A DNA stretch of 64,000 bases from Taxawa tesnikishii (nom. ined.) (Eukaryota > Ascomycota > Dothideomycetes > Dothideales). Below are positions 1-64,000 of the stretch, in pieces. Made by a program: the position numbers and the translations under genes. Location of the stretch: NCBI GenBank assembly GCA_030247885.1, contig JAPDRO010000010.1, positions 124,001 through 188,000 on the forward strand, in the 5' to 3' direction. The first letter of the stretch is position 1, and each line of letters begins with the position of its first letter. The notes beneath the pieces were generated by a model. It was not told the origin of the DNA. It saw only the letters and a list, made by a program, of their open reading frames with translations, and made no database searches.

Positions 1-3
1 TGA

Positions 4-1820
4 TCAAGGGATCATAGCCAGCCTTGTTGAACTTGAAGTGCATGTGGCTAGGCCGATAACGTAATTTCCGGGGAAGTTGATCAGCCGGGGTAGTTGATCA
101 CCGAAACGCGACCCTTCCAGCTTCGTTAATAATCTACGTATCGCAACAACGATGCAATCAGAATCTGAGTCGCTGGATCCGTTCTCAAGTAGTTCATCAT
201 TCTCGCCCTCGATCACTTCCTCGATTGGACGCTTACGTGGCCGTCTACGAGCCTTTTTATTTGCTGTTTCTGCTTCCGCTTCCTTTGCTATTTCAAGCAC
301 TTCCTGAGTGCTAAACACAAACCTTCCTTTTAATGCGACTCGCTTGCCCTTCGTTCGAGCCTTTCGTGTGTTAAGAAGCCTCTCCTGTTCAGCCAATTGT
401 TTGCGTGCTATAATGAGCTCGCTATTCGTTGTTTCGAAAGCGCGAGTCATCCGCTCCGTATACCGCTTCGCTGGAGATGGAAGGCTTTCGATGGCCTTTA
501 TCGTGGAATTAAGCAGCGCGTTTGCTTCGCGTAGTTCAGTGCCATCTGGCGGTGAGCTGTCAAGTAGCGATAAGTCCAGATCGGGTTGCGGTGGCGGTGT
601 ATGAGGTGGTGAAGCGCCTGGAGTCGCCCTAGAAGGCAGCTTTTCAAGCACGGAGATTGGGCTTAGCGGTACCAAGCCAGCACCGCGCCATCCGGCGAGG
701 ATGTTGTTAGTTGTAAGTGCCTTTGACCTCGCGTGGATATACATCTCAACCCATTCCACACGTGAGATGCGGCCTGAGTCGAGTCGAAGAGCGGCGTCGG
801 TTTCGGAAGCCAGCGCGCGCTTAAGCGGCGCAAACACGCCAACGTCAAGCGGCTGAAGGATATGCGAACAATGAGGTGGTAAGATCATCAAGTCAATTGC
901 GTTCCGCATGCAGAATACAATCACGTTTGCAGTAATATGGCTACTATGGCCGTCCATGATTAGCAATCTCTGGGTCGTAGGGTCCTCCGGCTTAGTCAAA
1001 GGCTCGAAAACAGTAGTAAGCCATTCATAACAGTGGCTATCGGAAGTCCAGCCGCTGTTACTAGTTGAGAACCTCCAGTCCTTAGGTGTTCGAGCAGGTA
1101 TCCACGCAGTGTTGGTATATTTGGCCTTGAAAATCAACAACGGTGGAACAGCTACGCCGGCAGCGCTTACGCACTCGACTGCAGTTATCCACTCTTGTCT
1201 ACTTCCGATCTGCTTCCAACTACTGTCCTCACGTATGTTGACTAATGCTCTCGACGATTGACTCGCTCCGACTGCGAAGCCGGACTCGTCCATGTTGTAG
1301 GCGTGCTCCGGAGCGTATTGGTTTTCTATCCACATCTCCGTCACCGCGTCGAACCACCTCTTTACGCCCTCGTAACTCGTCGCTTTGAACCGCGCAGTGT
1401 CAATCTGACGTGTCCAGATGCCGGCGATCTCAGGATGACGAGCATTGAAGCGTTCTAGCCAATGATTGCCAATTAGTCGAGGGGTTGATGTAGAAGCCTT
1501 GGAAAGCTGGACGCGACCGCGTCGTATCTCCTCAGCCATTTGTACAGCCAACGCAGGCGACGCAGGGTATCCAGTGCGTGTGAGACGTGTAATCCATCGT
1601 GCTAATGTCCTTTCTTCCGCGTTTGAGAGGATCTGCTCTGTTTCGTGCGCAGTAGCGCGCGAAGTTCGTCCAGACATGCGACTATGTAGCGTGGCGAAGG
1701 GGACGTTGAATGCGAGGGCAGCTTTGCGAATTGACGGGTACTCTTTGTTTTTACTGCAGATAGTGCCTTTTGAATATCAGCTTCCGTATAGGCTGGTTTG
1801 TTAGGCGTGGAAGTGCTCAT
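4..1820 (-). pseudogene. pogo-like transposase, family A, frameshifted and with lost stop
   Basis: CENP-B-type helix-turn-helix (start MSTSTPNKPAYTEADIQ at 1820) followed by a DDE_1 catalytic core: YNMDESGFAVG (first D), LLIMDGHSSH (second D) and ILQPLDVGVF (third D), then a basic and acidic C-terminus. One A is missing from an A-run near 1752, so the N-terminus and the rest lie in different frames. At the C-terminus the relative at 41156 stops with TAA after VAIRR. Here that codon is TTA, and the frame runs on through the left terminal repeat and 58 bp of the host gene to a stop at 4. Confidence 0.9.
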
Positions 1821-1906
1821 AGTGGGTGGTGGAAGTAGTAGAAGGTAGAAAGGTCACGTTTCGGTGATCAACTACCCCGGCTGATCAACTTCCCCGGAAA
1901 TTACGT
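59..1906 (-). mobile_element. pogo/Fot-like DNA transposon, family A, copy 1
   Basis: Full-length element with TA target duplications at 57-58 and 1907-1908. Terminal inverted repeats of about 53 bp start ACGTAATTTCCGGGG and hold two tandem units, GGGGAAGTTGATCA and GGGGTAGTTGATCA. The two ends are nearly identical, so the insertion looks fairly young. It encodes a DDE_1-type transposase on the minus strand that carries one frameshift and has lost its stop codon. Confidence 0.95.
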
Positions 1907-2379
1907 TACGGATGACGGTTCAACTTCTTGAGAAGCTTGCCAACTGGGCCGTCATGCGGGATGGGATATGGTACAGGAAGGATGGCTTTGAACCAAAAGT
2001 CCCCAGCATCGTCGCTCGTCAAGATTGCTCTGCCGTCCGGTCCTGGTCTGTCGGCATGTTGCACGTCATAGAATCCTTTCGAATCGGTCTCCCAGATATC
2101 GATTTCTGCCCCGCGTATAGGTCTTCCCTCGATGTCCTTGACAGTGCAGGTTACAAGCAGCAGCTGGCCGTCCGGATCTTGAGATATCGAAGCGCCATGA
2201 ACGCTGTGCTTAGCCTCGTGTGTATGGAAGGGTCCAAAAACGGTGCCTTCGGTGCTGTGTTGCGGCTTCGGATGGTCGATTGAATCGACTAATAGGGATA
2301 GACCCAGGACGTCCGACAGCAAAATGAATTCCTACATGGTATTCAGTCACGGCATTCTAATGGCTGGTAACTCCACGTA

Positions 2380-3539
2380 ACGAACTTCCCCACTTGATGC
2401 ACGTTCCCACTTGATGCACGCTTTTCCTCACCAAACTCTATCACCATTACTCCACCCTGCAATGAACAACAACGCTCGGATCGAGGCTGCACTGGTAGAT
2501 TTAGATTCGCAAGAGCGTGTGAACTATGCTGCAACCGCACAAAAGTGGAGAGTCGATCGGAGTACACTATCAAGGCGCCATCAAGGCCAAACAGGCACAA
2601 TCCAGGAAGCCGTCTCTTACACGCGCCGGAAGCTCACAGATGCGCAAGAAGAGGTGCTTACTGCGCATCTGAATAGACTTACGGACCGTGGCCTTCCACC
2701 GACACCGCAGATGCTTAAGAATATTGCTGAACAGATTGCAAAAACTGCGCTTGGAAAGAACTGGGTCACCCGCTTCTACCAGCGTCACCGCGATCGCCTT
2801 ACCAGCATGTACCTACGAGTGATCGATCACAAGCGCAAGGTAGCAGATAACTCGCACTACTTCCAAGACTTCTTTGACCTAGTCAGTTTTCTCCCACCTG
2901 CGTTATAGTAGCGTGCAGCCTGCTTCTAGTATGCGCGTCTAACGCTCTTAACCTAGCTTCACAAAAAGATGGAGCAGTACGACGTCACGCCATCAAACAC
3001 GTACAACTTTGACGAGAAAGGCTTCTTGATAGGCCTCTCTAGGTCTACAAAAAGGATTGTCTCATGTGAGCACGGTTCTTCAGTCCCGCTCGGGTTGAGC
3101 GAGCTCGCCGGCAAGCAGCTAACGAAGCGGAGGCGGAGTGCCAACGCAAGCAAGCTATACAAGATCGGAGGGTTGAAGCAGCTAGAGTACGGGTAGAGAA
3201 AGCGCGTGAGAAGGAAGAAAGGAAGGCTGCGCGTGTTATAGCGCGCGAGGCAGCAAAAGTAGAGCGGGATCGTAAAAAGGCTGAACGAGCGGCGAGGAAA
3301 GCAGCGCAACAAGCTAGCAAGCATGCGCAAACTACTAAGCAGCCTCGGGCTACTAGTACAGAGGAAGAAGAAGTGATAGTGGTAAGGGCAACGAAAGTAG
3401 ACGCTGCTGGGCCTAAGAAGAGGGGTCCTGAAGAGGAGGAGGTAGAGGTCCCCCAGAAGAGGCTTCACGCACAGCCTTCCACACAACGCACTCAGCAAGA
3501 CACAAGCGATTTGGGTGATGTTCTAGGTTCTTCAGCGTG
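2380..3539 (+). mobile_element. pogo-like element, family C, right end missing
   Basis: Left terminus with TA at 2378-2379, then ACGAACTTCCCC and two tandem units of about 17 bp (TTCCCCACTTGATGCACG, TTCCCACTTGATGCACG). The body matches the intact copy at 55177-57531 but lacks about 890 bp of catalytic core. It stops at about 3539, where it joins the 3' part of a family B element lying in the other orientation. No right terminal repeat remains. Confidence 0.88.
2462..3538 (+). pseudogene. Family C transposase remnant, catalytic core deleted
   Basis: ATG at 2462 gives the helix-turn-helix N-terminus (MNNNARIEAALVDLDSQERV) up to the DLVS region. A GTCAGT...CTTAACCTAG intron then leads to KMEQYDVTPSNTYNFDEKGF. 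After STKRIVS the sequence jumps across AGCAC (3069-3073) to the coiled-coil tail, removing the DGHSSH and LQPLD motifs kept in the copy at 55.3-57.4 kb. The tail is out of frame and truncated at 3538. It can encode no active transposase. Confidence 0.85.
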
Positions 3540-5295
3540 TCTTGCGCACCGGAACAATGATACAGTCAGAATCTGAGTCGCTATGTATGTTTTCAGGCAC
3601 TTCATCTTCCTCATCCTCTAGCACTTCTTCAATTGTACGCTTGCGTGGTCGTCCGCGTGGTTTTTAGTCGATGACTCCGCTTCGGCTGCCTTGGCTATCT
3701 CGAGCACGTCCTGCGTGCTAAACACGAACCTGCCCTTCAATGCGACCCGCTTTCCCTTCTTCCGGACCTTTCGCGCATTGAGAAGCTTCTCTTGTTCTTG
3801 TAACTGCTTGCGCAAAGTAACGTTCTCGCTATGCGTCACTTCAAAAGCGCGAGTCATCCGCTCCGCATATCGCTTCGCCGGAGATGGAGCCTCCTGGATC
3901 GCCTTGATTGCAGAGTTGAACAGTGCGTTTGCTTCGCGTAGCTCGGTGCCGTCTGGAGGAGAGCTATCGAGTAGCGAAAGGTCTAGATCGAGTTGTTGCG
4001 GAGGTGTATGAGGTTGCAAATCCGCTGCAGTCGATTCCGCAGGCAGCTTGTTAAGCACCGTTATAGGGCTTAGCGGCACTAGACCAGCAGCTCTCCATCC
4101 GCTTAGGATATTCCTCGTTGTAACAGCCTTAGCTCTCGCGCGTATGTACATCTCCGTCCACTCTACGCGCGATATGCGGCCAGAGTCGACTCGTAAAGCG
4201 GCGTCGGTCTCCGAAGCTAGCGCGCGCTTGAGCGGTGCAAACACGCCAACATCAAGCGGTTGGAGTATATGCGAACAGTGAGGCGGCAGGATGAGCAAGT
4301 CGATCGCATTCTCCATGCAGAAGGCGATCACTTTCGCTGTCATATGGCTGCTATGGCCGTCCATGATTAGCATTCTTCGTGTCGTAGGGTCGTCAGGCCG
4401 CGTCAAGGGCTCGAACACCGTGGTCAGCCATTGAAAACCATGACTATCGGACATCCAACCGCTGCTGCTAGTCGAGAACCTCCAGTCTGGAGGCGTATGT
4501 GAGGGTACCCAGGCGGTGTTGGTGTGTTTGGCCTTGAAGATGATCAAGGGAGGCACGGTAGCCCCAGCAGCACTCACACACTCGATTGCAGTTATCCACT
4601 CCTGACGGCCTGCAACTACCTTCCAGCTAGATGTCTCGCGTACATTGACTAGAGTTCTTGATGTTTGGCTCGCTCCGACAGCGAAGCCGGACTCGTCCAT
4701 GTTGTATACGCGCTCCGGAGGATAGTTATGTTCTACAAAAGCTCCGTCACCGCGTCAAACCACCTCTTTACGGCTTCATAGCTTGTCGCGTTGAAGCGTG
4801 CGCTATCTACCTGACGAGTCCAGATGCCAGCGATCTCAGGATGACGAGTCTTGAAGCGGTCGAGCCAATGCTCGCCTATTGGTCGAGGAGATGGTAGTGG
4901 TTTCTTCGACAGCTGCACGCGTGCGCGTCGGATTTCTTCGGCCATTTGCACAACCAACGCAGGCGAAGCAGGAAAGCCGGTACGTGTAAGACGTGTAACC
5001 CATCCGACTAATGTCTTCTCTTCCGCGTTCGAAAGGATTTGATCTGATTCATGCGCTATAGCGCGCGAAGTTCGTCCGGCCATGCGATGGTGTATAGTAG
5101 CAGGAGGGATATTGAATGCGCGGGCAGCGTCTCGAACTGATTTGTAGTCTTTGTTTTTGTAGGCAGAAATACACTTCTGGACATCAGCTTCGGTATAAAC
5201 TTGCTTATCTAGTGTAGAAGCACCCATTGTTGGTAGTAGCGTGGTTAGAAGTTGAAAAGACGAGTTTCCGTGTCTCGCTTCCCCGCGGTTTACGT
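3539..5295 (-). mobile_element. pogo-like element, family B, copy 1, 3' end missing
   Basis: The right terminus ends ...GGTTTACGT at 5295 and is followed by TA (5296-5297). It carries only one terminal unit (GGGGAAGCGAGACA on the minus strand), where copy 2 at 25142 has two. The left terminus, meaning the end beyond the transposase C-terminus, is lost at the junction with the family C copy near 3539. Otherwise it is nearly identical to copy 2. Confidence 0.88.
3540..5227 (-). pseudogene. Family B transposase, two frameshifts
   Basis: Start ATG at 5227 (MGASTLDKQVYTEADVQK), CENP-B-like HTH, then a DDE_1 core with YNMDESGFAVG, MLIMDGHSSH and ILQPLDVGVF. The first break is at GAGCTTTTGTAG (about 4733), where one T is missing. 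The second is in an A-run at about 3665, where one A is missing before the KPRGRPRK-type tail. Both breaks recur at the same places in the copy at 25227-26918. Confidence 0.9.
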
Positions 5296-5429
5296 TAATC
5301 GAAATCATGGAACGAAGCTGAGGTCTAGCCGCGCTTCGGCTAACCTACTACATACAGAAGGCACGTGATTATAGCGACTACCACATGTCCCAGGCTACGC
5401 CTGTGACACGTACACCCCTTCAACCCCAA

Positions 5430-6080
5430 TGTTATACTGCACCGTTTCCATGACGAGGACTCCGACGCGGCCAGTGACGCCTCATCTGAAGCTCCTGTGT
5501 ATGGCGGAGATACCTGGATAAAACTGGACACTGTGGCCAAACGAGCGATGGCTGGCGCCTCGGAGAAGGACGCATCTATTGTTCGGCAATCGATCCACCA
5601 CATGGCTATACCAAACAGCCTTCTGAGGGCTGAAAATGAGGGTCTCCTTGACGCTCTCGCTGTCAAGAAGCAGCGAGAGAAGCAGGGCAAGTCTCTAGCT
5701 TTGTTGCAACACTATGAGTACTGGGGTCCTTCCATGATGTGGACTCCTCGATCGTTTCGAGAAGCCAAGGTGCGCATGAGGCTTGCAAGGGAAGAGCGAG
5801 AAGCTGAAGAGAAAAAGAAGGCTAACATGAAGGAGTTAGCTAAGGCTCATAAGCTATACAATGACAAGCTTGCTAAGGAAAAGCGTGAGAAGCGGAAGAA
5901 GGAGAAGGAAGAGCGTGACCGGCAGGCTGCTGTGAAGGCCAAGGAAGTCGCCAAACGCAAGGTAGAGAGAGCGTCAAAAGCAAGCTCGCGACGCTCAAAA
6001 AGCTACAAAACAAGCCTCAGGTAGTAAGCGCAAGGCCTCACAGAAAGCAGCACCAAGAAAGAAGCAGAAACGTGGTGCTG
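5430..6080 (+). pseudogene. C-terminal fragment of another pogo-like transposase
   Basis: An open frame at 5497-6024 encodes LLRAENEGLLDALAVKKQ, then REKQGKSLALLQHYEYWG, then a long charged coiled coil rich in Lys, Glu and Arg. This matches the C-terminal tail common in fungal DDE_1 transposases (a 'RAENEGLxxAL' helix followed by basic repeats). No catalytic core or terminal repeat is seen. The family differs from A-E here. The piece adjoins the end of the family B element, so it may have been cut by that insertion. Confidence 0.65.
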
Positions 6081-6384
6081 TAGGTGATGTGGGTGGTGCT
6101 GCTGCCGCGGAGCGCTCCCCGTCTCCTCCGCCTAAAGATCCACACGCGGCCGCAATATCAAGCTTCCGCGCAAATATAGATAGTACAAGTTTGTCGCATA
6201 GGCCTGTAGAGTACTCCACCGATAGATCTTACAATAATAGATGTTGTGTGTGGCTCTGTGGCTTCATTTTTTGTAGTGACTGTTTTGGTGATTCGCGCGC
6301 ATTGAGTGCACGGACACAGTAACGGATCTATCGTATTCCGTAGTAGTATACCCAAACGCGAAATCACTAGCTTTGTTCGCTATT

Positions 6385-7045
6385 TGCACATCGCGCCAAG
6401 AACACAATCAGGATCTGAGTCACTAGATGTGTTTTATGGGTCGTCTTCCCTGTTCTTCGGTGCTTCTCCAATCGGACGCTTGCGCGGCCGCTGCTACTAG
6501 TCAAGAAGCTCCAGCTGGGAGGCGTATGTACGGACACACGCGGTGTTGGTATGTTTCGCTTTGAAGATGACCGGGGACGCACAGCAACCCCGGCAGCTCC
6601 TGCACACTCAATCGCCGTTATTTACCTCCCCAGGCTGTCGGTCTGCTTCTAGCTTGATGCCTAGCGTATGTCGGCCAAGGCTCTTGATGACTGGCTCGCT
6701 GCGACCGCAAAGCTACACTCATCCATATTGTATACGCGCTCTGGAAGACACTGGTGTTATAGGAAGAGCTCCGTTACCGCGTTGAACCGTCTTGTTACGC
6801 CCTCGTGACCTGTAGTGTTGAAGCGCGCATTACTGACCTAGCGAGTCCAGATGCGCATGATCTCAAGATGGCGATTCTTAAGGCGTTCGAGCCATTCTTC
6901 GCCAATCGGTCGAGGTTATGGCAGTGGTTTCTTCGATAGCTGAACGCGTTCGGATCGGATGGCGTTCCTTTTCCTGTATCCAAGAGTATCTGATCTGATT
7001 TATGCGTAAGAGCGCGCGAGATTCCCCCAGCGTTACGGTTACGTA
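6385..7045 (-). pseudogene. Decayed pogo element relic, A/B-like
   Basis: On the minus strand the sequence follows families A and B piece by piece: the acidic C-terminus (CTGAGTCACTAG region, about 6410), the region around the tryptophan-rich catalytic strand (about 6500-6540), the DESGF equivalent (about 6715) and the HTH end (about 7010). It has many substitutions and small gaps, and a deletion near 6490. No terminal repeats were found. It is older than the numbered copies. Confidence 0.7.
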
Positions 7046-7119
7046 GAGGAAGCTGGAGGAAGACATGTAACAGTCTTGTATTAAGCTACTGCGTGAAGAA
7101 ACTTGGCGCCTCTCATAGC

Positions 7120-7300
7120 TTCATCAACAGTGCCTAGACCATCATAATTACACCTATGGATCGATGGATGTCCATGGATAGAGACGGACTGCCTGTCCGT
7201 CCATCTATATATCCAGAAAGCCTTACTCAACCCATGTCCAGTGGATGAACGGATGGATATATCCATAACACGTCCATCCATTGTTGACCTTGAAGGAAGT
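7120..7300. repeat. Palindrome-rich repeat with ATCCATCCAT/TGGATATCC motifs, copy 1
   Basis: Several runs of ATCCATCCAT, GGATATATCC and CCATGGAT occur here and pair with one another as inverted repeats. A related stretch lies at 13730-13835, including a shared CCATCCATTGT(T/C)GACC-like end. The class is unknown; it may be a small dispersed element or a decayed hairpin element. Confidence 0.45.
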
Positions 7301-7639
7301 TCGCAAGCGACGACTCGAAAAGTGAAGTTGCGAGTAAGATGTGGGGAAGTGATGATTTGATTAGGAGGCAGATTGTTTGGGCATGGAGATGAGAGAAGCT
7401 TTGCTCGCTCTTCGAGAGTGACCATGCACCAAGAGCATATCCTCGTCCTCGTTCAGCTGTTGAACCACGTCCCTTCCCGTTCTCTATCGGAATGCGGTAA
7501 ATAACTTGAGGATTGGCCGGGATAAGTAACCATGCAGAGCCATCGGACGGGTTGACTGTCGCGGTTATTCAATGCCCTACACTAGACATTTCTCGGACCA
7601 GAACCGAAGTTGACGAGACTGCGCTGTGCGGATGGCGCC
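7301..7639. other. No gene recognised
   Basis: Ordinary-composition sequence downstream of the gene ending at 7640. No coding stretch, repeat or RNA gene could be supported. Confidence 0.5.
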
Positions 7640-8998
7640 TTAGTCATGCTCACCACGCCCAGATGGACCTGCTTGTCGAGGATTGAGTCTCTCACTCCTT
7701 CGACGGGCGGGCAGTGCCCTTGGCCTAGTTGATGGCTCGTACGCCTCGTCAAGTCCATGTGCCATCTCCTCAGCCTGTATCTCTGCCTTGACGTACTTGC
7801 TCTCTCTGCCGTCGCTGAGCTCCTCTTCTGGCGTGCGCTCGCGCTTTCTCCGTCTGAGTTTCGTCTCTTTCCTGTAATGGGCTTGCTCCTTCCGCATCTC
7901 GTAGATGTCCTCCGCTTCGATAAGCAGGGTGGTCAGATCTTCGTATGAGATTGTAACTGTGTAGCGGGAGAGGTCTGAGTATCGTTAGCTTAAACGCCCA
8001 GCACGCACGTAGCGAGGACGCTTCTGTACATGTGCCAGCTGCGAGGCAACCTGCACAACCTACCTTCATCTGATGACAGCAATGCCTTGGGCAGGAGGTC
8101 GTGCATGGTGAGACGCAACGAGCCGATTCCAGCGCTTCCGTCCTGTCTTCGGAACACCTCATTCACAACCTCTGCTTCGCAGTCCGCTTCTGCCTCGCCT
8201 GTGTCTTCATTAATCCACAAGCGTGCACGCCACACGCTCAACGACGCCTCTTTACGCATCATGACACCAGTGTCGCGCCTCGTCCTTGGCCGCTCATACT
8301 CTATATCCAAGCCGATAACACACCTGATTCCGTGGCATGAGTCAACAATGTAAGAATGGGCCAAAGCAGGTAGTTGCTTCCGCTTCTGACTGTATGAGAC
8401 CTCGAAAACTGCCGGAGGGTATTCCGCTTTCCGGTGCCCGAGAGTGCCATCGGGAGATCTCTTTGCACTCTTGTCGTCGTCATTGTCGGAGGCCAAATCA
8501 ATGTCTTCATTTGCTCCACACCTCAGCAGTTTCAACCACTGCGATGCTTCTGGGTGTTGTTCAGCCAAACTTTCCGCCAGTGTCGCGATCCTCTCTAGAA
8601 CCGCCTGTATCACTGAGTCTGCAAAGTAGCAATGCAACGGTGTGGGCATGCGAAGGGTGAAGGTAGATCGAGCAGGATCGTAGTCACTCCTGTATCCGAG
8701 GTTAGCGCACCTTCTCATAAGTCGAGCGCCGTTCGTGCCTGATCTTATCTTTGTAGAACTCCCAAAGCCTCTGCGACCGTAACTCGGTCTCAAGGGCATC
8801 CAGATCCTTCGCTGAGACACGAAACTCCTCCCAAGGGGATCCTTCTGAAATGCTTCGACCTCGTTCTTTGGTGCGGATGCGCGCAACGATCTGTGCAACC
8901 ACCGCACTCGGAGCTGGCGAGAGCGGCGGTGACGGCGGGAGGACAGGGCGCAAGCTGGAAGACTCGTTCGAAGAAGTACGGGAAGTCTTTGGAGACAT
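7640..8998 (-). CDS. Conserved fungal protein, 400 aa, three exons, one GC-AG intron
   Basis: Exons 8998-8739, 8689-8064 and 7956-7640 join in frame (260+626+317 nt). The first intron is GC-AG (AG|GCACGA ... GCTAAC ... ACAG, 49 bp). Splicing it gives WEFYKDKIRSDYDPAR, then FTLRMPTPLHCYF, a combination I recall from uncharacterised fungal proteins; reading through breaks the frame. The middle holds PPAVFEVSYSQKRKQL and IRCVIGLDIEYE. That layout resembles PD-(D/E)XK-like fungal proteins, but the similarity is by eye only. The N-terminus is rich in Ser and Pro, and the C-terminus is a basic Lys/Arg/Glu helix. No signal peptide or membrane segment is seen. Function unknown. Confidence 0.7.
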
Positions 8999-9164
8999 GG
9001 AGGGATGAGCGATGTCTTCTTACACGTTCGTAGGTTGGAAGTGCGACGTGCTGCCGTTCATCGAAGACGGGAAGCGAAGATGATGCTAAGCTAAGCGAGT
9101 TCCGACCGACCTTATGAGATGACTAAGCGAGGTCGGCTTCGTCTTTGTATACACCACAAACATC

Positions 9165-9280
9165 GACAAGCCCACAACTTCATGGGTACACGTATCTTGT
9201 CATTGGCGCGGCAATTCGGTTAGCGATTAGTAATAGCTCTTACTCTCTTCAGGGTCCATAGCTTCAAGAATCAATCAATC
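9165..9280 (+). repeat. Diverged dispersed repeat, copy a
   Basis: CTTCATGGGT, then GGCAAT, TAGTAATAGCTCTTACT and CAGGGTCCATAGCTTC, occur in the same order as at about 9955-10120 (copy b), where the last block reads GGGGTCCGTAGCTCC. A short part (AGCTATTTGTGGCTTCATGGG on the minus strand) recurs at 17456-17478 beside a pogo insertion. Non-coding; class unknown. Confidence 0.4.
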
Positions 9281-9939
9281 AAGCCCACAACGCCGGACGA
9301 AGAGCGCGCGCCTTCTCGTGGTGTTCTCGTGGTGTTCTCGTGGTGCCCGGTGTGAGTAGCTGCTTGCAGCGAAACCAAGATGCGCTCGGGACAGGAAAGA
9401 GTTGGTGTAAGCGCACAGGGAAGACATCAGGCAAGCCCATAACAACTTGAGAACGGCGCCAGTGGATAATGGCACCGAGAACCAAGATACGCCCTCAGCT
9501 TCCAGACCAAGACAAGCTTATGATAACCTCTACGACTACAACGATATGAACGCCTATGGTGTTATGGCTGCACCAGGTCTGTGCAACAGGAGTCCTCGGA
9601 CGTCCTGATGACAATAGACGCGATCGGACGACGCAAACAGACAGTATCAACTTGACCACGCAGCTCGGTCACGATAGCGGATAGCTGCAAAACCTTCCTC
9701 CCCTCCAACTCCCTATAGCGACATCTCGCTTCTGACAGCATTCGCCCTCTAGCCGACCTGATCCGCGAGCGGCACGCCGATGTTTGAGAACACCTCCGCC
9801 TGCAGAATGCTGCATGGAAGGGATAAGAGCGGGAATGCGGGCACACACACAAGGACTGTTGGACGTGGGAAGCGCCTACTAGCCCTCTTCTTCCTTTGTT
9901 GTGGCTTGGTCTACGTGCTACACACTCGCTCATTTGGCA
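9281..9939. other. No gene recognised
   Basis: Contains a short tandem of TGGTGTTCTCG near 9320-9342. The open frames have no recognisable domain and overlap on both strands, so none is called. Confidence 0.45.
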
Positions 9940-10140
9940 TTCTAGCTGTTTGTGGCTTCATGGGTGCGCAATTCATGTGACTGGCCCAGCAATCTGGAAT
10001 GCGGATGATGATAGTTCTTACTGTTTACATGTACAACCCTGCGTAAGGTATACGGGGAAGGCATGCACGTGGCGTCGTCTTTGTCATCTGTTATTACTTA
10101 CCCTCTTTGGGGTCCGTAGCTCCAAGAACCAATCGACCGT
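9940..10140 (+). repeat. Diverged dispersed repeat, copy b
   Basis: Shares ordered blocks with 9165-9280: GGCTTCATGGGT at about 9955, GATGATAGTTCTTACTG at about 10007 and GGGGTCCGTAGCTCC at about 10108. Between the blocks the spacing differs, which suggests old copies with indels. Confidence 0.4.
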
Positions 10141-10214
10141 TCAACATCGTATCCAGCTATTCATACAAACAGCACCTTTCATATCGTACGCCGAGGTGAA
10201 GAGAGGATGAATCT

Positions 10215-10485
10215 GCGGTATAGAGTAGATACAATCCGCAGAATCATCAAGCCAGTACAGCTTCGTAAACGGAAAGCTGTGACAAGGCCGCTACTTGAAA
10301 ACGACACTACGCGCTAAAGGTTGCAATGGGTCCAGGATGATAACAATTGGACCACAAATCAATGGTTAAAAATCGTTTTGTACTAGTCTTCTGTTGAGTG
10401 TGGAGCTGGAGAGCACGATTCTTGGGTCTTCCGCTTACCGTGGCAGAAACTCGACCTTGATAAACTACAACGTTATCTCATTCCC
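10215..10485 (+). pseudogene. Tc1/mariner transposase relic
   Basis: Frame-by-frame reading gives LRKRKAVTRPLLENDTTR, RLQWVQDDNNWTTNQW, then SSVECGAG, VWV-like and WQKLDLDKLQRY pieces separated by stops. This is the order of a Tc1 transposase (RKRPLL..., RLQWA...W, SDESSVERG, VWR, Q..Y). Several stops lie where Gln or Trp codons stand in relatives. Only the middle third of the protein remains; no terminal repeats. Confidence 0.7.
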
Positions 10486-10487
10486 AC

Positions 10488-11041
10488 CTTAGTAGCTGCG
10501 TTACATCCTTTGCAGAGTGAAGTTCTACGGCGGAACAGATAGTGTAGTCATACAGGAAATGCTGGTAGGCGTAAAACTAAGTTGTCTCGAGGATACTGCG
10601 CTGAAGCGTCATGGACAAGAAACCGGACGCGTGGTTACGGTAGCCAAACGCCGGGATCTGGGAAACAGAGTTTCATCATTACGTGCAGCTTCGTGCGGGC
10701 AAGCAAGCCCAGGGCAGGACTATCATGGAGCATGCAGCAGCTTTTGCGGCCCTTTCCGTGGCCACCTTTGTCGTGGGCTATTGTTGGCCGGCGCTTAGGA
10801 GACAACATATGGGAAACCGAAGATCAGATCTCGTCTCTCACGCTATTACGATACACCCCGCTTGACGAGGTTAAGACCGCCAAAATGCGGGTTTCGGGGT
10901 GGGGCGAGTTCTACGGCTACCGTCAATCTGCCATCGCTCCAGTCACGCCATGAGATCCGGGACGGGACAATTGAACGTCGAATTGGGAGAACTTTTCTCC
11001 GACCTCCCTCCCGTTTCCTGTTTCCTGTTTCCCGGATCCCT
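10488..11041 (+). repeat. Unclassified dispersed repeat, copy R1
   Basis: Non-coding repeat shared with 59525-60310 (R2) and 62840-63195 (R3, minus strand). Markers in order: TAGCTGCG(T/C)TACATCCTTTG, GGCGGAACAGATAGT, GCCGGGATC, GGCCGGCGCTTAG, GGGAAACCGAAGATCAG, AAGACCGCCAAAA, GGGATCCGGGACGG and TTTCCTGTTTCC. No clear terminal inverted repeat or open frame. It could be a SINE-like or degenerate non-autonomous element. Confidence 0.55.
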
Positions 11042-11127
11042 TGATTCCCCTACGTCTTGATAGGACAGCCACCCCGCGCCAAGAAGGCGAGCGAATTCTC
11101 TTCTAATTCCAGTTCAGGGCTGATTCC

Positions 11128-11526
11128 AATATGGCATATATACCCTATGTTCTCGATTAGCAGCAGCGGCTAGACGTCTGATAGTCTCGGTTCTCGGTGG
11201 GTGACCACTGTTTTTACGCCTTTGACGTGACCTAACGATCCCACGGCACATCGTCCTTTGACCATGGACGACCATAGTAGCTAGCCATATGACCGCGAAC
11301 GTGGTTACTTTCTGGTATGGACAATGCAATCGAACTGCTCATCCTACCACCATATTGTTTTCACATACTCCAGCCACTTGATGTTGGCGTGTTTGCGCCG
11401 CTGGAGCTCGCGCTGGCTCCGAAGACTGACGCCGCTTTACGAGTCGACTCAGGTCGCATATCGCGCGTGGAATGGACGGAGATGTACGTCCGTGCCAGGA
11501 CGAAGGCCCTTAGTATCAAGTACAGG
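11128..11526 (+). pseudogene. A/B-like pogo transposase fragment
   Basis: Encodes, with breaks, the stretch from the strand before DGHSSH to the helix after LQPLD: ELLILPPYCFHILQPLDVGV at about 11330-11390, then SGRISRVEWTEMYVRARTK. It is closest in sequence to family B. The fragment is cut at 11527 by the family E element, which is therefore the younger of the two. Confidence 0.8.
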
Positions 11527-11635
11527 TAACGTACCCCACGGGCGAGCCGGTCACTGTGCTAAGCCCTCACCAAGATCACAGCATCTTTGCGGTAACACTG
11601 CATCGTTTCGGATAATACAGTAAACTGTAGTATTA

Positions 11636-11802
11636 ACGTAGTTGCCGGGGTAGTTGATCAGCCTGGGTAGTTGATCAGTAGCCTTGATTAGGTTTAGTTT
11701 ATCCTGGAACGAGCTAGCCAATAAGCTCTATCACGCTTGAAACTGCCTATAACGGTTAACTGATCAACTACCCAGGCTGATCAACTACCCCGGCAACTAC
11801 GT
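11636..11802. mobile_element. pogo-type MITE 1, nested
   Basis: 167-bp non-coding element with TA at 11634-11635 and 11803-11804. Termini start ACGTAGTTGCCGGGG and hold two units (GGGGTAGTTGATCA, TGGGTAGTTGATCA), most like family A units. The core carries GAGCTAGC (11711-11718) and AACTGCCTAT (11741-11750), shared at the same 30-nt spacing with the MITEs at 23.3 and 33.9 kb. Confidence 0.92.
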
Positions 11803-11808
11803 TATGGC

Positions 11809-13439
11809 TCAGTCTGATGCTATCTCTGCTTCCTTATTACATGTTCGGGCGTTATGTCCTATCTCCCTGCACCACCCACAGCGCCTTTGAGGCCGGTTGC
11901 TCCCATCGATGCACGCCTTCTTCTGCTCCCTTTCTATATCACCACAAGCGCCAGACTCCTTTACAGCTGTTAAGCGTGTGCCTTCCTCAATCGTTAGCTT
12001 TCTGTCCTTCTGTAACCGCTTCCTTTTACGAGATTTACGTCGAGTGGCAGCTTCGTTAGCTGCTTGGAGCTCAGCGACCTGCTTGCGTAGAAGAACAGCC
12101 GAATGCATCATCACCTCAGCGCCCTTGGTAAGCCGATCAAGCGAGTCAACGATCGAGGTAGGTGAACTATCAACGTGCCTTTGAATCCTCTCTCGAATCA
12201 GCTTCGATTGAGACCCGAGTTCGATAGTATTGCTTGGTGTTCTTGACTCCTAGGGACTGTTGTTGATGGCAGGGGTGTTGGCGTGCGCGACCCTACTTCA
12301 AGCCTTGAAATGACAGCCTCTGGGTCTAATGGAACAAGGCCGGCGTCTCGGAAGCTTGCCTTGATGTTACTTTCGGTAATGGCCATGTCGAAAGCTGCTT
12401 TGAAGCACGGCAAGAACTCGATCTTCGTGATGTGGCTAATGTGGCCGCGCATCAGATCTTCAACTTGGCGCCCGTACGCCTTCTTCAGCGGTGGAAAACA
12501 GCCTACATCTAGCGGCTGCAGCAGGTGCGATGAGTGCGGAGGCATACAGAGAGTGATGATCTTCTTCTGCTCGCAGAGTTTCTGCAACTCTAGCGAGTCG
12601 TGGCTCTCGTGGCCGTCTAGAAGCAGCAGACGATAGGTGCCAACAGTGCGATCCTTTGTGTTTATCAAAGTGCTCTAGCCACTCGATGCCAACCTTGTTT
12701 GTTGTCCAGCCGTTGTCGGTGACTCTAATAGCCCAGGTAGGGGAATGTCATGCTCCTTGTACCAGGCAGAGAGGTGGTACTTGCCTGCGAAGATGACGAA
12801 TGGCGGGATCGCCCACCCCATCGCGTTGATGCCCTGGATCACTGTAGTCCATTCGCGGTTGCCTGGCTGAACCTGCTTTGGCCGGTTCCGCCTTTCAGAG
12901 CCTGTGACAACTGCTCCTGTAGAGATAACACCCATCATAAAGCCAGATTCGTCAAAGTTGTACGAGTCTTCGTCGGTGATACCGTACTTGGCCTTCGTGT
13001 TCTCTACAAGCCGAGACCACCCTCTGATAACGTCTGGATCCTCGCATTCAGCCCTTCTGTACTCGTGCTCCCGATTGAACTTGACTTTGAGCTCTGGCTG
13101 GCGCTTGACAAAAGTGCTAGCCCAGTTCACGCCCACCGGGTCTCGGTGACGCTCAGCAAGCAAAGAATCAGCCATAGCCTTTACAGCAGCAAGCCGAGGT
13201 AGAAACCCTCGGGCATCCAGGTTCAGTATATGCTGAACTATCACCGTTTCTTCTGTCTTCGTGGGTTTCATTGAATTGGGCCTGCAATCGCGTCGAGAGG
13301 TGGTTCCGGCAAGTCGGTCGCTGAGAGTGCTTTGGGATACACTGTAGAGCTCTGCAGCGCGTCGCTGGCTCAAAGTCGCGTCTTGCTTGATAGCCTGAAG
13401 AGCTGGCTGTATCTTGCTTTCAGTCGAAGGCGATTGCAT
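11809..13439 (-). pseudogene. Family E transposase with C-terminal zinc knuckle, at least three frameshifts
   Basis: Start ATG at 13439 (MQSPSTESKIQPALQAIKQ). The HTH, YNFDESGFMMGVIS, LLLLDGHESH and LLQPLDVGCF are all readable, so the DDE core is complete in content. Frames change near 12735, near 12668 and near 12210. The C-terminus ends with CGWCREIGHNARTC, a CX2CX4HX4C zinc knuckle, just before the stop at 11809-11811. Confidence 0.88.
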
Positions 13440-13678
13440 GTTGGTGTGTCGAGAAATAACAGATGTAGTGAGAGTTTGGTGAGGGCTTGGCACAGTGACC
13501 GGCTCGCCCGTGGGGTACGTTATCTAGTCGCGAATTCGATGATTTGAGAGCAATCACGTGACTACACATTGATCAATCGGGACGTTTGCCGTCATCTTAT
13601 CTGGTCGGATAGATAAGATCCGGAGACCTCTTAGTACTTCCGCAGACGTCTAAAGCCCGTACTAACTCACTTATCCAC

Positions 13679-13680
<2 letters not shown>

Positions 13681-13722
<42 letters not shown>
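13681..13722 (+). repeat. (ACT)n microsatellite
   Basis: About fourteen perfect ACT units. Lies in non-coding sequence between the family E element and a hairpin-rich repeat. Confidence 0.98.
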
Positions 13723-13723
<1 letters not shown>

Positions 13724-13727
13724 TACC

Positions 13728-13835
13728 TATAAATCTATGGATATCCGTGGATTGAAAAAGCGCTAATCCATCCATGTCCATGGACTGGACTGGGTGGATA
13801 TCCACAACCGATCCATCCATTGTCAGCCCTGAATA
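13728..13835. repeat. Palindrome-rich repeat with ATCCATCCAT/TGGATATCC motifs, copy 2
   Basis: Shows ATGGATATCC, AATCCATCCATGTCCATGG and GTGGATATCCAC, similar in motif and order to 7120-7300. It can form long hairpins on either strand. Confidence 0.45.
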
Positions 13836-13849
13836 TGGCTTGCGCTTTG

Positions 13850-14599
13850 TGGTCCAGGATTGTGAGGCCAGAGAGCAACATTGCCGCGAAGCGAAAGAAG
13901 GACGGGTGCTCGTCTAAGGGAACATTGTGCGCTACTATGCCCAGCTCGCTGATATCTAGCGGTGGCCCCTGGGTCTTGCCGTTGACGCCGGAATTACCAA
14001 TGGTACCGCCATCAGCAGCATACTTCAATTTACGCAGTTCTTCGCTCGGGCCGTCCTGCTTCCGGTCTTGACGGTCCTGCTTCGGAAAGGGTTGCGCAAG
14101 CAAGCCACTGGTGTTTTCCTGCTTGCTCTCGTGGTCGAAAAGCGGGCTCATGAGCACGATGTACTTCTCCGCTTCATCCTCGGTCTCGCAGCGAAGAAGG
14201 GCCTGGCTAGATATCTTCTTGGGCTGACCGCCTTGCAGTGCGGAAGAGAAGGCATTGATCGCAACGGCGCTTAGGTTGCCGCACTGGCGTTGCCCTTGCT
14301 GGTCTGCGGCCCCAACCTGCGTCTACTGTCCATTGTGGAGCGGGACGAACTCCTTGCCTCAGATGACCGCCGATGGGTATGCGAATGAGGAGAGCGTTAG
14401 GCTAAACGCTTGCACCGCATATGGCTACCTGTCTGGCGGCCCGATAGGACTGTCTTCCCAGGTATCTTCGCTACCGGGAAGCGGATTGTCGAAGGCCGAC
14501 TTCTCGGCATGGCTGTCTGCCTCCACCTGAGAAGAGCCAAATCGCGCCAGCTCAGGCCTTTGCTTCATCGGAGTGTCCGGGATTCGCGCTGGTACAAGA
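13850..14599. other. Decayed unidentified sequence
   Basis: On the minus strand, 14157-13850 reads as a protein-like stretch (for example DISELGIVAHNVPLDEHPSF) and 14560-14425 as another (SAFDNPLPGSEDTWEDSP), but the frames are broken between them and I recognise neither. Its position beside the helicase relic suggests an old subtelomere-type region. No function is claimed. Confidence 0.3.
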
Positions 14600-15060
14600 C
14601 AGCGCGCCGGGTGTCGTAGAACAGAGCTGCTTCCGTTGTCGTTAGCGCGGACAGACTGGGTAACGCGTTCTTCACATTCGTTAACAAGATGTTGGAGCGA
14701 GGGCTCTTGAGGAGGATAGTGGTGGACGAGTGTCACCTGGTAGTGACTTCCCACAGCTGGAGACCGAACTTGGTTATGGTGGAGGAGCTCATCGCGGCAG
14801 GGGCGCCGATGGTAATGCTAACGGCGACGTTGCCGATCTATATGGAGTCGGACCTGAGGAGGTGTTGGGCCTTAGAACTGGGGATGATGTCGTATATCCA
14901 CGGCGCGACTTTGAGGAAGGGCATCAGATACAGCGTGCGGCAGGACATGAAGTCGGGCGAACTGCAGGAGGAAACGGCTAGGGTGTGGAATGAGGCGGCT
15001 AGTGAGCTACGCGGCGACGAAAAGGTGGTCATCTACTGACGCGAGAAGCGCGAAAAGCCT
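14600..15060 (+). pseudogene. RecQ-like helicase fragment (telomere-linked helicase type)
   Basis: Reads SADRLGNAFFTFVNKMLERG, LLRRIVVDECHLVVTSHSW, MVMLTATLPIYMES, then EKVVIY and, after a stop at 15037-15039, REKR. Motif II (DECH), motif III (TATLP) and the start of motif IV (VIYCREKR in relatives; the Cys codon is a TGA here) are in order. The Walker A half and the C-terminal half are missing. The spacing fits the RecQ-type helicases found in fungal subtelomeres and in some transposons; the choice is inferred. Confidence 0.7.
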
Positions 15061-15079
15061 TCCAGAGATCATGTATACT

Positions 15080-15835
15080 TCATTCTTCGCAAGCCCACTT
15101 GGCCACCTCTTCAGCATGTACCGATGCAGGTTCTATAAGTGGGATGTTTCCTCCTATGTCCTCCTGACGGAGCACAAAGCCCAGATCAGTACTCCCGAGT
15201 ACAACGACCTGAGCGCCTCGCTCAACTAACTCTTTTGCCTGCCTCACAAACATGGCCCTTGTCGCATCCGTCACTGCCGCCGCACCCTTGACGACCTCTT
15301 CCATCATACCGCGGTTAACGTCGTTCATGTCCTGCTCCGTCTCCGGGACAATGACAGCGAACCCGTTCTCCGCGCTCTGCAGCCGTCCGACGAAGAAATC
15401 CGGATCCTCAGCCCCCAGCATCGTGATCTTTGGCCCGAGCAGCCCCAGCCGCTTGACCCGCGGGTACCGCGCCTTGACATGCGCGGCGAGGAAGTCCGCA
15501 ATATGCAGCAGCGGCACGCCCGACGGCGCGAGCGCCTCGGTGAGCTCCCGCGAGACTTTGTGCGCGAGGATGGCGCAGACAACGACGCCGTCAACGCGCG
15601 CAGCGGGCCCGTCCCTGGCGGTCAGCGCAGCGATGGGCTCGGTGTAGACGCGCGCGAAGGCGGGCCAGTCGCCGGCAACGGCATGTTGGAGCATGGCGCC
15701 GATGTTCGCACTGTACAGGTAAAGCGAGGCGGCGTTGCTGCCGCCGTAGTGGGCGCGTACAATGCGGTTGATTGAGTTGTAGTAAAGAACGGTCACGTCG
15801 GGCGTCATACCGCCGAGGAGAAGGAGAGTCTTCAT
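15080..15835 (-). CDS. Aspartate/glutamate racemase-family protein, 251 aa
   Basis: Single-exon gene. The start at 15835 (MKTLLLLGGMTPDVTVLYYN) fits the N-terminal GGM...YY motif of the cofactor-independent Asp/Glu racemase family, and the length is normal for it. The first catalytic Cys is present in VVVCAILAHK (family CNTxH region). In the second motif, usually GCTE, the sequence is LGSTDL, so the second catalytic Cys is Ser. That may mean one-base chemistry, another substrate, or loss of racemase activity. No signal peptide. A pogo derivative lies 157 bp upstream of the ATG (15993), so the promoter may be displaced. A longer frame to 16186 runs into that element and is not used. Confidence 0.85.
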   Translation of the reverse strand: MKTLLLLGGMTPDVTVLYYNSINRIVRAHYGGSNAASLYLYSANIGAMLQHAVAGDWPAFARVYTEPIAALTARDGPAARVDGVVVCAILAHKVSRELTEALAPSGVPLLHIADFLAAHVKARYPRVKRLGLLGPKITMLGAEDPDFFVGRLQSAENGFAVIVPETEQDMNDVNRGMMEEVVKGAAAVTDATRAMFVRQAKELVERGAQVVVLGSTDLGFVLRQEDIGGNIPLIEPASVHAEEVAKWACEE

Positions 15836-15992
15836 CCTGTCGCTGACCGGCAAGTCAATATAATCAAACTTCCAGCCAGTTGTGGTAGGACTCAGCCTCA
15901 ATACTGTCGTCGGTGTAGAGTCGCCATCTGCTGTGATGAGTCGAGTTGCTGACAGGCCCAATGACATGAAGGGCGCAGCGAGAGTGGGGATA

Positions 15993-17453
15993 ACGTGATT
16001 CCCCACTTGATGACCGATCCCACATGATGACCGATTTTGCGCATTACCAACAACCAACTTTATCCTACTCCACAATGGACCACAACACTCGTATAGCTTG
16101 CGCAATAGATGATTTAGAGTCGCAAGAGCGTATAAACTATGCCGTGACTGCGCGAAAGTGGAACATCGACCGTAGAACACTAGCAAAGCGCTACAAAGGC
16201 GAAACAGGCACAGTCCAAGAAGCCATCTCTTACACGCGCCGGAAGCTCACAGACGCGCAAGAAGAGGTGCTTGTTGCGCATGCTAACAGACTTACGGATC
16301 GTGGCCTTCCACCGACACCGCAGATGCTTAAGAATATTGCTGAACAGATTGCAAAAACTGCGCTTGGAAAGAACTGGGTCACCCGCTTCTACCAGCGTCA
16401 CCGCGATCGCCTCACTAGCATCTACCTACGAACAATCGGTCACAAGCGCAAGGTAGCAGATAACTCGCACTACTTCCAAGACTTCTTTGACCTAGTCAGT
16501 TTTCTCCCACCTGCGTTATAGTAGCGTGCAGCCTGCTTCTAGTATGCGCGTCTAACGCTCTTAACCTAGCTTCACAAAAAGATGGAGCAGTACGACGTCA
16601 CGCCATCAAACACGTACAACTTTGACGAGAAAGGCTTCTTGATAGGCCTCTCTAGGTCTACAAAAAGGATTGTCTCATGTGAGCACGGTTCTTCAGTCCC
16701 GCTCGGGTTGAGCGAGCTCGGCAGCAAGCAGCCGACGAAGCGGAGGCGGAGCGCCAACGCAAGCAGGCCATACAAGATCGGAAGGTTGAAGCAGCTAGAG
16801 CACGAGCAGACAAAGCGCGTGAGAGGGAGGAAAGAAAGGCCGCGCGTGCTGCGGCGCGGGAGGCAGCCAAAGCAGAGCGAGAACGTGAAAAGGCCGAACG
16901 AGCGGCAAAGAAAGTAGCGCAACAAGCGAGTAAGCTTGCGCAAACTACTAAGCAGCCTCGGGCTGCTACCATAGAAGAAGGAGAAGTGATAGTGGTAAGG
17001 GCAGCGAAAGTAGACGCTACTAAGCCTAGGAAGAGGGGTCTCGAAGAGGAAGGGGTAGGGGTGCCCCGGAAGAGGCTTCACGCGCAGCCTTCCACACAGC
17101 GCACCCAGCGAGAAGCAAGCGATTCAGGTGCCATTCTAGGTTCTACGGAGTCTAAGCTTCAGCGTGCTGTTACTTCTAGAGGGAGGGTTTCTAGTCCTAC
17201 TTTGCGCCAGCGAAAGGCAGGTTGGGTACCGGTTTCGCGGAGGTTACGCTCCGGGCGTAGCACACAGCCGCCCTCACGATATTTTTAAGTTAGTTAGTAG
17301 CCAGAATAGCTCTGTTACTACTCTTCTTAAAGTACATAAAACATCAGGTTAATGCATCTAGTGGTTGAATTATTAGAGCTGTGCTTTCATGTTTAGCTAG
17401 GATGTGCAAAATCGGTCATCATGTGGGATCGGTCATCAAGTGGGGAATCACGT
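15993..17453 (+). mobile_element. pogo-like element, family C', internal deletion derivative
   Basis: TA at 15991-15992 and 17454-17455. Termini start ACGTGATTCCCC and carry two units of about 17 bp (TCCCCACTTGATGACCGA, TCCCACATGATGACCGA). These differ from the family C units (...GATGCACG), although the middle of the element is almost identical to family C. Length 1461 bp. It shares the AGCAC deletion junction (16682-16686) with the copy at 2380. Confidence 0.93.
16075..17287 (+). pseudogene. Family C' transposase, catalytic core deleted
   Basis: Start ATG at 16075 (MDHNTRIACAIDDLESQERI). The first 50 or so residues clearly differ from family C, while from YTRRKLTDAQEEVL onward the two are nearly identical at DNA level. 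The intron (GTCAGT...TTAACCTAG) is the same. The core deletion removes the second and third catalytic Asp. The lysine-rich coiled-coil tail continues to about 17287 with frame changes. Confidence 0.88.
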
Positions 17454-17732
17454 TACCCATGAAGCCACAAATAGCTGATAACTAAGCAACGTCTGGAAAC
17501 ACGTGACGTAGAGCTACCATCCGCAACAAAGGAAAGAATACGAAGAAAGGGTAATTGACCTGTCTGGTTAGTATGAGCGCCTCCTCCGCGGAGGCGATTC
17601 TTCGCGTCGTGGTCTTCCTAAGGGGGCCGAGCACTCGCTGGAGGCTGCTGGTTGGTCCTGCTGTTTCTTCTTGAGTTGGTATGCCGATGGTGCTGCGTAT
17701 ACTGAATGAGATTTGTTAAGGGCCTCACAGCT

Positions 17733-20700
17733 TTACTGCGAGGGCTGAGATGTGTCTGTCTCCGGGGCCACGTAGTCGAGTCTTCTCGTGGCTCTTGCGA
17801 AGGTGACTGTCGCTTTGACTGCTTCAAGGCTCGGCGTCCACCACTTGATGTCCCCATCCACCCTTTTCCCCTTCTGCGTGAAGGTTGAGTATCCCCCAAG
17901 GGCGAAGGACAAATCCCCATACCTATCGCCGTGCGTCTCTCTCATGCTCCTCCTTTGCTGTATCCACCTTGGGCATACGTACAGATAGTGAGGGACTGAC
18001 TCTATCGCTCCGCATTCACAGTTGCCCGATTCCGCTGCTCCTATCTTCGAGAGATAGCTGTTGAGCCGTGATCTTCCTGTGCGTAGCTGTGAAAGGATCA
18101 CAGCCTCGATTCTACTTAGCTTGTCATATAGAAGCTTTGTATGTCTGCCCGGTAGTGCTTTGTCCAATTTCCGCGTGTACTTGCCTGTTGTGGAGTTCTT
18201 GAATTGATCGAAACTAGGCTTGAACCCTTTCTCCTTCCCTTCCGCGTACACTACTGAGATCGGCCTCCTACCGCTGCCTTCTGGAGGTTGTGCATCGTCT
18301 TCAGTGGCTCTCTGAGCTAGCTCGTGGGCTTTCTCGTTTCCTTCGATGCCTTCGTGGCCTGGGACCCAGTGTAGGGACACGTTCTTCCCTTCAATGTTTT
18401 GTATGATCTCCCTAACAATGCGTTGACTACCGTTCCTCTTCGGTCGCTCTATGCTCTGAAGCGCTGCCTTACTATCCGTGAATATCCGGACCTTTGGCCA
18501 TCGTAGAAGGGTTTCGGTCAGTGAGGTGGTTGCTGTTCGAATGGCCTCTAGTTCAGTGAGGTGGACGTTGGTTCTTGCGGCCTTCTCCGCAGTGCACGAC
18601 ACAGTGTGCGTGGCCGACCATATACCTACGCCTGCGTGACCATTACGGACTGATCCATCGGTAAGCACGTCGACCGTCCTCGGTTCCCGCACCTGGGCAG
18701 CCTCCTTTGCCTGCTGATGATCGAGCATGACCACCTTCGGCTTTCCCGTCCACGGGGCACAAGTGAAAGGGTCTATTGGCTCTATGTCCCTTGTCTTCAG
18801 CTCTTTGAAGATGGCCGCCGCCTTCCTCAGAGGAGAGATGAACCTCTTGAGCCTCTTAGTCCGCCTCGCTAGCTTGTAGTGGGGGTGGGACATGTTGAGG
18901 CCATGTATGCCGATCCAGAACCGAAGCATCTGGTTGTGGAGTCGCTGACGGAGTGGTCGTCTACCCGCTTCTGCCTCTGCGATCAAGAGGGCTACCGTTC
19001 GGAAGCCGCTGATGATGGCTTGTGCTGCCACCCTTTGTGCCCGCTCTAGCAGCTTAAGGACACCTTCCGGCGTGACCAAGTACCATACCGGTGATGCATA
19101 GTCTGCGACCGGAGCCACCGTGGCTGTGAAGAGCTGACGTGCGCTCGAGGCTCGGAGTCCCTTGAGCCGCTTCAACGCAAGCGCAGCGGTGTATGCTCTA
19201 GCGGCTGCCCGTGCTACATGCAGCTTGAACCGAAGGCCTTGGTCGAGAACAACACCCAACACCTTGACTGACTGGCTTGATTTGGTGGACTGGTCCTTGA
19301 ACTGTAGTGGACCTGAGTCGTCCCTGTTCTGGTTCTTGGTTCTCGTGAAATGGATGAACGCTGTCTTCGAGGGTTCGAAGACTGCCCCGCTTTCCCTTTC
19401 CCATCTTTCGAGAAGTGGGAGGATCTCTTGTTGGATCCTACGTGTGTTGTCTGCTGCCGATTCTCCTACCATCCATGCCGTGTAGTCATCGACAAAGGCC
19501 ATAGAGCCGCCCTTGCGAAACCTGGCTTGTACAAGGTCCGCGTTGAAGAAGAGGAACAGTATCGGTGCTAGCGGCGAGCCCTGTGGGGTCCCGACTGCGG
19601 CAGATCCTGCACTTCAGACGTGAATCCGTTGACCGCGACGCATGCCTATCTGTCTGTACAAAAGTCATCGATCCATCGAACTAGCTCCTCCGGAATGCCA
19701 CGCTGCCTCAGTCTCTCCAGCTCCGGCCCCTTTGTTACGTTGTTGTACGCTCCCTTCACATCAAAGGACACTAGAGACAGCGTTCTACCTCCTCTCCACG
19801 CGTCGAAGATCTGTTCCTGAAGGTATGATAGCGCGTGAACCGTCGATCTCTGCTTCCTCGCACCAAAGTGGGTGTTCGGAAGCAGACCGTTCGTCTCTAC
19901 TGGGTACGAGATCCTTTCCGCTATGACAGCTTCTAGCACCTTTCCCAGTGTAGAGAGCAACGATATCGGACAGTAGCTCTTTGGCTGGGTGTAGTCATCC
20001 TTCCTGGTTTCTTCAACGGAACGATCTTTGCGATCTTCCATTCCTTCGGTAACTTTCCGATTCGGAGTGACTGCCGGAACAACGTGAAGATCTCTCTATG
20101 CAGCACCGGCCATACTTCTCTCCACCCTCTGATCGGCAATCCATCCCTGCCTGGCGCCTTATCCGGGTTAGCTGCAAAGAGTGCGCAACGTACTTCCTCC
20201 TCCGTTAGCGGCAAGAACGGTAGTTGCGGCTTCCGTCTCCTTTCTTCTTCCTGCGTAGGACTGCGGAATCGGGGGCGGCGGAAAGAAGCCTCTGATGAGT
20301 TCGCTAGCAATGCCTTGTTTGTCCTGGAGCTGTTCTCCCTGCTGGTCGGTGATTGTAGTGATCCTACCGAAACCTGAGGCAATAGAGGGATCGAGGTACT
20401 TTGCTGCCTTCCAGATGCTTTCTGGATCGTCTAGGAACTCCTCCCAGTGGTCTTTCTTCTGCTTCCTGACAGAGTGGAAGAAGTCCTGTCTGGCTTTTCT
20501 TGCCGCTTCCTCCACTTCGACATCTGCTCTTCCCTGTCTCCTCAACGATCTCGCTTTGTTTCGTTGTGTCGTGTACGCCTTTCTTAGTATGGTGAGGTCT
20601 ACTGTCCACCACTTCTTAGCAAGCGGAGAAGGCTTGGCTCTTGGACAATACCTTTCTAGAGCTTCTTGCACTGTGGTCTGAAGGTAGCCAGCCATCTCAT

Positions 20701-21582
20701 CAACATCATGACTCGGGAACGGTCTTGTCCTGGTTGTTCGTTGAACCTCCTCCCTTATACGATCCCACTGGGCCCTCTTGAAGATGAACCTCGCCTCCTG
20801 TGTTTCCTGTGTTTCCTGCACATCCGGCTTCTGAAACGACGAATGGATAGCCCTGTGGTCTGATCCATACTCCGTTGAGTGAAGCTCGCACTTGATTCGA
20901 TCTTCGAAGAGTCTCGGCGTCGCTAGAGCCAGGTCGATTGCGCTTTCTCGTTCGCCGCTCTCCCATGTGATGGTTCCCCTTGGCAGTAAGCTCTGGAGGT
21001 CGTTGTCTTCTATGAACTCTAGGAGCGCCTGGGCCTCGCCTTGTCTCGGCGACAGTCCTACCTCGTTTCCTCCCCAAAGTAGGTCGTGGCGGTTGAAGTC
21101 ACCCACAATCAGGAGCTCCAGGGCTGGGAACAGCACCTGTTCTCTCTCGATCGAGCGCTGGAGTAGCCGAAGACGGGCTCTGAGATGTTCCTCGTCCAGG
21201 CTGTGTCCTACCGCTCTGGTCGTTGATTCCAGATCGATCGGGGAATGTATACCGAGGCTAGTAGGATCTGACGGTCCTGCACCTTTACTCGTGCCGCCGT
21301 GATGTCGGGACTCCCGACTTGGATCTGCACGTAGTCACTTTTCTTGTTCATCCATATGCATGATTGAACTGGGAATCTTTGTTCGAGCTGTTCCTGAGGA
21401 TAGAGGGCCTCCCAAGCAGGTCCTACTCCCGTGATCTGCGTCTTGCCTTCGGCTCTGGTACAATGGGGTTCCTGGATCAGGATCGCCTGGTGCGCATAGA
21501 GGTCGTCGTCGTTGTAGAGCGCGTGCTGGGCCATCGGCCTCTTCCCCATGTTCGCCTGTAGGATGCTGAACGTCTTACTCAT
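17733..21582 (-). pseudogene. LINE ORF2 polyprotein (EN-RT-RNase H), frameshifted
   Basis: ORF2 starts ATG at 21582 (MSKTFSILQANMGKRPMAQH), overlapping the ORF1 stop in ATGAGTAA. Endonuclease motifs: LLIVGDFNRHDLLWGG, SAIDLALATP and YGSDHRAI. RT motifs: NPDKAPGRDGLP, KPKSY-like PKSYCPISLL, SLVSFDVKGAYNNV and the catalytic AFVDDYTAW (about 19500). RNase H: DVLTDGSVRNGHAG, ELEAIRTA, IFTDSKAAL and WVPGHEGIEGNEKA. A Cys/His-like tail (CECGAIESVPHYLYVCP) precedes the stop at 17733. Frame breaks lie near 21140-21210, 20270, 20010 and 19510-19645. Confidence 0.9.
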
Positions 21583-23028
21583 AGCTATGGATAGTAAGGA
21601 GCCTCTGCGCTTGCTGCCTATACTTCGGACACGTGCGGTCGAAGGCCCTGTGTGGTCCGCTGCAGTTGGCACACTTGACCTCCGGCGAGTCACACCTTTC
21701 GTGCCCTTCTTTTGCGCAGTTCGCGCACTTCGCATCGTGTCGGCAGTTCCTCTTGGTGTGTCCATAGCCCTGGCATCTGAAGCAGATCACCGGTCCTCTC
21801 CTGTCCTCGAAGGGTGACACTTCCACCGTCATTCCTGCGCACGTGACCTCTTTGCCTATGAGTCGGGCCATCAGTAGCCTCTCTGCCTGCTCCTTAGAGG
21901 CCACCTTGATGACCGCGGAAGCGAACTGGGCCCCTGGCTTTAGTCTGCCAAGCCACTTCATCTGCTTCACTTCGACGTCGTTGTCTTCGCCAAACTCCCG
22001 GCATGCCTCTTCCGTGATCATGCCCGTGACAGGGTCACTCACTAAGTCCTTGTCGACCCAGTCGGCCTTGACAGCGTACCACTTCGCTCCTATCAGCCTT
22101 GCACCCTTGAAGTGCGTGTGGATCCACGTCGCGGCGTTCTGGCGGATAGGGCCTTCCGCCTCCTTAGAGACGCGGAAGCGTATCACCCGCACCTCTTTGT
22201 TCGTGTGCCAGAGCCTGAAGTCTTGTATGTCGGGATTCTTCAGCTCCTGGATGGTGTTCAACGCTCTTGCTAGCCGTGCCTTCATCTTCCTCGCGTCGTC
22301 GTCTTGTCCTGCGATCTCGCTGTCCAGGTCTTTCATGTCAAGGACGAGAGTCGCACCTTGTGCACCTTGTGCGCCATGCTCGCTCGTCACCGATTTCATT
22401 GCACTCTTCAGTGAGGTGTTCAGGGACATCGGAGGAGACGTCCTTGGAGAACCATACCTTGGAGAACCATACCTTGGAGAGCTCGACCGCGACGACGTGA
22501 GGTCAAGGGAAACTCTGGATCCCTTGGAGTTGGTGCGCTGCTGCTGGAGCGGTACACCCGCTGCTGCTACGGACGCGTAGGACTGTTGACTGTCCTGTAG
22601 ACAGGACGACGGTTCGCCAGACTCAAAGGACATGCCCCAGTTCGGGCTACCTTGCTGCAGGTTCTTGACATCCAGGGTAAGAGTCTTGATCATGTTTTCT
22701 AAGTTGCCTATCTGCTTTTGTACTCCTCCCTCTCCCGCTTGTGTTCTCCTCTCTCCCGCTTGTGTTCCTCTCTTTCCTTCTCCATCATGCGCAAGATCAG
22801 GGTAAGAGGGTCACCAGCCGCCTGGGCCTGACTCTCTATCTCTCTCTGTGCTTCCTCTGCCTCCCTTGCCTTCTGGGTCTGTTTTCGGACTCTCCTTGCT
22901 CTTGACGTCTCGCTTGCAGACTCCGGTTCTTCTGGCCTGCTGGCGGGTCTAGGCTTGTGCGGACTGTCCCGTTTACGCTTCCCTCCAGTGTTCTCCTCCT
23001 TTGTCTCATCCTCCCCAGCATCACTCAT
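21575..23028 (-). pseudogene. LINE ORF1 (Gag-like, CCHC knuckles), one frameshift
   Basis: Start at 23028 (MSDAGEDETKEENTGGKRKR). A charged region ends in a small tandem of EHKRER-type repeats; one frameshift follows near 22710, then QIGNLENMIKTL resumes the frame. The C-terminal third has knuckles CFRCQGYGHTKRNC, CANCAKEGHERC and CANCSGPHRAFDRTC. The stop TAA at 21575-21577 overlaps the ORF2 start. RNA binding is the known role of such proteins in LINE RNPs. Confidence 0.85.
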
Positions 23029-23292
23029 CTCGATGTCCTCTTCATCCCTCTCTGCTGCTTGCGACAGCAGCCCGAGCCCTGCGTTGGTCGTTGTCGCGGT
23101 TCCTCCTTTTCCTCCCCACCTCCGCTTCGAAGCCTGACAACCGGCATGCTTGGCACTGAACTTTCTTCAAATGGTCCTGTTTCTGTTGTGTTTGAGCGAT
23201 CTCATTCAATGGTATAGCGCTTCAAATGGAAGCCAGCGGCTAATTATCGGATACTTCTGTCTTGGTACTGTAGCTGAAAAGTCGTTAACGAG

Positions 23293-23540
23293 AATCCTTT
23301 CTTAATCTGCCGTCAACGTTAACCCCGCTTTCTGATAACGTAAACCGCGGGGAAGCCGGCCAGGCGGGGAAGCTAACCATGTAACTCGTATAGGCAGTTA
23401 CAAGCGGAGTAGTCCCTCTTCGCTAGCTCTTTCAGTTCAAGCTAAACTTTATCAAGGCTACTAGTTGGCTTCCCCACCTGGTCGGTTTCCCCGCGAATCC
23501 TTTCTCGATCTGCCGTTAACGTTAACCCCGCTTTCTGATA
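23293..23540. repeat. 45-bp direct repeats flanking MITE 2
   Basis: 23293-23337 and 23496-23540 are the same 45-bp sequence with about three differences (AATCCTTTCT...ATCTGCCGT...AACGTTAACCCCGC...TCTGATA). The second copy starts exactly where the MITE's right terminus is cut short. Confidence 0.9.
23338..23495. mobile_element. pogo-type MITE 2, right end truncated
   Basis: Left terminus ACGTAAACCGCGGGG after TA at 23336-23337, with units GGGGAAGCCGGCCA and a diverged GGGGAAGCTAACCA. The right side keeps both units, but the outermost bases (GTTTACGT) are missing and a copy of the left flank follows directly. The core, on the minus strand, has GAGCTAGC and AACTGCCTAT at the 30-nt spacing of MITEs 1 and 3. 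Confidence 0.88.
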
Positions 23541-23634
23541 TAAAATTAATGGTCTTGTACTATACCTCCAGAAGAATTGTGTCTTTGTCCTCTCCGTACT
23601 CGGTACAAGACCGAACTGTTTGATCTGACCGACA

Positions 23635-24516
23635 ATGGCTGCACGAATCATTTGCGTTCTTCTTGCTATTAGTGAGTTTGCTCGTTTTGTATAATCACTT
23701 AAGAATTAACTAATTGTCTACCAAGGCGCGACTGTGTCGGCACAAGGAAATAGTAATTGTGCTCATTGGTGTGCGGCGAACTTTCCGAACCCGGGTAGTC
23801 AATGCACATCACTTGCTGCACAAGGCGGAGGGCCGTGCTATACGTGTGGTCCTTTGAAGAAATCCAGCACTGAACAACTTTGCAGTGGAGTCTGTAGCGA
23901 GACGAGCACCGATAATCAGAATTGCGGGACGTGTGGTACCGTCGTAAGTCCGAAACCATTTCTCAATCTCTGACTGAGGCTGAAAGCCTGGCCAACTAAC
24001 AACTTATTTAATGTGTTCTGCAGTGTCCTTCTGGCACGGCTTGCTCGTCCGGAAAATGTCTTTGCACGAACAGCGGGCTCACCCAGTGTAATGGTAAATG
24101 TCCCGATTACCAAACGGACAGAAGCAACTGCGGCAAATGTGGACTCTCGGTAAGTAGCTCGTGCACTGCGATTTCTGTCAGCTTATCCTCCTTAGTGCCC
24201 TACCGGCTCTTCATGTTCGTCCGGTTCCTGCGGCGACGCCTGCAGCATTTCGTACAACCCATCAGGCTCGGGCTTAGGCAACGCCATCCTGACGCCTGTT
24301 ACCGCCAGCGCCCGCGACTGCTGTCTCTTGTGCTTGAACACCACTGACTGTGTCGCCTCGGCATTTCCTGGTAGCTGCCAGTTACTCGTGAAGACTGTGC
24401 CACTTGACGGTGCGCCCACCAGTCTGACGTGTCCACTCGGGATTGAGAATTACAACTTCCTTCCGGGACCAGGGAACGTCTACGTGGGCCCATGCGCCTC
24501 ACCACCTCCAGCTTGA
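23635..24516 (+). CDS. Secreted cysteine-rich protein with two Stig1-like repeats, 233 aa
   Basis: Four exons join in frame: 23635-23671, 23726-23943, 24024-24149, 24196-24516 (702 nt). MAARIICVLLAISATVSAQ is a signal peptide. Two repeats of the pattern CxGxC...DxxNCGxCGxxCxxGxxCxxGxC follow (LCSGVC...CSSGKC and QCNGKC...CSSGSC), like the plant Stig1 and fungal relatives. The last exon has CCLLCLNTTDC...GSCQLLV, an apple/PAN-like pattern. Introns 2 and 3 are phase 0 and fall at the same point of each repeat, just before CPSG and CPTG. Probably an extracellular or wall protein; an effector role is only a possibility. The flanks are a MITE upstream and a pogo relic downstream. Confidence 0.8.
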
Positions 24517-24917
24517 GATTGATCTTCTTGGCTTTGCAATGGGCACCTATAGCATGAACCATCCCTTCCGGCCGCGAGTTGTGAGATCACTGTACTAAGC
24601 CCCAGCCGCAATCTTGGTCCAAGTTTATTCTCATAACGTAACGCGACGTAAATAGTTTCTGCGCATTCCGCAGCCGCATTATATCGTCGATGACCATTCA
24701 AATCTGCATCACATGTGGCAGCAAAGATAACTAAATTTAAGCCGTGTTGGAAGCTAAATAGATTTTTCCACTAGTTCCTCATCCGACATAGTGATATGCA
24801 GTGGTAGGCATTGGTTGCAGATGCTTACCGTGTCCGTGCGTGTGATGCGCCCGAACGCGTGGTGCGCGAACACCGGTTATGCACCTATACTTCACACCTA
24901 CATAACTCAATACTGCA
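24517..24917. other. No gene recognised
   Basis: 3' flank of the cysteine-rich gene and upstream part of a transposase relic. A pogo-like terminus may be hidden near 24830 (GCTTACCGTGTCCGTGCGTG), but no partner end was found. Confidence 0.4.
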
Positions 24918-25120
24918 ATGTCGTTAGAAGAAGCCCTTGCAGAGTGTGATACTTTTAAATATGAAGAAGATATCCCCTGGACCAAGATTGCTGAAAAGCA
25001 CGGTATTATACAATTAACTTTAACGCGAACGTACCGAGGGGAAACCTAGCTACACGCGATAAAGAGTATTAACTAATAACACCTCAACTCGATCCCCTAA
25101 GTACCGGCCTAAGGATCAAT
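24918..25120 (+). pseudogene. N-terminal relic of another pogo-like transposase
   Basis: Reads MSLEEALAECDTFKYEEDIP, WTKIAEKHGI, LTLTRTYRGET, stop, LHAIKSIN, stops. This matches the HTH start typical of fungal DDE_1 transposases (ALAE...NYTKIAEKYGV..STLSRRHRG...AINQQ). Stops stand where Gln codons are usual, which suggests C-to-T decay. Cut by the family B element at 25142. Confidence 0.65.
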
Positions 25121-25141
25121 TTAGTTCGAAGTTTAGTACTA

Positions 25142-26986
25142 ACGTAAACCGCGGGGAAGCGAGACAGGTGGGGAAGCGAGACACCGAAACTCGTCTTCTC
25201 AACTTCTAAACCTACCACTACCAACAATGAGTGCTTCTATACTAGATAAGCAAGTTTATACCGAAGCTGATGTCCAGAAGTGTATTTCTGCCTACAAAAA
25301 CAAAGACTACAAATCAGTTCGAGACGCTGCCCGCGCATTTAATATCCCTCCTACTACTATACACCATCGCATGGCCGGACGACCTTCACGCGCTATAGCG
25401 CATGAATCGGATCAAATCCTTTCGAACGCGGAAGAGAAGACGTTAGTCGGATGGATTACACGTCTTACACGCACCGGCTTTCCTGCTTCGCCCGCGTTGG
25501 TTGTGCAAATGGCCGAGGAAATCCGACGCGCACGCGTGCAGCTATCGAAGAAACCACTACCATCTCCTCGGCCAATTGGTGAGAAGTGGCTTGACCGCTT
25601 CAAGACTCGCCATCCTGAGATCGCAGGCATCTGGACTCGTCAGATTGAGAGCGCGCGCTTCAATGCGACAAGCCATGACGTCGTAAAGAGGTGGTTTGAC
25701 GCGGTGACGGAGCTTTTGTAGAACATAACTATCCTCCGGAGCGCGTATACAACATGGACGAGTCCGGCTTCGCTGTCGGAGCGAGCCAAACATCAAGAAC
25801 TCTAGTCAATGTACGCGAGACATCTAGCTGGAAGGTAGTTGCAGGCCGTCAGGAGTGGATAACTGCAATCGAGTGTGTGAGTGCTGCTGGGGCTACCGTG
25901 CCTCCCTTGATCATCTTCAAGGCCAAACACACCAACACCGCCTGGGTACCCTCACATACGCCTCCAGACTGGAGGTTCTCGACTAGCAGCAGCGGTTGGA
26001 CGTCCGATAGTCATGGTTTTCAATGGCTGACCACGGTGTTCGAGCCCTTGACGCGGCCTGACGACCCTACGACACGAAGAATGCTAATCATGGACGGCCA
26101 TAGCAGCCATATGACAGCGAAAGTGATCGCCTTCTGCATGGAGAATGCGATCGACTTGCTCATCCTGCCGCCTCACTGTTCGCATATACTCCAACCGCTT
26201 GATGTTGGCGTGTTTGCACCGCTCAAGCGCGCGCTAGCTTCGGAGACCGACGCCGCTTTACGAGTCGACTCTGGCCGCATATCGCGCGTAGAGTGGACGG
26301 AGATGTACATACGCGCGAGAGCTAAGGCTGTTACAACGAGGAATATCCTAAGCGGATGGAGAGCTGCTGGTCTAGTGCCGCTAAGCCCTATAACGGTGCT
26401 TAACAAGCTGCCTGCGGAATCGACTGCAGCGGATTTGCAACCTCATACACCTCCGCAACAACTCGATCTAGACCTTTCGCTACTCGATAGCTCTCCTCCA
26501 GACGGCACCGAGCTACGCGAAGCAAACGCACTGTTCAACTCTGCAATCAAGGCGATCCAGGAGGCTCCATCTCCGGCGAAGCGATATGCGGAGCGGATGA
26601 CTCGCGCTTTTGAAGTGACGCATAGCGAGAACGTTACTTTGCGCAAGCAGTTACAAGAACAAGAGAAGCTTCTCAATGCGCGAAAGGTCCGGAAGAAGGG
26701 AAAGCGGGTCGCATTGAAGGGCAGGTTCGTGTTTAGCACGCAGGACGTGCTCGAGATAGCCAAGGCAGCCGAAGCGGAGTCATCGACTAAAAACCACGCG
26801 GACGACCACGCAAGCGTGCAATTGAAGAAGTGCTCGAGGATGAGGAAGATGAAGTGCCTGAAAACATACATAGCGACTCAGATTCTGACTGTATCATTGT
26901 TGCGATGCGCAAGTAGCCATCGAATGTAGACATCGGCGTTATCGTGTCTCGCTTCCCCACCTGTCTCGCTTCCCCGCGGTTTACGT
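25142..26986 (+). mobile_element. pogo-like element, family B, copy 2, full length
   Basis: TA at 25140-25141 and 26987-26988; 1845 bp. Termini of about 42 bp start ACGTAAACCGCGGGG, with two GGGGAAGCGAGACA units at each end. Nearly identical to copy 1 at 3539-5295 where they overlap. Confidence 0.95.
25227..26918 (+). pseudogene. Family B transposase, same two frameshifts as copy 1
   Basis: ATG at 25227 (MSASILDKQVYTEADVQK). HTH, then frameshift at GAGCTTTTGTAG (about 25710), then YNMDESGFAVG, MLIMDGHSSH and ILQPLDVGVF in one frame. A second frameshift in an A-run at about 26788 precedes the acidic, basic tail that ends near CIIVAMRK (about 26918). Only a few residues differ from copy 1. Confidence 0.9.
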
Positions 26987-27046
26987 TAATAAAACTTTCT
27001 CGGGATTAGATTCCCGATAGCTTTTATATAGGGGAGATATATAGTA

Positions 27047-28385
27047 CCTCGTTAAAAGTCTCGGAATTCGCCGAATCTAAATCCTACCTATAGATATACT
27101 ACTATATACTTTATACTTATAATACTAGTAATTAACTAGCAAATTAAATATGGAATAACTTAAACATCATAGATTTACATAGTAATTTAGGAGAAGTGAT
27201 TTCTATTAATATTTGGTATACTATCCATCATTGCGAAGGCAAGCCTAAATCCTATCTACTATGCTAGTAACATAGTTGTATACCTTCTAGTTGTCAAGTT
27301 GATCCCATGTATAAATAAGAGCATCCTCCATCCTCTCATGAACAACCTCATTACTACTAGACTAGCGATCTATGCTAGGGAAGAGCTTAAAAACTTTCTT
27401 CTTTAGCATAGCCTATACATGCTTAATAGGGTTTAGGTCTGGTGAGTATGGAGGCCAATCTCTTAACAGATTGATGCTATTCTTCTTTAGAAAAGCTGCT
27501 GACTTTTTGGCTGTATGAACTCCAGCATTATCCTGTTGAAACATCAGTTCTTCTTTGTACATAGGGAGCAGGCCTATACTAAGAGCATCAATGTATAAGT
27601 TTGCTGAGTAACCTTGCTTCTTTGACTCCATATCTCTGCGCATAACAATCAACTCAGTCTTTTGATCGTTGTAGATACCACCCCATACCATAACACGTAC
27701 GTCCTTGCTCTTGTTGAATGGTTGTACCTTGTCTCTATCATATGCTTGACCAGAAACACGCCATACCGAAACAGCTGATTTGCCAGCTCCACGCTCCACA
27801 GAACACTCATCTGAAAAGATGACTTTTAGCCAGTCTTCAACACTCCAATGCTTGTGTAATCCACACCATTCTTTCCTCTTTTTGGCAGTAGCCTCTGACA
27901 ACAAAGGTCGCTTCTTGGCAATCTAGTCTTGGATACCCCGGTCCTTCAGAACCCGGTAGACAGTTGAATGGCTGCAATCCAGTTGGAGATCCTTCAAAAG
28001 CTCACTATAGGTTTTGAATGGATTGTTGCGTGCATAACGAAGGATAGCACGCTTTGTGCGCTCTGTGCAAGACTGTGGACGGCCTGAGCGGGGTTTGGAG
28101 AGACCTTGTGGACGTTCAGAGGCTTGGTTGATGGTCCTGTTGATGGAGGTTGCTGTTACGTTGAAGAGGTCGCGTATCTTATGCTGTGGCATACCAGCAG
28201 CAGCAGCTCCAACGATCTGATTTCTTGTAGCTGGTGAGAGCTCCTTACGGTGACGACGATTGCACGCGATTGTAGCAAGAGCACGAGTCTGAGGCGCCAT
28301 AGTGGTGGTTCAATTGATAGAGGGTGTTCTAGTTTGACGCGTTGCGACGATCAAATGCGGAAGAATTCCGAGACTTTTGACGAGG
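27047..28385 (-). mobile_element. Tc1/mariner element with RIP-like decay
   Basis: TA at 27045-27046 and 28386-28387; 1339 bp. Terminal repeats of about 23 bp start CCTCGT(T/C)AAAAGTCTCGG. AT-rich 3' part. The coding strand shows stops in place of Gln and Trp codons and a Glu-to-Lys change in NPIEH, as expected of C-to-T/G-to-A (RIP-type) change. Confidence 0.92.
27300..28300 (-). pseudogene. Tc1-like transposase with in-frame stops
   Basis: Start ATG at 28300 (MAPQTRALATIACNRRHRKE). A helix-turn-helix (LSPATRNQIVGAAAAGMPQH, RPQSCTERTKRAIL) is followed by a TAG at about 27925. The frame then continues IAKKRPLLSEATAKKRKEW, VIFSDECSVERGAG (first D), LMFQQDNAGVHTAK (second D) and DWPPYSPDLNPIKHV (normally NPIEHVW), then TAG and further stops in the C-terminus. 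The catalytic Glu of DD34E lies in the NPIE position and is Lys here. Confidence 0.9.
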
Positions 28386-28387
28386 TA

Positions 28388-28960
28388 CCATAGGCCCGCC
28401 AGTCCTTTTGGCGGAAGATGTAAGAATGTCGGTGCGGCGGGGTTAGGAACATCAAAACCCCTATCCGCTCAACGTCCACCCAAACGGTAACCCTGACCTA
28501 CCATGAATACTGATGGAAACGGGCTGAAATGGATACTGGCGACGCGGGATATGGATGCACGCTACCTGACCCAATCTGGGGTAAGTTGGATGGGAAACCA
28601 AAACGCCTATCTGCTCTAAACAAAAACGCCTATAAGCCCCCTGTGGTATGAAATGCACGCTATTTTGGCGGCCCGCGTACTTTACCTCCCTAATAGCTAC
28701 CGTGACTAACCGATCAGGTAGGCGTTAGTTATCTTGGATAGGGCTGTGAAGGCTCGGATAGTCGTTGCCTTGAGTGGATTGAGCTCTTCAACTTTTGGTA
28801 CCTACTTCAGTCGATCACTGACGAATAATGCGCGAAGACTTCTAGTCTCAATCAAATTCGGAGGATATTCAAGTTTGTTCTTCATTAGAACCTCATCATA
28901 CAGAGTACTTTGCTTCGCCTATGCTGGGGTTTTACTGAGGCTAGGGTACCGGGTGTACTA
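28388..28960. other. No gene recognised
   Basis: Between the Tc1 element and the 3' end of the large gene. GCCTAT(A/C)-type short repeats near 28457 and 28628 are too weak to call. Confidence 0.5.
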
Positions 28961-31900
28961 CTACTTCATAGCCATCGGCTTGGAATCTTTGAACTCAAGC
29001 TTCAACGCCTCTTCCAGCGAATTTGCCGAATACGTACCTGTGATGACTCCCACAGCGCGCTTCCCCAGCTCGACAAGCAACTCTGCCGTTTGGCCGGGCA
29101 TCCACTGCACAGCAAACAAAAACCTCTTGTCCTTGCCCATTGTCCCTCCAACGATGAGCGTAAATGGCTTTTGGTCATCCTTGTTGGCCTTGATTTCGCC
29201 CCTGAAATGGATCAGTTGGACATCCACCAGAGAGTCAAGCGCATCAACGACGAAACCGCGGACAGCTTGGTACGCCGCCTCATCAACCTTCTGGAAGCCC
29301 TCAAGCGTTTTCTTCGCGGCGATGAGGGCGAAGTTGTTATTCTGAGCAAAGTCGAGGCCATTCTTGGCGGTCATGTATGCACTTGACTGGAAGAAAACGC
29401 CGGTCTCCTTGAGCTGAAGACTCAACAGGTCGGAGCGAGCCTGCGACTCTCGTTCCTGCCGTGCAAATTCCTCGTTTATCTTGACGCGGACATTCTGCGC
29501 CGCCTGTTTCAGGCGGTCGAACTGAAGATTGCCATCTTGCACGGCCGCCTGCAGTTCTTTGAAGGTTTGGTCGATCATGTACTGGAGGGATGCAATACGC
29601 GCTTTGAAGCCATCAATAATGGATGTGAGGGACTCCGCTGCCGAATTCATAGCTTGCTTCAGCGTTCTGAAAGCATCAGATTGAAGGGTGTCTCGGGCTC
29701 CGCGGAGAAGAGCTTCAACACTCATTAGAGCTAACTTGGCAACGGCCAGCTCGCCGCGGAGAATGCCACGAACGGCGTGCTTGGATTGTTAGCTAAGCCT
29801 GAGGCAATGTTGTTCTATAGGTGAGTCCTTACCAGATCAGCACGCCACCACTGGCTGGAGCATCGGGCATCGTAGTTTGCGACTTCGCCATCAAGGCTAT
29901 CCACCACACCTGTGCAACACGTTAGTGAAGGGTATTCGCGGGTCCTGTATAGAACACGTACGCTGTGCTCGCGCAACGTCATCGATAGCACTCTGGAGCT
30001 TCCGCTCTGCATCTCCGAACACCCTCATGAACTCTCCGCGCGCTTCGTCGCGTTTCCTCCTGGCTTCCTCGACCTTCCACGGCTGCTCAGAATTGGCTTG
30101 ATTCATGTCCTTAGAAGCCCTCTGGTGCTTTGAATTATACGGCTCCAACTTTAGAGCTCGCTCCTTCTCTGCATTGCTGATTTCAGAGTTATACTTGACG
30201 TCAGCCGCCGATCTTTGTCTCGCATTGTCAAACTTGACGCGCTCCAGGTTTACAATGGCCTCCGCAATCGATTTCTGCAGCGCTTGAACCTTGACGTCGT
30301 TTTCTTTGATCAGCTTGTCTACCGCGGCTTTTGCGACTTCGCATTGGCGCTTGTATTCGACTTCGGCATCACCCACGGCCTTGATGGCGGCGCCAATGCC
30401 TTTCTTCATAGCCTCATGCGTCACATCGATGGTCTTTGTTATTGCCTCCTTGACTTGCGCGACAATGGTCTGCTGGATCGTGGCCTCAAGTCTCCAGTCT
30501 GCCGCCTTGGGGTCATCAGCCGTCTTGGCCGAGATCATTTCGGCCTTGACTTTAATGTATAAACCAGCAGACCAGAAGAGCTCGAAGTTGAAGTAGAATA
30601 TCCTCTTCGGCATAAACTGGCAGTGAATGTCTGCCAGTACCCATGAGTCAAAAATCTGGATCATCCCGCTCAAGCGAAACATTTGACGCACGAGGGTCAG
30701 CTCCACATCCAGCACAGCTCCCTCTTCCTCGGGTTTCACGCCGCGGACAATAAGAGGCCCGAGCCTGAAGTTCTTCATTTTAGACTTGAATATAAATCCC
30801 ATTGTTGAGAGCTCGGCGTCCATGGCGGCGGACCACTCGAAGATGCGGACCTCTCCCTTGAACCGGATTCCTCTAGGATAGAAGACGCCCAGATATGTTA
30901 TTCCAGCGCTGCTGTAGATGTCAACCCCATGGAAACTAACAATGTTGCCCTTCGGAGCCTCAAACTCGTTGTCTAGAGCTGAGACGATGAAACCAGCAAT
31001 TTGCCCCATGTCCAGCTTTGGTGCGACAAATTGAATCAGCGTGTTGGCTGGATTAGGACCCATGACGAGCGTCGCGTCGTACCTGTCTTGGTTGATTCCG
31101 ATAGACGTCGTGATACCAAAAGTATCTATGGTGCCTGACGAAAGGAATACAGGCCATTTGACTGAGATTGAACCTCCAAGACGGTAGAGCTTCACACTGT
31201 TGCCGAGGCCCAAGGGGTTACGGATGCCATCGGCTTTCTCCATAAGCAAGCCCAGACTCCCCGTGACGGCATCTACCCCAAGCTCAAGGGTGAGTTTCAA
31301 CGGCTCTTCACGGCCTTCCTCCATCCGCATGTACAATTCTCCGAAGAACTTGAGCACAGGCTTGCTCTCTGGGTCGATCTCTAGATAAATTGCGCCCGTA
31401 TAGAAGCGCTCGCCAAAGTCAATCTGAAGGGTGTCAGTCAGAGAAGTATCGGCACAATGTTGAACTAAGCCTTACCTTGAAGCTGGGAGGAAGAAACACG
31501 GCAACTTTGGGGATCTTCTGCCCGGCATTGTATCCTATTTTCAGGTACGCTCGGTCCGCCGCGGTGGATTTCTTGAGAGCCTTGGGCTCGGTCTTGCCGT
31601 CCTCCAGGCCCGGCACTCGATCTAAGATGGCAGAGATATAGAAACCTAGCATGAGTCAGTATGCGTGTAGTCAAATGGGTTAAACTGAGGATTAGCCTTT
31701 AGTGATCTTGTGGCGGAAAATCTCTGGGGGCAAATACGCTTCAGCCATGTTTGTGCCGAATATAGTAAAATCCGACAACTGAGCATCGAAGAAGCCGCCT
31801 TTCTCGATGGCGTTTGGGAAGAAGTCCCTAAGCGAGACAGTCGAACGAGCTTTCCCTGCCGCTAACAGCTCCCATTCGCCCTTGTCCGTGTACGTGAAGG

Positions 31901-33806
31901 ACGCTGTGACGCGAATCCGCAGCTTGTAGTCTGCATCAGGAGCCGACGACTCCTTCTCGCCAATCGGAACAACCACATCTCCGTACACTCGCATCCCGAT
32001 AAACCATGTGACTTCACCTGGAGATGGTTCCTTCTTGGCAACTGGACTTTCGTCTGTATCCCTGGCTGCTTCTTTGGCAGGGACTGCGGCTCTGGCTTCG
32101 TTTGCCTTGGCTTCCGCCTTGGCCGACGCATCGAAATCTGGATCCGTGCTGGCTCTGGGCTTTGGCGGTTGAGTCGACTTGCCATCTGAAGTCTTTTTAT
32201 CTTGATCTTTGTCACCGTCGCTCTTCTTGGGCTCGACATCTTTTCCTTCCAGCTCCTTCCCGCCCTCGAGCTTAGCAGGGCCTCCGAAAGGATCTGAAAC
32301 ATCTCCCTTCTTTCTTTTGCCAATGACGAAGTCGACACTGACTGCCTTAAGGACGATGCCATTGTCAAGTGGCCATTGCAACATAGAACCGGTGACTCTG
32401 AGTCCCTCTTTGCTGACCCATATATTTACCTGTGCCCATGCACCATCGAGTTTCATGGCACCGACGACCGAAAGCTTGCCGGCCTCGATGCGAAGCGTCA
32501 TTGTTTCAAACTCCATCTTCCGTTCTGGTTTCTGAATCTCATGCTTGTGCACAGATTTGGCGAGTTCCTTGATATCTCCGAACGTAACCTTCTCCATGGT
32601 TCCCTCGATGAAAGACACCTTTTGCGTCTGCGCAGCGGAATATAGTTCTCCACTGAGAATGATGCGACGAGTATGATAGGCCCAAGATCCACTGAACTTG
32701 CACCCAAAGCCTTCGTCCAAGTCTCCGCCCTTCGTCATCTGTGTCTTGCCCTTGTCGGTCTTGGTAGTTGAGATGTCCGCTGTGATGAGTAGATCCATCA
32801 ATGTAACACCCTCCACCCCAAGTGGACAAATCCATACTTCCCCACGCCGCAAGACCATATCTAGGTGAATCAAATCTCCCGAGATTGAAGCTGTATACTG
32901 TAGAGAAAGCGGGAGGATATCTCCCGGAAGACTAAGCTTCACATCGCCAAAGACCTCCGCACGGAACGCACTCTGCGGAGTATCCTTCACAACAGCAGGC
33001 GTTACGTTGGCCTGTTTTGTAATTGGACCGGCAGGGTTATCCAAGCTTCCGGTGCCCTTGTCCAGAAGAGCTGTTGACTTGGCCATTTCCTCTGTCCAAT
33101 TTTTGTTCGGGTTTGATCCCGAACTGGCCTGGGAACCCGGTGTGGGCTGACTTTCTGCGACGTTTGCCTTGAGATTCTTGAATACCACGCGCACACCAGC
33201 AGAATAGATCGTGAGGACTGGAATTCCAACTGGATAGCAAACGACAACGCCCTCGAGAGCGCCTGCAAAAGTCAATTGCTTAAACTTGAAGCCGTCCGCA
33301 GCGTCGAGGGTGAACCCGATGTGAGCAGACAGGCGGATCAGGATATCAGATTCGGAGATGAACGACTCAAAGATCTCCAAGACGCTATTGAGTATTCCGC
33401 CCAACCGGATATCCATGCGAAGATACAGCCCTGGCTCCTCCTGGCCAATCTTCTTGTCGTACCATTGCAGCAGGAAGTTCTCCAAAGCCAAGTCCTGAAA
33501 GGCTCCGTTCTTGAACTCGGGAAAGAAGTCGACCATGGAGATTTTGTCTTGGATCTTTAGCTCCACAAATTCTGGCTCTTCGACAACAGGGCCAACACCC
33601 ACGAACAGCGGGTCATTGAAGTAAGTCTGTTCATCTTTCCACGGAGTGAATCCCTGTACTTTCTTTGGTGTCGGTCTCGGCACAGCCTGGACCTTGACCA
33701 CATGTTCTGAACCTGGGTTTTTCGAGTCAAGAAGACGATCCAGATTCTTCTCCAAGGCGTCCCATGGATCTTCCTCGGGGACGCTCCTGGGTAAAGGGGA
33801 GGTCAT
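28961..33806 (-). CDS. Large uncharacterised protein, 1545 aa, five exons
   Basis: Exons 33806-31697, 31645-31476, 31423-29962, 29909-29833 and 29779-28961 join in frame (4638 nt). Introns are 51-53 bp with CTAAC/CTGAC branch sites; the first is GC-AG (AAAG|GCTAAT ... TACTGAC ... CTAG). No signal peptide. The N-terminal 700 residues alternate amphipathic strands (ISGDLIHLDMVLRRGEVWI, RRIILSGELYSAAQ) with an acidic/Lys/Pro linker at about residues 520-600. The middle is again strand-rich (YDATLVMGPNPANTLIQF). Residues about 1040-1330 are Ala/Glu/Lys-rich helices, probably coiled coil, followed by a globular end. I do not recognise the family. The open frame over 4.6 kb suggests an active gene under constraint. 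Confidence 0.85.
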
Positions 33807-33945
33807 GGTAAGGTGAATAGATGGAACGCTGATACCGTGTAAAGTGGTAACGGATGATGCCTAATAACGACGGAATTCTGTTATTGTGGATTCTAAAAAC
33901 TGTTGTACTTATTATACTGGTATGCTATCTAGACAAAGACCAATA

Positions 33946-34111
33946 ACGTAAACCGCGGGGAAGCCGACCAGGCGGGGAAGCCGACCAGTAGCCTCAATAA
34001 AGTTTAGTCTGACTTGAAAAGAGCTAGCGAAGAAGTCTTACTTCGCTTGTAACTGCCTATGTGACTTAAATGGTCGGCTTCCCCACCTGGTCGGCTTCCC
34101 GCGGTTTACGT
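33946..34111. mobile_element. pogo-type MITE 3
   Basis: 166 bp, TA at 33944-33945 and 34112-34113. Termini ACGTAAACCGCGGGG with two GGGGAAGCCGACCA units (left); the right end has lost one C. Core markers GAGCTAGC (34021-34028) and AACTGCCTAT (34051-34060) match MITEs 1 and 2. It lies 140 bp upstream of the large gene's start codon. Confidence 0.94.
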
Positions 34112-34113
34112 TA

Positions 34114-34967
34114 CTGCACATTGTGGCGAGCGTATTACCGCTTTTCGCAAAGTCTGAGCAGACGGTGCATAATACTGACAATTCAGCTGCTATTTGCTGT
34201 ATTTGCTCGATCCCAGGTCCCAGTCCTGATTGAAGAATATGTGATGTCCTGCAGCTCGAAGCATGCATCAACATAAAGCTCTGAACCATTGATGCAAGGT
34301 GGAATATGATAGACCGTCACTTCAGCCAGCCGCCATATCTTAAAGCGTGCGGTTCAGCTGCCAAGAGCTTGGCTAGGAATATCATGCGGCTTGAAAGCCG
34401 AAAAGGAAGTGCCAGCGGTAGACGGCTGCATAAGTGAAGCGTTCTATTAAGAACACACCTGATACCATATGCAAGATAGTCAAAAGGCGGTCAGTTCGTG
34501 CTGCCACGGCGGGCCGCCCCTCAGCAGCGCGGGGTCGGGCGGCCTGTCGAGTCAGGTACGCTCCACCGACCCCAGCTAGCGGTGGCGTGGCTGATCAGGT
34601 GTCGCTCTGTCGACCAATGCCTTTACCATTCCGCTGCAGGCGGCCCCTGCAATCTTGCGCTCTCGATCCAATATGGAACGCACAGACAGCTGATTAGCAG
34701 GCTGCCAAGAGCAGAAGACGAATTCGTCCAGAAACAGTTCGGCATTTCCGCAACGAGGCTGATGAAAAGCCGAGAACAGCAGAGACCTCGCGGCCTGGCG
34801 TTCCAGTACAGACTAGGCATGGCAAGCGTCTCCACATGATTACCGCACGGTCCTTCACGTTGTAGTAATCATCGAGTCGCATCATGGAAACCCTGCAAAA
34901 TGAGGCAGATCGAGAGCAATCTACGTCCATGTTTATGTTACAAGGAGCGATTTATGGGATTGTGTGA
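34114..34967. other. No gene recognised
   Basis: Ordinary intergenic sequence between MITE 3 and the 3' end of the gene ending at 34968. Open frames at 34434-34839 overlap on both strands and show no domain. Confidence 0.45.
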
Positions 34968-35809
34968 TTAATCAAACAGCTCTAGTAGCCCTGAAAGTCC
35001 TGTGGCTGGTCGAGTTTTGCCGGAAAAGTCCCTCAGCTCATCACCAATAACAGCTTTTGCATGCTCGCCGACCAAATCAAGTGTTTCGGAGCCGAAACCA
35101 GCCTTCTTCAATTTCTTAAGCGATCCTTCGCCAAACTTGACGTACTGTGAGGGTACGAAGCGATGCTGTCAAGGAGAGAATAGATCAATGACCCGCTGTG
35201 AGCTCATTACTCCGTTTGGATTTGCACATACCTGGTATGGATTGCGCTCCTTGTCATGGAGAACGAGGAAGCGGTCCTTGCCTTCGGGACTTGCCTGTCC
35301 GTAGAGAAAGTCTTTGGTAACTGTAAATCTGCGCGTTTCGATGCCGTTGGCGGTGCTATTTGACAGCGTTGATGTGAATGCGTCCAGCCTATCTTGTGCA
35401 ATGAAGAGCCGAGCTCTCCCCTTTGTAGTTTCTGTGCCAGACCCTTGAACGGGTGAATTCATTTTAGTTGACTGCGAATAGGATTGCAACAATAGAATTT
35501 AAAGGGAGTCATACCTAGAACTGGGTAGTCGACAAGAATCAAAGTGTAGGGCTCGTTGCATCGTTTCATGTCTTGCTGCCAAACAATGTCCAGCTTCCTT
35601 GCCTTTGGCCCCAGGGCCCACGCTGGGAATTCGCAAATGTCGGATTCCTTTATGGGCTGAACATAGCGGCAAGTATATCAATGGCAAACGTCTTTTCTGA
35701 AGGGAAAGGAACTCTTACATTCATCTTGAAGCTTGGAGCGGAGGTGTTGCACGTCTTGCAATGCGGGCAAACTTGCACAAGAGTTGTTCAAATAGGATTG
35801 ATTCACCAT
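34968..35809 (-). CDS. Uncharacterised protein X1, 198 aa, paralogue of the 36.6-kb gene
   Basis: Proposed exons 35809-35719, 35622-35515, 35431-35232 and 35165-34968 join in frame (597 nt). The first exon is the least sure. The core reads GRARLFIAQDRLDAF, RRFTVTKDFLYGQASPEGKD, RFLVLHDKERNPYQ, then HRFVPSQYVKFG. It aligns with X2 at 36650-37298, and the last two introns fall at the same points: phase 1 before the RLFIA block and phase 0 between YQ and HRF. No signal peptide, no known domain. X1 and X2 are transcribed away from each other. Confidence 0.65.
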
Positions 35810-36649
35810 GTGCCTAGAAAGGAAACCGTCAGCAGGACCTAGAGCGCCACATTGTTCTCATACGGAATCGTCCCTATACGGTTCCTAGCCGCAGCAGGGG
35901 GCCGAGCCTATTTCACACGCAGCGTGCTGTATTAAGCGCGCACGTCATGCCAGGTCGATGCACCCCTCAATGGTTCTAGACCCAGGGCTTCTCTACTTCC
36001 TGCGCTACTGTGCCCCATAATATATGTCTAACCGTCAATTTTTACGCAAAGAAAAGGCGAGAAAAAGACGCGAAAGATTTAACAAAATCTGAACAGTTAA
36101 TGCAGTTGTTTTCTATACTATCAAGGCAATATCAAGTGGTTTTCCGATGCGAAATAGTAGTGACAGAGGATCCCCATTACTACGCCGTGAGTGTAGAGTT
36201 TATACAAGGGTGCACTGCACTGTGGCCAAACAGAGCTGAACCACTATTGATTAGGTAGCGCTTGGCGCGCATGCATGTCTTGCTACTAGTGAGGTTACGT
36301 TGGGTGGACCCAGAACTCGGCCGCCTTTTCTGCATTCAATGTTTCGATGGACTTGCATTAGACTATTGAATGATCTGAGACACATTACTAGTGGAATCGA
36401 GCTGAAGCTCTCCATCGGAGTAGGTGCTGTTACTCAGCCGCTATTGGCACTGTCGGGGTCGCCGAGACAACCTGAAGATGAAAACTGAGGTCGAATGCCA
36501 AGTACGAACGAGAAGACTTGTTTTCTACAAACGATTAGTTATAAGTTATAAACTCCCACCTGCCCCTATACTAAGCAATCACCACTTCAACTCCCATATC
36601 AACTAATAACCATCCTGACTCCTAACGCAACATCTCTTGATTTGAAATC
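35810..36649. other. Shared upstream region of the divergent pair
   Basis: About 840 bp between the start codons of X1 and X2, probably with both promoters. An ORF at 36010-36258 has no recognisable similarity. No repeat was found. Confidence 0.4.
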
Positions 36650-37298
36650 ATGGCTACCCCAAAACGTCCTGCCGATGTTCCTATGCCTGCTTCCACAATC
36701 CCGGTAGAGTTGAACGATGACCTTCGCGTCACTGTTGCAACTCTCACACTGGAGCCTGTGCTCGTGGAGTGGTCGCAGAACTGGGGCACTAAGAAGAGCG
36801 ATACATACTACGCCGTGACCTTCAGCAATGCCACTAGGAGTAAGTTACTTCACCACATGATAGAGTGGAACGGTTTCATGGAAGCTGATACAATGCGCAA
36901 ATCTAGACAACGACCCTGGCCGGCTTTTTATTGCTAGCAAATATGTGGACGTGTTCAAATCAGCCTCGCAGCTAGTCGACGACCGCAACGTGTACTCGTT
37001 CAAGGTGAACGACAAGTTCAGGTATGGTCAGGACGCCGAAGGCAAGAACCGGTTCCTTGTCCTACATGATCCCTCTAACAACATCTTCCAGGTAGGGCTT
37101 GTCTAGGAACATCCGAATTCACTATAATTCAAAGCTGATGAAATATTGCAGCACCGCTTTGCATCAAACAAGAAGATCCAGTATGCAACCAAGGCGGGCG
37201 ACATAGTTACTGGCGCGGCTAGCCGAGGCAAGGAAGAGTTTAAGATGGTAGCTGGCCTCATTACTTCCAAGTTCGGTGATGAGTTGAAAGAGTTCTAG
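36650..37298 (+). CDS. Uncharacterised protein X2, 173 aa, paralogue of the 35-kb gene
   Basis: Exons 36650-36839, 36907-37091 and 37152-37298 join in frame (522 nt) with GTAAGT and GTAGGG donors. MATPKRPADVPMPASTIPVE starts the protein; then LEPVLVEWSQNWGTKKSDTY, GRLFIASKYVDVFKS, FKVNDKFRYGQDAEGKN, RFLVLHDPSNNIFQ, HRFASNKK. Similarity to X1 covers the last two thirds, at perhaps a third identity by eye. Cytosolic or nuclear by default (no signal or membrane segment). Function unknown. Confidence 0.75.
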
Positions 37299-37746
37299 CC
37301 AATCAAGGCCTTGGGTTGTCTAGAATGACGGTCATATTGACTTTTACATCCAGCGTGGTGTGAGACTCTAGTCTGTATATATCCATAGTTCTGAATTAGA
37401 GCCATGTGCCACTCGTGGTAGCGCTAAATAAGTTTAAATAACCCTAAGATCCTTGCTAGTAACAGGCGAGTAACTGTAGTTGTAAAGATGTAAGCACGAC
37501 AAGACCACGGAGAACGATGAATGTGCTTATTGCGAACCAGTGTAAGGGAGGGTGTGTACGTATAGGGGGTCCCTCTAGTTCCCTAGCTGTACGGGTGTTC
37601 CCGAGATCTCTATCAACTACTCCCGCCACATCTGCAGCGCTAAAGAGGAGCCCATTTGTCACGGTTGGCGCTAGCCATTACATATTTGCTGCATCTACTA
37701 TTAATTCAAGGGCATGAGCGTGATTTAGCCTAACACGAAAATAGTA
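37299..37746. other. No gene recognised
   Basis: 3' flank of X2, AT-moderate, up to the TA of the family D element. Confidence 0.5.
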
Positions 37747-39593
37747 ACGTGTTTCACAAGTAAGTCGGCCACCCAAGTGAGTCGGCCACCTCACGAAACT
37801 AGAACACCTGCGCAGCGATATTGCGCAACACTACAACACTTTACAGCAGTCTATAGAACAGTATACAATTATTCAGAAACGTCGCTATCTTCTGCATCCT
37901 CTATTTCTACTTTACAGGTGCGGGAGTTATGCCCAGTCTCGCCGCAACGGCCGCAACGCCGCTCTACGCGCACCCTCTTCGCAGGTTTCTCGCCGTCATT
38001 ACCACTGCTACCCTCCTTGGCAGCGACCAGATCAGCTACCTCACCCACTGTTAGAGTCTCCTCTGTCCGTACGTATTGCCTTTTGCGGCTCTTGCGCTTT
38101 GTGGCCGCCTCAATTGCGTCTCGCAGACGCGCTGTTTCTTCGCGCATTAACACCATCTCATGCGCTATCTGCTGAGCGCCCTTGGTCAGCTGCCTAACCT
38201 GCTCATCCAAAGAGCTTGCTGGAGACCCCTGATGTTTTTGCATGCGATTTCGAATTAGCGTTGACTGCGCCTCTATTTCACTGGCGTTGCGCGGTGTTTT
38301 CGCCTCCCATTCGACTGTACCTAGTGCAGGCGGCGTTGGCGTACGCAGCCTTACATCCAGCTTCGATAACATAGCCTCTAGGTTGTATGGGACTAGCCCA
38401 GCGCCTCGAAACCTTGCGCAGACATTCTCCTATGTGAACGCCTTCTTAAAAGCTGCTTTGAAGGCAGTCAGGAAGGTTTCTTTCGTGATATAGTAAACGC
38501 GACTGCGTGCCAAGGCTGAGATCTCGTCGCCATACAGGCGCTTTAGCAGCGAGTAGCAGACGACGTCAAGTGGCTGCAGTAGGTGCGAGGAGTGTGGAGG
38601 CATACAGAGAGCTATAATGTTGTTCTCCTTACAGTAATCCTGGAATTCGACCGAGCAGTGGCTCTCGTGGCCGTCAATAATAAGCAGCCTATATGCCCCA
38701 ACAGTATAAGCCTTCGTATGCGCATCGAAGTGCTTAAGCCACGCGAGCGCGAGCTTGTTGTTAGTCCAGCCAGTAGAGGAGACCTCAACAATCCAGTCAC
38801 GAGGTAGATCGTTAAACCAGGTTGAGATAAGGACCTTGCCTGCGAAGATGATGAAGGGTGGGATAACGCGCCCCGTAGCCCCGACGCCTTGTACCAAGGT
38901 AACCCACTCGCGATCGCCAGGCTGTAGTTTCTTCTGTTTACCAGGTTTCTCTGAGCCTGTAACAACTAGCTGAGACGATATCTTGCCCATTAGAAAGCCA
39001 GATTCATCAAAGTTGTAGGTGTCCTCATCTGAGATACTATACTTCGCCTTCATTGACTGAACAAGCGCGAACCAGGGCTGGATAACCGCCGGATCCTCGC
39101 AGGCAGCTCGCTGGCGGTCGTACGGACGGCTCCATCGCGTTCGTAGCTCAGGCGTACGCTTAATCAAGTTGTCAACCCAGTTCTTGCCAACAGGCTTCCC
39201 ATCACGCTCTCCTAGCAGTTTATCCGCCATATCTCGTACGTTTCCCTTCGAGGGCGGTACGCCACGTAGACTCTCGTCTAGCACACGCTGTACAACCACC
39301 TCCTCTTCTAGTTTTGTAAGGCGCTTTGATTTCGGCTCGTGGTCGCGTCGAGAGCGCCGTCCAGCGCGTCGGTCTTGTAGCGTTGATCGGGGCACAGTAT
39401 ATACTGCTGCAGCGCGTCTCTCGCTTTGAATTTGCTTGGTTGTAATATCAGAGATAGCAAGGTATATATCTCCTTCAGTGTAGGTGTATTGCACGTTGCG
39501 TTGTTGAGGCATTGCGCAATGTTGCTGCGCAGGTGTTCTAGTTTCGCGAGGTGGCCGACTCACTTGGGTGGCCGACTTACTTGTGAAACACGT
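37747..39593 (-). mobile_element. pogo-like element, family D, full length
   Basis: TA at 37745-37746 and 39594-39595; 1847 bp. The termini start ACGTGTTTCACAAG and carry two CAAGTRAGTCGGCCAC units. The inverted match extends about 80 bp with few mismatches, longer than in the other families. Confidence 0.95.
37869..39512 (-). pseudogene. Family D transposase, single in-frame stop
   Basis: ATG at 39512 (MPQQRNVQYTYTEGDIYLAI); a longer frame starting with GTG inside the terminal repeat is not used. HTH, YNFDESGFLMGKIS, LLIIDGHESH and LLQPLDVVCY are all in one frame. One TAG (38430-38432) sits in KAFT*ENVCARFRGAG, where Glu is expected. The frame then continues to a zinc knuckle (CGRCGETGHNSRTC) and stop at 37869, 547 residues plus the stop site. 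Apart from that one codon the protein reads as complete. Confidence 0.9.
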
Positions 39594-39595
39594 TA

Positions 39596-39953
39596 CTAAG
39601 TATTATAGGTATAGAATTTCACTGTTACTATAAGTTTCTAGAAGTCTTATTAATTGTTCTGTAGATAATGAATTATATCGAGGACTAAAGCATTACTTTG
39701 TTCGGCTGCCAGTATAGAATGCTGCCAATATAGAATGAGTAAGCAAATGCCAAGACAACGTATTTGCGGATTCACAACCTAACACTTGAGCGTTGAAACA
39801 TCAGTCGAGGTCACTAACAGCTCAAACATCATTCAGACAACACCTTTCCTGCTGCTGCCGCCAGGTCGCAAACACAGGAACCGAACAGGTCTCGACTATA
39901 CAGGAACACATATGGACATGCAATAGCAGACAGAGCAGGGACACAAAACCTCA
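39596..39953. other. Upstream region of the phosphatidylinositol synthase gene
   Basis: Short intergenic stretch between the family D element and the start codon at 39954. CAGACAGAGCAGGGACACAAA and GACAGAGCAAGGACACAAA form a small direct repeat just at the start codon (about 39928 and 39959). Confidence 0.5.
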
Positions 39954-40980
39954 ATGGCGGACAGAGCAAGGACACAAAGCGTCAATGACAGTACAATAGC
40001 TCTACATCCAGCTCATAGAAAAGAGAATGTTTTCCTTTTTGTGCCTAATCTGATTGGTACGCTTTGCTTTGGTACACTCGCAGACAAGGAGCAGGGAACT
40101 GACAGGAGAACTTCCATGCAGGCTATGCCCGAATCCTATTCGCTTTTGTCTCCCTCTACTTCATGCCTCTGCACCCGCGCCGATGCTCTTTCCTCTACAG
40201 CATTTCTTGCCTCCTGGACGCTCTGGATGGCTACGCAGCGCGCCTGTTCCACCAGTCGACAAGATTCGGTGCTGTCTTAGATATGGTGACGGACAGATGC
40301 ACGACCACCTGCCTGTTGGTCTTCTTGTCTATTGCAAGACCTAGATGGAGCATGGTCTTCCAACTGCTTATTAGCTTGGACTTTACCAGCCATTACATGC
40401 ACATGTATGCCACGCTCGCTGTAGGCGGCAGTGGGCAGAGTCATAAGAATGTCGATCCTTCAAGGAGCAAGGTTATGCATCTATACTATTCGAACAGGGT
40501 GAGCCTGTCTTATACCCGGACCGGAAGGAGGAGAAAAAGACTGCTAACAGCATGGCACCTAGATTGTCTTGTTCTTCTTCTGCGCCATGAACGAACTTTT
40601 CTTCATTGCCCTTTATCTTCTTGCCTTCGATGACGAACCTATCACCATGGCCTCGATCTTGCAGCATGAGTCCTCGAACCTGCAGCTGGGCTCCTTTGCT
40701 AGCCCTTTGGACCCTTCAATCCTGTTTAGCCACCCATGGTCTGCGGGTGCAATGGAGATGGCTCGGTATGGCCCCTTTCGTTTCGCAGCGTCAGGACATG
40801 CTTGCTGACTGTATGCCATGGAGTGCCAACAAGATGGATAGTACTATACCTCGGATTCTCGCTGTCGTCTCTTTCCTACCAATGGCATTTAAGCAGTACG
40901 TCAACGTCGTTCAGGCAATCACGGCATGCCAAATGATTGTCGAAGGTGATCTGGTTGACCGTGAAAGAAGGGCTAACTAG
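39954..40980 (+). CDS. PIS1: CDP-diacylglycerol-inositol 3-phosphatidyltransferase (PI synthase)
   Basis: Exons 39954-40056, 40122-40498, 40563-40765 and 40824-40980 join in frame (840 nt, 279 aa). The CDP-alcohol phosphatidyltransferase motif DGYAARLFHQSTRFGAVLD, followed by MVTDR, matches DGxxAR(x8)GxxxDxxxD exactly. Flanking hydrophobic helices (FLFVPNLIGYARILFAF, CLLVFLSI, VLFFFCAMNELFFIALYLLA) fit a multi-pass ER membrane enzyme making phosphatidylinositol from CDP-DAG and inositol. HYMHMYATL and the final helix (QAITACQMIVEGD) also fit yeast Pis1. Length is slightly more than yeast. An essential gene lying between two pogo insertions; it looks intact. Confidence 0.92.
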
Positions 40981-41101
40981 CCAGTAAGAGGAAAGTGTAC
41001 TCGGGGTCAAAGTGGAAGACAACGAGGATTGGACCTGTTCAGTAGAAGGCATAACAACATTTCTGAATTTTGGGTCGCCATCCACCTTTCACTTTCTCCT
41101 A

Positions 41102-42383
41102 ACGTAATTTCCGGCAAAGTTGATCACCGAAACGCGACCCTTCCAGCTTCGTTAATTATCTACGTATCGCAACAACGATGTTGTTAGTTGTGAGTGCCTT
41201 TGCCCTCGCGCGGATATACGTCTCAACCCATTCTACGCGTGAGATGCGGCCTGAGTCGAGTCGAAGAGCGGCGTCGGTTTCGGAAGCTAGCGCACGCTTA
41301 AGTGGCGCAAACACGCCAACGTCAAGCGGTTGAAGTATATGCGAACAATGAGGTGGCAGGATCATCAAGTCAATCTCATTCTGCATACAGAACGCAGTTA
41401 CCTTGCCAGTAATGTGGCTGCTGTGGCCGTCCATGATCAGTAGTCTTCGTGTCGTAGGGTCCTCCGGCCGTGTCAAAGGCTCGAAAACAGTGGTAAGCCA
41501 TTCGTAACTGTGGCTATCGGACGTCCAGCCGCTGTTACTAGTTGAGAACCTCCAGTCCTTGGGTGTTCGAGCAGGTATCCACGCAGTGTTCGTGTATTTG
41601 GCCTTGCAAATTAACAACGGTGGAACAGCTACGCCGGAAGCGCTTACGCACTCGATTGCAGTTATCCACTCTTGTCTGCTTCCAATCACCTTCCAACTAC
41701 TGTCCTCACGTATGTTGACCAATGCTCTTGATGACTGACTCGCTCCGACCGCGAAGCCGGACTCGTCCATGTTGTAAACGTGCTCCGGAGCATATTGGTT
41801 CTGTATCCACATCTCCGTTACTGCGTCAAGCCACCTCTTCACGCCCTCGTAACTCGTCGCCTTGAACCGCGCAGCGTCGATCTGACGTGTCCAGATGCCT
41901 GCGATCTCAGGATGACGGGTTTTGAAGCGTTCTAGCCAATGGTTGCCAATTGGTCGAAGGGTTGATGTAGAAGCCTTCGAAAGCTGGACGCGACCGTGTC
42001 GTATCTCCTCAGCCATTTGTACAGCCAACGCAGGCGACGCAGGGTATCCAGTGCATGTGAGACGTGTAATCCATCGTGCTAATGTCCTTTCTTCCGCATT
42101 TGAGAGGATCTGCTCTGTTTCGTGCGCAGTAGCGCGCGAAGTTCGTCCAGACATGCGACTTTGTAGCGTTGCGAAGGGGCGTTGGATGCGAGTGCGGCTT
42201 TGCGAATTGACGGGTATTCTTTATTTTTCACTGCAGATAGTGCCTTTTGAATATCAGCTTCCGTACAGGCTAGTTTGTTAGGTGTGGAAGTGTTCATGGT
42301 GGGTGGTGGAAGTAGTAGAAGGTAGAAAGGTCGCGTTTTGGTGATCAACTACCCCGGCTGATCAACTTCCCCGAGAATTACGT
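41102..42383 (-). mobile_element. pogo-like element, family A, copy 2, deletion derivative
   Basis: Left end ACGTAATTTCCGG after TA (41100-41101) has one terminal unit; the right end has two. Right flank is TT rather than TA, perhaps a later change. Compared with copy 1, 549 bp are missing inside, with the junction at GATG (41177-41180). The loss of one 16-bp unit accounts for nearly all the remaining length difference. Confidence 0.92.
41156..42297 (-). pseudogene. Family A transposase, C-terminal half deleted and N-terminus frameshifted
   Basis: ATG at 42297 (MNTSTPNKLACTEADIQKAL). A one-base loss near 42178 shifts the frame in ALASN; the main frame then runs from MSGRTSRATAHETE through YNMDESGFAVG, LLIMDGHSSH and ILQPLDVGVF to TTNNI, where the deletion joins it to VVAIRR and the family's normal TAA stop (41156-41158). 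The catalytic Asp residues are present; the C-terminal tail is gone. Confidence 0.9.
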
Positions 42384-42396
42384 TTAAGGGCTCATA

Positions 42397-43760
42397 CAGT
42401 CACCCCCGATAAATTTCCGGACATCGCGACGCTCGTGTTTCGTGTTAGATAGCTACCCTCTTTTCAATCAATTACCATGGAGCGACCACACACTCCTGAG
42501 GCTTGCTCTGATAATGGAAGTCGCTCAAAAAGAGCTGATCTTTCACCCTATACGCGTGGAATAGTGGTTGGCCTCGTGGAAGGGGGCAAATCATACCGAG
42601 AAGTTGAAGGCCTTACTGGCGTTGCAAAGTCTACCATACACGATACCCTTCACAGGGCCACAACACAACCACACGGCCTCTCACAACAGAGATCTGGCCG
42701 GCCACGCACCTATAGCCCTCGCACTGTTCGAAAGATCGTTCGCACCGTGCGAAACTAGCCAAAACTGAAGTATTTGCAGCTCAAACAGGAGCTTGGCCTC
42801 GATTTGAGCACCTCCACCATCAAGACTATTCTCCAGCCATACCACATCTCAAAATGGACCTGCAAACGTCGCCCAAAGCTTACAATGGAAGTGGCACGTA
42901 AGAGGTTGTTATGGGCCAAAGCACACAAAGAATGGACTACACAACAATGGAGAAGGGTCATCTGGAGTGATGAGTGCCTAGTTGAGCGTGGTTCTGGCCA
43001 AGAAAGGCAACGGTGCTTCAGAACACCTGCACAAAAGTGGCACAAAGAGATGGTACAAACCTACAACAAAGGGAAGGACCTTTCAGTTATGGTATGGGCT
43101 GCCTTTTGGGGTAATGGTGTGTCTGAGTTAGTTATGATGGACCGTGACTTTGAGAGCAAGAAGCAGGGGTATTCAGCCAATAGCTACATCAAGGTTCTGG
43201 AAGCACAACTGCCAACTATATGGGAGCCTGGTATGGTGTTTATGCAGGACAGTGCTCCTATTCACAAGGCCAACAAGGTGAAGGCCTGTTTTGAAGAGCT
43301 AGGCATTGATACCATCGTGGACTGGCCTCCATACAGCCCTGACCTCAACCCCATTGAGCACTTATGGTACCACCTCAAGAAGCTGCTGTTGGAGCAACAC
43401 CCTGAGTTACTACAACGCAATGGAAGCCAAGATGAGCAAAGGGAGGCTATTAGCAAGGCTCTCATAGATTGTTGGCCAAAGATCTCTTCAACTATCAGAG
43501 ATAACTGCATTGAAAGCATAGGGGAGAGGGTGGAGGCTGTATTTGCAGCAGATGGATGGCATACCAGATTCTGATGTATATACACCTTACAACAACCATT
43601 CAACAACTGCCTAAGGTTCTTTACCATCTGATGCCTCAACTGTATCAATTCTACAGTGATTACTACTGTGGTTGTAGTGTTACTGCATTGCAGAAGAAGC
43701 TAGTAGGGTAGTCACGTGGCTGGGATTTGCAGCTGTCCGGAAACTTCCTGGCAAGTACTG
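42397..43760 (+). mobile_element. Tc1/mariner element, nearly intact
   Basis: TA at 42395-42396 and 43761-43762; 1364 bp. Imperfect terminal repeats start CAGT and share TTTCCGGACA at positions 18-27. It lies 11 bp from the end of the family A copy. Not RIP-like in composition. Confidence 0.92.
42477..43574 (+). pseudogene. Tc1-like transposase with one in-frame stop
   Basis: ATG at 42477 (MERPHTPEACSDNGSRSKRA). HTH (LSPYTRGIVVGLVEGGKSY, RPRTYSPRTVRKIV), then one TAG at 42756-42758 between RTVRN and PKLKYLQLKQELG. The rest is open: RRVIWSDECLVERGSG (D), MVFMQDSAPIHKANK (D), DWPPYSPDLNPIEHLWYHLK (E of DD34E), stop at 43574. All three catalytic residues are kept. Confidence 0.9.
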
Positions 43761-43762
43761 TA

Positions 43763-45523
43763 GCTTCAATCAATTAATCAATTGATCAACTAACTGTTCA
43801 TTGGGTTGGCGTCCGAAACCAACTTTCTATACACCTTTTGCAAGTCTCTAAGCGTGAATTGCTTCATAGCGCCACACTGCGTGCGCATTGCTCTTAGTCC
43901 TGATATAGAACGCCAACTTGGACAAAGAAAACGGGATCAAGTATTGTAGCATAGGACCCGACCGGGGAAGCAAAGGCATGTTAGCATCGGCCATGATACA
44001 TAACAACAGCCCGCAACCGCAAAGAGCGCCATAGAAGTGGGTTTAATGTAAGAATGCACGTAGCGAAGATTCGGTATGACCATCGATGGCAGCCATCTCA
44101 AGCGCATAGTAGCCCCTGCACGTTGTGACGTTCAACGGCCCACCCGGAGACAGCTGAAGAACTGGGGGAAAGGAGAAAGAGGAAAACAACAATGCCAATT
44201 CTTCCCGGGCAGTCAGCTTGCGCTTGATCGCAAACAGCGGAGCCGACAATCCGCGAAGACATCGGAGACAGGACTCGGATCGTCTGGAGCTAAGCAACCC
44301 GATGGTTCCATGTACCTATACTTTCTTTTTGTAAACGGTCGCAATAAGTTGACAGCATCCGGCTGCTTTATTATGGAATGACCGGAGGCGTCTCATTTCT
44401 GCAACGGTATGTGGAGCTAGAGGGATGTGAATGAGGTTATCAGAGCCGAGATGCGGTGTTAGGTCCCCACGTCGTTTACTGTCCTTTGCAAGATAACTGT
44501 GAGGATTTTCAGGGTCTAGAGCAGCTTTCTTGCGCACCTTGCTCCTTGAGATGCATTCGAACAACAAAAAAGGACTTAAAGTATATATGTTCTGTACTAA
44601 ATGAGAGCGCGCAAGATGTATAACAGCCTTTGTGTAAGTCACTAATCGTTAAGCCCTTTCGTTATGCCTAGGATATGACATCAGGGTAGATTTTGCTGGA
44701 CAGAGCATGAAATAGCCGCCGCCTACTAGACCCTGAAAACCCCAACAGTCATTTTGCAAAGAACAGTAAGACTCTCTTTTGACACATCGTCGGAGGGCCA
44801 CCATAGCTGATCTGTGTTTGTCACACTTGGAGCTGCCACAGCGCAAAACCTTGCGCGCTTCATGCTTATCAGACTCTCTGTTGACCCTCCCTTGTGCACA
44901 CAAGGCAGTCTCTTTCTATGTTGTCTTAACGGCGCCGTATGCGGGGCCCTAACAAGTTCCGTACAAAGGATCTACAACACGTTGATCTCAACAAGTCCTT
45001 GGGACAAACGTGGAAAGTAAAAGGCGATGCATTCGGTGCGGCCTTCCGATGGACTAATCATCAAGCGCGAAGATAGATCCATCTACCGCCTGGCAGAGGA
45101 ATCCAGTCACACATTGTCTCAAGCTGTGGCATAGCAATGAGCCTTGGCGCCGCTTTCTCGTGTAGACACGGGAGGTCTAGCCACTCTGATTCTTCCTCAG
45201 AACAGAACCTTGTACTGACGTATGAGTAACAACTGTACCAACAGCACGCTTGACGCAGTTAGGCTCGCAAAGCGCAAAGGAAGCGGGTACGACATACAGA
45301 CCTCACCGCCAACCCGGACCTACAGACGGACAGATAACTTTTTTGAACAAGACCGTTTAACACCGCGATAGAACCGTTAGTGCTTGTGGTCCGACATGCG
45401 ACACTTTTCCTGCACCGGATAGCTAGATGAATTCGTGCTTTCATGGCTTCCTCACAACACCTCTTCCTGTGAGCCTATAGGGTTCTTCGCAGTCGTTTTC
45501 AGTAAGACTGGGAAGCCTGAACG
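43763..45523. other. No gene recognised
   Basis: About 1.7 kb without a supportable gene. The open frames are short and overlap on both strands without domains. No terminal repeats or RNA genes were seen. Confidence 0.45.
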
Positions 45524-48120
45524 TTAGCTGATCCAGGAGAATGGATAGCCGTCCGGTTGCGGTTCCACTGCCGCTCCATCGAGTCCAAGGTTCACATCAT
45601 GCAGCGTGCCCAGTCGCACGCGGGGATCGTTGGCGCTGCCTGTGAGGTATGTCGAGGACGCGTACAGCCAAGCCTGGAGATCCTTAAACCCAAGAGTATC
45701 TTGATAAAAGGTAGACTCAGGTGGAACAGAGGGGTAGGCGATGGCGTCAAGCTGCAGAAGCCTTGTAGGTGCGGCGACAAGGCCGCCTTCGGAAGAGGGA
45801 CTGCCCTCGGGAATGGGAGAAGAGGCTTGGTTTCCGCGCGCCAAAAGAGGTTCAACGTCTCTCGCTGGTACACTTCCGGATGAGCAGTTTTGTGTAGACG
45901 CGGATGGGATTCTTGCGAAGAGTGGCTGGGTGGGTTAGCGTTTTGGTCAAGGCTGACAGACCATCAATGGATCGACACCACGTGAAGACGAGACAGGAAG
46001 CTCACCATCAGACAACTGACGCATCGCTTGATGGGAAGATTAGCCCCAGAGTGTCTTTGCAGCACTTTGAAACCGGCGTGAGCGGCCTTCAGCGCGTCCG
46101 GCGCGGTCGGATCGGTGTTGTTGCTCAACACGAACATGAGCAGGCACATGACTGCAAAAAGGTGATGTGAACTAAGAACCAATGACAGCTAGCCAGAAGA
46201 TCATTCTCCTCCAAGGCCTGGATGAGCCACACGACCTGCATGCTTGCGCTTACGCAAGCTGAAGCACAGGCAAACGAGCGCATGTCAAAGTCCGGCCCTG
46301 AAGTGCGAGCAACAAGATGATGCAGAAACGGCCTGTAAAGAACCATTTGCACGTGGGCGTATGCAAGGCGCAGATGCAGTGAAGACCTGAAGGATGCGCG
46401 TCAGTCCAGGTGTTTGCGGGGGTTTGCGGGGTTTGCCAAGAGCGCAACACGCATACCTCGTGAAGTCCGATGTAGCAGGTGTGTCGAAGGGGTGCTGGCT
46501 CTGTAGTTGCGAGAACCACTCCTGCAACTCGGCTTCCACCTCCATGATGCGCGAGTATGGCACCCTGTACGAACCAGTCAAAGACGAATCCAAGCTCCGC
46601 ACGTGCACATAGTTGTTGACTTTGGCCATTATCCTCGTCAACCGAGTGTGCGCATTGACAGCCGACATGTCAGACGCAAGCCACACGCGCGACGACTCGC
46701 CGTGGTTGACTGCGGCCTCATCGCCCATGTTGACTTCAAGCTCCTGGTCAATGTCTTCGTCACGGAGGATGGGCGGAAGGCCCAGCATAGCGCCGACGTA
46801 TGTCTCCATTGCGCGTAGGGCCCAGAATATGCTTTTCCGAACCTCGCGCTGCAGACTGTCAAAGCCTTGCGACGCGCCGGAGCGGTGTAAGCCTATCCGT
46901 GCAGACACCGAAAACCCCAGACAGATGAGTGAGTGGCAGCCGGATACTTGTGCTGAGGCTTGCAGGTACATGGCCATGCAGAGGAGCGTCTGCAGGGAGA
47001 CGATGTCTTGGCAGTCGGTGATGTCCACAAGGGCTTTTGCTCTGTGAAAGTAGCGCTCCCTGAAAAGTGAGCGTTGGTGATGATCTTGAGGACACAGTGA
47101 GGGACAAGGGACGTACGCTTCGATATGGAGCTTTCGGTCAACATCCTGGACAAGGGCTGCGTCTTTCTCGTTGGCGAAGATCAGCCCCAATGCCAGAACT
47201 GCATCTAGGAGTGCTAGCAACTTGACATCATTTCCTCTTAGCTGCTCGGACGACTCGAAGTTCAAAGAATATAACCTGTCACAGTCATCCTGGAAGGTGG
47301 GTCGGTGAATGAATCGAATCAGGGTGAAGGCTCGGTCAAAAGCAATATCGACGAGCGTTGCAGCACTGGCTTTGGGCGGTAGCAGAGGCTTTGGGGATCC
47401 CTCAAAAGAACCGGGGCGTGAACGCGTCTGCTGTCTCGCGAGCCCGCATGGCGTGTATGTGGGCAGGGGGCCTCCTTGCTTTCCGTTTCGGCTTGTAGCA
47501 GCTGGCAGCACCGCTCGCGGATATGGCGTAGGAGCGTGAGGCCGGAGAAGCTGCCTTCGTAGTCGCAGTTGCCGTCGTCGTCAATGGAGAGCCGGCCCGT
47601 GGCTTCCAGCATCGTCTCCAGCAACTCGTCAGCCTGAGAATGCGGCGGCAGCTCAACTGTTGGCTCGGTCGAGTCTGCGCTTGATGGAGTGGGCTGCTGG
47701 CATCTGGACCGGCTCCGTGGGATCGTGCTGTATGCTCGAACTCGGTCCACAACACTGTCTACAATTGTGCCGTCGGCAATGCAGTCGAGCAGAACCCTAA
47801 CGTTGCTCTCCGGAGTAAAGAGGGAAAGCAAGGAGGACAGCTGGTCTACCTGCGCCTCCAGGTTTCGGATATATTTCATATCTCTCCTCCTATCGTCCTT
47901 GCCGAGCTCATAGCTGCACTCTGAAGGGGCTGTGAGAAGAGGTACAACAGCGGTTCATCTGCGGTATTTTACCGTTCGAGTGAGCTATACAGGAAGAGCA
48001 CGGTTGTTCCCCATCGCATTTTATCTTCCTGATCCTGCACGTGGTGCATGCACGCTTGGCTCTAGTTCCCTGCCGTCTCTTCTTCGTCGTCCCTCGAGAT
48101 GGTATTCGAGGAGCACTCAT
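45524..48120 (-). pseudogene. Zn(II)2Cys6 transcription factor, two single-base frameshifts
   Basis: Exons 48120-47973, 47920-47117, 47059-46457, 46386-46006 and 45925-45524 have matching phases only if one base is restored in exon 2 (C-run, about 47465) and one in exon 4 (after HWFLVHITFL, about 46140). That gives 779 residues. N-terminal zinc cluster: RACTTCRIRKIKCDGEQPC, then SSC and, after the intron, ECSYELG. A coiled coil (RNLEAQVDQLSSLLSLF) follows, then the fungal-specific TF domain: FDRAFTLIRFIHRPTFQDD, ERYFHRAKALVDITD, LGFSVSARIGLHRSG. Either a recently broken gene or two assembly errors; both breaks are in or next to short runs. It lies on the same strand as the transporter at 49.5-50.9 kb. 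Confidence 0.85.
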
Positions 48121-49500
48121 GTTAACGTAGCAGGCGACGACTAAATGTAGGTCTGCAGCATTCAAGAATGGAGTCGTTGGGCGGAGAGGGATAGTCAGTC
48201 TGGCGGAAGCCAAGAGGAAGACTTTCAAGGAAGACATAAGCCAGTTGAGAGAACCTGTAGAAGCCTAATCCATGCGTCTTGTCTGCCCTAGGGAAGCCGC
48301 GACGTGCCAGCATGGTACGCTTGTTGAGGACGCCCTGCCGAGTGAGCTTGGCGCCAGGAATGTGAATGGCAAGATAATGCACAAGCGAGGGTACTCACAC
48401 TCAAAACCACCGTCTTCTACATGGCAAGCGAATCAGATTGTGGCTGTGACATGTACAGATGCATGCGTTCCTGGCAGTCTGACGAACAGGACAAACATGC
48501 CGTCTTCCCGCGCTTGCGGGATTTATTTACGTCTAGACGGTCTCAGTCCGTGCAGCTTCGTTTCCAGCTCTCGATTTCCACGTGAGCTTTTGCCGGCTGG
48601 GCCTACCATCTGAAAGCAACGCATCCGCAATCCCGGGTCCGGGCAACTCCTTAATGGCGTCATGCAATCACACTCTCGTTGCGCGGCTCTCAAAGAGAAC
48701 CGTTGATTTGTCTGTTGGGGCTGAGGCACATTGTTTCCTTCCTCGAAAACAGTCTTGCTGCATGTGTAGGATGTCATGCACAGTGTGAATCTGCTGCTAA
48801 GAGTGGTACGAGTTGGGGATGTCAAGATGCGCTAGCCCCTAGGCTCATCGCTACACATCGCTGCCACTTCCCGTCTCCTGGAGCAGCAGCAGCAGCGTCT
48901 CTCTACCGCACGAAAACGAAGAGTTGCTCTTCTCTTTCGCCAGAGGACCAGCATGGAAACAGCAACAGACGATGGTCTGTCCTGGTGCATCGATGCAACG
49001 AACAAACTCGGGCTCGGGAGGTAGAGTGGTTGTGCGTCTCCGAAACGCGACGCGTCGCGCAGCCACGAAACTCAAAAACGTCAAAAGCGGCGATCGCTGC
49101 AATGTCGCATCCCAGACGCGGAAGGCCCACATTGGCGAACTCAACCAAGACCGACCCTTCGATTCCGACCATGCCGAGCTGACTCGATGGTAGAGTATGG
49201 GCAAGCCTTCGGCAGTCGTGCAGAGACAGCGCCAGATCAGAATCAGGAGACTCAGAAAGAGAAACCGTCCCGCATAGGCAGATGGCTGGTTACATTAAGC
49301 CGCTGTTTGCTTGCTGCGTTGCAGAAGACGCAAGAGCTATGCTGACGCTGGAGCTTTCGTCGCGCCAGACGGCCGCCGAGGATGACATCCCTTGCTAGAC
49401 TTGCGGAAGCTCACTCGCTATGCTTCCAAAAGGCAGGCATGACCGCGTGACCGCATGATCGCATTACCGCATGTCTCGAGAACCCCGGAAGCCAACAACT
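48121..49500. other. No gene recognised
   Basis: Upstream region of the regulator gene and 3' flank of the transporter. Open frames at 48851-49204 on both strands show no domain and biased composition; not called. Confidence 0.4.
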
Positions 49501-50855
49501 TCAGCTCTCACGAACACCACGGACTCGGAATCTCATAAGTCCTACCCGGACCAGACGGACGACACTTGTCGTAAGCACAAGTAACCATATGCAAATGACA
49601 CCGACAGCCAACGCAGTGGCGCCAATCTGCCAAGAGTGTGAGGAGAAAGAACGTGCGAGTGACAACGTTGCGAGGACGACCGCAGCATTGGGGAAGACGA
49701 ACGAGTTCCATGTTGGACCGAAGCACTGCTCATACACGCCCTGAGTCAGCATCACGCCTGCATTTCGACCGCAAAGACCGTTCTCACCGGCCGTCCCTCT
49801 CGCTTTACAGACAACCCAAAAGCAGCTGTGCTGGCCAAGAAAAGCCATGCGGATAAGCCCCAGATCCACAGACTGATCCAGTTTGCAAGCGTTTGGAGGA
49901 TCATGGTTACAATGATTTTCTGTCCAGGCAGCCACGCTTGCGTTGATGGTAAGAAGAGGAACGGGTACCTCCCGAGCTCAAGTAGTGCAAATGCGGTATA
50001 GCCGGCAGGCCCCACAGCAATGAACATCGCAGGCCGGGACTGTCCTCGGCACAGTCCGTATCCGTGGAGACGGAGGATATAGATGGCGTAGATGAACGAG
50101 GAGAGAAGAAAGCCCGTGCCCTGCAGAGCAACGCCTGCCACGGCTATCTGGTACGCGTAGTACTGCGGTATCCTGCCCACCAGGCTGCTGGCGTACGGTC
50201 CAACAACGAGGAGAGGGTATATTGGGAGGATCCAGCCAGGGAATGCAGACGAGAGCGTTTTCTTCTGCGCAAACCAGCTAGCATGTTGTCAGCTTTGTCC
50301 AAGTCGACAGCGTCGGAGCTTGCGTACATCGTTATCTCAATTGCAATGGTCGTAACTAGGGCGATGGCGCAGTAAGTCCAAAAAGCAATAATACACGCTT
50401 GCTGAAGCCAGACACCGCAGTGCGAGATACCGTAGTTGGCGACGTTCTCAAGCAACAGGCCTAGGCCGATGACAGGCGTTGCGACGAAGAGAATCTGCGA
50501 AGGATCTGTAAAGGATTTGGACAGGCAGCTTTTCCGCTTGATCCGCCGTACGACTACGTACAGCAAAAGAACAAGGTACTGAACGAGTCCGCAGATGGAG
50601 ACGGTGGCTCCGATGGCATGCAGACCTTTGAACCGAAACGGAACTGAAAAGGTGTCAGTACGACCAAGTTCAAAAGCATGTGAGAATGATACTTTGACTT
50701 ATGAGGTTGGCTACAGCTGCGGTAGCCATGACAGAAGTGAACCAGCCCCATTGCGGAGGCGGAGCGTCTTCTTCTCGCTTTCCCTGACAAACGCCGTTCG
50801 AAAGGGCCTCGCCGTTGGCTTGCTTCTCCACATCCTCGCCCTGTCTCTCTTCCAT
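49501..50855 (-). CDS. SLAC1/TehA/Mae1-family anion transporter, 393 aa
   Basis: Exons 50855-50699, 50643-50328, 50277-49809 and 49740-49501 join in frame (1182 nt). Family pattern in order: WGWFTSVMATAAVANLI, PFRFKGLHAIG, FTDPSQILFVATPVIGLG, WILPIYPLLVVGPYAS, AVGPAGYTAFALLELGRYP, then WNSFVFPNAAVVLATLSLAR. About ten hydrophobic helices; plasma membrane likely. Members export malate/C4-dicarboxylates (Mae1) or sulfite (Ssu1); which applies here cannot be told. The first donor is GTCAAA, an unusual one. The N-terminus is acidic and cytosolic (MEERQGEDVEKQANGEALS). The neighbouring Zn2Cys6 gene could have been its regulator, which is a guess from position. Confidence 0.82.
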
Positions 50856-51821
50856 TGCGTCAAAAGATCCCTATCTGGAAGTCCGTTCGGCTGATTAACA
50901 GACAAATTGTAGCCTTGGAGGTTTGGAGGTGTGTTCCGTAGGGTTTCTGCTTATAGCGGTCCGATGAGATTCAATACAAAGTAAGGACTCTGCATGACAA
51001 TTCGTCATATGCAATGCATTGTGCTTGATAGCGAGGAGGATACCGCGGCAGGGACACTTCGATATTCGCCTGTCCGAGGTTTTATAGCACCCCAAGATCA
51101 CATTGCCAATATTCCGCGTCTCAACTGTCTAAGTACACGGCTAGAACTGCATTAACGTAGCCTCTGAGAGAGAACGCTAGAGACAACGGAACGTCCGGAC
51201 TCTGTGTATCCACCGCACAGCAAAGCTTGAAGGATCAAAGGTTCTGTCGAGCAAAAACCCACCGGACCGGGTCACCTTCATCGCTACAGACCCTGCCGTG
51301 AGAGGCGCTCAGTCCCATGTCCTATCGCGTGTCGAAGCCAGATGGAAAAGTGGGAATGTAGAAAAGCGTAAAGGGATTGCTCGGAAAGCAGTCAGTCCCA
51401 GAAACGGAACACCAAGCTGTGGCCGCCAAGCAACAAACCCGGACGTGAAACTCTGCGTTGCCGCTGCTCCGCCTCGACGATCTGACACGCCTCGCCGCAT
51501 CAAACGTGGTTCATCCTACAGTACGATGTGGCCATACTGCGTCTGGTGCACCTCGATGCTAGAGGTCGCAATTACGGCTAGACAGACGGCGCAAGTTATC
51601 GGGGGCTAGGCAGAAGGGGCATGATTCAATGTCTGGTGTCGGATGTCACTGATCATGCCAAGCCAGAACACCAGCAGTAGTGACTGCCAAGGCGGACGCG
51701 GATGCAAGAACTGCGGCGTACGTTTCTTCTCCTCTTGTTCCCAGGCAATATCTCTCCTCTCTTCTCCGTTACCTTTCTCGCTTAGCGTTGACATCCTCAT
51801 CTAACATAAACCGCGGGGTAG
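50856..51821. other. No gene recognised
   Basis: Upstream region of the transporter. An ORF at 51298-51609 has no domain and no coding signal that I can see. Confidence 0.4.
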
Positions 51822-51889
51822 TGAATCAGGTGGGGTAGTGGATCAGTAAAGCGCGACCTTTCTCCCTTTTGACATCGCTATCACCTACT

Positions 51890-52062
51890 ATGAGTGCTTC
51901 CATACCTAATAAACTAGTCTATACTGAAGCTGATATGCAAGATGCTATATCTGCCCTAGAAAAAAGGAATACAAGTCAGTTCGCAAGGCTGCCAGCGCGT
52001 TTAACGTCCCAAACACAACTCTTCGCAATCGCATGGCTGGACGAACTTCGCGCTCTATAGCG
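51890..52062 (+). pseudogene. Transposase N-terminal fragment, left half of the hybrid
   Basis: ATG at 51890 (MSASIPNKLVYTEADMQDAI) matches the family A/B N-terminus. After SALEK the frame shifts. The sequence ends at the equivalent of MAGRTSRSIA. Confidence 0.8.
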
Positions 52063-52718
52063 CTTACACACTCGACTGCAGTTATCCACTCTTGCCGGCC
52101 TCCGATCTGCTTCCAGCTAGATGCCCCGCGGATTTTAACAGGAGCTCTCGACGACTGGCTCGCTCCAACCGCGAAGCCAGACTCGTCCATGTTATAGACG
52201 CGCTCCGGAGGATACTGGTGCTGTAGGAACAGCTCCGTCACCGCGTCAAACCACCTCTTTACGGCGTCATGACTTGTCGGGTTGAAGCGCGCGCTCTCGA
52301 TCTGACGAGTCCAGATGCCTGCGATCTCAGGATGGCGAGTCTTGAAGCGGTCAAGCCACTTCTCACCAATTGGTCGAGGTGATGATCGTGAAGTCTTTGA
52401 CAGCTGAACGCGACCGCGTCGGATCTCTTCGGCCATTTGCACTACTAACGCAGGCGAGGCAGGGAAACCGGTGCGTGTAAGACGCGTGATCCATCGACCA
52501 ATGTGCTTTCTTCGGCGTTCGAGAGAATCTGCTCCATTTCATGCGCTCTCGCGCGCGAATTATGTCCGGCCATACGATCGCGTAGAGTTTGGTAAGGCAC
52601 ACTATATGCGCGAGCAGCTTGTCGAATCGAGGCGCAGTCCTTTTTCCGTAAGGCAGAAAGTGCACTCTGGATATCAGGTTCAGTATAAGCCGGCTTGCTA
52701 GGCATAGGAGTACTCATG
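52059..52718 (-). pseudogene. Transposase N-terminal half, right half of the hybrid
   Basis: ATG at 52718 (MSTPMPSKPAYTEPDIQSAL). HTH and MAGHNSRARAHEMEQILSNA; a frameshift near 52500; then MAEEIRRGRVQLSKTSRSS, RVYNMDESGFAVGASQSSR and WITAVECVS, ending at the junction. Only the first catalytic Asp is present. Confidence 0.85.
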
Positions 52719-52804
52719 ATTGACGGTAGCAATACACAAAGATGAGAAAGTCTCGTTTAGGTGGCGGCTTCCCCGCGGTTTACGTTATCAATCAATCAAT
52801 CGTA

Positions 52805-54655
52805 ACGTGCTTCACAAGCGAGCCGGTCACCCAAGCGAGCCGGTCAAAACGCGTACGCGACGCGTTCTTTAGCTTCTACCTCTTATTCTATAACAAACTT
52901 TGGTTATAATGCCTTCTCAAACTGAAGGAAGAGTTTCTTTAGCCCTTCAGGCCTACAGGAGTCGCAACATCTTGTCCCTTCGCGCTGCAGCGAACACCTA
53001 CGACGTACCATTCGAGACACTCCGCGAAAGACACCTTGGTATCCTTCCAAGAGCAGATATACCTGCAAACTCTCGCAAACTTACCAACGCTGAAGAGGAA
53101 CTCCTTCTGCAGAGGATCCTCCAGCAGTCTGCCCAAGGATTTCCTCCTTAGCGTAGTATTGTTCAAGAAATGGTTAATACTATGCTTAGAACCAAGAATC
53201 CATCCAGTCCTCAAAGAGTTGGCAAGAACTGGGTCACCAACTTTGTCAAGAGGCATCCACAGCTTAGCAGCATCTATAATCGCAAGTTCGACTATCAAAG
53301 AGCAGAATGTGAGGATCCAAAGCTTGTTAGCTTATGGTTTAAGCTAGTGGGAGACACAATTGCGCAGTATGGTGTTGCAGATGAAGATATCTACAACTTT
53401 GATGAGACTGGCTTCCAGATGGGTGTTATTGCAACATCCAAAGTGATCACAACTTCAGAAAGGAAGGGAAGACCAAGGACAAACCAGCCAGGAAACAGGG
53501 AATGGGTTACAGCAATCGAGGCAGTCAATGCAAAGGGTTGGGCTGTTCCACCATTCATCATCTTTGCTACTAAGCTTCACCAGATGACCTGGTATCAAGC
53601 TGGCCTTCCAGCAACCTGGAAGATTGCTGTTATTGACAACGGCTGGACCACAGATAGAGATTGGGACCCAATGGATCCATCATTTCCATGAAAACACCAA
53701 GCATTCCTATAGCAAATGAAGGCTCCTCATCTTTGATGGCCATGGAAGCCACCACACAGCTGAATTCAAGGACTTCTGCTTGAAGAACCACATCCTCACT
53801 TTGTGTATGCCTGCACATACATCTCACATCCTTCAGCCTTTGGATGTGAGCTGTTTTGGCCCTCTAAAGAAGGCATATGGTACTCATTGAGAACAAGCTG
53901 AGGCTTGGCATCAACCATATCACTAAGGAAGGGTTCCTACCAGCCTTCTTTGCAGCACACCAGCAAAGTATGACTGTGGACACAATCAGATCTAGCTTCA
54001 GAGCAACTGGCCTTGTCCCTTTCAATCCTGATGAGGTACTTTCCAATCTTGGACCAGTTCCACAAGCAACACCATCACCAAGGGGCAGCCAGTCCTCTTG
54101 GGACCCTAAAACTCCAAAGACCATACCCGAAATTAAGAAGCAAGCCAACCTGATCTTGACTAAGGGTCGCAAAAGAAGAAGATCATCAACTTCTTCAGGT
54201 GACAAACCTTTCCAACAGCTTCTGAAAGGGTTCGAGACTGTGGTCCATGATAAGGCACTTTTGATGGCTGAAGTAGCTGCACTTAGAGCTGAGAATCAGC
54301 ACCAGAAGCAGAAGCGAGTACGCCGCAAAGGTTTCATTCAACAGGGAGGGTCAATGACTATCCAAGAAGGGCAGGAGGCTGTTCAGAAGAGAGTGGTTGC
54401 TGAGCAATCAACTCCTCAAGATGAAAATATCGATCCAGCATTTCTGCCTGCGCAGCCAGAAGTGCCTCGTAAGAAGGCAACATCAAGGTGTAGCAAGTGT
54501 GGCTCTTATGAGCATAACTATAGAACATGTAGATCATAATCCAAGTAGTTTCATGTTCTGTTCTACAGTGTTGCTCATGCAATGTGCAACTAAAGTTGAA
54601 TAAGACGGAAACTTGACCGGCTCGCTTGGGTGACCGGCTCGCTTGTGAAGCACGT
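52805..54655 (+). mobile_element. pogo-like element, family E2, full length
   Basis: TA at 52803-52804 and 54656-54657; 1851 bp. Termini start ACGTGCTTCACAAGCG with two CAAGCGAGCCGGTCAC units, the same unit as family E but a different outer tip. Starts 17 bp after the TA flanking the hybrid element. Confidence 0.94.
52909..54539 (+). pseudogene. Family E2 transposase with zinc knuckle, several breaks
   Basis: ATG at 52909 (MPSQTEGRVSLALQAYRSRN). A TAG at 53149-53151 interrupts after QGFPP; the frame continues to YNFDETGFQMGVIA and NREWVTAIEAVNAKGW, then shifts near 53660. The rest reads LLIFDGHGSHH-like (about 53730), ILQPLDVSCF (about 53830), another shift near 53880, and finally a tail with CSKCGSYEHNYRTC, a CX2CX4HX4C knuckle, and stop at 54539. 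Confidence 0.88.
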
Positions 54656-54744
54656 TATAGATAGCCCATAATGTCTGAAGCTACCATTGCGAAAGGATCA
54701 CACTATCTACCTTGTGCGAGCATGAATTCTGTATGGCTATTGTA

Positions 54745-55176
54745 CAGTGACTCCATGAAAGTATCCGTGATTTAGCCGTGAACGTCGATCTGTTTGCAAC
54801 TATACCATCAACTTGACGCGTAACCATGCCACAACCGAGGCAGCCGCTTGCTCAGATTGATGTAAATCACCTTGATAATCGAGAACTGAGTCCATATACA
54901 CGTGGACGGCTCGTCGCAGCGCACGAACATGGCGATACAGTTGCTGAAATCAGCCACGCAACAAAGATACCGTGGTCTACTGTAAAAGACACAGTTACGA
55001 AGGCGGCCACACATCCACATGGATATTCGCATGCAAGATCCGGCCGTCCAAAGAAGCAATCAGACCGTATGAATCGCCGTATCGTCCGATATGCTTGCAC
55101 CAAACCGTTTGCGACGTATAACCAGCTCCAATCCGAGTTGCAGCTCAATATATGTACTGCAACTATCGCACGAATA
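54745..55176 (+). mobile_element. Tc1/mariner element, 5' part only
   Basis: TA at 54743-54744 then CAGTGACTCC, the tip of a Tc1-type repeat related to the one at 42397. The transposase starts at 54826 (MPQPRQPLAQIDVNHLDNRE; LSPYTRGRLVAAHEHGD; RPKKQSDRMNRRIVRYACTK) and is open up to TIARI, where the family C element is inserted at 55177. The sequence on the far side of that element (57534 on) does not continue the protein, so the rest was lost. Confidence 0.8.
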
Positions 55177-57531
55177 ACGAACTTCCCCACTTGATGCACG
55201 TTCCCACTTGATGCACGCTTTTTGCGTCTCAGCGATACATGAAAGAACAGCTCTAGTAATTTAACCACTGGGTGCATCGACCTAGGATCTCATACAGCTC
55301 AAGAAGAACAGCAACAGAACTATTCTAGCTACTAACTAATTGGAAAGTATCGTGAAGGCGGCTGTGTGCTGCGCCCGGAGCGTAACCTCTGCGAAACCGG
55401 TACCCAGCCTGTATCTCGCTGGCGTAAAGCATGACTAGATATCCTCCCTCTTGGAATAGTCTCGCGCTGAAGTTGACACGCTGAAGAACCTAGAACACCA
55501 CCCAAATCGCTTTTATCTTGCTGAGTGCGTTGTGTAGAAGGCTGTGCGTGAAGCCTCTTCTGGGGTACCTCTACCTCCTCCTCTTCAAGACCCCTCTTCC
55601 TAGGCTTAGCAGCGTCTACTCTCGCTGCCCTTACTACTATCACTTCTTGTTCCTTGGTGCTAGTAGCCCGAGGCTGCTTAGTAGTTTGCGCATGCTTGCC
55701 AGCTTGTTGCGCTGCTTTCCTCGCCGCTCGTTCAGCCTTTCTACGATCCAGCTCTACTTTTGCTGCCTCGCGCGCTACAACACGCGCAGCCTTCCTTTCT
55801 TCCTTCTCACGCGCTTTCCCTACCCGTACTCTAGCTGCTTCAACCCTCCGATCTTGTATAGCCTGCTTGCGTTGGCGCTCCACCTCCGCTTCGTTGGCTG
55901 CTTGCTGCCGAGCTCGCTCAACCCGAGCGGGACTGAAGAACCGTGCTTGACCCGCACTCTCGCCCTCTTCATACAAGACAAGCCTCCGTCCACGCTTCTG
56001 CTTCTTCTTCTCCTCTACTATCACCTTCTTTAAGCCTTGGTTCTCGTGCTGTAGGATCTCTACCTTGGTAGCTAGCTTTTCACCAGCATGGAGTAGAGGG
56101 AGCGCTTCGATAGTAACATAGCCATCCTTTTGCATATGGCTAAACATACGGCGTAGCGAGCGCGCTGAAGTAGGCGTTCGAACGTGCTGTGGCTCAGGCG
56201 TAGTGTTGTTCTGCGTGACTGTGGCTATCACACGTTCGGGGCTGAACGGGTGAATCCCAGCCGCCTCCCATGCGCTTTTCACATTCTTCTCCGTGAATGC
56301 GCATTCCCACGCCTCGTGGAAGAACTTCCAGAACTGTCGCTTAGTGATACGAGTGAGACCTCCACCATCACTTAGGAACTGGTCGACTTCTCGCGAGTAG
56401 TAGGTTGCAAGAGGCGAAAACATGCCGATGTCAAGAGGTTGCAGCCTGTGAGTTGAGTGTGGAGGGAGAACGGCAAGTAGAATCCGGTTACGATCGGCGT
56501 AGTCAACAAAACCAAGGTTTACATGACTACTGTGGCCGTCTACGATAAGCAGGCGTTGACTTCTAGCCGCTTTTCGGCGTGTGTTGTGGTCAAACACGTG
56601 CTCCAGCCACTGCAACCCCAAAACCTCATTACTCCACCCCTTCTCCGAGCTAGCGAAGTATGCCGACTGCTTTTCACCGTCAAAGTCCTCCAACCAAGAG
56701 TCTTGTAAGTCTCCCGACTCGCTTTGGTAGATAAGCGCGGGTGGAAGGTGCGTTCCATCGGCGCAGATGGAAGCAATGAGTGTAATGAAGTCCCGGCTAC
56801 CATCCTGACTTGCACCGAGCAAGCACCCACTTTCTAGTGCTTCACGTGAGACGATCCGTTTCGTAGACCTAGAGAGGCCTATCAAGAAGCCTTTCTCGTC
56901 GAAGTTGTACGTGTTTGACGGCGTGACGTCGTACTGCTCCGTCTTTCTGTGAAGCTGTGTTGAAAGTGTTAGACACGCATACTAGAAGCAGGCTGCACGC
57001 TACTATAACGCAGGTGGGACAAAACTAACTAGGCTAAAGAACTCTTGGAAGTATAGCGAGTTATCTGCCACCTTGCGCTTGTGATCGATCACCCGTAGGT
57101 ACACGCTGGTAAGGCGATCGCGGTGTCGCTGGTAGAAGCGCGTGACCCAGTTCTTTCCAAGCTTAGTTTTCGTGATCTCCTCAGCGACGTTCTTAAGCAT
57201 CTGGGGTGTCGGTGGAAGGCCACGGTCCGTGAGTCTATTCAGATGCGCAATAAGCACCTCTTCTTGCGCATCTGTGAGCTTCCGGCGCGTGTAGGAGACG
57301 GCTTCCTGGATTGTGCCTGTTTGGCCTTGATGGCGCCTTGATAGTGTACTCCGATCGACTCTCCACTTCTTTGCGGTTGCAGCATAGTTCACACGCTCTT
57401 GCGAATCTAGATCTACCAGTGCAGCCTCGATCCGAGCGTTGTTGTTCATTGTAGGGTGCAGTAATGGTGATAGGGTTTGGAGAAGAAAATCGTGCATCAA
57501 GTGGGAACGTGCATCAAGTGGGGAAGTTCGT
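55177..57531 (-). mobile_element. pogo-like element, family C, apparently intact
   Basis: TA at 55175-55176 and 57532-57533; 2355 bp. Termini ACGAACTTCCCC with two units of about 17 bp (TTCCCCACTTGATGCACG, TTCCCACTTGATGCACG), identical at both ends as far as read. The only pogo copy here whose transposase reads through without a break. Confidence 0.94.
55332..57449 (-). CDS. Family C pogo-like transposase, 680 aa, one intron
   Basis: ATG at 57449 (MNNNARIEAALVDLDSQERV); an upstream TTG frame inside the terminal repeat is not used. Exon 1 57449-57030 (420 nt) and exon 2 56954-55332 (1623 nt) join in phase 0 across a 75-bp intron (GTTAGT ... TCTAAC ... AACACAG). HTH at residues 1-70; CENP-B-like second HTH to about 130 (LGKNWVTRFYQRHRDRL); YNFDEKGFLIGLSRS (first D), LLIVDGHSSHVNL (second D), HRLQPLDIGMF (third D). 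Residues from about 440 are a long Lys/Arg/Glu/Ala coiled coil with nuclear-localisation-like clusters, then a Ser/Arg tail. Nuclear, cut-and-paste at TA. No disabling change seen. Confidence 0.88.
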
Positions 57532-57533
57532 TA

Positions 57534-57679
57534 TGCATCGGCTCACTTCCCCGCCGGCTGAGTGGAGCAATCGATATTCCTCCATAGTAGGGTTGTCTTG
57601 CTATTTTACTTCGCGCTCCCGTGCTTTCACCCTCTCCACATATCACCAACCTAGGACGTCTCGATCGAGTACAAGAGCC
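57534..57679. other. Short flank between the pogo element and the CFEM gene
   Basis: Contains CACTTCCCCGCCGGC (57545-57559), which resembles part of a pogo terminal unit, but no element could be delimited. Otherwise the promoter-proximal region of the CFEM gene. Confidence 0.35.
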
Positions 57680-58874
57680 ATGTATATTCTGCATCTCTTG
57701 ATTGCCTGCCTTCTCCATCTGACAAGGCTTATAGCCTGTCAAGACTTGGGCTCCCTTCCTCCCTGTGGAGTAAGTACCGGAGTATCGATGCTAGTCCACT
57801 TCCTGATCCATGATCTCAGCAAACATGCATTGGCAACATGATTGGAATAGCGAATACGCAATTTGACTGCGCACCAGGAGACGTTGTCTGTTACTGCACG
57901 AACCCGAACTTTGGATATGGTATCCGTGACTGCGCGAACCAAGCTTGCTCTCCTCAGGACGCTGCTACCGTGATACAGTTCGGGCTACAGTATTGCGTTC
58001 GCTGTGAGTCTTGCAGATGTCTTGCAGAAGAGCGCCAAACTTCCTGCCCATCCCAAGATTGACAGATTTCGATGCTGACAGTTGGCTAGTTCTAGCATCA
58101 TTGAGCTCTACGGCTGCCATATCCACTTCCGCAAGTTTCGGCTCTAGTGCCTTCACCGGAACGAGTTCGGCTTCTACAACTGAAGTCAGTGTTGCTCCAA
58201 CAAGTTCCGCTAGGATTGCGTCCCTGGGATCAGCGTCAACTTTATTTAGTGATGTTATTGCTTCACCATCACCTACTACATTGGTTACAACTACGGATTC
58301 TACAGGGGACGTCTTCACTGTGACTGGCGAGCTCTTCGAGTCGGACTCTCATACTATAACGGTCCCATGCCGTACCGTGATCACCACGAACAGGTGAGCC
58401 GGTGCGCACTCTTCTTCATGTTAGCGCTTTGCATGTCTACGCTGTGATATTTCGAAGCGTGATTCTCCGTTTCGAATGAACCGTTAGTACACATCTTCAT
58501 CACGCAGCCTCTACCGACTTGGCAAGCTCAGACTCTATGCTAACCACTCGAACCACGTAATAGTCTTGGCTCAGCCATTACAATGACAGTGACTGGATCC
58601 AGCGTAGTAAGTTTGGTTCAAGCAATCAGTTTAACCACTCGGCTGACGGCACGACCCTCAGCTACCCACCGCGCTACAACATGCCACCTCAGCTGCACAC
58701 GCATTGATCACGTTCGGCATCAACAGCACGGTCAGTACTGGAAGCCCATCAGTAGCGGTAGCCACGACAAATGCTGCGGATATGTTTAAGCATCCCATCT
58801 GGCACATTGGCATTCCAGTGAGTCTGAGTGTCGCTTTGGCGATGGGAGCTTTGGGAGCTGCGCTCAGATGGTAA
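57680..58874 (+). CDS. CFEM-domain secreted or GPI-anchored protein, 285 aa
   Basis: Exons 57680-57769, 57820-58003, 58066-58393, 58564-58606 and 58662-58874 join in frame (858 nt). Signal peptide MYILHLLIACLLHLTRLIAC. The CFEM domain has eight Cys in order: LPPCGQTC, FDC, VVCYC, RDCANQAC, QYC, with the Asp of CAPGD at the position used for haem or iron binding in fungal CFEM proteins. A Ser/Thr-rich stalk (SSTAAISTSASFGSS and on) and a hydrophobic C-terminus (IPVSLSVALAMGALGAAL) follow, fitting wall or membrane anchoring. Roles known for the family include haem uptake, adhesion and virulence; none can be chosen here. Confidence 0.82.
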
Positions 58875-59524
58875 GATGTTACGAATCCCGCTCGAACATG
58901 CGCGACGTGAGCGCACGTCGCACATGTCACGAACAGCGCACTACGCGCTGTTGACACGAGCCTCCTTGAGTGTATAGTTACCTCTCATTACCGTACATAG
59001 TAGCTTCGTGCTCAGCTCATGTAGCAAGTTCAACCATTGCCTTCTGCTATACAATCCACCGTATCAACCTTCTTGCAATACAACTGCTCCCTGCCTGATA
59101 CTGTGTAGCCCAGGGCACACCTTTTACAGTAGGGCGTGCAAGCTGAACCTGGAGTGAGAAAAGGATCACCCGTTCAAAGTTATCCCTGCTAACTATGTCT
59201 TTTGCAAGTCGACGTCCGTTTGTTTTTCTCGAGCTTCCATTAGTTCGCCTCCTTTGAAACGCGCCCCTCCTTCTAGGGTTCGCGCCGCTTTCGGCTCCTA
59301 ATATATAACTCCTCTCCCGGTTCTACGGACTCCCGCCTACCTTCCTATCTCGGCTCCGGTTCCGCTGCGTTATTTCTCTATTCGGCCTAATACCCTGTCA
59401 TTCCCGTGTCGCATCTGTTGCGACACTCTGAACAGTCCGACACCTTATAGGGGTAGGTGCCGATGTTCTAGATTGCGTCGGTTCTGCCGTTCTCTTAGTT
59501 GCCACTCGGTTCGGAGGTGGAAAG
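58875..59524. other. No gene recognised
   Basis: 3' flank of the CFEM gene, with a pyrimidine-rich stretch at 59220-59400. GCGACGTGAGCGCACGTCGC near 58900 can form a small hairpin and may act as a 3' signal. Confidence 0.4.
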
Positions 59525-60310
59525 ATCTCACTTTAGTAGCTGCGCTACATCCTTTGCAGGGTGTGAGGACTGGGCGGCGCCTGTTTATGCCGCTATACGG
59601 TGTTAATCCTCGATATGACAGGTTGCGACGCGAAGCGCTGTGATTTGCGCGCAGATAGTAGGGCCCGCGATAGGTAGATACTCAGATTGGGGTGGACGCC
59701 TTGCGCGAGCGTTACAGAGAACGGTCATCGCCTAGTCCAATCTATGGCTGTGCAATAGGCGGCGTTCACAGTGGATGCTCTGGATAGCTGACTACAAAGT
59801 ATAGTTCTGTGGCGGAACAGATAGTATAGTCGTTCAGGAACTGCGTGGTTGTGATAGCCAACCGCCGGGATCCGGGGATCCGGATTCCATCGTCACGTGC
59901 AGCTTCGTGCGGGGATGCCAGCCTAAGGGAGCAAGACGGTTGCGGAGCGTGCAACAGCTGTAGCGGCCCTTCCCGCAGACACTTTCGTCGTGAGCTACTT
60001 TGGGCCGGCGCTTAGCGGACAACATACGGGAAACCGAAGATCAGGTCTTGTCTCTCACACTATTTCGGTATGGCTCATTTGATGAGACTAAGACCGCCAA
60101 AAGGCGAGTTTCGGGAAACGGTCTGCATATAGTGACAGATCGGAGCGGGGAGTATTACGGCTACTGTCCATCTGCAATCGGTCGGGACGTCGTAGTCGCA
60201 TTATGGGATCCAGGACGGAACGATTTGACATTGGAAGAGAGAGGGATTTTTCCGGCCCCGCTTCCCACTTCCCGTTTCCTGCATCAGCCACATCACCATC
60301 CCTAGTTATG
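59525..60310 (+). repeat. Unclassified dispersed repeat, copy R2
   Basis: Carries all the markers listed for R1 (10488-11041) in the same order, with about 230 bp of additional sequence between TACATCCTTTGCAGGGTG (about 59546) and GGCGGAACAGATAGTATAG (59811). Ends near ATCACCATCCCTAGTTATG (about 60308), similar to the R3 end. Confidence 0.6.
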
Positions 60311-60876
60311 GAGAGTAAGCTAGGGTCCAGTCTTGCGCTAGGCCGATGAGAGGAAACAACGAATATGTCTACTAGGAATGAGGCAGAGATCATCAGGCGT
60401 CATCCCCTACACGCACTCAGTGCCTATTTCGCGTTGCTTATAAGGGCCTACTCATGACAGACCGACCATGTCTTGCGGAAGGGGCCAAGCGGACGCAGAC
60501 TCTACCCTGGATAACCTGCTTCGACTCGTCCTACTACCTAGGCTTGTGTTCCTTCTGTCCTGAGCTGACCTGTGTTTGTAACACAGTCTGTGCGGCTTGC
60601 CTGTATTTCCACCCTTCTAAGCCGCCCGAATACAAGCGCAAGAGATTGCGCGCTCTCTGCCTATTGAGACACTCCACCGATTCTCCTTCTTGCTCCTCGG
60701 GTAGGCGCTTTCCGAGTGGCGCTGATAAGTTCCGCACATGGCATCTGCACCAAGTGACAAAGGGCTGGAAGTAACAACCGAGCACGTGAAAGACTGCACT
60801 CCAACACAATCGCCCCGCAGTTCTGAACGAGTCACTGAATTGCCCAGCTATGCCGTGCATGACTCTGCTTTGTGCG
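60311..60876. other. No gene recognised
   Basis: 3' flank of the PD-(D/E)XK gene. The plus-strand ORF at 60454-60774 has no domain and is not called. Confidence 0.45.
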
Positions 60877-62389
60877 TCACGGAACAGCGTGAGTCTCAAA
60901 CCAGGGCCGGTAATGCGTCTCTGCCCAATGGAGGAGTAACTGCAGCCCAGACACGACCTTGAAGACCCCAAGTCTCGTACTCGCGTCGCCGAACTCGATT
61001 CTCGTCCAGACATTCTGCCTCATGTTAGTCGAGCTCCTGACTGTTGTATGTGACACTGATAGAAGACTTGCAGTTGTGCCTTCCGCGGTCCTTGAGGCGA
61101 ACAGAAAGGACCACTGCGGACCCTGAACAAGGAGGAGCGGAAGCCAGGGAAGGCCGGCACCCTTTGCTCCCCTCTCCTGAAGAAGTTCCTGCAAGCGGGT
61201 AAGATGCGCCGCGACCCATACAGCGAGCTGCGTTTGCGCTTCCTGCAGGTTCTCTCCTTCCGGCTTCGTTTCGATGCTGACTACAACAGGCTTATCGATA
61301 AGCGGACCATATCTTGTATGGTTCAAGCTTCGAGTACCGCCATCCGGACTTCTGCGGATTTGCCGCAGAGCAGACGACAGCTTTTCGTTCGGCTGGAGAA
61401 CGATGGCGAAGTCTACCATCTTGCTCCGGATCGTTTGGTTTTCCTGTGTCTCAGGGTTCAGCGTTTCCGGGCTCACTGTTGCGTGCACACTGATAATGAG
61501 TGTCAGCTGAACCGTATGGCCGGATCCAAGACGCCCTCAACCTACACGTTCTTGACACACACTGTCCGTGAATGCGTTGAGCGACTCTCAGCAAGACTGC
61601 CGAGGGGCCCGTGAACGAAACAGTTCCACGCCGCCTCCGAATCGGCATCCTCGCGGAGCTCGCGGGCTTTGTGTACGATACGATCAACCTCTGATAGCGT
61701 AGGGGCCGTACCGAGTTGAGTGCGTGAGTCTATGGGTGTGTAAAAGACGTCGCTTCTTCGAAAGCTTCGCTCCGAGTCCGCGAGATCCTCCTACACAAGT
61801 GGCATGTCAACGTCATCGGGCATGGCTCCTTCGATCAACCCTGGAAGCTTCCCCGTACCTGCAAAGACTGAGGAACAGTCTTGAGGCCTTCCGCAATATC
61901 TAAAATACCCTCGACCAGCTCTTTGAACCCGAGCGGAGCTCTAGGCCCGACTGCGGAGTCATCGTACGCGTGTATGTTGATCGATCGTGGGATCGTCCGG
62001 AGGAATGCGGGTTTTGAGGGACTCGTGGGCTCTGACCTCCGCGATCTCTTCGAGCTTCGCGATGTGAGCGACGGCTGTGAGGACGTGGTACTCTGTGATC
62101 GCGGTGAGTCTGGAACTTCAGGCGGCGCAAAGGATCTGCTTGGGCCGCGAGGTGTCGCGTCAAGATCAGTGTGGTTGACACCGCTCATCATATGTTTCGC
62201 ACGCTTGAACGGCGGTTCCGGAGTCGGGTATGGATGTACGGTACAATCGCACGAGGTGCGCTGTCTCTTGAAGCGGTGCTGAGGACGGCTTGGTGACCGT
62301 GGTGAAGGTACGCTTGCCGATGTGGATTGGGCAATACAGAAATCAGTGTTCTGAAGCCACTCCTCGATGGCGGCGTTGTCGCGATGCAT
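60877..62389 (-). CDS. PD-(D/E)XK nuclease-like protein, 462 aa
   Basis: Exons 62389-61859, 61790-61546 and 61489-60877 join in frame (1389 nt); introns of 68 and 56 bp, the second with a CTGAC branch site. N-terminus MHRDNAAIEEWLQNTDFC, then a Ser/Pro/Arg-rich disordered stretch. The conserved part has AAWNCFVHGPL, KMVDFAIVLQP (Asp), SIETKPEG (ExK), then AQTQLAVWVAAHLTRLQELL, WLPLLLVQGPQWSFLFASR and LLLHWAETHYRPWF. This is the arrangement of the fungal PD-(D/E)XK nuclease-like domain proteins, many of which are lineage-specific and TE-associated. Nuclease activity is inferred from fold only. Confidence 0.8.
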
Positions 62390-62839
62390 GTTCAGCCTGC
62401 GGTAAAAACTGGCGCAACTGTGCAAAGACGATGACCATCCTTTGTTTTGTTGATGGTGCGGGCGTCAGGACAGTCGCGCAGCCCCATATCGTTAGGTATT
62501 CTCGCTTCGAAAAGTTCTGGGCCATCCCCAGATCTCTGCTAAGCGCTGTCACCAGAATCAGCCCAAGCCCCCGCCAGATGACTTGTAGACCTGGCGGCGA
62601 AAGCCTACTGTACGCGTCTAGGTCGCTGAGGCTAGTAACGTCGTCAAGAGGCTTGTCTCTTAAGGATAGCCGCGTGCAGAGGTGGTAGACGAAATTCCAC
62701 GATTCACCCTTGCGGGCCGTTGAAGCCGTGACTTGATGCGATGAAGCTCGCTACGCATCGACCGCGGCGACGACCACGCAGCCTACTGTCCCCGCTGGGG
62801 CTGTGCATTCGTCCATCTACGAAGGCTCTACAAGGGACA
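62390..62839. other. No gene recognised
   Basis: Upstream region of the PD-(D/E)XK gene up to the R3 repeat. Confidence 0.45.
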
Positions 62840-63195
62840 CACAATACAACTAGGGATGACAACGTGACCGATCTAGGAAACGGTGAATGGGAAGGAGGCC
62901 GGAAACCCCTTTCTCCCAGTCCGAATCCGAGATTGAATCATCCCGTCCCGAATCCCATAACACGACTACGACGTTCGAAGCGATGGCAGATGGACGGTGG
63001 TGCTACAACTACCCCCGCCGATCTGCCTCCATATGCAGATCGTTTCCCGTATCTCGCTTCGTAGCGGTTGTGGCGGGTTTTGCCCCAATCGACCGAGGTG
63101 TATTGTAGTAGCATGATAGACGAGTTTCGAGTTTCGGTTTTCCCGTATATTATCTGGTAATCGCTGGCCAAAAATAGCGTCCGACCAGGGTGACT
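62840..63195 (-). repeat. Unclassified dispersed repeat, copy R3 (partial)
   Basis: Minus strand matches R1 and R2 from GGCCAGCGATTACC (about 63170) through ATACGGGAAAACCGAAACTC, GTCGTAGTCGTGTTATGGGA and TTTCCGGCCTCCTTCCCA to CATCCCTAGTTGTATTG (about 62845). The 5' third of the repeat is missing. Confidence 0.6.
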
Positions 63196-63403
63196 GCAAC
63201 AGGCGGTGCCACATCTGCCGTGTCTTTCGTGATGCTGCTGCCTGGATCTGGTTCAGCCCTCATGGAGCCGACAAGATCTGGATCTTGGGGCTCCAGCATT
63301 TATCGTGGAGCGTGAATAGAGAGAGCAACGCCAGCCGTGCTTGAGTGTCTAGAAAGCACTGCCGGTTGCGCAATCCTGCACTGGAAGGGGCATTGACGCT
63401 TCT

Positions 63404-63975
63404 TTACCACACGCTGACACCAAACATCCGGACGAACTTCAGCACCAGCTTACCCCAGCCATGCGCGTTGTACACGAGCCACGGCACTTCGTGAGGCATG
63501 TTGCCGTATCTGAGCAGGTTCAGCACCATGAACGGTTGCCAAGATAGGCCGGGTCTGAGCTGGGTTGCTTTGGCAAGCAGAATAGACAGGCGTAGGCGGA
63601 TGGATGAGATAGGACGTGTTGCCTTGTTTTGGCTTTGTAATGGAACGTTAGACAACGTCACCCACTAGATGAAAACAGCTCGATGAAGCCCCATACGAGA
63701 ATCACACAACAGCGGCACTTTCGAGCTGTTCTGACCAGTTCCTTCTATTGAAGGCCTACTTATGTGCGAGTGTCCCCATTCCAGTCGCCAAAGAACGACA
63801 GCTAATGGAAAGCCTAGCAGCAGAACCCAGCTCAGGCATGAAAGAAAGACGATACAAAGCGGAAACACCCAGTATGCGCGACTCATCATTCGTGGCCCCA
63901 CCTCGCTAAATCTCTGGAACCCGAGCTCCTGCACAGATGCTGCTAGCACGACCTGCATTGAGGACAACACCGATC
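63404..63975 (-). CDS. Possible 3' part of a membrane-protein gene, running off the window
   Basis: Two open stretches in the same frame, separated by one TAG at about 63663: VQELGFQRFSEVGPRMMSRA with two hydrophobic segments (AYWVFPLCIVFLSCLSWVLL, LGFPLAVVLW), and FMVLNLLRYGNMPHEVPWLV to the stop at 63404. An intron near the TAG is likely. No family recognised. Codon look and hydrophobicity favour a real gene, but only weakly. Confidence 0.3.
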
Positions 63976-64000
63976 ACATATTAGCGAACAGGAACAGCAA

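Follow-up and report, generated by a model that had tools for sequence, protein, structure and literature searches.

The ends of the pogo-like elements and MITEs in the 64,000-nt window (the whole stretch of DNA analysed) keep one layout while the tandem unit just inside them changes from family to family, which raises the question of what the unit is for. A preliminary description proposed that the units are private keys, each the site for the N-terminal HTH pair of its own transposase. Many copies lie on the surrounding 1.16-Mb contig, which made a comparison of HTH sequences with terminal units feasible. In this one fungal-type genome, the end stretch and the transposase segment that presumably recognises it appear to change together, in what looks, from the sequence comparisons, like a natural DNA-recognition code.

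Layout of the ends and domains of the transposases

We scanned the window de novo for a TA, a tip and two boxes 17 bp apart with at least 11 of 14 positions equal. The scan returned 20 matches, comprising 19 ends and one match (11750) inside MITE 1, and ends with TA, tip and two good tandem boxes numbered 19 in the window compared to 0 in 20 first-order simulated sequences. These settings miss ends whose box is single or degenerate, namely those of E and A2 and the right ends of B1 and the hybrid. All nine unit sequences given in the preliminary description are present in the window (Table 1), and the ACGT or ACGA start that it called nearly universal is found at 18/19 scanned ends, the exception being ACAT (51802). 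The unit period, put at 14-18 bp, is actually 17 bp; the best lag was 17 in 13 of the 16 end families tested and 18 in two (T and M, both outside the window), and the second box of E is degenerate. What had been taken for the right unit of the hybrid is really a single, partly deleted box. Insertion at TA held on both sides of nine of nine listed copies (seven elements and two MITEs), with the TA target duplication and terminal inverted repeats of pogo/Fot1-like elements, but not at the right end of A2, where the TA is not intact. As in Trem, Aft1 and Tan1, the ends carry two 17-bp direct repeats each. Among the listed ends, the first-box key was the same at both ends in 14/19 full-length pairs (shuffled mean 2.5) and in 11/12 MITE pairs (shuffled mean 6.1, P=0.0007).

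Table 1. Pogo-like copies, MITEs and boxes
Feature	Coordinates	Strand	Description
Pogo copy A1	57..1908	-	TA to TA; boxes AAGTTGAT/TAGTTGAT at both ends
A1 transposase ORF	7-1776		DDE_1, HTH_Tnp_Tc5, weak HTH_psq
A1 HTH1 recognition-helix codons	1675..1704	-	VPFATLHSRM
Partial C copy	2378..3541	+	Left end two ACTTGATGCACG boxes; HTH ORF 2381-2905; then B-type DNA
Partial B copy	3541..5297	-	98% to B2; one unit lost at right end, leaving a single box
Pogo copy E	11527..13522	-	One good box GAGCCGGT, second degenerate; HTH_psq ORF 12678-13523
MITE 1	11634..11804	.	Nested in E; TAGTTGAT x2 at both ends, equal to family A box 2
C' copy	15991..17455	+	Internally deleted, 1,465 bp; TGATGACCG x2 at both ends
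C' HTH_Tnp_Tc5 ORF	15994-16518		
MITE 2	23336..23495	.	Left key AAGCCGGC, left second box degenerate; right boxes 23472-23495; right tip lost
Pogo copy B2	25140..26988	+	Boxes AAGCGAGA x2 at both ends
B2 ORFs	25143-25718, 25700-26926		HTH (first), DDE_1 (second)
B2 HTH1 recognition-helix codons	25344..25373	+	IPPTTIHHRM
MITE 3	33944..34113	.	Boxes AAGCCGAC x2 at both ends; key common to transposase copy L008
Pogo copy D	37745..39595	-	Boxes AAGTCGGC/GAGTCGGC at both ends
D ORF	38433-39602		HTH_psq, weak HTH_Tnp_Tc5, DDE_1
D HTH1 recognition-helix codons	39366..39395	-	VPRSTLQDRR
A2	41100..42383	-	A-type, internally deleted; one box left, two right; right TA not intact
Mixed-key deleted copy (window hybrid)	51802..52787	-	Gene-side (right) end AAGCCGCC, helix VPYQTLRDRM; far end TAGTGAAT/TAGTGGAT
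Pogo copy E2	52803..54657	+	Boxes GAGCCGGT x2 at both ends; in-frame stop within HTH region
Pogo copy C2	55175..57533	-	Boxes TGATGCACG x2 at both ends
C2 ORFs	57006-57530, 55335-56981		HTH_Tnp_Tc5 (first), DDE_1 (second)
Boxes of A/B types			L040 TAATGGAT; L038 AAGCGAGC; L008 AAGCCGAC; L029 TAGTGAAC; B2 AAGCGAGA

The encoded proteins have the domains of pogo/Fot1-like transposases. DDE_1 scored above the cut-off in A1, B1, B2, C2, D and A2 and just below it in the E2 fragment; the DDE part of E was found in the genome search at C2:136351-136857, with one stop. The catalytic triad, counted by hand on the A1 translation, is DD35D. Both N-terminal domains, HTH_psq and HTH_Tnp_Tc5, were detected. 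HTH_Tnp_Tc5 was above the cut-off in A1, B2, both C copies, C', A2, the hybrid and E2, below it in D and not listed for E, and HTH_psq was above the cut-off in E and D, below it in A1 and B2, and not listed for the C, C', A2, hybrid or E2 fragments in the domain search of window ORFs.

Since the gene starts just downstream of the boxes, and domesticated pogo proteins exist in hosts (CENP-B; PMC7325037, available sections), we considered whether the boxes are sites for such a host protein or promoter elements, so that any covariation with the transposase is indirect. This is very improbable: four gene-less MITEs (18438, 60409, 135634 and 217410) keep two boxes at both ends, the CENP-B box motif TTCGNNNNANNCGGG has 0 matches in the window (0.33 expected), and covariation with each element's own helix, documented below, is not expected from a host factor.

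Covariation of the HTH1 helix with the right half of the box

Across the 15 types of the A/B superfamily, variation in the HTH1 recognition helix is correlated with that at bases 20-24, the right half of the box (Mantel r=0.467). Among 127 nine-residue protein windows the helix ranked first (family-wise P=0.0002; r stayed within 0.40-0.51 in the jackknife). Lack of correlation between HTH sequence and terminal unit had been named in advance as fatal to the idea of matched keys; looked for across copies, the correlation was found. Within the A/B group only the HTH1 recognition helix and the right half take part: the helix did not follow the left half (r=0.03), neither the rest of HTH1 (r=0.10) nor HTH2 (r=0.02) followed the right half significantly, and the DNA between boxes and helix gave r of -0.02 to 0.10 with the key. 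In an AlphaFold2 model the variable residues fall in the third helix of HTH1. The top Foldseek match of the model was CENP-B on its box (1hlv), a weak one (E=0.25, TM 0.32-0.34), and a profile search of PDB sequences listed only a histone (E=0.015), with no relative and CENP-B absent.

The HTH1 coding region lies within about 250 bp of the 5' box, so that the two would travel together, and co-inheritance without any functional match might by itself produce such a correlation. Although the boxes are close to the helix, in the A/B group neither the intervening DNA nor the part of HTH1 that precedes the helix is correlated with the key, and the agreement of first-box keys at the far end of full-length elements also argues against this explanation, which we regard as unlikely.

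Over 35 types, once the remainder of the domain was controlled for, the helix again tracked the right half (r=0.33, P=0.0002) and not the left (r=-0.04), while HTH2 tracked the left half (r=0.16, P=0.008) and not the right (r=0.016, ns); left-half variation followed the remainder of HTH1 (partial r=0.27) more closely than HTH2. In the 20 non-A/B types covariation is present after the same control (helix to right half r=0.44, P=0.0008), and the helix is less exclusive: HTH2 was correlated with right-half bases as well (partial r=0.24, P=0.004), the raw correlation peaked in the window at residue 126 (r=0.65; the one that begins at residue 27 gave 0.59), and the rest of HTH1 was slightly above the helix in nearest-neighbour prediction (0.77 vs 0.72). 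G29 (interrupted) was left out of the 35-type set, and A2, the hybrid, P25, P104 and P128 were not used as types. Type E joins the P225 protein to the first box of window E, taken for both boxes (the second being degenerate), and type M the L002 protein to the L003 end. The single box of L050 was used twice, the first two of three boxes were used for L067, and box 2 of L031 and the second boxes of T and M were shifted one base to keep register. The stop at x3 in L046 was treated as missing, and L054 and L056 are identical in the helix.

An acidic residue at helix position x4 is paired with C20 in 6/6 types vs 2/29 others. The pairing is seen in A/B types and again in D, E and E2, whose similarity to the A/B type L035 outside the helix is 27-30%, and this distribution also argues against co-inheritance alone. 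C and G64 share only 35% outside the helix, yet have 9/9 helix residues and the half GCACG in common, and C and C' share 84% outside the helix and 56% within it, and their right halves differ. Between L029 and L008, 1/9 helix residues differs (N to D, x4) and base 20 changes from G to C, along with other key changes.

We also looked for simpler codes. None of 1335 residue-base pairs passed max-statistic correction (best P=0.21). A link between residue 87 in HTH2 and base 16 ranked first, was not significant, and is contradicted by L044 (A, T16 in box 2) and P25 (E, T16). Y at x1 goes with C23 in 7/7 Y types vs 0/8 others in the A/B group, but the rule fails outside it, where type K has Y with T23 and several R types have C23. 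As for positive selection, pN/pS among 14 types was 0.61 at the four helix sites, not above 1, compared to 0.15 at other helix codons and 0.18 in HTH2, with synonymous differences near saturation.

Held-out copies, exceptions and mosaics

Predictions for x4 and base 20, set beforehand, were checked on 32 later stretches. Sixteen had x4 of a predicted kind, among them L069 and L070 without recognisable boxes. For the other 14, base 20 was as predicted in both boxes in nine (L055, L059, L061, L064, L071, L072, L073, L074 and L076), in one box only in two (L077 and L078), and in neither in three, namely L075 and L079, whose A20 is perhaps due to RIP, and L080 (C20); base 20 was the same in both boxes in 12/14. 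R or K at x4, for which there was no prediction, occurred in 15 stretches, with C20 in none, and no helix was obtained for L066. This check is weak because all the agreeing helices are types already seen, a pattern also expected from co-inheritance. The 3' ends leave room for that explanation as well: in 11 types chosen for matching ends, the helix is correlated with the 3' key (r=0.36, P=0.006) and just as strongly with the 3' internal flank (r=0.39, P=0.016), so that the control cannot part linkage from function.

The notion of private keys was too strong. The covariation with the helix bears it out in part, but keys are not strictly private, since E and E2 agree in the first-box key and have helices 44% alike, and C and G64 have one right half. 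G203 and L054 have the helix VDRSTLSRKH in common and right halves that differ at base 22. N at x4 with C20 is a repeated exception, seen in L046 and L080 (two copies, one type) and also in type K.

Some elements hold two keys. L004 is ~100% identical to L005 over the first 1.2 kb and L037-like thereafter, X226 is L040-like and then L035-like, L006 consists of the left flank of L004 and the right flank of L005, and L056 has the protein of one family and the end of another. In the mixed-key elements (L004/L006, X226, L033, L042 and the window hybrid), the helix accords with the near, 5' key, as co-inheritance would also predict. The mosaics L004, X226, L006 and L056, and the failure of HTH2 and the linker to track the key in the A/B group, fit a history in which new key-helix pairs came from swaps of 5' blocks between old families rather than from stepwise co-adaptation. 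We consider this origin rather doubtful, as exchange moves existing pairs and cannot make 15 different helices on similar neighbouring sequence, and as L029 and L008 differ at a single helix residue (x4) and base 20, among other key changes. It concerns where the pairs came from and is compatible with a code.

A putative recognition code and known systems

Transposases and their ends must co-adapt. Collectively, the data suggest that the tandem 17-bp boxes are probably the sites of each element's own transposase, read in halves, with the helix and the right half diverging together. In the mechanism we propose, a pogo/Fot1-type transposase would bind the two boxes just inside the TA-adjacent tip at each end of its own element. 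The two HTHs would divide the box: HTH_Tnp_Tc5, the C-terminal one, would read the better conserved left half (GGGG-W-A-R-Y for the A/B group), and HTH_psq, the N-terminal one, would contact bases 20-24 through its recognition helix, mainly via x1, x3 and x4. Families would radiate through joint changes of the helix and, at each end of the element, of the right half-boxes, recombination within elements would give copies with two different keys, and movement would presumably need matched ends.

More broadly, and only tentatively, this fungal-type contig may contain a natural experiment in recognition, in which a pogo lineage radiated into some 15-20 DNA-binding specificities via four helix residues and the matching 4-5 bases of the 17-bp box, since an element whose site is shared with relatives and MITEs would lose its transposase to them; recombinants with mismatched ends would keep arising and be stuck, and the covariation might suffice to decode HTH_psq specificity, CENP-B relatives included. 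The results suggest a possible route by which transposon families within one genome become independent of each other and of the MITEs that use their transposase. Because the covariation singles out residues and bases, specificity of the psq/CENP-B class is directly testable with small proteins and short oligonucleotides.

CENP-B places two HTHs on a 17-bp box, which is the site of CENP-B, whereas the candidate site here is a transposon end. The N-terminal HTH of the Drosophila pogo transposase reportedly (Wang, in 1999) recognises a 12-bp site within the TIR; that is one element with one site, in contrast to the many sites in one layout here. We are not aware of another documented case in which a single genome carries so many specificities on a nearly constant backbone, and our search, thin on subscription journals, found no published description of helix-to-half-box covariation.

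Several published systems share parts of the arrangement, as judged from the available sections of each source. Bari/Tc1 elements, of another family, have direct repeats that are putative sites for the transposase, two or three of them at each end (PMC4120734). Fusarium poae has many Fot/pogo families, as here, with copies intact on the supernumerary chromosome and RIP-mutated on the core; no analysis of end-transposase matching was found in those sections (PMC4994206). The Sclerotinia sclerotiorum Tc1-Mariner (pogo-type) families are alike in HTH_psq, HTH_Tnp_Tc5, DDE and TA, with ACGT starts in all but one, and the sections available gave no description of box structure or key covariation (PMC4188875). 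The 17-bp repeats and their proposed role as the HTH/CENPB site are already in print for the Paracoccidioides Trem elements, where differences in the DNA-binding domain were suggested to be connected to the TIRs; no helix-level comparison was found there for Trem, Aft1 or Tan1 (PMC2836289). These three are alike in HTH_psq, CENPB, DDE, the TA target, TIRs of two 17-bp direct repeats and, for several elements, a length of ~1.85 kb, and Trem comprises eight families over three isolates, compared to some 35 types in one genome here (PMC2836289).

Pogo copies and the layout of their ends

C2, the contig that contains the window, accounts for 1.16 Mb of a 29.4 Mb genome in 34 contigs. A Pfam DDE_1 search of the genome scored 150 of 195 candidates and, among the matches listed, 123 of these 150 sit on C2, 4% of the genome. 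Transposase pieces in the window matched HTH_psq (the N-terminal HTH, HTH1), HTH_Tnp_Tc5 (the C-terminal HTH, HTH2) and DDE_1; in several copies one HTH or the other scored under the cut-off or was missing from the matches listed. Window ends with a tip after the TA and two good tandem boxes numbered 19, compared with 0 in 20 simulated sequences; additional ends carry a single or degenerate box. The box-bearing ends belong to three MITEs and to eleven pogo copies, some whole and others partial; fragments are present besides.

Numbered from the first base after the TA, the boxes lie at positions ~12-28 and ~29-45. Ends matched themselves best at a lag of 17 in 13 of 16 end families and at 18 in families T and M; the second box of family E is degenerate. 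Other C2 families have the same layout despite very different tips (CCGTGTCC, CAGGGGTC and GAAGTCTT). Ends of the A/B superfamily share the constant frame ACGTAAACCGCGGGG-key-CAGGTGGGG-key-CA, in which the changing part is an eight-base key. By pattern search, 132 A/B-frame ends were detected genome-wide and none for the reversed pattern; the 100 of these ends that were listed, 77 of them on C2, carry 20 different first-box keys.

A/B domain copies on C2 are mostly open; elsewhere most, among the matches listed, have several TAG/TAA stops, and many of these stop-bearing copies are close to contig ends, a pattern as expected from RIP. C2 may be an accessory chromosome free of RIP. At least 12 copies have an identical DDE_1 score and a stop-free match, eleven of them off C2, and this family is one of recent spread. 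One TGA within the DDE_1 match is common to at least 17 copies of equal score (81.2 bits), which could reflect an intron, a switch of frame, or amplification in trans of a defective element. The two E2 copies, inserted at different sites but with identical ends, are interrupted by an in-frame stop at one shared position of the HTH region. We also noted a non-LTR-like element in the window, and three other TA-flanked elements on C2 without evident tandem boxes in their displayed ends.

Coordinates of elements and features in the window and elsewhere in the genome
Feature	Position	Remark
D copy, stop-free equal-score set	C2:227904-229754	C2 member of the set (C2:228587)
Stop-free equal-score DDE_1 copies off C2	C1, C4, C6, C9, C10, C14, C16, C23, C24 (two), C32	
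Copy with TGA in DDE_1 match	C2:57524-59372	same TGA in 16 other places
E2 in-frame stop, window copy	window 53149-53151	
E2 in-frame stop, second copy	L001:1153-1155	
L067, C-type element	C2:831581-832741	5' end with three tandem 17-bp boxes
Non-LTR-like element	window 17736-22810	reverse transcriptase and RNase H; zinc knuckle below cut-off
~1.35 kb TA-flanked element	C2:22200-23556	tip CAGTGACTCC
~1.35 kb TA-flanked element	C2:67646-68998	tip TGGTACCTCG
~1.35 kb TA-flanked element	C2:92418-93769	tip CTGTACCTCG
Exchange among L004, L005 and L006	C2, about 682, 788 and 821 kb	flank swap

Covariation of the HTH1 recognition helix with the right half of the box

The N-terminal domains of the copies were aligned, the A/B group being represented by 15 types, one copy per helix type. 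Mean distances in this group were 0.17 for HTH2, 0.14 for the linker and 0.40 for the recognition helix of HTH1, which varies as [VI]P-x1-x2-T-L-x3-x4-R-M. The preliminary description had proposed that the tandem unit is the site of the transposase N-terminal HTH pair and has diversified by family, and a correlation of HTH sequence with terminal unit across copies was indeed found: nine-residue helix distance correlated with distance at box bases 20-24, the right half (r=0.467), and the helix ranked first of 127 nine-residue windows (family-wise P 0.0002). The best window clear of residues 18-42 reached only 0.17, and dropping any single type left r at 0.40-0.51. Neither HTH2 (r=0.02) nor the remaining HTH1, itself variable (r=0.10), correlated with bases 20-24 in the 15 types, leaving the helix as the sole correlating part among those tested. 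DNA windows from the boxes to the helix were uncorrelated with the key (r -0.02 to 0.10), and those on the helix codons gave r=0.16 (P=0.07) and 0.23 (P=0.02). Linkage alone is opposed most strongly by this A/B result, because uncorrelated sequence separates the two correlated parts. No single residue-base pair was significant once corrected.

Across 35 types of all families, with the rest of the domain controlled, the right half correlated with the helix (r=0.33, P=0.0002) but showed no correlation with HTH2 (r=0.016), and the left half correlated with HTH2 (r=0.16, P=0.008) but showed none with the helix (r=-0.04); the remaining HTH1 correlated with the left half more strongly than HTH2 did (r=0.27) and weakly with the right (r=0.16). 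For the 20 non-A/B types, the right half correlated with the helix (r=0.44, P=0.0008) and also with HTH2 (r=0.24, P=0.004), raw correlations of windows distant from the helix equalled or exceeded that of the helix, and prediction of the right half was slightly more successful from the remaining HTH1 than from the helix. The case rests mainly on the A/B group, since partial Mantel tests may inflate significance for related sequences.

Individual types illustrate both the matching and its exceptions. An acidic x4 accompanies C20 in all six types that have it (three A/B types, D, E and E2), and C20 occurs in 2 of the 29 others, with the caveat that types are related to one another and not independent. 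Outside the helix the domains of C and G64 are 35% alike, yet the two agree at every one of the nine helix residues and in their right half, GCACG; C and C' share 84% outside the helix and 56% of it, and their right halves are unlike. Among the exceptions, N at x4 stands alongside C20 in L046 and L080, E and E2 have a single key with helices 44% alike, and G203 and L054 share the ten residues VDRSTLSRKH with right halves unlike at base 22. L056 joins the end of an L065-like element to an L054-like protein, with a breakpoint near base 100. Overall, a functional match between helix and right half is the best explanation and a likely one, though slightly weakened by the number of held-out copies agreeing in both boxes, nine rather than ten, and by 3'-end agreement in 11 types that partly results from how the types were chosen.

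Agreement between ends and two-key elements

From the 100 listed ends, those facing each other 150-180, 1830-1870 or 2100-2260 bp apart were paired, and the rest were left unpaired. The first-box key was equal at both ends in 14 of 19 full-length pairs (shuffled mean 2.5; 0 of 20,000 shuffles as high) and in 11 of 12 MITE pairs (shuffled mean 6.1, P=0.0007). In the five unequal full-length pairs the two keys are one base apart (two pairs) or six bases apart (three pairs); two of these last three, L004 and L006, have a flank in common and are treated as one event.

The two-key elements look like recombinants. L004 is identical to L005 over ~1.2 kb and L037-like thereafter, and X226 is first L040-like, then L035-like. 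L006 has its left flank from L004 and its right flank from L005, and therefore arose by exchange between copies, not fresh insertion. The other two-key copies are L033, L042 and the window hybrid. In all six (five constructs) the helix accompanies the gene-side key, as expected from contiguity. Among the copies examined, none of the five constructs was found at two independent sites; four further copies, L055, L059, L064 and L071, covered at their 5' side, have the same 5' end as L033. Mosaic elements, we suggest, could be immobile.

Proposed recognition and comparison with known elements

We infer binding, its stoichiometry and a half-by-half division of the box. The two boxes of each end would most likely be occupied by two transposase molecules, with the left half read by HTH2 and the right half by the HTH1 recognition helix; the bound transposases would then join both ends for cut-and-paste at TA. 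An AlphaFold2 model (12-sequence alignment; mean pLDDT 74, pTM 0.46) places the variable residues in the predicted third helix of HTH1. Foldseek ranked CENP-B on its box first, a match that is not significant (E=0.25), and also listed the LCoR HTH (40 columns, 0.9 A, E=1.5).

Six first-box keys were seen in MITEs; by inspection of the listed ends, five (TAGTTGGT, AAGCGAGC, TAGTTGAT, AAGCCGAC and AAGCCGGC) are present in a 5' box of some transposase copy, and AAGTTGGT is not among these 5' boxes; key-sharing families could thus lose transposase to MITEs. Escape from cross-mobilisation is a plausible candidate cause of key divergence. Positive selection above the neutral level was not indicated by pN/pS.

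We found no publication on helix-to-half-box covariation in the open-licence library searched. PMC2836289 describes TIRs with two 17-bp direct repeats each, proposed as an HTH/CENPB site, and remarks that TIRs may be connected to DBD differences; the ACGT start is described in PMC4188875, and a supernumerary chromosome with intact pogo families and without RIP in PMC4994206. The elements themselves are therefore known in kind, and what would be new is the quantified two-part matching with its mosaics.
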